In this document: positions 1-38,289 of the stretch, piece after piece
Layout: every line of letters starts with the position of its first letter
Numbering within the stretch: position 1 is the stretch's first letter
Assembly: GCA_017643395.1 (NCBI GenBank)
Contig: JAEPNP010000002.1
Span: forward strand, 1-38,289
Reading direction: 5' to 3'
DNA: 38,289 nt
Source of the DNA: Rhodothermales bacterium
GTDB taxonomy: Bacteria; Bacteroidota; Rhodothermia; Rhodothermales; UBA10348
The notes under the pieces: generated by a model
Databases searched by the model: none
Told to the model about the DNA's origin: nothing
Seen by the model: only the letters and a program-made list of their open reading frames with translations
Translations under genes and position numbers: made by a program

Positions 1-510
1 GCCGGATTGTGTGCGGGCCTGTTGGCGATGGGCCTTCAGCCGTTTGAGGCCGCCGTCTGTGCCACCCATGTGGGAGGGCTCTACAAACGCACCGGCAACC
101 TGCCCATAGTCCCGCTGAGCCAGGCCGAGCACGATCGCCTCTTCCAGCTTCGCATCCACATCCAGCGCCGCCTTCATCTGCTGATACGTCTCAAGCGGCT
201 CCTCGTGGCCGGTGGCAACGTCGCGGACGCGGGGCACCCGGATCGGCACCCGCTCGTCTTGGATCTGGATCGAACCGGGATTGGTACCCCAGCGCCGCAA
301 CGTGCTCTCGGCAGGATGACGGCTGTAACGGGGACCGCAGAGCGAGGTCACGTTGTCCTCGAGAATCTCGCGCACCAGCAGTAACGCCAACTCCGCGTAG
401 TGCTGGACCAAGTGCAGCTTAACCTCCACGCCCTCATGGAGCACTTCGCTCAATCGCGTGGGGACCTGTGGACTGCGTTCCGAAGGCGTCGTATCGTGGG
501 ACTTCTTCAT
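1..510 (-). CDS. IS256/mutator-type transposase, N-terminal part (runs off left edge)
   Basis: The minus strand reads open from an ATG at 510 to the window edge (170 codons). Residues 71-110 contain RRWGTNPGSI, DERVPI and RVPRVRDVATG followed by EPLETYQ, which is the typical N-terminal signature of IS256-family (mutator) transposases. RDYGQVAGAFVE at about 133-144 also fits the family. After residue 144 I do not see the expected serine-rich 'GLSxSSVSR' stretch. The remaining 26 residues look unlike the family, so the gene may be frameshifted or rearranged there. The DDE catalytic residues would lie outside the window. Start: ATG preceded by a purine-rich AAAGGAACCCCC stretch. Function would be transposition of its own element. 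Degenerate status is inference; the family call rests on the visible motifs. Confidence 0.72.
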   Translation of the reverse strand, partial: MKKSHDTTPSERSPQVPTRLSEVLHEGVEVKLHLVQHYAELALLLVREILEDNVTSLCGPRYSRHPAESTLRRWGTNPGSIQIQDERVPIRVPRVRDVATGHEEPLETYQQMKAALDVDAKLEEAIVLGLAQRDYGQVAGAFVEPSHMGGTDGGLKRLKAHRQQARTQSG

Positions 511-514
511 GTAG

Positions 515-560
515 GGGGTTCCTTTCTGGTGACGTCGTAACTCACCCGGGAAGGAACCCC
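515..560. repeat. Inverted repeat upstream of transposase
   Basis: GGGGTTCCTT at 515-524 is the exact reverse complement of AAGGAACCCC at 551-560, with a 26-bp spacer. It lies just upstream of the transposase start, so it could be a subterminal repeat or a transcript hairpin of the element. A second perfect palindrome, TCTAGTT-TC-AACTAGA, follows at 569-584. Confidence 0.55.
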
Positions 561-607
561 TTGCTATATCTAGTTTCAACTAGACGAGAATCTACCCCGA
601 GATTTTT

Positions 608-690
608 GGGGGCCAAGCGGAAAATCGGGGTCCGATTCCGCGTTGCGCGGATTTCAAACGGGGGCCAAGTTGAATCCCGGGTCCCTATTC
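608..690. repeat. Imperfect direct repeat, possible IS end
   Basis: Two imperfect copies of a ~31-bp unit lie at about 608-639 and 660-690 (period 52 bp). Both begin GGGGGCCAAG and continue to a GGGTCC...ATTCC end. Tandem imperfect terminal repeats of this style are typical of IS21-like element ends. No IS21 genes are visible, so this would be a remnant. The copies are seen directly; the IS assignment is inference. Confidence 0.4.
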
Positions 691-745
691 CACCTTGGCG
701 GTAAATCGGTGGGTGCGGTCGGCCGTCGAGCGCGACATCCGGCCC

Positions 746-806
746 GCCCCAGCCGCCAGGTCCGCCCCAACCGCCGCCCAGCGCCCCAGCCGCCAGGTCC
801 GCCCCA
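746..806. repeat. C-rich 24-bp direct repeat
   Basis: A 24-bp unit beginning GCCCCAGCCGCCAGG occurs identically at 746-769 and 783-806, inside a strongly C-rich non-coding stretch (about 725-850) just downstream of serC. Every frame here is low complexity (Pro/Arg/Gly-rich), so I see no gene between 511 and 851. A similar C-rich stretch lies at about 4435-4540. Confidence 0.6.
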
Positions 807-851
807 GAGGCCCGCCCGGCCCAGCGGCCCCACAGGCCCCCGCACCTCCGC

Positions 852-1922
852 TCAGCCGTTCGAAGCCTCGAACCGGTCCATAAAGTCCACCAGCGCCTTC
901 ACGGACTCGATCCCGATCGCGTTGTAGGTGGACGCGCGGATCCCGCCGACGCTGCGGTGTCCTTTCAGGCCGACCAGCCCCTCGCCCTTGGCCTCTGCCA
1001 CAAAGCGGGATTCCAGTTCCTCCGACGGCAACCGGAAGGTCACGTTCATGAATGAGCGAGCGTCGTCCCGGGCAGTGCCCCGGTAAAACTCCGTGCGGTC
1101 CAGACGCCCGTAAAGTAGATCCGCCTTTTCCTGATTGCGCCGGCGCATGCCTTCCAGGCCACCGTTCTCCTGGATCCAGGCCAGCACCTTCTCCACCATG
1201 TACACCGCGAAGACGGTCGGCGTGTGGAACAGCTTGGCTGTGTGCGTTCCGTAGTCGAGGATGGTGGGCACATCCGAATTACGGCGCTGCAGGAACGAGT
1301 CCTTCACCAGCACCAGCGTAACACCCGCCGGTCCGAGGTTCTTCTGCGCTCCGGCGTAGATCAAGCCGTAGTTGGACAGGTCATACGGACGGCTGAGAAA
1401 GTCACTGGACGCATCGCACACCAACGGCACATCCGAGGCCGGGTCCACGTGCAGCTCGGTACCGTGGATGGTGTTGTTGGACGTGAAGTGCAGGTAGGAC
1501 GCGCCCTCGGTGCGATCCCAGGTTGCGGGAGACGGAATCCAGGTGTAGTTGTCCGCCTTCGAAGTCCCGGCAACATGCGTGGTGCCCACACGCTGCGACT
1601 CCTTGATGGCCTTGGCCGACCAGGCTCCGGTGTCTACGTAGTCGGCGGTGCCGCCCTCCGACAGGAAGTTCAACGGCACCTGATAGAACTGCGTGGAGGC
1701 GCCCCCGTGGAGGAACAGAATGTGCCACTCATCGCCGATGCCCAGCAGACTGGACAGCCGCTCGCGGGCAGACGCCGCCACGGCCGTGTACTCCGGCGAT
1801 CGATGGCTGATTTCCATGATGGATGCGCCGGCATCCTTGTAGACGGGCAGTTCGGCCCTGGCTTCTTCAATGACCGACAACGGCAGCGCCGCAGGGCCTG
1901 CCGAAAAGTTGTGAGCGCGCAT
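852..1922 (-). CDS. serC: Phosphoserine aminotransferase
   Basis: 356-residue class V aminotransferase, the usual SerC length. It converts 3-phosphohydroxypyruvate plus glutamate to O-phosphoserine and 2-oxoglutarate, with PLP as cofactor, in the cytosol. The N-terminus NFSAGPAALP is the family hallmark. GGASTQF (73-79) forms the PLP phosphate cup, D170 (VCDASSD) contacts the pyridine nitrogen, and K194 in GAQKNLGPAG is the Schiff-base lysine. H40-R41 belongs to the substrate-binding region. The ATG at 1922 is 2 nt beyond the serA stop, so it is last in a tight DUF1015-serA-serC operon. All key residues are present. The C-terminal SVGGIRASTYNA is also standard SerC. Confidence 0.96.
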   Translation of the reverse strand: MRAHNFSAGPAALPLSVIEEARAELPVYKDAGASIMEISHRSPEYTAVAASARERLSSLLGIGDEWHILFLHGGASTQFYQVPLNFLSEGGTADYVDTGAWSAKAIKESQRVGTTHVAGTSKADNYTWIPSPATWDRTEGASYLHFTSNNTIHGTELHVDPASDVPLVCDASSDFLSRPYDLSNYGLIYAGAQKNLGPAGVTLVLVKDSFLQRRNSDVPTILDYGTHTAKLFHTPTVFAVYMVEKVLAWIQENGGLEGMRRRNQEKADLLYGRLDRTEFYRGTARDDARSFMNVTFRLPSEELESRFVAEAKGEGLVGLKGHRSVGGIRASTYNAIGIESVKALVDFMDRFEASNG

Positions 1923-1924
1923 AC

Positions 1925-3127
1925 TCAGAGTTCTACGATGGAAATGGCCAGCACGTCCGGATGCCGGGCGATGCGCTCCAGCACTTCGGGATTGGGCTTG
2001 CCGTGAAAGCGAATGTGGGCACAGGCGGCCTCTCCGCCCTGAAACAGCAGGTTCTCCATCTCCTGCACGTTCCAGTCGGCGTACCGCATCTGGTCGAGCA
2101 CGGAGGCGAGCACGCCGACCTGGTCCAGGTGGCGCACGGTCAACTGGTGCGTGGCATCCGAGCGCTGAGCCATGTTGACGCAGTTCGGAACCTCGCCCGT
2201 CTCTGCGAACTGAAGCACCACCCGAACGGCCTCGTCGGCGATCGCCTCCTGCGCCTGCGCCGTAGAGGCACCGATGTGGTGCGTGATGTACACGGACGGG
2301 TGGCTGGCTATCCGGCTTTCGAACTCGCCTGTTTTGGCGGCGGGCTCTTCCGCGAAGACATCCAATCCGGCTCGCACGCCTTTCTCCTCAAGCGCCCAGA
2401 CCAAGGCATCCTCATCCACGACGCTGCTGCGGGTCGTGTTGATGAACATGGCGCCCGGCTTCATGGCCTCGAACAGCTCCCGGGATGCGAGCCCCCGGGT
2501 GGCATCAGTAGCCGCCACATGCAGCGACACGATGTCCGCGCCTTCGACCGCGTCGGCAGGTGACTCGCACCACGTAACACCCCATTTGTCCGCCTTCTGC
2601 GGCGTCATGGACCGGCTCCAGGCGCGAACAGGCATTCCAAACGACGCAGCGCGGCGCGCCACGGCCCGCCCGATGTTGCCCATCCCGATCAGCGCCAGTA
2701 CCCGACCCTTCAGTCCGGCCGCCTTGGCGTAGGCCGCCTTGTTCCAAACGCCCGCCCGCGCATCGGACACGTTGTCCGGAATCCGGCGGTCCAGCGACAG
2801 AATCAGCCCCATGGTCAGTTCCGCAACCGCCACGGCGTTCTTGCCGGGGCAGTTGGCCACGAACACGCCGCGGGCAGAGGCTCCGGCGACGTCGATGGTA
2901 TCGTAGCCGGCTCCGGCACGCACCACAAGCTGCAGATCAGCACCGGCGGCCAACACGTAATCCGGCACCTTGGTGGAGCGCACTACAAGGACCGAAGGGT
3001 TGTGCTGCTCAAGGGCTGCCTGGAGCGCATCGCCCGTCAACTCCGGCCGGGATATCACCTCGTGGCCGGCCGCGGCGAGACGGTCCAGTCCGGTCTGCGA
3101 GAGCTTGTCGGCAACGAGAATGGTCAT
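1925..3127 (-). CDS. serA: D-3-phosphoglycerate dehydrogenase
   Basis: 400 residues. First step of serine synthesis: oxidation of 3-phosphoglycerate to 3-phosphohydroxypyruvate with NAD. Split substrate-binding domain (about 1-98 and 287-320) around a Rossmann domain with GMGNIG at 148-153. The catalytic set is present: R233 (NTTRSSVVDEDAL), E261 (DVFAEEP) and H284 (HHIGAST). The C-terminal ~70 residues (330-400) form an ACT domain, the usual site of serine feedback control. The fold is the shorter E. coli-like form without the intervening ASB domain. It lies 5 nt after the DUF1015 gene and 2 nt before serC, so co-transcription is very likely. Confidence 0.95.
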   Translation of the reverse strand: MTILVADKLSQTGLDRLAAAGHEVISRPELTGDALQAALEQHNPSVLVVRSTKVPDYVLAAGADLQLVVRAGAGYDTIDVAGASARGVFVANCPGKNAVAVAELTMGLILSLDRRIPDNVSDARAGVWNKAAYAKAAGLKGRVLALIGMGNIGRAVARRAASFGMPVRAWSRSMTPQKADKWGVTWCESPADAVEGADIVSLHVAATDATRGLASRELFEAMKPGAMFINTTRSSVVDEDALVWALEEKGVRAGLDVFAEEPAAKTGEFESRIASHPSVYITHHIGASTAQAQEAIADEAVRVVLQFAETGEVPNCVNMAQRSDATHQLTVRHLDQVGVLASVLDQMRYADWNVQEMENLLFQGGEAACAHIRFHGKPNPEVLERIARHPDVLAISIVEL

Positions 3128-3132
3128 GGCTG

Positions 3133-4335
3133 TCAGAAGCGATGCACCAGCAGTCCGGAGCGCAGTTTCGGCTCAAACCAGGTTGACTTGGGAGGCATCA
3201 GAAGGCCTGCATCCGATACGTCAACCAGTTCTTCTATGCTGGTGGGGTACATGGAAATACCAAGCGCTGCCCGACCCGAATCCACGAGTCGTTCCAGCTC
3301 CTGTGTGCCGCGGATGCCGCCCACAAAGTCAATGTTGGGGTCCCGGCGAGGATCGGTAATGCCGAGCATCGGCTCCAGGATATGCTCAGTCAGTCGGCCC
3401 ACATCCAGGCGGTCGCTGGCAGAGGTGCCCTCGGTGTGCGGAAGGGTCATGCCAAACCAGGCCCCGTCGACGTAGAGGGCGATGTCGCCACGCCGCATCG
3501 GAGTAGGACTCGCATCGGGCCTGAGGCCAAACCGAACCTCGAGCTGCGCCAAAAACTGGGCCGGAGGAACGGGCAGAGTACGTACGATGCGGTTGTACGC
3601 CATGATGTGCATCTCTGCCATGGGGAACAGCACGGCCGGGAAATAGGAGGCCTCATCGCTCGGCCCGGCCCCCAGTTCGGCAGCGGCTCGACTGGCCGCC
3701 TTGCAGCGATGATGGCCGTCAGCGACATACAGATTGTCGATCCCCTGAAAGGCGGATACCACCGCATCAGGGTTGGAGAAGCGCCAGATCGTGTGCTGCA
3801 CGCCGTCCGGGGCCACGAAGTCGTACACCGGGTCCTGCCGGGCACAATCGGACATCAAGCCGGCGACGGCATCGTCATCCTTGAAGGTCAGCATGACCGG
3901 CTCTGCGTGCGCGCTCTGCTCGACGATGTGCCGCGTGCGGTCATCCTCCTTCTTCGGCCGGGTGAGCTCGTGCTTCAGAATGACGTCATTGTCGTAGTCC
4001 GCCACACTCACACAGCCAAAGATGCCGGTCTGGCTGCGCCCCTTCATGATGAGCCGATACAGGTACAGGCTGGGCTGAGGGTCTTCGACCGTGTAGTCTG
4101 CGCTCGCAAACGCCTTGAGGTTGGCCGCTCCCCGGGCGTAGACCTCGTCCGCGTGCTCGTCCGTGCCTTCCGGCAGGTCGATTTCCGGGCGAATCACGTG
4201 CAGAAAACTGCGGGCGTTGCCTTTGGCCAGTTCCCGGGCCTCCTCGCCGTTGATGACGTCGTAGGGGACCGAGGCTACGTCGGAGGCGGCTTCAGCCGTC
4301 GGACGCACCGCCTTGAACGGATGGAGATGGGCCAT
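3133..4335 (-). CDS. DUF1015 family protein, possible serine kinase-like enzyme
   Basis: 400 residues from the ATG at 4335. The frame is open further upstream, but that extension is a low-complexity Arg/Gly-rich artefact and the conserved HPFKAVRP start follows this ATG. Family signatures: SVPYDVI at 22-28, KHELTRPKKEDDR at 121-133 and ADGHHR at 205-210. The DGHHR motif resembles the nucleotide-binding signature of ParB/Srx-fold serine kinases (SerK, SbnI), and the gene is first in an operon with serA and serC. A role in serine/phosphoserine interconversion is therefore plausible but inferred. The family has no firmly established reaction. No serB lies nearby. No signal peptide; cytosolic. 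Confidence 0.88.
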   Translation of the reverse strand: MAHLHPFKAVRPTAEAASDVASVPYDVINGEEARELAKGNARSFLHVIRPEIDLPEGTDEHADEVYARGAANLKAFASADYTVEDPQPSLYLYRLIMKGRSQTGIFGCVSVADYDNDVILKHELTRPKKEDDRTRHIVEQSAHAEPVMLTFKDDDAVAGLMSDCARQDPVYDFVAPDGVQHTIWRFSNPDAVVSAFQGIDNLYVADGHHRCKAASRAAAELGAGPSDEASYFPAVLFPMAEMHIMAYNRIVRTLPVPPAQFLAQLEVRFGLRPDASPTPMRRGDIALYVDGAWFGMTLPHTEGTSASDRLDVGRLTEHILEPMLGITDPRRDPNIDFVGGIRGTQELERLVDSGRAALGISMYPTSIEELVDVSDAGLLMPPKSTWFEPKLRSGLLVHRF

Positions 4336-4363
4336 TTCCCAGGGGATCGTTGCGCAGAAGCGC

Positions 4364-4369
4364 AGTATA
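4364..4369 (-). promoter_or_regulatory. Possible -10 element of the DUF1015-serA-serC operon
   Basis: On the minus strand TATACT (4369 to 4364) lies 28 bp upstream of the DUF1015 start. It is followed by a small perfect hairpin (TGCGC-TTCT-GCGCA, 4364-4351) in the would-be leader. A convincing -35 at 17 bp is missing; GTGACA occurs about 20 bp upstream. Weak call. Confidence 0.3.
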
Positions 4370-4553
4370 CGGCCCCGGATTCTGGCCTCTGTCACCGCCG
4401 TAGTTGAGGCGCACAGAGTTTGCTTGAAATTGCCGCGGCGCCCTGCGGCACGCCCCCGCGCCCGCGGTGAGCCCCACACACCCAGCGGCACACGCCCCGC
4501 GCCCCCGCGCCGCTTTGCCCACACGTGGCAGGCCGCGAGCGCTCGGCCGGCAG

Positions 4554-5438
4554 CTACCGCGCCGTGTAGCTCCCCTCCGCCATGCGGGTCTGCTTGATCT
4601 GCTCCAGCAGTGAGACGCCGCTCGAACCCAGCCAGGTGGTCTCCTCGCGGTACATCGGATCCTCGTACGCCTCGGCAAGGGTGACGAATTCGAATCCCTC
4701 TGCCGACAGCCAGCCGAGGATGGTGTCCAGGTAGTCGCGATTGACCCGATTCGCGTGCAGCAGCAATACATGAGGCACGTTCCGCCCGTACATCTCCTGC
4801 GCGAGTCCGTCCCAGTGTCGCACCGACTCCTTGATGTGTTCGACGTAGGCCTGCCCCACCTGGAAACGCCGGTCCCAGTCTTCGGCCAGCTCCGCGTCCG
4901 CATAGTCATTGTCGAACCGCCAGTCGTCATTGGTGACCGTAACGGGTGCGACCTTGAGCGCCAGTGAGTCCAGCACGGCCATCCATTGGTCGCGCTCATC
5001 CAGACTGCGCCCCCGCTCCAGGTACGGGAAGCGGAAATAGCGCACCACATGTGCCGGATCGACGGACCGGGAAAGCACGGCCTGCGCCTGCGCGATTTCC
5101 CGAGCACCTTCCTCCAGACTCAGCTCATTGAACGAACGATGGGTTACGGAGTGATTGGCTACCGAAATACCGGCTTCCGTCCACCGGGCCAGCAGCGCCC
5201 TGGCCTCCGGTGTCTCCAGATCTCCGGCTATGGCAAACACGGTTGCCGCAGCGGCATGCTTGTCGAGTACCGAAATGAGGCTGTCAACCGCCTGCTGCCG
5301 TTCCCATTCCCCCGGATAGCTCAACGGCTTGACGATGGGGGCATCATCCAGGGTGATCGCGATCTGGCGCGGACCCGGATCAGGGCTGCAACTCAGCAGG
5401 CCGGCCATGGAGAACACAAGACAGAGGGAACGCAGCAT
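4554..5438 (-). CDS. Polysaccharide deacetylase (NodB-fold) lipoprotein
   Basis: 294 residues from the ATG at 5438. I prefer this to the ATG at 5492 because residues 1-17 form a proper lipoprotein signal with lipobox GLLSC (C17), whereas the longer form adds an acidic N-terminus. NodB motifs in order: TLDDAP with D31-D32 (catalytic base and metal Asp), NHSVTH with H96 and H100 (metal ligands), RFPY at 136-139, and LLLHAN with H228 (catalytic). It should be a metal-dependent carbohydrate or peptidoglycan deacetylase anchored in the envelope; the substrate is unknown. It sits 218 bp upstream of the DUF1015 gene across a C-rich gap (about 4435-4540) and is probably its own unit. Confidence 0.9.
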   Translation of the reverse strand: MLRSLCLVFSMAGLLSCSPDPGPRQIAITLDDAPIVKPLSYPGEWERQQAVDSLISVLDKHAAAATVFAIAGDLETPEARALLARWTEAGISVANHSVTHRSFNELSLEEGAREIAQAQAVLSRSVDPAHVVRYFRFPYLERGRSLDERDQWMAVLDSLALKVAPVTVTNDDWRFDNDYADAELAEDWDRRFQVGQAYVEHIKESVRHWDGLAQEMYGRNVPHVLLLHANRVNRDYLDTILGWLSAEGFEFVTLAEAYEDPMYREETTWLGSSGVSLLEQIKQTRMAEGSYTAR

Positions 5439-5605
5439 GCGGGACCGTATTCGTTCTGCCTGTGGCTGCTCCAAATCCTGTTCCAGTCTCATGGTGATCC
5501 GGTTGTGGGTGACCCGGCTGGCGCAAGATCAGCCGGCTGCCGCCACCCCGCATGTAAGTGACGTGAATGTTACGAGCGGCTTTGGAAATGCCGCTCCTGA
5601 GAGGC

Positions 5606-5611
5606 TATATT
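5606..5611 (+). promoter_or_regulatory. Probable -10 element of tRNA-fMet
   Basis: TATATT in the context GGCTATATTC, ending 11 bp before the mature tRNA 5' end. The same GCTATATTC string precedes tRNA-Leu at 11754-11762, which supports its being the promoter core. No clear -35 hexamer; a TTTGGA at 5581-5586 is slightly far. Confidence 0.45.
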
Positions 5612-5622
5612 CTTTGCTCGAT

Positions 5623-5695
5623 CGCGGGGTGGAGCAGCTGGTAGCTCATCGGGCTCATAACCCGAAGGTCGCAGGTTCGAGTCCTGCCCCCGCTA
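5623..5695 (+). tRNA. Initiator tRNA-Met (anticodon CAT)
   Basis: Full cloverleaf. The acceptor is CGCGGGG with CCCCGCT, and the first pair C1/T72 does not pair, which is a hallmark of bacterial initiator tRNA. The anticodon stem ends in three G-C pairs (TCGGG/CCCGA), the second initiator hallmark. Loop CTCATAA with anticodon CAT at 5656-5658. T-arm GCAGG-TTCGAGT-CCTGC. CCA is not encoded (CAA follows the discriminator A). Confidence 0.96.
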
Positions 5696-5700
5696 CAACA

Positions 5701-5736
5701 GGCTCTCCGGTTTTTGCCGGAGGGCCTATCTTTTTT
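5701..5736 (+). terminator. Rho-independent terminator after tRNA-fMet
   Basis: Stem CTCCGG (5705-5710) and CCGGAG (5717-5722) with a TTTTTG loop, extended by GGC/GCC pairing, followed a few bases later by TTTTTT at 5731-5736. Starts 5 nt after the tRNA. Confidence 0.85.
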
Positions 5737-5802
5737 CCGGTTCGGTTGGCCAAAACTGTATCCTTTTTGCAGCGTGATTCGTTGCACTGGAAACGGGAGC
5801 CT

Positions 5803-6342
5803 ATGAGCCGCTGGTACCAGGTATTTGACGATGAGCGTGTCAATGTGGTGACACGCGTTGCCGCAAGGCGTCACGCCGCAGGCGCGGCATGTCTCGGAGT
5901 GCTGACCGGCATCGGCGTATTTGCGGTCGTCACGGGTGCCGTCAGCCTACTTCCGATCGCTGTCGTGCTCATCGGTCTCTGGGGTTGGGCAGGCTCCGCC
6001 CTCCTGCGCCAGTGGAGTACCCTGCGAGCCCAGGTGTGGTGCGTCAAGTTCAGCGATCGCGAGGTTGTCGGGTACGACTATCGTCGGCGACGCATCCGGA
6101 TCGACTGGGTTGACGCACGCTGCGTGGATGTCGGTAAAGCCGGTCTGGCGGTGACCTCCGTCAGCGATCTCAAGCTCGAAGTGCCGGTCAGCTTTCCGGA
6201 TTACACCGAACTCTGCCACGCCATCCTCGAGCACGCAGAGTTCTACGAGATACCCGTATTCGTCGACGGCAGGCGCCTTTCGGAAATGAGCGCGAGCACG
6301 CTGTTTCCCTTTTTGGCCGAGTTTCAGAAACCGGCGCGCTAG
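5803..6342 (+). CDS. Two-helix membrane protein with PH-like cytosolic domain, unknown function
   Basis: 179 residues. The ATG at 5803 has GGGAG just upstream; a longer open frame exists but runs through the tRNA. Two adjacent hydrophobic helices at about 27-48 and 49-68 form a hairpin. The soluble C-terminal part has the beta-rich pattern of bacterial PH-like/YcxB-type proteins (RRIRIDWVDARCVDV...). I do not recognise a specific function. Its stop codon (6340-6342) overlaps the stop of the convergent patatin gene (6339-6341). The tRNA terminator at 5701-5736 separates it from the tRNA; its own promoter would lie in 5737-5800. Confidence 0.75.
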   Translation: MSRWYQVFDDERVNVVTRVAARRHAAGAACLGVLTGIGVFAVVTGAVSLLPIAVVLIGLWGWAGSALLRQWSTLRAQVWCVKFSDREVVGYDYRRRRIRIDWVDARCVDVGKAGLAVTSVSDLKLEVPVSFPDYTELCHAILEHAEFYEIPVFVDGRRLSEMSASTLFPFLAEFQKPAR

Positions 6343-7562
6343 TCGGGCTCTTCGTCGCTGAAGAACCGGTCGAAGTCGTCCTTTCGGGCCTTCGCGTCCG
6401 CATAGCCTATGTCAATCAGGCGCTCGGTATACGATGGGTCGAACAGGATCATCGACAGCCAATCGGGGCTCTTCGTGTCGCGTGAGCCGAGTCCGCGCGC
6501 GAACAGGTTCAGAATTCCGGACAGGTCGGCCTGATACTCTCCCGACAGACGACCAAGGTCTCGGGAGGGTCGCACCAGCACCAGCCTGATTTTTTTCATG
6601 TCGCCCCAGTCGCGGCGGGGAATCATGTCCAGTAACCGGTTGTAGCGCAACAGAATGGCCGCGTCCTGGTCGATGCGGTCAAGGAAGATCGCGTTCAGCA
6701 GAATGCCGAATATCTGGGCTGCAGGCGGGTACCCGTACGTGGACGGCATGTCGGCCTCTCGGCGTGTCCGATCATATCGCGTGGACACAGCGATGATGCG
6801 GTCGGCGCCCAGGTGAATCGCCGGACTCAGTGGCTCGGACAGCCGAATCCCCCCATCGCCATACCAGGCCGGCCCCAGTGGAATGGCCGGAAACAGGAAC
6901 GGCAGTGCCGTGGACGCCATGATGTGATCCACGGTCAGCTGCTCTGAGAGGCCCACGCGGTTCGGTCGTTCCCAGCCATGGGTTTGGTGGCCCTGAATCC
7001 ACGACACCGTCTGCCCGGTGGCGTAATTGGTGGTAATCAGCGCCAGTGCGCGCAGCCGCTCCCTGGTGAGGTTCTCTGCCACCCCCTCCAGCCTGCCGTC
7101 CGGGGAGTTCAATATGCGGCAGAGATACTGCCTGAGAGGCGCTGTATCGACGATGCCGTTTCGGGGCACAATCTCACCGAGGTTCTCCTCGGGCCCTCCA
7201 CGCAGCGTGCGCCACAGATAGGAGAGCGACGAGGGGGCCTCAAAAACATCGTCGGAGCGAATGTTCGACCAGCAGTGTACCAGCTTGGAGGTGGCTGCGT
7301 TGAAGGAGGTCTCGTCATTCGCCACGGCAGCCGCATTGATGGCTCCCGCCGACACTCCGGTCAGGATCGGAAAGGAGACGTCCGGGTACTGGTCGGCAAT
7401 GAATCGAAGTACGCCCGCCTGATACGAGGCCCTCGCGCCTCCACCCGAAAGCACCAGCGCGTTGCATTGCGGAGCCGGGCGGGGGCCGATGAGTCGCTCC
7501 CGAATGCGCTCCAGCACACCGCGAATCGCTCTCTGGTCCGTAGTCCCCGCCGTCACTTCCAT
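6339..7562 (-). CDS. Patatin-like phospholipase
   Basis: 407 residues. Oxyanion loop GGGARASYQAG (40-50), nucleophile elbow GVSAG with S71, and the DGG of the catalytic dyad with D236 (WYGDGGIR). This is the complete Ser-Asp machinery of patatin lipid acyl hydrolases. No signal peptide and no transmembrane segment, so it is probably cytosolic or membrane-peripheral, cleaving fatty acids from phospholipids or thioesters. Substrate unknown. The start is 20 bp from the divergent gene at 7583, and the stop overlaps that of the convergent gene at 6342. An EEPD-type acidic C-terminus ends the protein. Confidence 0.92.
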   Translation of the reverse strand: MEVTAGTTDQRAIRGVLERIRERLIGPRPAPQCNALVLSGGGARASYQAGVLRFIADQYPDVSFPILTGVSAGAINAAAVANDETSFNAATSKLVHCWSNIRSDDVFEAPSSLSYLWRTLRGGPEENLGEIVPRNGIVDTAPLRQYLCRILNSPDGRLEGVAENLTRERLRALALITTNYATGQTVSWIQGHQTHGWERPNRVGLSEQLTVDHIMASTALPFLFPAIPLGPAWYGDGGIRLSEPLSPAIHLGADRIIAVSTRYDRTRREADMPSTYGYPPAAQIFGILLNAIFLDRIDQDAAILLRYNRLLDMIPRRDWGDMKKIRLVLVRPSRDLGRLSGEYQADLSGILNLFARGLGSRDTKSPDWLSMILFDPSYTERLIDIGYADAKARKDDFDRFFSDEEPD

Positions 7563-7582
7563 GAGCCAAGTTTAGCGCTTCC

Positions 7583-8470
7583 ATGAGTCGGGTACTCATG
7601 CTATTTGTCGACGGCATCGGCCTGGGCCCGTGCAAGCCGGAGAGCAATCCGTTCTGCGCGGATCTCCCCGGGTTTGAAGCACTATCGGGCGGTCTTCGCT
7701 GGGTCTCCGGGTCCAGCGTCAACGAGCCCCACCGCCTCTTCCGTGCTATCGATGCCAATCTAGGCCTGGAAGGACTCCCACAGTCAGGCACCGGGCAGGC
7801 CACACTGTTCACGGGCATCAACTGTGCCCAATTGGCGGGGCGGCACTATGGCCCCTACCCGCACTCCGCGACCCGAAAGGCGCTGCGGGAGTCCAGCATC
7901 TTTCAACGGGTTGGTCCTGAGCGATGCGCATTCGCCAACGCCTACCCCCCGCGATTCTTTGCGTGGGTCGAGCGTATGAAACGATGGCCGGTAACGACCC
8001 GCGCATGCCTGGATGCCGGCGTTCAGATTCGCACGATAGAGGATCTGGAAGCCGGTCGCGGGATCGCCGCAGACGTGACGGGCCGCGGCCTGGCCAGACA
8101 TCTGGGACTCGCTGTCACCGAGGTTTCACCGGCCGAGGCAGCGAATCGGCTCTTGGGATTGGCAGAAACGCACGCGTTCACCCTGTTCGAGGTATTCCAC
8201 ACGGACAAGGCCGGTCACGCTCAGGATCGGGAGCTGGCAGCGCGCATCCTGTCGCCGCTGGATGGCTTGCTGCAGGCCCTTGTCGAGCAGCGCGGGGAAG
8301 GCCTGACGATTGTCCTGACCAGCGACCATGGAAACCTGGAGGACCTGTCCGTCAAGACCCACACCCGCCACCCGGTGCCCCTTGCGGTGCTTGGGCCGGG
8401 TGCGCCATCGTTTGCGTCGGTGACGGACCTGACGGGCGTGACTCCGGCGATCGCGGAGCTCCTGGGCTGA
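7583..8470 (+). CDS. Alkaline-phosphatase-superfamily metalloenzyme (phosphoglyceromutase-like)
   Basis: 295 residues. Metal-binding motifs of the alkaline phosphatase/iPGM superfamily in order: FVDGIGLG with D10; SGTGQATLFTG with the probable nucleophile T70 (or S69); HTDKAGH with D208 and H212; TSDHGN with D248-H249; and RHPVP with H263. At under 300 residues it is shorter than true iPGM (about 510) and lacks the inserted transferase domain, so mutase activity is unlikely. It is the stand-alone 'metalloenzyme domain' type, likely a phosphohydrolase or phosphotransferase of unknown substrate. It starts 20 bp from the divergent patatin gene, so promoters must overlap coding sequence. No terminator is visible before the convergent peptidase gene. 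Confidence 0.85.
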   Translation: MSRVLMLFVDGIGLGPCKPESNPFCADLPGFEALSGGLRWVSGSSVNEPHRLFRAIDANLGLEGLPQSGTGQATLFTGINCAQLAGRHYGPYPHSATRKALRESSIFQRVGPERCAFANAYPPRFFAWVERMKRWPVTTRACLDAGVQIRTIEDLEAGRGIAADVTGRGLARHLGLAVTEVSPAEAANRLLGLAETHAFTLFEVFHTDKAGHAQDRELAARILSPLDGLLQALVEQRGEGLTIVLTSDHGNLEDLSVKTHTRHPVPLAVLGPGAPSFASVTDLTGVTPAIAELLG

Positions 8471-8519
8471 GTCCGGCCGCGATAGGCGGCAGAATGGTCT
8501 CGATCTCGCTTCCGGTCCC

Positions 8520-10736
8520 TTAGCGCCCGCCCGCTTCCTCGGCCGGCCGATCCATGCCACGAAGCAGTTCTCCCGCCAAATCGTGCGCCCCATAGACCTC
8601 AACCAGCGCCGCCAGAATCCCGCGCGAGTCCACCGAGACGGACCGCGCCTGGCCATCTGTGTAGATGAACTCGTTGGGCAGCGCCTGCATGTTTGAGTCG
8701 AAGATCAACCCTACAATCTCCAGGTCCGCGTTAAGCAGAGGCGAACCAGAGTTGCCCCCCGTGATGTCGTTCGTCGATACCAGATTGAGCGGCGTGCTGC
8801 GGTCAAAGGTCGCGGGCGCATCGATCCAGCGCTCAGGAAGCGTCCACTCCGACTGTCCCGAAGAGGCATAGAAGCGCTCGTACAGTCCGAAGTAGGTGGT
8901 GAAGGGTGGTATGGCGTAGCCGTCCACTTCGTAGGCCAGGACGCGGCCGTCGGAAAGCCTGGGTGAAAACGTCGCGTCCGGCGGCACTTCGTGGCCATAG
9001 ACGGCGAACCGGGCGCGCCCGAGCCGCGAGTTGAGCGCCTGCTCGCGCTCCTCGAAGCTCTCCAGCTGCTGGTTCTGGGTGAAGTAGAGTGGTGCGATGA
9101 CTTCAATCGCCTCTACTGACGCATCGCCGCTGGTGAGGTAGTTCTTGTCCAGAAGCACGCGGAACGAACTGGAGTCCTTGAGCGCCGTGCTGTCCACCAA
9201 TAAGGCCGCCACCTCTTCCGGCGTGCTGTCGCCGAGCAGGCGACGGACGGACGCATCCTGGGGGCCCAGCGCGTCGCGCAGTTCGGAGATCCGCAGGGCG
9301 ATCAGTTGCTTCTCCAATTCGGGTGGGAAACTCTCGATTTCCAGCGCCTCTTCACGAATCTCGGCTCGCTGCTGCGGCGGTGCTCCGCGCTGCCGAATGA
9401 GGGTCAGCACATACCCGTACATGGCGCGAGCCAGTATTCGGGAGCTCAGCGACGGATTGAGGAAGAACGCAAATGCCTGGGCGGTCTCCAGAGAGGCCTC
9501 TTTGGAGAGCTGCACCGCGGCCAGTTCGCCGAACACGCTCCGGTACTCTGCGGACAGCGAGTCAGACTGCAAGATTTTCTGCTGGAGCGCCAGCTCGGCA
9601 GCGCCCTTGCGCGGAATCAACCAGTCGGACTGGAGACCGTCCAGCTGTCCCTGAAGCGACTTGCGTGTGTTCTGCAGCGAGAAGTAGGCATTTCGCAGGT
9701 CGTAGGCGTCCGCCTCTTCCGGATTCGCGTCCACATACTCACGCAGGATCCGGGCGCGTTTGTCCAGGAGCGTCAGCGTGGCCGGCAATTCGTGATCCCG
9801 GAGGTATTCCAGCTGGCTGACGGTGGCCAGGCGACTTGTGGATCCACCGCTCCCCACAACGAACACCGGGTCTCCTTCCGCGGCACCGTCATCCGACCAT
9901 CGGAAATAGTGTGATGGCCTGATGGGCCGTCCGGCCTTGTCATAGGCGCGGAAGAAGGCCACATCCAGATTGTAGCGCGGGTAGGTGAAATTGTCCCAGT
10001 CGCCGCCGAAGAAGCCGACCTGCAGCTCCGGCGCCATGACAAGGCGCACATCGTCCAGTCGTTCATACGTGTACGCCGCGTAGCGCCCACCGTTGTACAA
10101 CGGAACGACCTCGACGACGCGAGTCGAGTCGGTGGCCTTTGCCTCTGCCGTCAGGCGTGATCCAAGCGCTTCGGCCTGGCGATCCCGTTCTGCGGCGCGG
10201 GCCGAAGGCGGCATGTCTGCGCGGTCGAGCGCGTACACCTCAGCGGTGACATCATCTATCGCCATGAGCCGGTCCACGTACAGATCCTCCACGGCCCGCT
10301 CCTCGGCCCGGGAGGTAGCGAGAAACCCGGCGTCGAGCAATCCCTCCCCCTCTTCTTCCACCTCGGTGATGCTTTCCCGTGCGCAGTGGTGGTTGGTCAT
10401 GATGAGCCCCATCGCCGACACAAAACTGGCCGAACAGCCCGTGCCGAAGCGCAACGACGCGCCGCGGGCTCGCGCGAGCCAGAGTGAATCCACGGTGAGG
10501 CCGTACTCCTCCTGGAAGTACGCAACCGGCGGATTGTCGAACGTCCACATCTTGCCTCCGTCGAAACGGCCGGTGGGCACGTCCGCGTACGGCAGCAGTG
10601 CCGCCTGCGTGGGCGGCGTGACGGCAGGCCGCGCGGTCGTGTCGGAACGCACGGGTACCGAGGTGACCGGGACTATCTCCCGGGGCGGCGCGCAGGCTAC
10701 CAGGACCGCCATTAAGAAGAGAGGGATCCAACGCAT
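8520..10736 (-). CDS. S46 family dipeptidyl-peptidase (DPP7/DPP11-like), lipoprotein
   Basis: 738 residues. N-terminal lipoprotein signal with lipobox VLVAC (C15). Chymotrypsin-like double barrel interrupted by a large helical domain (about 280-560), as in DPP7/DPP11. Catalytic triad: H117 in TNHHC, the Asp in YPRYNLDVAFF, and S663 in GGNSGSP. C101 and C118 probably form the family disulfide. It removes dipeptides from the N-terminus of peptides in the envelope. The residue 18 past the catalytic Ser, which is Arg in DPP11 and Gly in DPP7 and sets P1 preference, is Ser681 here. The gene starts inside the stop of the upstream S46-like gene (TAATG), so the two are translationally coupled. Confidence 0.94.
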   Translation of the reverse strand: MRWIPLFLMAVLVACAPPREIVPVTSVPVRSDTTARPAVTPPTQAALLPYADVPTGRFDGGKMWTFDNPPVAYFQEEYGLTVDSLWLARARGASLRFGTGCSASFVSAMGLIMTNHHCARESITEVEEEGEGLLDAGFLATSRAEERAVEDLYVDRLMAIDDVTAEVYALDRADMPPSARAAERDRQAEALGSRLTAEAKATDSTRVVEVVPLYNGGRYAAYTYERLDDVRLVMAPELQVGFFGGDWDNFTYPRYNLDVAFFRAYDKAGRPIRPSHYFRWSDDGAAEGDPVFVVGSGGSTSRLATVSQLEYLRDHELPATLTLLDKRARILREYVDANPEEADAYDLRNAYFSLQNTRKSLQGQLDGLQSDWLIPRKGAAELALQQKILQSDSLSAEYRSVFGELAAVQLSKEASLETAQAFAFFLNPSLSSRILARAMYGYVLTLIRQRGAPPQQRAEIREEALEIESFPPELEKQLIALRISELRDALGPQDASVRRLLGDSTPEEVAALLVDSTALKDSSSFRVLLDKNYLTSGDASVEAIEVIAPLYFTQNQQLESFEEREQALNSRLGRARFAVYGHEVPPDATFSPRLSDGRVLAYEVDGYAIPPFTTYFGLYERFYASSGQSEWTLPERWIDAPATFDRSTPLNLVSTNDITGGNSGSPLLNADLEIVGLIFDSNMQALPNEFIYTDGQARSVSVDSRGILAALVEVYGAHDLAGELLRGMDRPAEEAGGR

Positions 10737-11614
10737 TACAACTCCCCTCCTTTCAATTCATCCCACAGCCCCTCGGTCGGATACAGACCGGAAAGCGCCG
10801 CTTCGATTCCCCGCACATCGAGCGCAATGGATCGCGACTCCGCACCTTCGCCATGCCCTAGCACAAACCCAACAAATTCAAGCGACTCGTTTACAAGTGC
10901 CGCCCCCGCCCGACCCTTTGTGGTCGCAGCAAGGTTGATGGGCGTGGTCAGGTCCACCATTTGCCCGGCATCCGCCCACTGCGCCGGCAGCGACCAGGGT
11001 TCCCGGCCACCATTTCCGTGATACCGGTCCAGCATGCCGAACAGCAGGGTGTGCGACATCGCCAACGAACCGTTGAACTGGAATCCGGAAACCTCGCCCA
11101 GGGACACACTGCCAGAAGAAATCTCCAGAACGCGGTTCTCAGGTCCCGCCGTCGCGCCCCCAATGGAAAAATGAACGGGACTTGCGATGGGCTCATCGGC
11201 CTTCATCAAGCGGAGAAGCACCATGTCGAACCGGTATGAAGGATAGAGGAGCCTGCCCCCAAAGCCGGCAACCTCATCCTCCGGCGCGAAGACCAGGTGC
11301 ACGGCATCGAACACACTGTCCACGGGCACATCCAGCGGCCGCGGCTCCCCATAGTGCGCTCCCGCCGGCAGGTACTCAGCCAGACACGAACGCGTGGAGA
11401 GCACCAGGCCCTGCCCCGACATGAAGACTCCGTCGCACCCGGCCACGCGGACCAGGGCCGACTGGGCTGTGACAAGATTGTTGAACACATCCGGGTTCAG
11501 GGCTTCCTGAACCGCATCCCTGGAAGGGGAATAGTCCATCCAGGTCTCTTGGGCGTACCCCGCCGATGTCCCCAGGCCCAACAGGACGGCGAGGACGAAC
11601 ACGCGTCGTCTCAT
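10736..11614 (-). CDS. Truncated S46-peptidase-like protein lacking catalytic residues
   Basis: 292 residues from the ATG at 11614, chosen because it opens directly into a signal peptide (RRRVFVLAVLLGLGTSAGYAQ); a TTG further up adds 9 unlikely residues. It is collinear with the neighbouring S46 peptidase: GLVLSTRSC matches GLIMTNHHC, YPSYRFDMVLLRL matches YPRYNLDVAFFRA, and TKGRAGAALVN matches TGGNSGSPLLN. The catalytic His is Ser and the catalytic Ser is Ala; only the Asp is retained. The large helical domain is missing. It should be a secreted pseudo-peptidase, perhaps a partner or regulator of the coupled enzyme. The reading frame is intact and the end is coupled (TAATG), which argues against a dying pseudogene. 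Confidence 0.82.
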   Translation of the reverse strand: MRRRVFVLAVLLGLGTSAGYAQETWMDYSPSRDAVQEALNPDVFNNLVTAQSALVRVAGCDGVFMSGQGLVLSTRSCLAEYLPAGAHYGEPRPLDVPVDSVFDAVHLVFAPEDEVAGFGGRLLYPSYRFDMVLLRLMKADEPIASPVHFSIGGATAGPENRVLEISSGSVSLGEVSGFQFNGSLAMSHTLLFGMLDRYHGNGGREPWSLPAQWADAGQMVDLTTPINLAATTKGRAGAALVNESLEFVGFVLGHGEGAESRSIALDVRGIEAALSGLYPTEGLWDELKGGEL

Positions 11615-11755
11615 ATAGCGGCTTTCGATGAGCCCTCGCAAACCGGACGGGTCTGCGCACGGTTCCGCAGCCTGCGGGGTGCCTCACACGACCCGCGGTT
11701 TTTCAATACCCGTTGAGATCGTTACGCGGCACGCCGGGGTCGAGGCAGTTTCTGC

Positions 11756-11761
11756 TATATT
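11756..11761 (+). promoter_or_regulatory. Probable -10 element of tRNA-Leu
   Basis: TATATT in the context GCTATATTC, ending 9 bp before the tRNA. It is the same string as upstream of tRNA-fMet. No clear -35. Confidence 0.4.
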
Positions 11762-11768
11762 CGCCGCC

Positions 11769-11854
<86 letters not shown>

Positions 11855-11858
11855 CAGA

Positions 11859-13175
11859 TCAGGCCGCGCGCTGCGCCGCGGTCGTGTACGGGATACAGAC
11901 CGTGAACGTGGACCCGCGACCGGGAGCGCTTTCCAGCCGAACCTCGCCGTCCATGAGCATGGCTAACTGGCGGGTAATGGCAAGCCCGAGACCGGTGCCG
12001 CCGTGAAGCCGCGTGGTGGACGAATCCGCCTGAGTGAAGGTGTCGAAAATGCGCTCCTGCACCTCGGAGGGCATGCCGATCCCTGTGTCGGCGACCTCGA
12101 TGATCAGCGCCCCGCATTCCGCACTGGCGGACACTGTCACCCGGCCCGAAGCAGTGAATTTGACCGCGTTGGAGAGCAGATTGCAGACGATCTGACCCAA
12201 ACGTGTGGCATCCGCGACAGCAGTCGTAGGAAGCGATTGATGGATACGCAATGACAGGTCCAGACCCTTGCGCCTGGCGTTCACCCGAAACAGGTCACAT
12301 GCATGGCGCAGGCACTTCTCAGGAGAGAACGGATGCGGGTCGAGCTCGACGCGCCCGGCCTCAAGCTTGGACAGATCGAGAATGTCGTTGAGCAGGGTAA
12401 GCAGCGTCTCCCCGGACTCTCCGATCGTCTCCACCAGATCCAGCTGCTCATCGTCCAACTCGGTGTCGGCCAGCACGCTGGTCAGGCCGATCACCCCGTT
12501 CATGGGCGTGCGGATTTCGTGGCTCATGTTGGCAAGGAATTCTGCCTTGGTGCGGGCAGCCGACTCGGCGTGATCCCTTGCCCTCCGTAGCGCCTCCGCC
12601 TGTTGCTCGTCGCGCAGATGCATTTCCTGGAGGCGAAAAACGGAATCGCGACGGATCACGTGCACCACGCCGGCAAGAAGCACTGTTTTGAGCAAGGCGA
12701 CACCATAGGCCGACCATAGTGGGTCCGCGGGTGCCTGCCATACAAACCAGCACCAGAAGGCCACCATGACACTCACGAGGATGATCACCCAGCGCGTCGA
12801 AAGCAGTACAAATCCAACCCCGGTGGTCACCAGCATCAGGCTGGTGGTGCCCATGGGATCTGCCTGGAGCGTCATGAGCACCATGGCATTCACGACGGCC
12901 ATGGCTGCGACGATCCCCCACAGGGTATGCCCCGCTTCGTTGAAGCGCTCCAAACGCGACAGGTAGCGCATGCCCGCCGTGATCGCGGCGATCACAAAAG
13001 CGAGGATTGCCATGGGAATGCCCATCTCCGGCGGAAACGCGAATGCCTGCGTGGTCCCGGAAATGAGATAAAGGCCCGCTATCGCAAGCCCGCCGACGCG
13101 CATGGTGCGCAGCGCTTCTCGCGCAACCGCCTTACGGACTTCGTGGGCTGATATGGGTGGATGCTCCTCTGCCAT
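11859..13175 (-). CDS. Membrane sensor histidine kinase
   Basis: 438 residues from the ATG at 13175; the frame is open upstream but the extension is Arg-rich and unlike a protein. About six hydrophobic helices (residues 25-175) with no large periplasmic domain suggest sensing within the membrane. A short coiled coil (185-210) leads to HisKA with H219 in [11 protein letters not shown]. The HATPase domain has the N box [10 protein letters not shown]1 DTGIGM and G2 GGTGLGLAI. No receiver domain or PAS is fused and no response regulator lies nearby, so it is an orphan kinase in this window. It autophosphorylates from ATP and passes phosphate to an unknown partner. Divergent from the lipoprotein gene at 13315 (139-bp gap). 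Confidence 0.93.
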
Positions 13176-13314
13176 GGGGGGTGGCTTGTTCGGTCGTATC
13201 GGCCGTCGGGCCACGCGGCTTGAGCCGGATTTGTCCAGGCGGCAAATTTTTGCGGTGAGCGGCCTGCTGCGTCTCCTCGATCGAACCTCCCCGGCCCGCA
13301 CCTATCTTGATCCC

Positions 13315-14193
13315 ATGAAACGACTTCTTCCCCTACTGCTGCTCCTGGCCGCCTGCTCCACGCCCGAACCGGAGACCGAGCCGGCGGCGACCACCGCGGC
13401 GCCCACGGGCTCCGACATCCACCTGTTCAGTCTGTCTGGAGATGGCGCACAGCCCATCGCCCGGATCACGGACCGGGACGGCTATGACAATCAGCCCAGC
13501 TTCACGTCCGACGGAGGCATGGTGCTCTTTACCTCGGACCGCACCGGGAATATGGATTCCTGGGCCTACGACGTGTCAGATGGTTCGCTCACCCAACTGA
13601 CGGATACGCCGCCGGGCGAGTACTCGCCGACGGTACTACCCGACGAACCGTCGTGGTTTTCGGTGGTCCGGCTCGACTCCACAGGCCTGCAAACCCTGTG
13701 GCGACATGCACTCTCCGGAGACGGGGAGCCTGCGCTGGTGGCCGACATCGATCGCATCGGCTATTTCACCTGGGTGGGCAATGACCGGGTACTGTTCTTC
13801 CGCCTGGGCAGTCCGGCCACCCTGCAGTTGGTCACCGAGGGCACGGGCGACACGACGGTCGTCGCAACGCGCGTAGGTCGTTCGCTGCATCGTGTGCCCG
13901 GCCAGCAGGCCTCCAGCTATATCCAGGTTCAGGAAGACGACAGTCGCGAGATTCTGCGGTGGGACTGGAACACCGGCGAGAACTCAGCAATCGCGGTACC
14001 GCTCGAGGGCGGGCAGGATTACGCCTGGACGCCTGACGGTGCACTGGTCATGGCCGTGGAGGGCGAGTTGTATCGATACAAGCCGGGAGAGAGCGTGGAC
14101 TGGAGCCTGGTGGCTGACCTGGACCTCGATGGCACCAGCCGGCTGGCTGTCAGCCCGGACGGAACCCTGCTGGCTGTAGTCGCGAACCGGTGA
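13315..14193 (+). CDS. PD40/TolB-like beta-propeller lipoprotein
   Basis: 292 residues from the ATG at 13315; the longer open frame overlaps the divergent kinase start and is not protein-like. Lipoprotein signal with lipobox LLAAC (C14), then a Thr/Ala/Pro-rich linker. PD40-type repeats follow, for example QPSFTSDGG-VLFTSDRTGN at about 60-85 and LAVSPDGTLLAVVA at the C-terminus. It is predicted to be a membrane-anchored beta-propeller, probably a binding rather than catalytic protein. The stop overlaps the next gene's GTG start (GTGA), so translation is coupled. TATCTTGA 11-4 bp before the start could be a promoter core, but this is weak. Confidence 0.8.
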   Translation: MKRLLPLLLLLAACSTPEPETEPAATTAAPTGSDIHLFSLSGDGAQPIARITDRDGYDNQPSFTSDGGMVLFTSDRTGNMDSWAYDVSDGSLTQLTDTPPGEYSPTVLPDEPSWFSVVRLDSTGLQTLWRHALSGDGEPALVADIDRIGYFTWVGNDRVLFFRLGSPATLQLVTEGTGDTTVVATRVGRSLHRVPGQQASSYIQVQEDDSREILRWDWNTGENSAIAVPLEGGQDYAWTPDGALVMAVEGELYRYKPGESVDWSLVADLDLDGTSRLAVSPDGTLLAVVANR

Positions 14194-14918
14194 GCCGCAT
14201 CGGGATAGCCGGCGCGGGACTCGCGGCGGTTCTTCTCGTGGTCGCGGGCTGGGTGGCTACTCCTGCCGATGAGCCTGATGGCCCGTTTGGCCCGGTTCGC
14301 GCGTTTACCATCGATGAAGGTGACATCTGGGCGGGCCCTCTCCGGCGCAGAGTGCGATTCTGGGGTACGCCGACACGGCGACCCGCTTGGGATTTCCGCG
14401 TCCGCTTCCACCTGGCTGACGTGCCGGACGGGATGTCCATCAAGATCATCGGCCTCTCCGACCTGACCCCTCGTTCCAACCGCGTCCGGCTGTATGGATC
14501 TGAGCAGACGCTGTCGATCACACACGAGGACTCGGACCGCTTCGTAGGCACGGTAACCACGCGTGACGGAGTCCGTGGCCTGCAGATTTCGGCCTATGCC
14601 TACCGGGACGGGTACGGCGGCATCTCTTCTTCGCGCGAGGTGAGCATCCCCGACTCCCTCGGCCCGCTCACGGTGCCGCTTGGGTTCCTTCCGGACAGCA
14701 CCTGGGGCACACTCACATTGAGGCGAGGCCCGCGAACCGCGGAATACGCACTTCAGGTGGACGGCTGGCCCGGGGACTCAACGGCGACGGCCAGCATTCC
14801 CCTCGTCCATCGACCCTCGCGCCTCCAGGAGCGCTGGTCCGGATTTGCTCACGCCGGAGCCGGGAGCTCCCAACCCCGCGCGCCCGCCACGTTGCGGTTC
14901 GAGATCGCCAAAAGGTGA
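14190..14918 (+). CDS. Secreted or membrane-anchored protein of unknown function
   Basis: 242 residues with a GTG start in a 4-nt GTGA overlap with the propeller lipoprotein, so the two are co-expressed. N-terminal hydrophobic segment (5-24, GIAGAGLAAVLLVVAGWVA) that could be a signal peptide or anchor. The rest is beta-rich with no motif I recognise: alternating strands, many Arg, no Cys and no catalytic signature. It could act with the upstream propeller in the envelope. The stop (14916-14918) lies against the poly-A run that serves as the U-tract of a minus-strand terminator. Confidence 0.72.
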   Translation: MSRIGIAGAGLAAVLLVVAGWVATPADEPDGPFGPVRAFTIDEGDIWAGPLRRRVRFWGTPTRRPAWDFRVRFHLADVPDGMSIKIIGLSDLTPRSNRVRLYGSEQTLSITHEDSDRFVGTVTTRDGVRGLQISAYAYRDGYGGISSSREVSIPDSLGPLTVPLGFLPDSTWGTLTLRRGPRTAEYALQVDGWPGDSTATASIPLVHRPSRLQERWSGFAHAGAGSSQPRAPATLRFEIAKR

Positions 14919-14919
14919 C

Positions 14920-14958
14920 AAAAAAAGATGGCCCGGACAGCTTGTGACTGCCCGGGCC
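14920..14958 (-). terminator. Strong rho-independent terminator (minus strand)
   Basis: In the minus direction a stem GGCCCGG/CCGGGCC (14958-14930, 15-nt loop) is followed by AT-C-TTTTTTT (14929-14920). On the plus strand the hairpin lacks a T-tract, so it serves leftward transcription. It is a second terminator 185 bp beyond the one closing the 15193 gene. Confidence 0.8.
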
Positions 14959-15045
14959 GCGCCCTCGATCCAAAAGGAGCGAGTGCCGATGTACGGCAAT
15001 TAGAAACGCCCGGAAATGGGTTGTTTGCGCACTTTTCTGCCCGAA
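14930..15045 (-). ncRNA. Candidate small RNA between shared motif and terminator
   Basis: After the terminator of the 15193 gene (15143-15168) a pair of shared-motif copies (15046-15089) is followed only by this ~115-nt stretch and then a strong terminator. No minus-strand ORF with a convincing start fits: the GTG-started one has 10 codons, and the TTG-started one runs through the terminator into the opposing gene. A small hairpin GCCG-ATGTA-CGGC lies at 14985-14997. The layout is that of a small RNA gene under the same control as the T9SS cargo units. No known RNA family recognised; entirely inferred from layout. Confidence 0.25.
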
Positions 15046-15089
15046 TGTCCGATTTGTGATACGAATTGCGCACCCATGTCCGATTAGAG
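15046..15089 (-). promoter_or_regulatory. Shared intergenic motif, copy pair A
   Basis: TGTCCGATTTGTG at 15046-15058 and TGTCCGATTAGAG at 15077-15089, 31 bp apart, read on the plus strand; in the direction of transcription they are CACAAATCGGACA-like. The same motif recurs at 22660, 27380, 35926 and 36523. Confidence 0.5.
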
Positions 15090-15138
15090 TTAAAGCATGG
15101 TCAACGCCGGTGGAGCGCGACAGGACCATCGAATACGG

Positions 15139-15168
15139 AAAAGGCCCCCTCACAATTGCGAGGAGGCC
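15139..15168 (-). terminator. Terminator of the 15193-17670 gene
   Basis: Minus strand: GGCCTCCTC / GAGGGGGCC, a 9-bp stem with one T.G pair (15168-15143), then TTTT at 15142-15139. 24 bp after the stop. Confidence 0.8.
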
Positions 15169-15192
15169 CCTTCCTGTCATCGGCATCGCTCC

Positions 15193-17670
15193 CTAATCCA
15201 CGATCAGTGGACGGGAGTGTGTGGTCTTGTCCGTGCGCATGCGCACGAAATACAGTCCGGGAGGCAACGACGATACATCCGCCGTGCCTGCAGAAAAGCG
15301 CAACGGCACGCGCCGGCCGCTCACATCGAAGAGTTCGATGCGCTGTACCCGTTCAGAAGGGGGTGGACGCACGTGAATGCGATCGGACGCGGGATTCGGC
15401 CACAGGTCCAGCCCCGGACCCTCGTCCGGCTGCTCGGTCTGCACGCCTGACGCCTCGGTCCAATGGGCCAGAAAGTTGGAAACCTCGGCGCCGGCCTCGT
15501 TGAAGTATCCTCCGACCAGGAAACCTTCCTCCAGAGCCGCGACCGTGGTCACCGTGTTGTCGACTCCCGGCCCGGCGGCCAGCCAGGCCTGGTTGGAGGG
15601 ATCCCAGAGTGCGACCCGACGCGCTTCGCGTCCCCCCGCCTTGGAAAAACTGCCGCCGACTACGAGTCGACCATCCGGGAGCACGGCAAGGGCTCGGCTT
15701 TGGTTGTTCAGGCCTGAACCAAGGGCGGTCCAGGCAAAATCATCGGGGGACCACGCCGCGACAAAATCGGCCCGCTGCCCACCCGCGCGGGAGAACAGTC
15801 CGCCCGCATAGACGCGTCCATCCGGGCCGACCGCGATGGCACGAACCGTGGAATTGAGCCCGGATCCCAGGGTGTACCACACCTCCTGGCCGGCGTGCCA
15901 GCGCGCTATGCCCCTGGCCGCCTGGTGCCCGGCCGTCGAGAAATCGCCGCCGGCATAGATGCTGCCATCGGGACCCATGGCAAGAGCCACCACAGGTCGA
16001 TTGGTGCCACCGCTCATGGACTGCCAGCTGTCGGAGGCTGGATCCCAACGGGCGATGTGATTGAAGCCCACACTGCCCTCCTGCTTGAAATGCCCGCCTG
16101 CGTAGACCTCGCCGTCTTTTCCGACGGCGAGCGCGCGCACGACACCGTGCAGGCCCGCGCCCAGTGGTGACCAGGTCCCATCGGCTGGATCAAACCGTGC
16201 CACAAAAGCGATGGGCGTCGCGCCGACTCTGGTGAAGCTGCCGCCAGCGATCAGCCGGCCCTGGGTGTCGACTGCCAATGCCTCCACGGGCGCATTCGGC
16301 TCGGCATCCATCCGGGTCCAGGTTGCACGAACGGGATCCCAGTGCCCGAGGAAGCGCAGTGTCTCACCGGCGGCTCGGTGGAACTGACCGGCGACCCAGA
16401 ATCCGCCCTTTCGGTCAGAGACCATGGCCGAGACCGGCCCGTCCAGTCCGTTGCCGTCCCGGACAGGCTTCAGGTGATGCCAGCCTGCGTCTCCTTCCCA
16501 GATGGCCACGGCATCTGCAGGCAAGCGGCCGGCCGAAGTGAAAGCCCCACCGACCACCAACCGGCCGTCTGACAGGCTCTCAACGGCCATAACGGTGCTG
16601 TTCGCGCCCTCAAGCAGGGGTTGCCACGTGCGGCTGTCAGGATCCAGCAGCACGATGCCGTTGGCGGCGCTTGAACCCGCTGTCTGGAAGTTTCCTCCGA
16701 CCGCAATGAGCCCGTCCGGACGCGTGAAGAGCACATCGACGCGCCCATTCGGAGCGCTTTCCGGTGCCTGCCAGGATCCGGACTCCGGGTGCCAGATGGC
16801 CAGATAGGGAGCATACTCCCCGCCTGCCCCCTGAAAGAGCCCTCCGACCCAGAGGCGGCCGCTACCGTCAAATGCAAGCGCCCGCCCCATGCTGGAAAGC
16901 CCGACGCCGAGGGACTCCCAACGATCTGCACCGGGATTCCATTTCGCGATCCCGGGCATGAGTGCGGAGCCCGAGCGCGTGAAGTCTCCGGTGGCGTACA
17001 ACTCACCGGAGGGCGAGATCGCGAGGTCTATGACCAGGTTGTCCAGTCCGTCGCCAAACGGCATCCAGGTGCCGGTGGCCAGGTCGAGTCGGGCGATACC
17101 ACGGGCTTCCGTGCCACCAGCCCTGGAGAAGAAGCCCCCCACGATCAGGCCACCGTGGCCGTCTTCGATGATGGAGGACGCGACGTTGTTCAGCCCCCCT
17201 CCGACGGCAGACCATGCCTCGGTCGCGGGATCCCAGCGCGCCAGCGCCGTGGCCGTGCGCCCATCGGCCCGGGTGAACGAGCCGGCGGCGTACAGCATGC
17301 CGTCTGAAGCCACCAGCAGATCCTCCGGCGGGCCGTTGAGTCCATCGCCCATGGGGTGCCAGGTACCCGACTGCAGGTCCCATCGCACGATGTGGCGGGC
17401 CTGGATGCCGCCGGCCATGGTGAAGTTGCCGGCCACGAACACGTCTCGGCCATCGGAAGCCACGGCCGTCACGACGTTCGAGACCCCGTGGTACGGAAAG
17501 GCGAATCCCGACATCCACTCGCCCGCTGTCGGCGCGAGGGTCGCGACCGGACTGTCCAGTGTCAGGGAACGATGCAGAACCGGGTCGTCTGCCGTGTCGA
17601 TCCAGCGGGCGGGCTGAGCGCTGACGGGATTCACCAGGACCGCCGCCACAGCCAGGAGAAATACTCTCAC
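15193..17670 (-). CDS. T9SS-exported 'AGGxF' repeat beta-propeller protein
   Basis: 825 residues. Signal peptide (1-19, ending NPVSAQ), then a short linker and GFAFPYHGVS. About fourteen repeats of ~50 residues follow, each with the pattern YAGGxFTxAGG...ARGIARWDPxTxxWxxLGxGLN, resembling kelch/delta-60-type propeller blades. The C-terminal ~75 residues (from about 750) are a T9SS type A sorting domain of the 'WPNPASDRIHV...LPPGLYFVRM' kind, not the NPFNP kind of its neighbours. It is presumably secreted across the outer membrane, acting as a surface or matrix binding protein; the ligand is unknown. The GTG start overlaps the stop of the giant upstream gene (GTGA), so they are co-translated. 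It is a close paralogue of the 27446-30040 gene. Confidence 0.88.
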   Translation of the reverse strand: MRVFLLAVAAVLVNPVSAQPARWIDTADDPVLHRSLTLDSPVATLAPTAGEWMSGFAFPYHGVSNVVTAVASDGRDVFVAGNFTMAGGIQARHIVRWDLQSGTWHPMGDGLNGPPEDLLVASDGMLYAAGSFTRADGRTATALARWDPATEAWSAVGGGLNNVASSIIEDGHGGLIVGGFFSRAGGTEARGIARLDLATGTWMPFGDGLDNLVIDLAISPSGELYATGDFTRSGSALMPGIAKWNPGADRWESLGVGLSSMGRALAFDGSGRLWVGGLFQGAGGEYAPYLAIWHPESGSWQAPESAPNGRVDVLFTRPDGLIAVGGNFQTAGSSAANGIVLLDPDSRTWQPLLEGANSTVMAVESLSDGRLVVGGAFTSAGRLPADAVAIWEGDAGWHHLKPVRDGNGLDGPVSAMVSDRKGGFWVAGQFHRAAGETLRFLGHWDPVRATWTRMDAEPNAPVEALAVDTQGRLIAGGSFTRVGATPIAFVARFDPADGTWSPLGAGLHGVVRALAVGKDGEVYAGGHFKQEGSVGFNHIARWDPASDSWQSMSGGTNRPVVALAMGPDGSIYAGGDFSTAGHQAARGIARWHAGQEVWYTLGSGLNSTVRAIAVGPDGRVYAGGLFSRAGGQRADFVAAWSPDDFAWTALGSGLNNQSRALAVLPDGRLVVGGSFSKAGGREARRVALWDPSNQAWLAAGPGVDNTVTTVAALEEGFLVGGYFNEAGAEVSNFLAHWTEASGVQTEQPDEGPGLDLWPNPASDRIHVRPPPSERVQRIELFDVSGRRVPLRFSAGTADVSSLPPGLYFVRMRTDKTTHSRPLIVD

Positions 17671-20600
17671 TTGAGCAGCGTCATGGTCTTGGTGACGACC
17701 GCTGCCCCGGTATGGAGTCGGTACAGGTAGGACCCGCTGGCAAGCGCACTCGCATCCAGCCGGACCTCGTGCCAGCCTGCTTGCAGGTTGCCGTCCACCA
17801 GGGTTGCCACGTGGCGCCCCAGTACATCCAACAGCTCCAGCCGAACCTGGTCCGCATTCGGGACCGCAAATCTGATCGATGTCGCCGGATTGAACGGGTT
17901 TGGATGATTCTGGTCCAGTTGTGCCGTCGTCGGAAGTTCTGAAGGTGGCTCATTTGCAACCGAGAGGCTGACGTTGAGCGCGCTCGGGTCGTGCTGCTCC
18001 ACGACGCCTCCCTGGTCTCCCAGAAGGAGTTCTCCGTCGGGCGTCGGCGCCAGCAGCGTCACCAGCGTGGAGCGCAAGGCAAACAGGCCCAGCGTGCCCG
18101 CTCCTCCAGTGAAGGGGGTCTGGTTGACCACAACGCCGTAGCCCCACGCAGTACCATACAGGTCCGGTTGGCCGTCGTTGGCGATATCGCCGCCAAAGGC
18201 CAGCTTGCGGATCTCCGGGGCGACGCCCGTCGGGGTCAGCGAGCCCTGGTTGGCATCAAGTTCTGCCCAGCTGGTGCCGGAGTTGCTCGTTACCCAAATG
18301 CCTCGCGAAGTGCCCGCATACAGGGACCCGTTGGTGCCGAACTCCAGGTCGAAAATGTGGAGGGCATCCTTTGCGGCCATTTCCGTCGCGGACGTCTGAT
18401 CCCAGCTGTAGCCGAAATCAACGGACCGGAAGACCCCGCGCCCGGCCGTGCCGGCATACAACTCTCCGGCATTGCTGGGGTGAGCGACCAACGTCCAGGC
18501 GGTCTCCGCCGAACCCCGCGGAAGTGAGGAGACCTGCTGCCAGTTGGCCCCTCCGTCAAAGGTGCGGAAGACAAGGCCATTGTTGGCCGATAGATACATC
18601 GTGCCGTCGTTGACGTCCTCGGAGATAGAGTACACCAGCAGCCAACTGTTGGTGGTGCCTGGCAGATTGGGCTCGGCCGCCGTCCAGGTTTCGCCCTCAT
18701 CGTCAGAGTAGTAGAGCCCTCCGGAGCCCCAGGCGGCGAGCCACACACGACCCTCGTTGGTGCCGTCATCGTCCAACCAGAGGTCCGCGACATACAGCGG
18801 GTGGGGCAGGCCCTCACCACACTCGTGGTAGGTATCACCCAGGCCCTGCTGGGTGAACAGGTCACCGTCGGGGGCAGGCGTTCGGCACAGCACGGCAGAC
18901 GTGAGACCGGGCGATCCCTGGTACAGGCCGAGCAGCATGCGCTCCAGTCCCGAATCGGGCGTGACCCACTCGGCGGACTGGGCATGCAGCTTTGCGGGAA
19001 TCACAAACGTCTGCCCCACGATCAGCGTGTCTACCGCGATGTTGTTGGAGGCCAGCGGATCCGTGTTCTCGCCGACTGCTGAGATGGTGAAGGCAGTCGT
19101 GTCTGCCAGCGACGTGTTGACCACGCCGTAGAAGACGAGCGTTTCAGTGGCGTCCGCCTGAATCTCGTCCATGGTCCACAGCATGGTACTGCGGTTGAGC
19201 GTGCCTTCGGACTCCACCGGCCCCGTCATGTTGGAACTGCTGTTGGCATCGACCTCGAGCACGCTTGTCAGCGAGGTCAGATTGACCGATGCACACTGTC
19301 CCGTATCCGGGCCGTTGTTGGTCAGATGCACGGTGACTCGTACCGCCTCTCCGGGGTATGAGAGTTCGTCCTCCACGGTGAACTGGGTGATGGCCAGTTC
19401 GGCGGTGACAAAGGCAAAGACCTCAAAGTCCTCCTGGTAGACGGACAGGGGCGGCGTGGTGCCGGTGATGGGAAGCGGCGAGACCTTCAGGCCGGTTACC
19501 GGGGTCGAAAAACTCTCATTGTTGGTAGCATCCAGGCTGATATCAAGGATGTCCGGGTCGCTACAGCTTGCCGGGTCGCCCCCGTCGGCGTAGATCTCGT
19601 AGTTGATGCTGGGATCCACGGTAATGCGGTCCCCGGCGAGGTCGCCGTTCACGTAGATGCCGGGATTGACGCCTGCTGTCGGGTATACCGGGCCACCGCC
19701 TGTATCCAGTTCACCCACGACTACCACGTCGTTGCCGGTGCCCGCATTGATGATCAGGCGTTCGCTCGGGTTGACAAAGTGGTTGGTTTCGCCCAACGTC
19801 GAGGTGAGTCGTGAAGAGCCGTCATTGGAGCCTCCGTTGTCGAGGGTGATGGTTTCCGCACCACCGGTATACGTGAAGGTCGCGACCGTCGCGCTCAGGG
19901 CGAAAGTGACCGGCTCAAGCTCGGAATAGACCACATCCAGCTCGTCGACCGACGCGGTACCAGCGGACGCGCTCGTGTGCACGTTCGAAGTCACGTGGGT
20001 CGGAGCCACCGTGTCGGTGAAGGTGATCTGATCACCCGGATTGGTGCTGACATTGCTGCCACCGACGAACGTGATGGTGGAGTTTGGTCCTGCGGCGGAG
20101 GCGAGATCGACAATCAGGTGATCGTCTCCCGCGCCGCCGTTGAAGGTCAGACCTCCGCTCGGGATGGGGTCTCCCCCGGCCATGTTGACGGTGAGGTCGT
20201 TGTTGCTGGCGTTGCCGGTAAACGTGAACGAGTTCAGTGGCGTGCCGGTGACCTCGAACAAGGTCGTGCCGCCCACGACCAGGCGCAGGTTGCCACCGCT
20301 GATTTCGAAGGTCGGGTTACCGGGGAATCCATCGTCCGGAGCGGTAAACGTGACATCCGCATTGGTGGCCGACAGCACGGACACCTGGTAGTCCTCCACT
20401 TCCCCATCGCTCGCAAAACCGGTGGGGGAGTTGCATGCCATGCTGGTGCTGCAAAAACGGGCTCGCGCGAAATAGGAGCCGGTGGCCTGTGACGCCGGAA
20501 TCGAAAACGGGTACATGGCCGATCCTGTGGCGGCGACCACCGTGTTGTTGGTCAGAATCTCATTGGCGTTGTTGCCGAAGACGCCGTTCGCGTCCCAGTC

Positions 20601-22550
20601 AACCCAGACGCTGAGATAACCGGCGCCGACATTGGTCGCCGTGAAGGAGGCCGTCGTGCCCGTGGCGTCCGACACCAGGGTGTGGGGAAAGACTACCCCG
20701 TCCTCGTCGTCCCCGACCGCATCGTCCCCGTTTGCCGTCGCGTCGTCCCTCGCATCGGGATCGGCGTCCGGCGCCACCGCACCCAGATAGACTGGCGTTC
20801 CGGTCATGTGGCGCGGACCATCATTGGAGATGTCCGTTTCATAGTTGCCGGCTCCCGTCCCGACTCCGGTGTCCGGGGCGTCTCCGAAGTCCACGCCTAT
20901 AATCGTGACGACGTGGTCCTCCACCTCACCATTCGGAGCGTTCTCAGTCGGGTCGTCGCAATCCGTCTGCACCGAACAAATCCGGAAGCGGGCATTGCGG
21001 GTGCCTGCCGAAGTGGTCGGCGGCGTGACGGATAGATTCGTCGATCCGCCGCCCACAGGTCCGGAGAAGAAATCCTCCCCGGCATCCGTAAAGTTGCCGT
21101 CGCTGTCAAAGTCGATCCAGGCGCTCACAAAGGCGCCGCCGCTTGCACTGACGGCGATCACGCCGGGGACGCCAGCTCCCAGGTAGGTGGGCAGAATGAT
21201 CCCTTCGTCGTCGATGCCATTCGTGTCGTCTCCGGTGGCGTTGGGCGCCTGGGTGCCCGACTCCGAGTCGACAGACCCGCTGAAGGTTGCAGCGCCGCTG
21301 ATGATCTCGTGGCGGGGGTCTCCATATCCGACGAGGTCCCCGTAGTCGTACTGGTTGACCGTGTGCGAGGCATAGTCATCCTCACCAGTATTGCCGTTCC
21401 CCGGCGTGGAGTCCCCGTCAAACTGCGCTGAGGCAGCCACATCCGCAATGAGCGTGAAGGTGTGTTGATCACCGAGCGTCGAGGTGAACTGCAGGGTCTC
21501 GGAGCCAGAGCTCGCGACGGCACCCACCGTCCAGATCTGCGTGCCGGTGCTGTGACTTCCCGCGGATGGGGTGAGCACTGGCGCAGTACCACCGAACGGT
21601 GTCGCGTCCAGCTCCGGAATGCTTACGGTCACGCCAGATGCGGCACTGGGCCCATCGTTCGATACCCGAACGGTCATGTCCAGAGCGCCCGTGTCGGGAT
21701 TGTAGCTCACCGCTTCAATGGACAGACGGAGGTCGGCTTCGACGGGAGTCGCCGTCGCGGTTGCCGTGTTGTCCGCGGGATCCGAATCGTGCTGGCTGGC
21801 CGATGTGACGGATACCGAGTTCTGATAGCTGTTGCTGTCCGAAAAGGGGTCGTCCTTTACTTCAGCGGTAAATGTGCAGCTTGCCGACGCCCCCACAATG
21901 AGCCCAGGGTGGGTCATGGTCAGCGAGGCCGAGCCCGCGCCCCCAGTCACGAACCCCACACAGGCACCAAATGTCGTGGTCGCCGGATCGTATCCGGCGG
22001 GCACCGTATCGGTGAGTGTGAAGCCCGTAGACGCCGCAGATTGTGCCCCGTTGTTCTGGTTCAGCACGTCGATCTGGAACGTGACCGTCGGAGAGGCCGG
22101 GGTTGGGCTGGGGTTTGCCGTGATCGACTTGGTCAGCGACAGATCTGCTTCCGTTCCCGTGCCGGTAACCGTGAACGAGAAGGGTGTATTGCCCGCATTC
22201 CCGGACACGATCGTGATGGTGGCTGACCGTGCGCCTACCGCAGTCGGGTCAAACACCACAGTGAAGCTGCCGGCGTTGTTGTCGTAAGGTGGACCCGACG
22301 GCAAGACGGCGGTCACCGTGAACTCCGCTCCATTTGACGTGATCGAGGCGATGTTGAGCGTACCAGCGCCGCCGTTGGTCACGGCGAAGGTGCGCTGCGT
22401 AGGGGTCACAAGGTCGTCGACGTCCTCCGATCCGATAGCCTGCGAGGACCCGTCCGTAACTACCCCGGCGTCCACAAGGATAGTCTGACCGAGCGCCGCG
22501 TACGGCAGAAAGAACGCGCTCAGAACGAGCGAGCAAATGAGTGCCCTCAT
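17667..22550 (-). CDS. Giant multidomain T9SS cargo protein (HYDIN-like, DUF11, GEVED, BNR)
   Basis: 1627 residues. Signal peptide 1-22 (ALGQ). In order: a choice-of-anchor/HYDIN-like Ig domain (about 25-130), two DUF11 domains (about 135-265 and 275-400), two GEVED domains ending GEVEDHVV (about 540) and GEVEDYQV (about 714) with Asp-rich Ca-binding-like loops, then a beta-solenoid-like part with NDLTV/GTGNDVV repeats ending in GGDPASCSDPDILDI (about 987). A third DUF11 (1060-1170) follows, then the FVIPAK-linked two-Cys module (VLC...HECGEGLPHPLY, about 1175-1260), a BNR/sortilin-like propeller (LYYSDDEGETW) and the sorting domain NHPNPFNPATSI (1545-1627). A surface-exposed adhesin or matrix protein is the likeliest role; this is inference. 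It shares its C-terminal half with three neighbours. Confidence 0.9.
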   Translation of the reverse strand: MRALICSLVLSAFFLPYAALGQTILVDAGVVTDGSSQAIGSEDVDDLVTPTQRTFAVTNGGAGTLNIASITSNGAEFTVTAVLPSGPPYDNNAGSFTVVFDPTAVGARSATITIVSGNAGNTPFSFTVTGTGTEADLSLTKSITANPSPTPASPTVTFQIDVLNQNNGAQSAASTGFTLTDTVPAGYDPATTTFGACVGFVTGGAGSASLTMTHPGLIVGASASCTFTAEVKDDPFSDSNSYQNSVSVTSASQHDSDPADNTATATATPVEADLRLSIEAVSYNPDTGALDMTVRVSNDGPSAASGVTVSIPELDATPFGGTAPVLTPSAGSHSTGTQIWTVGAVASSGSETLQFTSTLGDQHTFTLIADVAASAQFDGDSTPGNGNTGEDDYASHTVNQYDYGDLVGYGDPRHEIISGAATFSGSVDSESGTQAPNATGDDTNGIDDEGIILPTYLGAGVPGVIAVSASGGAFVSAWIDFDSDGNFTDAGEDFFSGPVGGGSTNLSVTPPTTSAGTRNARFRICSVQTDCDDPTENAPNGEVEDHVVTIIGVDFGDAPDTGVGTGAGNYETDISNDGPRHMTGTPVYLGAVAPDADPDARDDATANGDDAVGDDEDGVVFPHTLVSDATGTTASFTATNVGAGYLSVWVDWDANGVFGNNANEILTNNTVVAATGSAMYPFSIPASQATGSYFARARFCSTSMACNSPTGFASDGEVEDYQVSVLSATNADVTFTAPDDGFPGNPTFEISGGNLRLVVGGTTLFEVTGTPLNSFTFTGNASNNDLTVNMAGGDPIPSGGLTFNGGAGDDHLIVDLASAAGPNSTITFVGGSNVSTNPGDQITFTDTVAPTHVTSNVHTSASAGTASVDELDVVYSELEPVTFALSATVATFTYTGGAETITLDNGGSNDGSSRLTSTLGETNHFVNPSERLIINAGTGNDVVVVGELDTGGGPVYPTAGVNPGIYVNGDLAGDRITVDPSINYEIYADGGDPASCSDPDILDISLDATNNESFSTPVTGLKVSPLPITGTTPPLSVYQEDFEVFAFVTAELAITQFTVEDELSYPGEAVRVTVHLTNNGPDTGQCASVNLTSLTSVLEVDANSSSNMTGPVESEGTLNRSTMLWTMDEIQADATETLVFYGVVNTSLADTTAFTISAVGENTDPLASNNIAVDTLIVGQTFVIPAKLHAQSAEWVTPDSGLERMLLGLYQGSPGLTSAVLCRTPAPDGDLFTQQGLGDTYHECGEGLPHPLYVADLWLDDDGTNEGRVWLAAWGSGGLYYSDDEGETWTAAEPNLPGTTNSWLLVYSISEDVNDGTMYLSANNGLVFRTFDGGANWQQVSSLPRGSAETAWTLVAHPSNAGELYAGTAGRGVFRSVDFGYSWDQTSATEMAAKDALHIFDLEFGTNGSLYAGTSRGIWVTSNSGTSWAELDANQGSLTPTGVAPEIRKLAFGGDIANDGQPDLYGTAWGYGVVVNQTPFTGGAGTLGLFALRSTLVTLLAPTPDGELLLGDQGGVVEQHDPSALNVSLSVANEPPSELPTTAQLDQNHPNPFNPATSIRFAVPNADQVRLELLDVLGRHVATLVDGNLQAGWHEVRLDASALASGSYLYRLHTGAAVVTKTMTLLK

Positions 22551-22601
22551 TGGCCGGAAGGATTTGGCGGTGGGTGGCGGGCCTTCGGACCGGGGCGCAG
22601 A

Positions 22602-22642
22602 AAGCGGGGGCGGCGATGTACATCGGCGCCGATCCCCCGCTT
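22602..22642 (-). other. Leader hairpin upstream of the 22550 gene
   Basis: AAGCGGGGG (22602-22610) pairs perfectly with CCCCCGCTT (22634-22642). The loop holds the palindrome CGATGTACATCG (22614-22625). It sits between the shared motif and the gene start, so it would be in the transcript leader. It could be an attenuator or an mRNA-stabilising stem. A related GCCGATGTA string occurs at 14985-14993 and, inverted, near 27297-27306. Confidence 0.45.
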
Positions 22643-22659
22643 ATGAGAACGGGTCAAAA

Positions 22660-22693
22660 TGTCCGATTTGCGGCCATCAATGTCCGTTTTTTC
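22660..22693 (-). promoter_or_regulatory. Shared intergenic motif, copy pair B
   Basis: TGTCCGATTTGCG at 22660-22672 and TGTCCGTTTTTTC at 22681-22693 (plus-strand reading), 21 bp apart, about 110 bp upstream of the 22550 start and 36 bp past the terminator of the previous gene. Likely promoter/operator region of the 22550-15193 unit. Confidence 0.5.
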
Positions 22694-22728
22694 GCATTTG
22701 TGCCGGAAATCGGGCCCTCGAAAACAGC

Positions 22729-22764
22729 AGACCCCGACCTGCCGGATGAAGCAAGTCGGGGTCT
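22729..22764 (-). terminator. Terminator of the 22844-27199 gene
   Basis: AGACCCCGAC (22729-22738) pairs perfectly with GTCGGGGTCT (22755-22764). In the minus direction it is followed by GCTGTTTTCG. 80 bp after the stop. Confidence 0.8.
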
Positions 22765-22843
22765 GGCCACGTGGGCGTGGCGGGCCTTCCTTAGCGGTGG
22801 GTGGTTAGCGGTGCATAACGGAAGGCCAGAGGGCTATGGCGCC

Positions 22844-25800
22844 CTATTTGACGAGGGTCAGGATTCGGCTCTGGCTGATCGCCGGCGAGTCCAGGCGATA
22901 CAGGTAAGTGCCGGAGGGCAATCCGCCCGCATCGAACCGTACTTCGTGCCGACCGGCTTCGACCACGCCATGCACCAGCAGGGCCACTTCCCTGCCGAGC
23001 AGATCGTACACGGCCAGGCGTACATCGGCAGACTCCGGCATGGCAAACGCGATGGTCGTCACCGGGTTGAACGGGTTCGGATAGTTCTGCTCGAGCGCCC
23101 ACTCTGTCGGCAACTCAGCCGCGTCCTCCGTGTCGGTGGACGATGCCGGGATCGCCGGTCCGGTAGAGATCGTGCCATCGGCAGAGCCCACCGTGATGAT
23201 GCCGTCAGCCGCAGCCAGGAAGAGCACCTCATCGGCGCGCAGGCTGAACTCGGCGAAGTCGTCGTCGGCAGCGGCCAGCGCACGGCTTGGATCATCGTCG
23301 GTGTAGGCACCGAAGCCCCAGAGACCGAGGAAGATGTCGTCGTCCGCGTCACTTGCACTCTCGTTGAACGCGATCGCCTTGACCTGCGGCGTCAGGCACG
23401 CGGAGTTCGTGCTCGAGGGGGTGCAGGTCACACCACTGTCCGTGGAGATGACCGGTCCCATGAACTTCCAGGCCGGGTCCGTCGTGGCGGTGTTTGCCGT
23501 TCCACGGAACAGTCCCGAACCCGTGCCCACGAAAATGAAGCACTGCGTGGGAGCACCGGCGGAACAGTCGTTGTCGGGACTGAACGCCAGGTCGAACACG
23601 TGGCCGCCCTTACGTGCATTCGGATTGTCGGTCGCATCCGCTGTGGCGCCGGTCAGCACACCGTTTTCGGCGGTCGATCCGAGTACCTGCCAGCTTATGC
23701 CGAAGTCGTCCGAATAGTAGACGCCCTTGCCGAAGAGACCTGCGTAGATCAAACCGGAGGTACTGGGATGCGCCTCAAGCGACCACGCTGTATCCGTGGA
23801 GCCCATCGGCAACGTGCCCAGGTCCTGCCAGAGGCCCCCGCTGTTGAGCGACCGGTACACCTTGCCGTTGTTCGCGGAGATGTACAGGATGCCGGCGGCG
23901 TCCTCCGTGATGGAGTACACATTGACCCAGTAGGCGCTGTTGGAAGCATCGCCCGGCCCGAGAGCCGGCCAGGAGGCCGTCCAGCTCTGTCCGTTGTCGT
24001 CGGAGTAGTAGAGGCCTGCGTAGCCCCATGCGGCCAACCACACCCGGCCGCCCGAGGTCTCAAACAGACCGTTGGGTACCAGCGGGAACGGTAGACCGGT
24101 GGCGCATGGACGCCAGAGGTCCGGCAGAGCCGCCGAAGTCAGTGGCGAAGGCGGCCAGATGTTGTCCGCCGTTGTGGCTTCGTTGTTATCGGTGTCGATC
24201 AGGGTCGGCACCTTGCACCATACCGCGCCGTCCTTGCCGGGAGCACCCTGGTAGATGCCGGCGAGCAGCTGATTGAACGGCTGATACGTCGTACCACCCA
24301 CGGTGAGCGTCTGCGACACATAGATCGCAGAATTGATCTGCGTGCCTGCCGGGAAGAGGAAGCCCATCGTGACTTCCAGCGAGGCGGAATCGTCGTCGTC
24401 GGTGGTGTTCGGCAACGTGCTCGCGGTGAAGGTCACCGTGCGATCCACGTTGGTGGTCACAAAGCCGTCACTGACGGTAAGCGTCGCCGATGCGCCGGCT
24501 GCAAGCGTACCGACGTTCCAAGTCGGATCGATAAACGATCCCGGGCCGCTTGTGCTCGCAGAGCTTACGTAGGTCGCCAGCGTCGGATCGAGGGTCACCG
24601 TCACGCAGTTTGCGGCCGTCGAGCCGTCGTTGGTGACGGTTATCTCCAGCGTATTGTTGCTGGAGAGCACGTCCGTGGCATACAGCGCTGAACGGTTCAG
24701 TGTGACATCCACGCTGGGGGTGCCCACCTGCTCGATTCCCGTGTAGGTAATGTCCTGGTGCGTCGACGAGAAGTCGATCGTTGACGCCGGCGGCGTGCCG
24801 AGGGTTGACACGGTTGCACCTGCGGCACTGTCTACCAGGAGTCCGTCCGCGGGACACGTCCCCGTGGGATCACCGCCGTTGACCGTGATGGCGTAGCCCG
24901 TGCTACCGGTCGCCGGAGTCACTGTGAACAGGTCGGCGCCATCGCCACCGTTTACAGTCACGTTTACTGTCGGCAGCGCGCCGCCCGAGGTATCCAGGAG
25001 ACCCAGATTAACCGTGTCGCCACCGCTGGCCGTCGTGATGGTCAGGGTATTCGGAGCCCCGCCGGTCGGATTCCGGAAGCTTGTCGCTTCGCCACAACCG
25101 TCACAGTCGATCCAGGAATAGTTGTTGTTGGTAGCCCCATCGCCCGAAGCGTTCAACGTTACAGTGCCACTCGTGGCGAACGTAAACGTCTTGGTCGGCG
25201 CCGTGGAGTTGTCCGTGATCGGGTCGAAGTTCGTGTAGGTGATGGTGTGAATGTCGCCACCATCGGTCATCACGATCGAGCCGTCCGTCTCGTTGGTATA
25301 CGTCTGCGCAATCGACGTCAGCGTCGGAGTCGGCGACAGGACAATCGAGTCCGTGCCCCCGGATCCGCCGTCAATGGCGATCGTCAGGTTGGAGTTGATG
25401 TCCCCATCGAACGTGAACACGTCGTTGTTGCTCGACCCGGAGACCGTGGTGGAGGTCGTACCAGCTACGCCGGAGTAGATGGTCACGCCGTTGGCGTCCT
25501 CTACCGTCAGCGTTGACCCCACGAAAGTGATGTCACCACCACCGCCGCCCATAGCGACGACCACGTTGGCTGGAGCGGCCACGACGGCCACCTGATAGTC
25601 CTCGACCTCACCGTCGGCCATATAGCCCTTGTAGCCGGAGCTTTCGCTGGTGCCCGAGGAAGACGTCACCCGAACGCGCACGTTGTAGGAGGACGCGTTT
25701 GCGCCGGTCACAGCGATTGGAATCACGTTGTGGCCTGCAACAATGGGGTTGTCCACATCGCGCAGATCTGTCCCGACGTCATCAAAATCGCCGTCGCCGT

Positions 25801-27199
25801 TCCAGTCAATCCAGATGTTTGCGAAGGCGTTGGTGCCTCCCGAGAGGAAGAGCTGGATGCTTCCGGTCTGTCCATTGGTGAACGACGAGAACACCACACC
25901 GTCCTCATCGTCCGAGCCGGCCGAGTCGTCTCCGTCCGCAGAGGCGCTGGACTGTCCGTCCGTCTCCGTGTCGCGAAGGGCACCGAGGAACACGCCGGTG
26001 GCCTGGTGACGGGCACCATCGTTGACCAGCAACGTCTCTTCGTTATAGGCAGCAGACGGCAGGTCACCGAAGTCGTACGTAAAGGTCGCCTCGTGAGCCC
26101 CGCGATCCTCTGCAGCATCGCGCGTATTGCCGTTGATGTCCTCCGTGGTGGAGCTGTTGCCGGTATTGATCGCCAACGACTCCGCCTTCAGCGTGAAGTC
26201 ATCGCCGGATGCATTCGTGAACTCCGGATCCGATGCTGTGATGTCGTTGCCGCCCGTTCCCGTGGCCGTGGAGGCCGGGTACAGGTTGTAGTCACCGGAA
26301 TCCACATCGAATGATTCCGTGCCTGCCGCGCCGGCGGTGTTGCCGTTGAACACCGAGTTGTTGAGTGTGCTGGACCCGGCCACGTTCTCGAACAGGCCGC
26401 CGCCGGAGCCGGTGGCGGTGTTCGCGTAGAACGTGGAGTGAACGACGGTGATGGAAGCGGTCGCATCCACGAAATTGATTCCGCCGCCGTCGCCTGCGCT
26501 CGCGGCGTTCGTGTCGAAGATGCTGTTCGTGACGCTGGCATTACCCACGCTGGCGCCATCGGCGATATAGATGCCCCCACCGGAAGAGGCCGAGTTGTCC
26601 TGGAAACGACTCTTGTCGACCACCAGGATGCCGCTCTGCACGTACACAGCGCCGCCGAGGCCTGAGGCGGTCGACACCGTGTTGTTGCGGAACAGCATGC
26701 TTCGCAGCGTGACCGTTTCCCCGTTGTCCGGAAGCATGCGGAGTCCGCCTCCGGTGGTGCCCGTCGACCGGGCCGCATCGCGTACGGTCAGACCATCCAG
26801 AATGACCGTAGACGCCCCCTGAATGGTGACCACCGGCGAAGACGTGCTGGACGTCTTCAGCACAGCATGATTGGCGTTGACGTCTCGCTCGGACAGGGCG
26901 GCCTCCCCACCGACAAATCCACCGTAGATGGTGAGATCCTTGTTGTCGATGTCGTGCGTCGTCGTCGTCGTATACGTGCCGGCAGCCACCCAGATGGTGT
27001 TGCCCGAGCTTGCAGCCGCGATGGCTGCCTCCAGCGTCGTAAACGCCTTGGCCCAGGTCAGGCCGTCCGAATTGTCTCCCGACTTGGAGACGAACAGGTC
27101 CTGCGCGGAGGCCGTCGTCGGCAGAAGAACTAGAATCGCCAGCAGTGGAAGCAGCGCCGACGTGACACGAGAAGCTAAAGTAGTAGCCCAGCCTTTCAT
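22844..27199 (-). CDS. Giant T9SS cargo protein with parallel beta-helix, GEVED and BNR modules
   Basis: 1451 residues from the ATG at 27199; the frame is open to 27316, but the signal peptide (about 1-33, LLPTTASAQ) begins at this ATG. Residues ~35-350 form a right-handed parallel beta-helix of the polymorphic-outer-membrane-protein/pectate-lyase style (repeating N-S-x-F and G-G-G-I turns). Then follow a GEVED domain (GEVEDYQV about 527), a beta-solenoid-like part ending in GGDPTGTCPADGLLV (about 771), DITYTGIEQV, a DUF11 domain, the two-Cys module (VWC...WRPCATGLPFPLV, about 960-1030), a BNR/sortilin-like propeller (LYYSDDNGQSW) and the sorting domain NYPNPFNPVTTI (about 1370-1451). No polysaccharide-lyase catalytic residues are obvious, so binding is likelier than catalysis. 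Confidence 0.9.
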   Translation of the reverse strand: MKGWATTLASRVTSALLPLLAILVLLPTTASAQDLFVSKSGDNSDGLTWAKAFTTLEAAIAAASSGNTIWVAAGTYTTTTTHDIDNKDLTIYGGFVGGEAALSERDVNANHAVLKTSSTSSPVVTIQGASTVILDGLTVRDAARSTGTTGGGLRMLPDNGETVTLRSMLFRNNTVSTASGLGGAVYVQSGILVVDKSRFQDNSASSGGGIYIADGASVGNASVTNSIFDTNAASAGDGGGINFVDATASITVVHSTFYANTATGSGGGLFENVAGSSTLNNSVFNGNTAGAAGTESFDVDSGDYNLYPASTATGTGGNDITASDPEFTNASGDDFTLKAESLAINTGNSSTTEDINGNTRDAAEDRGAHEATFTYDFGDLPSAAYNEETLLVNDGARHQATGVFLGALRDTETDGQSSASADGDDSAGSDDEDGVVFSSFTNGQTGSIQLFLSGGTNAFANIWIDWNGDGDFDDVGTDLRDVDNPIVAGHNVIPIAVTGANASSYNVRVRVTSSSGTSESSGYKGYMADGEVEDYQVAVVAAPANVVVAMGGGGGDITFVGSTLTVEDANGVTIYSGVAGTTSTTVSGSSNNDVFTFDGDINSNLTIAIDGGSGGTDSIVLSPTPTLTSIAQTYTNETDGSIVMTDGGDIHTITYTNFDPITDNSTAPTKTFTFATSGTVTLNASGDGATNNNYSWIDCDGCGEATSFRNPTGGAPNTLTITTASGGDTVNLGLLDTSGGALPTVNVTVNGGDGADLFTVTPATGSTGYAITVNGGDPTGTCPADGLLVDSAAGATVSTLGTPPASTIDFSSTHQDITYTGIEQVGTPSVDVTLNRSALYATDVLSSNNTLEITVTNDGSTAANCVTVTLDPTLATYVSSASTSGPGSFIDPTWNVGTLAAGASATLTVSDGFVTTNVDRTVTFTASTLPNTTDDDDSASLEVTMGFLFPAGTQINSAIYVSQTLTVGGTTYQPFNQLLAGIYQGAPGKDGAVWCKVPTLIDTDNNEATTADNIWPPSPLTSAALPDLWRPCATGLPFPLVPNGLFETSGGRVWLAAWGYAGLYYSDDNGQSWTASWPALGPGDASNSAYWVNVYSITEDAAGILYISANNGKVYRSLNSGGLWQDLGTLPMGSTDTAWSLEAHPSTSGLIYAGLFGKGVYYSDDFGISWQVLGSTAENGVLTGATADATDNPNARKGGHVFDLAFSPDNDCSAGAPTQCFIFVGTGSGLFRGTANTATTDPAWKFMGPVISTDSGVTCTPSSTNSACLTPQVKAIAFNESASDADDDIFLGLWGFGAYTDDDPSRALAAADDDFAEFSLRADEVLFLAAADGIITVGSADGTISTGPAIPASSTDTEDAAELPTEWALEQNYPNPFNPVTTIAFAMPESADVRLAVYDLLGREVALLVHGVVEAGRHEVRFDAGGLPSGTYLYRLDSPAISQSRILTLVK

Positions 27200-27379
27200 G
27201 GCTTTCTCAGGATGATGAGCTTGGTGGGTGGATGCCTGGCTTGGGGGCCGGGCCTTCACTCGCTCCTGAGAGCAGATCCGGGCGCTAAGGGGGTGTATAC
27301 ATCGGCGGAGTAGCACAAATGCGCCATGGCAGGCCGCCTGCGCAGACTACCTCCTCCGAGTTGGTATTACGCACGGAAA

Positions 27380-27435
27380 TGTCCGATTTGCGCTCGCGGT
27401 GTCGCAATCGTGTCCATTCCCGTGTCCGATATGTG
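27380..27435 (-). promoter_or_regulatory. Shared intergenic motif, array C
   Basis: TGTCCGATTTGCG at 27380-27392 and TGTCCGATATGTG at 27423-27435, with two degenerate copies between them (TGTCGCAATCG at 27400, TGTCCATTCCC at 27411), spacing 20, 11 and 12 bp. It begins 11 bp after the stop of the 27446 gene and 180 bp before the 27199 start. A leader stretch with GGAGGTAG/CTACTCC pairing follows. Confidence 0.5.
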
Positions 27436-27445
27436 CTTGTGACGC

Positions 27446-30040
27446 CTACTTCATCAGCGTCATTGTGCGGCTCACGGTGCCATCCGCGGTGCTCAATCGG
27501 TACATGTACGCTCCGGATGGCAGGGCCCGGGCGTCGAAGGTGACCGCATGCCTTCCGGCCTCAATCGGTCCGTCCATCAGCAGGCTTACCTCCCTGCCCA
27601 GCAGGTCATACACCGCAAGGCGGGCATCGCCCGAAATCGCGGTTTCGAACCGGATTGTGGTCACTGGATTGAACGGATTCGGGTAGTTCTGATGCAGCGT
27701 CACGTGCGATGGGGTCTCCGCTGGATCCTCCGACGCGGTACCGGTACTGCCGCGATCGAAGACCGCAAAGTGTGAGGAAGTCACACCTCCGGCTCGGGTG
27801 AAGAATCCCCCCAGATAAATCTCTCCGCTTTCGGCGAGTGCCATTCCGCGGACCGACGCGTTCGTTCCGGAGCCCAGCGCGCTCCAGCTTCGATCCGCGG
27901 GGTCCCAAACGGCGACGTGCGGCGCCTCCCGGCCCTCGGCGTGCGTAAACACGCCGCCTGCCAGCACCGTGCCTGCCGGACCGCGGGCCAGCGAACGAAC
28001 AGCCGAGTTCAGTCCCGTGCTCAGCGGGTGCCACATCTCCTGATCAATATCCCAGCGCGCCGCGTAGTCCGCGGCGACGGTACCGGCGCGGGTAAATATC
28101 CCACCCGCATAGAGATCCCCATCCTCGGCGACGACAAGGGCGCGAACGATGCTGTTCTTGCCCAGTCCGAGCGGCTCCCAGGAGGTCGCTCCTGGCTTCC
28201 ATCGGGCGATGCCGGCCGCGCCGACTCCGTCCGCGGTAGTAAAGCTGCCACCTGCGTAAATGGTGCCGTCCAGTCCGATTGCCACTGCGTCCACGCCCGC
28301 ATTCATGGTAGTGCCCACGGAAGACCAGGACTCAGTAGCCGGATCCCAGATGGCGACTCCCGGCGCGAGCTCCTGCCCGGCCTGGGAGAAGTAGCCACCT
28401 ACCACAAGGCGACCGGCACCATCCACGGCCAGGTCCTCGACCGCGCCGTTCACGCCGGCCCCCAGAGGACGCCAGTCCGTGCCGTCCCATCTCGCGACGA
28501 AACGCAGCGGGGTCTGCCCGGAGGCGGTGAAGTAACCACCCGCGAATACGTCACCGTTCGGCGTTCGGGCGAGGGCCTTGACCAGGTTGTCGAGCCCATC
28601 GCCCAGGTGCTCCCAGTCTTGCGATTCCGGATTCCATCGGGCCACAGCGGATGCGTTCTCGCCTGCGACCCGCAGAAACACCCCGCCCGCATAAACGCCC
28701 TCCGGGGCGGCGAGCAGGTCAAAGATGGCGCCGTCAGTTCCGTTTCCGCCGTCCGATTCCAGGAAGGCGCCCGCCTCCACCCCGGGCGTCCAGGCTACCA
28801 GACCGTCTGCGTGCGATTGGGAGACCTCTGTGAAGGCGCCGCCCGCCACCAGTCCACCAGCGCTCAGCTGGGCCAGGGTGCGCACCCGCGAATTGGCCTG
28901 AGGGCCTTCCAGCCAGTCCCCGTCGAAGAGTGCTAGACCGCGCGCATCGATTGCGCCGGCCCGCGAAAAGGCTCCGGAAACGGCAATTCGGCCGTCCGGA
29001 AGCACGACCAGATCGTCCACATTGGCATTCAGCCCCTCAGCGACGGTCTCAAACGTTCCCGATCCCTCATCCCAACCAAGAATGCGCTCATTCGGGATGG
29101 GGCCGGATTCAAATCGGCCTCCGATGATCATGCGGCTCCCGTCAAACGCTACGGCCTCCACGGGGCCCGGGGCTCCGTCTCCGTAGGGTTGCCAGGCACC
29201 TCCCTCCCATCGGGCGATGTGTCCATGGGCTTCCAGGCGACCGGATGCCACCAGCACACCTGCGGGAGACACGGCCAGTTCACGTACATGGCCTTCGAGA
29301 CCGGCGCCCAGCCCCGTCCAACTGTCTCCGAGCGGATCGTACACCGCTACGCCGCGCGCCTCCTGCGCCCCAAAGCGGGTAAACACCCCTCCTGCTGCTA
29401 TGCGGCCGTCGGGCAGCGTCGCGAGTGCGTCCACGGCCTGATTGGGTGAGGCTCCCAGGCCGGCCCATGACTGGGATACCGGATCCCAGCGGGCGATTCC
29501 AACAGCCGGAAGCGCATCGACCTCCGTGAAGGCCCCGCCAGCATACAGCCGGCCGTAGGGGTCCAGCGCCAGCGAGGTAACCACCGAGTTGGTACCGGTG
29601 CCCAGTGCGTGCCAGGAGCGGGACTCGGCGTCCCAGCGGGCCACGTTGCCGACCCGCGTGCCCCCGGCGAATTCAAACGCGCCACCCGCGTAGAACCCAC
29701 CCGAACCGTCGGGCACCACAGCATGCACATCGCCCGAGACCCCGGCGTACGGAAAAGCGAAGCCGTCCTGCCAGTAGATGTCGTCGGGGCTGTCCCCCGC
29801 AGTCGCCGTGTGGGCAGAAGCGTGCTGCTCCAGCGGGGACGGCAGGGGCATCACAAACGCCGGTCCGGGCGATGGGGCCTGTGTGAGCCCCGCCATGCGC
29901 GCCATACCCGCCCGTTCAGTGTTGCCGAAGGCCGCAAACCAAAGCACGAAACCGGCCAGGAGCGCGGCGCCGACGCGCCAGAATGCAAGAAGATCGTCCG
30001 AGAACTCGTCCGCCCCGGGGGCGGCAGGAGCTGCGTACAT
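27446..30040 (-). CDS. T9SS-exported 'AGGxF' repeat beta-propeller protein with N-terminal anchor
   Basis: 864 residues from the ATG at 30040. A TTG 15 nt upstream is in frame, but the MYAA start matches the start of the 35749 gene. Residues 1-16 are a cytosolic-type tail, and 17-39 (LLAFWRVGAALLAGFVLWFAAFG) a long hydrophobic segment acting as anchor or uncleaved/atypical signal. GFAFPYAGVS then begins about fourteen ~50-residue blades (YAGGxFTxA...VARWDPxSxxWxxLGxGxN), as in the 15193 paralogue. The C-terminal ~85 residues are the sorting domain NYPNPFNPVTTIRF...GREVSLLMDG ending TMTLMK. It is probably a surface binding propeller. It lies 100 bp after the giant 30140 gene and past its terminator; no shared motif is seen in that gap. 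Confidence 0.88.
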   Translation of the reverse strand: MYAAPAAPGADEFSDDLLAFWRVGAALLAGFVLWFAAFGNTERAGMARMAGLTQAPSPGPAFVMPLPSPLEQHASAHTATAGDSPDDIYWQDGFAFPYAGVSGDVHAVVPDGSGGFYAGGAFEFAGGTRVGNVARWDAESRSWHALGTGTNSVVTSLALDPYGRLYAGGAFTEVDALPAVGIARWDPVSQSWAGLGASPNQAVDALATLPDGRIAAGGVFTRFGAQEARGVAVYDPLGDSWTGLGAGLEGHVRELAVSPAGVLVASGRLEAHGHIARWEGGAWQPYGDGAPGPVEAVAFDGSRMIIGGRFESGPIPNERILGWDEGSGTFETVAEGLNANVDDLVVLPDGRIAVSGAFSRAGAIDARGLALFDGDWLEGPQANSRVRTLAQLSAGGLVAGGAFTEVSQSHADGLVAWTPGVEAGAFLESDGGNGTDGAIFDLLAAPEGVYAGGVFLRVAGENASAVARWNPESQDWEHLGDGLDNLVKALARTPNGDVFAGGYFTASGQTPLRFVARWDGTDWRPLGAGVNGAVEDLAVDGAGRLVVGGYFSQAGQELAPGVAIWDPATESWSSVGTTMNAGVDAVAIGLDGTIYAGGSFTTADGVGAAGIARWKPGATSWEPLGLGKNSIVRALVVAEDGDLYAGGIFTRAGTVAADYAARWDIDQEMWHPLSTGLNSAVRSLARGPAGTVLAGGVFTHAEGREAPHVAVWDPADRSWSALGSGTNASVRGMALAESGEIYLGGFFTRAGGVTSSHFAVFDRGSTGTASEDPAETPSHVTLHQNYPNPFNPVTTIRFETAISGDARLAVYDLLGREVSLLMDGPIEAGRHAVTFDARALPSGAYMYRLSTADGTVSRTMTLMK

Positions 30041-30089
30041 ACCGTCAGGGTGCAATCAGAAGACCATGCCCGACCGACTGGGCGGGCCG

Positions 30090-30131
30090 CGAAACCAAAA
30101 CGCCCCCGAAGTCGCAGGGACTCCGGGGGCG
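30090..30131 (-). terminator. Terminator of the giant 30140-35749 gene
   Basis: CGCCCCCG (30101-30108) pairs perfectly with CGGGGGCG (30124-30131), with extra GTC/GAC pairing inside the loop. Minus-strand tail TTTTGGTTTCG. 9 bp after the stop, so it may act as a partial terminator before the downstream propeller gene. Confidence 0.75.
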
Positions 30132-30139
30132 CTCCGTAC

Positions 30140-33100
30140 CTACTTCATCAGGACCAGCGTGCGCGTGGTCGCGAAGCTTCCGGCATCCAGCCGGTAGACG
30201 TACGTCCCGGTCGGGAGACCGGCCGCGTCGAAGGTGACTTCATGCTGACCGGCATTGATGTGTCCGTCCACCAGCACGCTGACCTCGCGGCCGAGCACGT
30301 CAAAGACGCTCAGACGGACCGTGCCCGACTCCGGAAGTGCAAAGCCGATGGTCGTTACCGGATTGAACGGGTTCGGATAGTTCTGCTCGAGCACGAACCC
30401 TTCCGGCAGTTCGGCCGCGGCGGTGCCGGGCGCATCTTCGGTGGACGTGGACGTGCCCGAGGCCGCCATGTCAAAGCTCACGATGCCCTCACTGGCCGAA
30501 TTCGCGAACACCTGGCCCGTAGTCGAGACCGCCACGAAGCTGACCTGCTGCTCCCTGAGCTGGTACTGCTCAAAGTCCGGCGGCCAGGCCTCCGTCGGGT
30601 TGTTGTTGACAAACACGCCCTGACCCCACGAGGCGGCGTACAGGTTGCCCATCATGTCGAACGACAGATCGCGGATCTCCGGACGACCCTTCCAGTCGTG
30701 GTGCGGGTTGTCGACGTTCGAGTTGACGAACTTCCAGATATCCACGCTCGTCGGGCTCGGGTCATCCAGGCGATAGACACCCTTGCCGGTGCCGGCGAAG
30801 AGGGTCATCATGTCCGGATCGAACTCGAGGTCGAAGATGTGACCGGCCTTGTTGGCAAGCAGCAGGCTGTTGCCTGTCAGCTCCCGCCAGGTGAATCCGT
30901 AGTCATCCGACACGTAGACCCCGTAGCCAAACGTTCCGGCGTAGATGGTGCCAGGCGCCATGGGATGGGCTACCAGGCTCCACGGCGTATCCGCAGAGAC
31001 ACCCGGAAGGCTGCCCACCTGCTGCCAGGTCTCACCCTTGTCCAGGGAGCGGAACAGGTTGCCGTTGTTGGCCGAGATGTAGAGGAAACCGTCCACATCC
31101 TGGGTAATCGCATAGACGTTGCTCCAGGGGCCGTTTCCTGCACCCAGCTGGGCGTGGGCTTTCTCCCAGGTCAGGCCGCCGTTGTCGCTGTAGTAGAGAC
31201 CCGCCCAGCCCCAGCTCGAGAGCCAGATACGGTCCGTCTCCGGATCACGATGCAGGTCGGTGACTACCAGGGGGTACGGCAGGCCGTCGTCGCACGGACG
31301 CCAGCGGTTGCCGAGCCCTACGATGTCATAGCCCTCGTAGTAGAGCTCACCCGTCATGGGATTCGTCGTATCCGGGATGCGGCAGAGCACGGAGGCATCG
31401 ATGCCCGGGGTGCCCTGGAACAGGCCCACGATCATGCGCTCGAGCTGCACGTCAGAGCCCAGGTGCATGTTCGGACCGACCGGACCCAGATTGGTCTTGT
31501 AGAACAGGGCGGACTGGGCCAGAGCCTTCGCCGGGAACGGGAAGGTCGGCTTGATCTGGGCGAGATCCGCGTGGTTGTTCCAGAGTTCCGGATCAGTGGT
31601 GAAGGCCGTCACGTGCTGCTTGTTGAGGTCGCCCACGATCTGTGAGTTGACCACGGCCTTGGCCGTGAATTCAGCCATTTCACCCGGCAGAAGCTTGCGG
31701 ATCACCCAGTCGTCGCGGTCCGGGTCGTTCTCGCCCGCTTTGGTGTCGAACCAGCGCGGCGCAACGTCTGCCAACATGCCCACCGAAGGCGTGCCACCGG
31801 CGTAGACCGAGAGCTTGGGATCCAGGATGTCCGGAACGCTCACGCACTGCGCCTTGTCGTGGCCCAGGTTCGTGACCTTGACCGTGACCTCGATCGCATC
31901 GCCCGGATAGACCATCTTCCACTCCGGATCAACGATCGTCACGATGGATAGGTCGGCCTGGTAGTCGGCCAGCGCCTCGATTCCCGTGTACTCGATGTCG
32001 CCGAAGTGCGTGTAGGGGTGGAACTTGACCGTTCCCATGCCACCGTTCATCTCGCCGAGGCTGGCGATGGTGCCTTTCCAGTCGTCCCGGATGTCCAGCA
32101 CGTCACCGTAGCACATGAGCGGAGCATCACCCTCGACGCGCAGGTCGAAGAGGTCGTGCTTGACCGGGGTGACCACGATGTAGTCGGCGTCGTCGTTGCC
32201 GGCGAGGAGCACGGAGTCGAAGTTGCGGAACGGATTGCCCGCCTGCCCATCGCCCAGGGACTTGTCCAGGCCCTGGAAGTCGATGGTGTCTTCACCCGTT
32301 CCGGCCATGACCTCGATCGAATTCCTTGGGCCGTAGAAGCTTACCTCTTCGGCCTGGTCCGAGTCGATGAAGGAGTAGCCGTCCGCGAAGTAGTCGTCAT
32401 CCTTGATGATGATGTCCTCTGCGCCGCCGTTGAACGCGAATACGCGGTCAGTGGCGAGGATATTGTCGATGATCGGGTCCAGACCACTGTAGAACAGCGT
32501 GCGGTTGATCACCGTCTGGCCGTCGCGCTTGCGTAGCTCGATGGATCCGTCATTGGGCCCATCGAACAGATGCTTGACGCGGTCCCAGCGATCGTTGTTT
32601 TCGCCGAGTTCGACCGTGTCGTGTCCGTCCCCGAGCATCGCCATGAGCGTGCCGACGGGAATCGCGTCCGGATCCACGTAGAGGTAGTCGTCGGCTTTGG
32701 TGCCCATAACGGTGACCCGACCCACGTCCGCGATCGCATCCTGGAAAAGGATGTCCCCGTCCTTGTTGGCGATCACGATGTTGTCTCCGTCTCGAGTGAC
32801 CGAACCGAGCTGGCCGTCAGACTTGACGATCAGGTCCGTGCCCTCGTCCAGGAGGCAGACTACGTAGTCCTCAACCTCACCGCCCGACTTGGCCTTGCCG
32901 GTCGGAACGTCGCATTCGTCCGGCTTGGCGCAGAGGCGGAAGCGCACATTCGCGTTCCTGGTCAGCGTGCCGGGGATTTCCGGCAGCGTGAACGAGACCA
33001 GATTGTCTCCGGGGTTGACCCAGAGGTCATCCACCACGTGCTCGGCTCCGGTCCCGAACTTGTTGTCCTGGATGTTATAGTCGACGAACACATTCAGGTA

Positions 33101-35749
33101 TCCGCCCTTGTTGCCGGCCACATTGGCCACCAGCGTATTCAGCGCGCTGCTGTAGAGCGACTCCTTGCCGTGAGCATCCCGGATCAGGAAGGTGATGCCG
33201 TCTTCGTCGTCACCGTTGCCGTCGAAGTCACCGTCGGTGTCGTCACCGTCAGCATCGGCGGACTCCTGGCCGTCCGGGTCGGAGTCGATCATCTCGCCAA
33301 GGAACAGGTCGGTCAGCGGGTGGCGCGCGGCGTTCGGACCGGCGGTCTGCCCGTCCGTGTCGGCATCGCCGAAATCCAGAGACAGGATCTCGACCTGATA
33401 GTCTTCTACCTCGCCGTCGTCAGCCAGGCCGATGTAGGCGTTGCACATCATGTTGTTGGAACAGATGCGAAGACGCATGAAGGTCTGCTTGGTATTGACG
33501 GAGGTCGGCAGAACCGGCACGTTGATCGTGACGTCGGAGGTATTCGGGACGCCATTGGTGGTCCCGGTCGGCGGCAGGCTTGCGTTGTGGATGGGGTGCT
33601 CGCCCCAATCGTCCCAGTCGCCGTCGTCGTTGAAGTCGATCCAGATGTTGAGCCGAGCCGAGTCAACGGGAGCGGCGTAGCGGATCGAGAACGGCTCGGT
33701 GGTACCCGCAATCAGCGTCAGCGGACTGGGGGCCAGGATGCCGTCCTCATCGTCGGTACCGTCCAGATCGTCGTCTCCGAGGGCCTCGTCACTGGGAGCG
33801 CCGTCGTTGTCCACATCCACCTGGTTACCAAGCATCGGACCCGTCGGCACCAGACGGTGGCGCGCTCCGTTGTCCTCAAGCAGTGTCTTGTATGGCGCCG
33901 GCGCATCGCCGAAGTCCAGTTTCACTACCGTGGCCACGGACATGTCGTTGTCCGGGTTGGTATCGAACTGGTCCACGTGGGCCAACATGGCCGTGTTTAC
34001 AAGGTCATCCTTGATGTCGCAGAAGAACTTGATGCGGAGCTCGCGAGTCTCGCCGCGCAGGATCTTGTTGATCTTCCAGACGGCTGTGTGCTCGTCCGGG
34101 AGCACATCAGGACCACTCGGATCTGCCTGTGTCGGCGGCGTGAAGGCGAACTGCTCATCGTCCAGATTCCAGTACGCGCGGTCGAAGGTCATCTTGTTTG
34201 GATTGTAGATGTCCTTGACGCGCACCCAGGTGGCCGGCTCCGGACCCAGGTTCTTGACCCGGATCACGAACTCGGCGACGCCACGGTCTTTGTCCGCGTC
34301 AAAGGAGACGACCTCCTTGGTGATCTGCAGATCGGCGTTGCCCGCGCCCTCGACCTTGCCTTCCACGATGCCCTGCGGGCTGTGATCGGCGGCAGAGCCG
34401 GTGTCGATGACCTCAGCCTTGATGCCGAAATCGTCGCCGCAGGTGGCACGACCGGAGATTTCGACGAACTCCATGTCGAAGATATCCTTGTGCGGACCGG
34501 CGGGAGCGTCCAGGCTCAGCTTCCATTCCACCGGGAACGGGTAGTAGGCGGCGTGATCCTGCAGGGAAAGATGGGTGCCCATCGGCCCGAAGGGGTTGAC
34601 CGGCACGGCCATGCTCGCGCTGGAGGCGGGATTCATGGAGGCCACCGGCTCGAAGCACCCGTGCGGATCAGACTCGCTGATCAGCACCTTGATGTCGTGT
34701 GAACCGTCAGGGCCAAGGTTGGTGAGCTTGACGCGGAAGCGGATGTCTCCTTTCACCTTGGGCTCGACCTCGAAGAGCTGTTCTATCTCGAAGCCGACGG
34801 CGTTGGTCTTCTCGGAGAAGCTCCCCAACTTGAATACGTTGCCGTCTGGTGTGCGGATCAGCACGGTGTCGTCGGCCTCAATTCCAGGCAGCTGCGTAGC
34901 GACAAAGGTCTGGCCGGCGATGTCCGCGAAGCTCACATCTTCAAACGGCGTGTCCTCCAGGATGACGCCCTCCGCGGTCAATTCTGTGACAATCCTGAAC
35001 GGGCTGCTGACTTGCGAGAAGCGGAGGTCCCGGGTCGGGTCACCGCTGTGCACCGACATGCCGGTTTCCAGGTCAATACGCTGGTTCTGGCCCGCCACCA
35101 TCAACTTCGCCCGAGTCGGATATACCTCAAGCTCCAGATCTGCCTTTGTATTGTGCACCTCGGCCACAGCAGGGCCGTTGTTGGACAGATCCGGATCGAT
35201 GGCACCGATCACCTCGGTGATGCGCGCATTGCCGCTGAACCAGAATTTGGGCTCACACTTGACCTTGCCCTCGACCGTGAACTCCACGTCGTCGTAGGTA
35301 TAGACGTGATTCACATGGGTCGGCGCGCCAAGTGACGCCCCCCATTTGATGGGCAGCTTGAAGTGCGGATCGACGTCCGTGCCGTTGATCTTCTTCACCT
35401 CGAAACACTGCTGGGTGTCGTAGGTGTCGAACCAGACCCACACGGTCGGAGCCGCATCGGGACCCAGGTTGGTCGCAGTGATCGTGAACTCGACCGTTTC
35501 ACCTTTCTTGACCCGCTCCTTGTCCGCCTCGATTTCCACCTGGACGTCAGCCTGCTTCTGGTAGTACTGACCGAACACACTGTCGGCCGTCAGGAGCAGC
35601 GTCAGGAAGACGGAGATGAGAAAGGACAGGACCGGGACGATCCAGCTCGGGCCGGAGCTCTTGCGGGATCGAGGTGCCGGGACCGGTGAGAAGCGCTGAT
35701 AGGGGCTTCCAGCCGAGTATGGGGCACGTGGGGTGTTTGCGGCGTACAT
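30140..35749 (-). CDS. Largest giant T9SS cargo protein (DUF11, GEVED, beta-solenoid, BNR)
   Basis: 1869 residues. The N-terminus is unusual: 35 residues of Pro/Ser/Arg-rich tail (MYAANTPRAP...) precede the hydrophobic segment 36-56 that ends SVFGQ, a long-tailed signal peptide. Several DUF11 domains follow (for example KKGETVEFTITATNLGPDAA near 75-95). Then come two GEVED domains (GEVEDYQV about 776, GEVEDYVV about 953) with dense Asp loops (DVDNDG, DDDLDGTDDEDG), and a beta-solenoid-like part with EGDAPLMCYGDVLDI at about 1206 and GDIEYTGIEAL. Then a DUF11, the FPFPAK-linked two-Cys module (VLCRIP...WRPCDDGLPYPLV, about 1420-1490), a BNR/sortilin-like propeller (LYYSDNGGLTW) and the sorting domain NYPNPFNPVTTI (1785-1869). 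Likely a cell-surface or matrix protein; ligand unknown. Long plus-strand ORFs over it are shadows. Confidence 0.9.
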   Translation of the reverse strand: MYAANTPRAPYSAGSPYQRFSPVPAPRSRKSSGPSWIVPVLSFLISVFLTLLLTADSVFGQYYQKQADVQVEIEADKERVKKGETVEFTITATNLGPDAAPTVWVWFDTYDTQQCFEVKKINGTDVDPHFKLPIKWGASLGAPTHVNHVYTYDDVEFTVEGKVKCEPKFWFSGNARITEVIGAIDPDLSNNGPAVAEVHNTKADLELEVYPTRAKLMVAGQNQRIDLETGMSVHSGDPTRDLRFSQVSSPFRIVTELTAEGVILEDTPFEDVSFADIAGQTFVATQLPGIEADDTVLIRTPDGNVFKLGSFSEKTNAVGFEIEQLFEVEPKVKGDIRFRVKLTNLGPDGSHDIKVLISESDPHGCFEPVASMNPASSASMAVPVNPFGPMGTHLSLQDHAAYYPFPVEWKLSLDAPAGPHKDIFDMEFVEISGRATCGDDFGIKAEVIDTGSAADHSPQGIVEGKVEGAGNADLQITKEVVSFDADKDRGVAEFVIRVKNLGPEPATWVRVKDIYNPNKMTFDRAYWNLDDEQFAFTPPTQADPSGPDVLPDEHTAVWKINKILRGETRELRIKFFCDIKDDLVNTAMLAHVDQFDTNPDNDMSVATVVKLDFGDAPAPYKTLLEDNGARHRLVPTGPMLGNQVDVDNDGAPSDEALGDDDLDGTDDEDGILAPSPLTLIAGTTEPFSIRYAAPVDSARLNIWIDFNDDGDWDDWGEHPIHNASLPPTGTTNGVPNTSDVTINVPVLPTSVNTKQTFMRLRICSNNMMCNAYIGLADDGEVEDYQVEILSLDFGDADTDGQTAGPNAARHPLTDLFLGEMIDSDPDGQESADADGDDTDGDFDGNGDDEDGITFLIRDAHGKESLYSSALNTLVANVAGNKGGYLNVFVDYNIQDNKFGTGAEHVVDDLWVNPGDNLVSFTLPEIPGTLTRNANVRFRLCAKPDECDVPTGKAKSGGEVEDYVVCLLDEGTDLIVKSDGQLGSVTRDGDNIVIANKDGDILFQDAIADVGRVTVMGTKADDYLYVDPDAIPVGTLMAMLGDGHDTVELGENNDRWDRVKHLFDGPNDGSIELRKRDGQTVINRTLFYSGLDPIIDNILATDRVFAFNGGAEDIIIKDDDYFADGYSFIDSDQAEEVSFYGPRNSIEVMAGTGEDTIDFQGLDKSLGDGQAGNPFRNFDSVLLAGNDDADYIVVTPVKHDLFDLRVEGDAPLMCYGDVLDIRDDWKGTIASLGEMNGGMGTVKFHPYTHFGDIEYTGIEALADYQADLSIVTIVDPEWKMVYPGDAIEVTVKVTNLGHDKAQCVSVPDILDPKLSVYAGGTPSVGMLADVAPRWFDTKAGENDPDRDDWVIRKLLPGEMAEFTAKAVVNSQIVGDLNKQHVTAFTTDPELWNNHADLAQIKPTFPFPAKALAQSALFYKTNLGPVGPNMHLGSDVQLERMIVGLFQGTPGIDASVLCRIPDTTNPMTGELYYEGYDIVGLGNRWRPCDDGLPYPLVVTDLHRDPETDRIWLSSWGWAGLYYSDNGGLTWEKAHAQLGAGNGPWSNVYAITQDVDGFLYISANNGNLFRSLDKGETWQQVGSLPGVSADTPWSLVAHPMAPGTIYAGTFGYGVYVSDDYGFTWRELTGNSLLLANKAGHIFDLEFDPDMMTLFAGTGKGVYRLDDPSPTSVDIWKFVNSNVDNPHHDWKGRPEIRDLSFDMMGNLYAASWGQGVFVNNNPTEAWPPDFEQYQLREQQVSFVAVSTTGQVFANSASEGIVSFDMAASGTSTSTEDAPGTAAAELPEGFVLEQNYPNPFNPVTTIGFALPESGTVRLSVFDVLGREVSVLVDGHINAGQHEVTFDAAGLPTGTYVYRLDAGSFATTRTLVLMK

Positions 35750-35889
35750 GGCAGCGAACGGTTATCCGTTGATTAGGTGCACGGCAGGCCACGCAGGGCG
35801 CGCGATCTACCGAACACGGATAACGGAGCCGTTCAGGGCCCTCGGGAGGCCCGTCCGCTCACATGCACAGAAAGTCGGTCACGTCACGA

Positions 35890-35960
35890 TCGGACGTCCG
35901 ACAAGCGAGAATCGGCGTAGAGATATGTCCGGCGTGTTGCAGCCGGATGACCGATTTCTA
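35890..35960 (-). promoter_or_regulatory. Shared intergenic motif region D with 12-bp palindrome
   Basis: Perfect palindrome TCGGACGTCCGA at 35890-35901, built from two face-to-face copies of the motif core GTCCGA. TGTCCGGCGTG at 35926 and GACCGATTTCTA at 35949 are degenerate copies. It lies 140-210 bp upstream of the 35749 start and overlaps the end of the micro-protein at 35958. Confidence 0.4.
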
Positions 35961-36080
35961 ACGGATGAAGGCTGTAATGGCCAGCGCGAACACAGTCAGC
36001 GCAAGCACAAACAGGTCACCGAGACGCAGTCTCGACGCTTCCTGCCGTTTCTTTTCCTTTTGATAAGCTGTTTCCATCAT
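35958..36080 (-). CDS. Single-helix micro-protein (40 aa)
   Basis: 40 residues from an ATG-ATG pair at 36080. Charged N-terminal half (QKEKKRQEASRLRL), then one hydrophobic helix LFVLALTVFALAITAFI (about 23-39), ending in Arg. It overlaps the 3' part of the preceding 66-residue frame by 65 nt in another frame. No homologue recognised. The charge-then-helix layout and its place between two other single-helix frames suggest a real small membrane protein, but coding status is unproven. Confidence 0.45.
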   Translation of the reverse strand: MMETAYQKEKKRQEASRLRLGDLFVLALTVFALAITAFIR

Positions 36081-36216
36081 TCTTGCCCGTGGGTGCGAGC
36101 AGCAGCGCGATCACGAGGAACACGGCACAGATGGCTGCAAGCACGGCATCCACAAGTGGATATCCGGGCGGGTCAGTAGAGGAATGGAGATCCCCTTCAG
36201 TATGTCGGCGGCTCAT
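36016..36216 (-). CDS. Single-helix small protein (66 aa)
   Basis: 66 residues, ATG at 36216. Hydrophilic N-terminus, one hydrophobic helix LVDAVLAAICAVFLVIALLLA (about 21-41), then a Lys/Ser/Gly-rich tail that overlaps the next micro-protein. If the overlap is real, translation of the two may be linked; alternatively one of the two frames is spurious downstream of the helix. Unknown function. It belongs to a trio of small membrane proteins ahead of the giant 35749 gene. Confidence 0.5.
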   Translation of the reverse strand: MSRRHTEGDLHSSTDPPGYPLVDAVLAAICAVFLVIALLLAPTGKNDGNSLSKGKETAGSVETASR

Positions 36217-36327
36217 AACTGAATTGCCTCACTGGAATCGTTCGCGCGGTCCCAGTTCGGCTGACTACGGGGCGGCGTCCGGGGGAAAACGCCGATCCTT
36301 TTTGCGGCTAGTCGAGCTGGGGGGGAC

Positions 36328-36438
36328 CTAGAGGGCGAATAGAGCGCGCTCCACAGCCATAAAGGCAGGAGCGGCCAGCATCGCCATCAGGAGCGCGATC
36401 GTGAACAGATCGGCAATCCAACTTTTACGCTGTTGCAT
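36328..36438 (-). CDS. Single-helix micro-protein (36 aa)
   Basis: 36 residues from the ATG at 36438 (MQQRKSWIADLF start). One helix covers about 9-28 (ADLFTIALLMAMLAAPAFM), with a basic N-terminus. A longer in-frame extension upstream is Pro/Arg-rich, runs through the shared motif and is unlikely. It is the first frame after motif region E. Resembles the 40-residue frame (both have x-A/G-DLF-x-x-AL at the helix start), suggesting duplication. Unknown function. Confidence 0.45.
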   Translation of the reverse strand: MQQRKSWIADLFTIALLMAMLAAPAFMAVERALFAL

Positions 36439-36503
36439 CGGGGTAGTAGCGTGTCTTAATAGGCGTGAGTTAGGTCGCGTTACGGATATATTAACGGGCT
36501 CTG

Positions 36504-36596
36504 TGACCGATTTCGGGGGGCGTGTCCGATTTGTGCTGCGTTTATCTACTGCCTGTTGTCTGTTTTCTGGCGATGGGGTCCGGAGTCTGATTTGTG
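36504..36596 (-). promoter_or_regulatory. Shared intergenic motif, array E
   Basis: TGTCCGATTTGTG at 36523-36535 (identical to the 15046 copy), with TGACCGATTTC at 36504 (19 bp away) and a TCTGATTTGTG at 36586-36596. It starts 10 bp past the terminator of the 36736 gene and lies ahead of the micro-protein trio. TTAATATA at 36484-36491 on the other side could hold a -10. Confidence 0.5.
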
Positions 36597-36605
36597 CCAG
36601 AAAGA

Positions 36606-36635
36606 AGCCCCCGACCGGCATTTCGATCGGGGGCT
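36606..36635 (-). terminator. Terminator of the 36736 gene
   Basis: AGCCCCCGA (36606-36614) pairs perfectly with TCGGGGGCT (36627-36635); the minus-strand tail TCTTTCTGG is only moderately T-rich. 101 bp after the stop. Confidence 0.65.
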
Positions 36636-36735
36636 GAGGGCACAGACGCGTTCGTCGGATGGATAGGTATCGGCCGCTGGCGACGACCGGTGACGTGTGC
36701 GTCGGGGAACGTGCCCAAGTGCATCGGCGGCCTGC

Positions 36736-38289
36736 TTATTTCATGAGCACCAACTGCCTGGTGAACGCGCCTGCCTCGGTCTGCAGGCGATAGAGGTACG
36801 TACCACTAGTCAGACGCCCGGCGTCGAACATGGCCCTGTGCCGGCCGGCCTCCACCACGTCGGAAACCAGAACGGCCACTTCCCTGCCCAGCACATCGTA
36901 TACAGCCAGGTGCACCCGCCCGGTGGTCGGCACATCGAAGCCGATCGTAGTCGACGGATTGAACGGGTTCGGGTAGTTCTGCGCGAGTGCAAATGCGGTC
37001 GGCAGGTCGCGGACCGGTTCAATGGTGGTAGACGTGACTGATCCGGCCGATGGGACCATCTCTACGCCCCCGCCCCGGTTGCCAAGCAGGATATCGCCGT
37101 TTTGCAGCGGCAGAAGCATGCTGACGTACCCCTCTTTCAGGGCAAACTCAACAAAGTCGCGGCTTGGTACGGTGATCGGCGCCGTGTGCTCGAATGCGCC
37201 AAAGCCCCAGCTGCCGACCAGGAGGTCATCGTCCACGTCCTCCTCGTCCGGGTCAAACGCCAGCGTGCGAATCTCCGGGGTGACCACGGTGCCGTTATCC
37301 AGGGTCACGCGGACATCGAGTTCGTCCCACAAACTGACGACCGTTCCGCCTGCATCGAGCGTGATGCGGTAGACGCCCCGACCCGTGCCGGCAAACAGAT
37401 ACTCGTTCGAGTCCGGAGAGAACTCCAGGTCGAACACGTGGCCACCCGACGCATCGATCAGCAAGTCGTTCACGGCGACTCTGCCGAGCGGCTCCCAGGT
37501 GAAGCCATAGTCTTCCGTGTGGTACACGCCCCGCCCGAAGACGCCCGCGTACAGCACGCCCGGCTCTGTTGGGTGTGCGGTCAGGCTCCAGGGCAAATCG
37601 GCGCTGGCGCCCGGCAGCGAAGTCACCTTCTGCCAGCTCGCACCTCGGTCGAACGAGCGGTAGACCGTGCCCGTATTGGCTGACAAGTAGATGATGCCGC
37701 TCGCATCCTCCTCGATGGCGTAGACGGTCGTCCATCCCGGCGTTTCGCCCGGGAAGACAGCGGCCGCGCTGGCGAACGTCTCTCCGAAGTCTGTGGAGTA
37801 GTACAGGCCCTCCGAGCCCCAGGTGGCGGCCCAGACCCAATCGTCCGTCGAGTCCGCGGGCGTGCCCCGACTGTCCAGGAACAGGTCGGTCACGTAGACC
37901 GGATGCGGCAGGCCGGTGCCGCAGGGACGCCAGCGGTTCCCCACGCCAACCTGGGTGAAGAGCACGCCGTCCGGGTCCGGAATGCGGCACAGCACACCCG
38001 TGTTCAGGCCCGGACTGCCTTGCGAAAGGCCCACCAGCACACGCTCCAGCCCGTTCGGCAGGTTCACCTGCAGGGCCGCGACACCATGGCCTTTGGCCGG
38101 GAACGGGAAGGTCGGCAGGAGAGAGACCCGCACGCTGTCGGCGTTGTCCGTCGCAACGGTGTCGACCGAAATTACCAGGCCTGCGTTTTCGGTGGAATCC
38201 GGGGGTACGATCCCCTTCAGCAGCGCGTAGTAGACATCCTGGATGTGCGCATCCATGATGCCGGTGACCTCCATGGTCGCGGTCACGCC
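36736..38289 (-). CDS. C-terminal part of a giant T9SS cargo protein (runs off right edge)
   Basis: About 517 residues are visible; the frame is open at the window edge, so the start is outside. It begins at the end of a DUF11-like domain (TATMEVTG...), then the FPFPAK-linked two-Cys module (GLSQGSPG, VLCRIPDPDG, NRWRPCGTGLPHPVYV), a BNR/sortilin-like propeller (LYYSTDFGETF, VYRSFDRGASW, VYHTEDYGFTW), and the sorting domain NYPNPFNPSTTIGFDV...GREVAVLVSD ending QLVLMK. Same C-terminal architecture as the three other giants; closest by eye to the 30140 gene. Presumably secreted and surface-bound. Confidence 0.9.
   Translation of the reverse strand, partial: GVTATMEVTGIMDAHIQDVYYALLKGIVPPDSTENAGLVISVDTVATDNADSVRVSLLPTFPFPAKGHGVAALQVNLPNGLERVLVGLSQGSPGLNTGVLCRIPDPDGVLFTQVGVGNRWRPCGTGLPHPVYVTDLFLDSRGTPADSTDDWVWAATWGSEGLYYSTDFGETFASAAAVFPGETPGWTTVYAIEEDASGIIYLSANTGTVYRSFDRGASWQKVTSLPGASADLPWSLTAHPTEPGVLYAGVFGRGVYHTEDYGFTWEPLGRVAVNDLLIDASGGHVFDLEFSPDSNEYLFAGTGRGVYRITLDAGGTVVSLWDELDVRVTLDNGTVVTPEIRTLAFDPDEEDVDDDLLVGSWGFGAFEHTAPITVPSRDFVEFALKEGYVSMLLPLQNGDILLGNRGGGVEMVPSAGSVTSTTIEPVRDLPTAFALAQNYPNPFNPSTTIGFDVPTTGRVHLAVYDVLGREVAVLVSDVVEAGRHRAMFDAGRLTSGTYLYRLQTEAGAFTRQLVLMK

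Follow-up and report, generated by a model that had tools for sequence, protein, structure and literature searches.

The window, i.e., the whole 38,289-nucleotide stretch of DNA that was analysed, comprises bases 1-38289 of contig C2 in a 4.5-Mb Rhodothermales genome. Six genes follow each other on its minus strand, in transcription order giant 4 (36736), giant 3 (30140), a Rax2/delta-60 type gene (27446), giant 2 (22844), giant 1 (17667) and a Rax2-type gene (15193), and all six bear T9SS type A tails. The giants with their domains, the Rax2-type genes and the hairpins described below are all found on this strand.

Giant 1 (17667-22550; 1627 aa) is composed of a head with choice-of-anchor-D-like (sub-threshold), DUF11 and GEVED matches, a beta-roll-like plus DUF11 stalk, a propeller and a T9SS type A tail. 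A HYDIN-like head had been proposed in the initial annotation; this assignment rests on the choice_anch_D match, which scores 35 bits at a cut-off of 45. The propeller and sorting domain occupy positions 17670-19022 (Por_Secre_tail match at 17685-17903), with a first blade that harbors two Cys residues at 18762-18965. Giant 2 (22844-27199) has a head that is beta-helix-like by eye, GEVED, the same type of stalk, a propeller and sorting domain at 22847-24376 (Por_Secre_tail match at 22880-23083) and a two-Cys blade 1 at 24047-24295. The listed open reading frame starts at 27316, but the Sec-like signal opens at the internal Met at 27199, which is therefore the likely start. In giant 3 (30140-35749; 1869 aa) a DUF11/GEVED head is followed by the stalk at 31532-32842, where a beta-roll-like part precedes an Ig-like DUF11 part and the Cys codons are found at 32111-32113 and 31844-31846. 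A structure model predicts a seven-bladed propeller (model residues 6-366) at 30461-31543, in which blade 1 spans 31235-31462 with Cys codons at 31382-31384 and 31292-31294; the type A sorting domain resides at 30143-30400 (Por_Secre_tail match at 30152-30379). The window holds the C-terminal part of giant 4, i.e., propeller and T9SS tail (36736-38289), with the two-Cys blade 1 at 37864-38067; the full gene (C2:36736-42399) encodes 1887 aa and has a Calx-beta/DUF11/GEVED head.

The four giants, which had initially been described as an array, are real, but the array does not end at the window: two more giants (C2:42610-47415 and C2:47755-52365), upstream of giant 4, bring the total to six. The two Rax2/delta-60 propeller genes with T9SS tails sit in the same run, one interleaved (27446-30055) and one at the array end (15193-17670). 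They fall outside the family, and each has a counterpart at the matching place in a sister species.

Hairpins that resemble terminators follow giants 2, 3 and 4 and hint at separate transcription of the giants. The candidate after giant 4 (36606-36635, 12-pair stem) was picked up by a consensus scan, which found five hairpins in the stretch vs 0.8 expected. The same kind of scan yielded the candidate after giant 2 (22728-22765), which has a long, 16-pair stem; the stretch scanned around it held six hairpins vs 6.6 expected, i.e., not above chance. Two tRNAs were the only RNA features of the window over the gathering thresholds.

A profile search (E <= 1e-20) identified 12 members of the propeller family in this genome, i.e., the six of the array and six scattered ones (C1:69599, C3:263846, C6:194328, C3:42229, C2:342544 and C2:344294). 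The Cys pair is found in eight of the 12; the four without it are all among the scattered six. Weaker BNR relatives also occur in this genome, e.g., at C1:491532-492389.

The shared C-terminal block and its first blade

In the initial annotation the four window giants were described as sharing one C-terminal order, and this order is borne out in all four genes: an F-x-[FI]-P-A-[KG] stretch, a G[LI]xQGxPG...C...C..GLP stretch, BNR/sortilin-like blades and a type A sorting domain. Chance likeness of the giants can be excluded, because the genome's seven further Cys-type copies share 39-49% identity with giant 3 across the propeller and every one of them matches Por_Secre_tail. The constant block is shared as claimed, but it is longer: BLAST comparison of the heads against each other revealed a common region of ~400 residues (beta-roll-like plus DUF11) before the propeller in nine of the 12 members. 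Two further proteins (C6:194328 and C3:42229) have DUF11 plus the propeller, while that at C2:342544 has the propeller and no Pfam stalk domain.

Alignment of the 12 C-terminal blocks revealed two forms of the propeller start. Eight blocks have the pattern G-x-x-x-G....C[RK]...C-x-x-GLP, and four have a shorter Cys-less blade that ends in W...GL[PT]. In these Cys-less paralogues the blade 1 site is occupied by a blade of canonical pattern, G-[TQ]-x-N/S-x-G-[VIL]-[YLF]-R...W...G. Among 45 members from 11 genomes and six genera (g1, g3, g6, g8, g9 and g10), the Cys form is found in 31 and is absent in 14.

The structure of the giant 3 block was predicted with moderate confidence (13-row alignment, mean pLDDT 73.4, pTM 0.64). 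Strands at residues 14-23, 38-46, 57-60 and 85-88, the last three of which come from the two-Cys stretch, are read as the four strands of a first blade; further blades follow on to residue 362 and then a seven-stranded tail. The pLDDT is under 50 for residues 65-83, between the Cys residues, and for a disordered linker after the propeller (block residues 365-384). A structural aligner fitted residues 6/7-366 to single 7-bladed rings at Z about 26-27, e.g., virginiamycin B lyase (2z2o: Z 27.0, rmsd 2.8, 279 aligned) and RACK1-type ribosomal propellers. GH74 enzymes are level with these rings (Z about 27), and a propeller fold in common with other proteins is no evidence of function. When blade profiles were compared, 12 of the 15 pairs among blades 2-7 matched at 82-98% probability and three at 27-64%. 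The Cys-form blade 1 matched none of blades 2-7 (below 1% probability in six of six comparisons), while the Cys-less form gave weak matches to other blades (13-58%, E 1e-4 to 2e-3); both alignments inspected were in register. The Cys-form blade is read as a diverged first blade, and on the basis of the model and the Cys-less paralogues the two-Cys stretch is most likely blade 1 of one 7-bladed Asp-box propeller rather than a separate domain.

The Cys residues themselves were counted in 46 rows picked by the propeller profile. Both blade Cys residues are present in 32 rows, neither in 14 and one alone in none, with a spacing of 16-37 residues; these counts refer to sequences, not evolutionary events. 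They include L076 and L079, in which a simple blade regex missed the pair, and leave out the window part of giant 4 and L053_12729 (the same gene as L052_1), both fragments of counted genes, as well as L059 (both Cys present) and G013:C47 (cut by the contig end). A second pair is found in the stalk; one of its Cys residues lies where the beta-roll-like part ends, the other in DUF11. Both are present in 20 of the 46 rows, the second with the first displaced in one (L079), and neither in 25, of which four are without any stalk region. In 11 Cys-form rows of g3, g6, g8 and g10 the blade pair is kept without the stalk pair; L085_7179 among them has no stalk, and the ten others have two different common Cys columns, seven columns apart. 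The blade pair is thus independent of the stalk pair, which fits each being its own disulfide. A tree of 45 rows was computed after removal of the blade-1 columns; it is unrooted and leaves out the giant 4 window part, L053_12729 and the cut row L080. In it, all Cys-form rows lie on one side of a single branch (98/99), so that one gain or one loss is enough to explain it. In the predicted secondary structure the blade Cys residues sit on neighboring strands C and D, and the sequence data suggest that they form a disulfide.

The initial annotation had treated the two-Cys stretch as a module of its own, and there are two alternatives to the above readings. If the stretch were a small domain in its own right and of a novel kind, i.e., a constant stalk module before the propeller, this would agree with its position outside every best-scoring Pfam and NCBIfam stretch, with the failure of the Cys form to match other blades by profile and with the variable Cys spacing around a loop modelled at low confidence. 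This idea is very unlikely, because the model and its fit to 7-bladed rings use the two-Cys strands, without which the propeller would be one blade short, and because the Cys-less paralogues show a shorter, more ordinary blade at the same site; it lost ground with the model, the fold alignment and the paralogue comparison, while the Cys-form blade profiles found nothing. The other alternative concerns the role of the Cys residues. Exposed Cys pairs of surface proteins can bind metal or haem or join neighbors, and on this general ground the pair could form no intrachain disulfide but bind a metal or haem or link neighboring proteins into a layer. Nothing in the present results favors such a role, which we regard as very unlikely: each pair is kept or lost as a unit, in the blade and (apart from the one displaced first Cys) in the stalk, as intrachain disulfides would be, and the blade Cys residues are on adjoining predicted strands. 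Joint keeping or loss of a pair is also expected of a metal site.

Stalk, heads and descent

The stalk was modelled at pLDDT 76.7 and pTM 0.77, with a strand-rich first part and an Ig-like second part. The first part resembles RTX/serralysin-type rolls at Z about 7-8, a likeness too weak for an assignment to that type, and a Foldseek search with the stalk model gave nothing at E <= 0.001. The second part resembles the fibrillar-adhesin domain 9ifr (Z 8.2, rmsd 3.1, 106 aligned, 23% identity), and other Ig-like folds tie with it. GEVED and DUF11 are over the cut-off in all four window giants, as is Calx-beta in giant 4. The heads are diverse: beta-helix-like by eye in giant 2 (where Pfam matches are sub-threshold only), C3:263846 and C2:344294; Calx-beta in 36736, 42610, 47755 and C1:69599; DUF11/GEVED in giants 1 and 3; and a CCP_MauG diheme peroxidase in C3:42229, of the Cys-less branch, which has a counterpart in the sister species G001. 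Little or no head is found in C6:194328 and C2:342544, while a relative in genome G002 has Ig-like, NHL, Peptidase_M10 (matrixin-like) and TIG matches.

The genome contains 130 T9SS sorting-domain matches (E <= 0.001), so that such a tail does not set the family apart. All four window giants score above the TIGR04183 cut-off, at 27-36 bits vs 23. In the genome search Por_Secre_tail was over the Pfam cut-off in 12 of 12 members, while in protein scans P0001, P0013 and P0015 were just below it; 30 of the 31 members scanned from other genomes matched, Cys-less ones included, and the missing one is presumably L083, the tail of which is cut by a contig end. A PorU gene is present (NF033707, 963 bits, cut-off 420). 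At the N-terminus, a simple pattern found a hydrophobic stretch ending in a Q-type motif in 11 of the 12 members, the CCP member being unmatched. According to PMC5837995 the Q-rule is limited to Bacteroidetes and does not cover the entire FCB group, so that this motif is only suggestive for the giants.

In G001 an island in the same order contains counterparts of giants 47755, 42610, 36736 and 30140 and of both Rax2-type proteins (46-50% identity); on either side of it, the G001 genes correspond to those at window positions 13072-14915 and immediately past C2:52365. Counterparts of giants 2 and 1 are absent from the island. The island thus predates the split of the two species, with a gain of two giants in the present genome or their loss in G001. 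In the tree, 42610, 36736 and 30140 each pair with their G001 counterpart at 100% bootstrap; 47755 does not pair with L053_3006, so that this pairing rests on position, and the positions of giants 1 and 2 in the tree are uncertain owing to long branches. Direct repeats of at least 40 bases within 15000-38289 are of two kinds only: a stretch that codes for the sorting domain (five copies, 62-72% relative to the reference) and a short segment of a blade (three copies, 67-74%). Recent tandem duplication or gene conversion was rejected, as these repeats are few and diverged and most array members group with sister-species counterparts.

Seven counterpart pairs have comparable heads. The propellers are 63-90% identical and the heads 33-75%, with the propeller higher in seven of seven; the sorting tails are more identical than the propellers in two of these pairs. 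Heads follow orthologues in five pairs (59-75% identical, vs 31-38% in four paralogue pairs), and therefore a cassette of exchangeable heads is not supported. The two ambiguous cases are 42610 (33%) and 47755 (48%, vs 50% to its own-genome paralogue C1:69599).

Array sizes vary: this genome has six giants in a row and G001 has four, three g3 genomes and one g6 genome have pairs, and the Cys form occurs singly in genomes of g8, g9 and g10. Multi-gene arrays, the constancy of which was one of the checks proposed in the initial annotation, are thus common but not obligatory. Other checks proposed there concern the two-Cys stretch. No best-scoring Pfam or NCBIfam stretch covers it, and when 244 genomes of the class were searched with a profile of this stretch alone, as suggested, 34 matches turned up in 11 of them, every one in the window's family. 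Propeller sequence follows in 33 of the 34 (32 of the 46 rows plus L059), and the 34th, G013:C47, ends at the contig end after the start of its propeller match; together with the absence of a covering Pfam/NCBIfam stretch, this means that the family holds together. This class search is the one independent test of the association between stretch and propeller, the 46 rows having been picked by the propeller profile. As to the tails of the 34 matches, L080 and G013:C47 break off before the tail and L083 within it, and the other 31 end in or align with a 93-102 aa tail.

With the propeller profile (E <= 1e-20), members were found in 11 of the 27 genomes of the window's family and in none of the other 87 of the 114 genomes searched in the order. 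A thin first look at 394 phylum genomes gave six positives, all in the window's family, and the two-Cys-only profile again found only this family among the 394. The phylum searches scored five (propeller profile) or 15 (two-Cys profile) candidates per genome in 394 genomes from a larger group, while the class search scored 24; weak relatives outside the family may be missed because few candidates were scored and the 394 genomes are a subset. In a scan of named genomes, nine of ten loci were in Rhodothermales or OFTM201 MAGs, and the tenth (Gemmatimonadales) matches query residues 158-268 only; the named relatives are MAGs labelled Rhodothermales or Bacteroidota. Among 72,556 plasmid records 15 match, all under 60% identity and none covering 80% of the query, and the five listed span query residues 66-310 at most; the idea of plasmid-borne relatives was rejected. 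In the genomes searched, the family is restricted to one Rhodothermales family. No published description of it was found in the open journal literature searched.

Interpretation and comparison with known systems

The giants belong to a genuine paralogous family of large T9SS cargo proteins that is coherent and confined to one lineage, and the analysis supports the initial picture of paralogues that combine sorting domains and a constant C-terminal block with diverse heads. With a probability of about two in three, they are surface fibrillar adhesins or display proteins on a common pedestal, with the two-Cys stretch as blade 1. The computations establish the order of the domains, the sorting domain, the PorU gene, the concordance of the Cys residues and their one-sided place in the tree, the synteny and, in the genomes searched, the restriction to one family; the propeller ring is a prediction, and surface location, cleavage, orientation, disulfide and adhesion are inferred as follows. 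Sec would export the giant first, via its signal-like N-terminus, and T9SS would then export it through the type A C-terminal domain. Cleavage by PorU would fall in the disordered linker that follows directly on the propeller, and PorU would also fix the protein to the surface; PMC8545088 describes attachment of cargo to the surface by the PorU reaction in Porphyromonas. After attachment the propeller would be the membrane-proximal base, in which the blade Cys pair would most likely be a cross-strand disulfide stiffening the blade beside the ring closure. In most members the beta-roll-like/DUF11 stalk would be a spacer above the propeller, with the N-terminal head outermost. This head is of the beta-helix-like, Calx-beta or DUF11/GEVED kind, while two relatives have a diheme peroxidase or a matrixin-like domain there. 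The enzyme-like heads (CCP_MauG, Peptidase_M10) fit badly with a pure adhesin role.

The propeller could instead be an enzyme or lectin (GH74/F510_1955-like), the proteins being glycan-degrading or glycan-binding rather than adhesins on a passive pedestal. Indeed, when solved structures were searched by sequence, BNR glycosyl hydrolases and GH74-type enzymes matched best (3b7f, E 7.2e-23; 2ebs, E 1e-15), and GH74 propellers align with the model as noted above. However, GH74 enzymes work with two propellers while one is predicted in the giants, the columns invariant across the 12 own-genome blocks are mostly Gly, Trp and Pro, and three window giants reach 45-49 bits against the F510_1955 glycosylhydrolase NF045728 with a cut-off of 175 (giant 2 was not listed), which makes this alternative unlikely. 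Membership in the Sortilin/VPS10 family is another matter of partial likeness: this domain is a 10-bladed propeller plus 10CC with 446 positions, and several members pass the PF15902 score cut-off of 33 (e.g., P0001 36.9, P0004 46 and P0013 42.4 bits), but their best stretches span only about positions 2-118 of 446 and the model reads as seven blades. A reading of the propeller-plus-CTD proteins as accessory T9SS or attachment parts, not cargo, takes its force from PorZ (5m11), which has this same order and is the top Foldseek match (E 6.3e-14). The TM-score on the query is 0.46 and the rmsd 19.7, the modelled block has one propeller plus CTD rather than two consecutive propellers plus CTD as PorZ does (PMC5121618), and twelve paralogues, mostly with long diverse heads, together with 16 of 27 same-family genomes without a strong match, are unlike a secretion component. 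A PorZ-like role is therefore highly improbable.

Within the preferred reading of surface-displayed T9SS cargo, the pedestal may have a more specific role. We tentatively consider a one-family display platform, to which we give a low probability, where a disulfide-locked propeller pedestal is reused under unrelated passengers and is possibly read by a dedicated surface partner beyond the generic T9SS tail. The passengers may be beta-helix-like, Calx-beta, GEVED/DUF11 or matrixin-like protease domains and, in the Cys-less branch, a diheme peroxidase. The family is in any case a clean example of a T9SS-rich lineage building giant, probably surface-displayed proteins, with old paralogues in a syntenic island and a constant C-terminal block better conserved than the heads. 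Its first blade gained or lost a Cys pair as a unit, and such a blade can pass for a new domain.

Compared with known systems, the giants resemble T9SS type A cargo (TIGR04183/PF18962) in the signal-like N-terminus, the C-terminal sorting domain and the presence of PorU in the genome, with export and attachment of the giants as predictions. With fibrillar adhesins (DUF11/GEVED/Calx-beta) they have in common the Pfam stalk and head families, a long chain and a C-terminal surface signal. GEVED (PF20009) was defined in fibrillar-adhesin work, where DUF11 is named among the stalk repeats (PMC10952558), and the combination that defines such adhesins, i.e., stalk-type domains plus a surface-anchoring signal, is found here, with the anchoring read from the sorting domain. 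In contrast to these adhesins, the giants have a BNR-type propeller between stalk and sorting domain, and the heads of some relatives are enzyme-like. PorZ of Porphyromonas gingivalis also has a beta-propeller followed by a T9SS C-terminal domain, but is described as a secretion component with two 7-bladed propellers (PMC5121618), whereas one ring is predicted in the giants. Asp-box blades, propeller sequence and fold link the giants to BNR/Asp-box propellers (GH74 xyloglucanases, 3b7f, sortilin Vps10 and Ycf48), from which they differ in the single predicted 7-bladed ring, in family matches that are partial or sub-threshold and in the Cys pair that replaces the Asp-box in blade 1. On the best reading the protein type, i.e., surface-displayed, adhesin-like T9SS cargo, is already known, and what is new is the lineage-restricted family.

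CCP_MauG and matrixin heads

On contig C3 of the same genome (C3:42229-45840, corresponding to L049:1729-5340), one member of the family is composed, in order, of CCP_MauG (diheme cytochrome c peroxidase), DUF11, the propeller in its Cys-less form and the T9SS tail. The same fusion is also found in the sister species (G001, L090:2599-6402), and this protein is possibly a haem enzyme displayed on the surface. In a relative's genome (G002), one family member (L076:5176-12000) has Big_5, NHL, Peptidase_M10 (matrixin) and TIG matches upstream of the shared C-terminal block; its frame has no 5' boundary within the stretch examined.

Other genes of the window and T9SS tails genome-wide

Two genes within the run of giants (window 15193-17670 and 27446-30055) encode Rax2/delta-60 propeller T9SS proteins, both of which have sister-species counterparts at the same places, with 46-50% identity. 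At window 8523-11641, a Peptidase S46 gene (585 bits) is followed by that of a 301-aa protein, which may be a truncated duplicate, as its match to the S46 model (65 bits) is confined to the C-terminal portion. Por_Secre_tail matches number 130 across the 4.5-Mb genome. Another cluster of these is found on contig C1, at ~492-530 kb, and includes a 5721-aa open frame (C1:509649).

Cysteine columns in related genera

The stalk Cys pair is absent from ten Cys-form rows of L082, L083, L084, L085, L086, L087 and L088 (genomes of genera g3, g6, g8 and g10) in the 46-row family alignment. The same ten rows all harbor two other Cys columns, 846 and 853, seven apart, which possibly form a different local disulfide.
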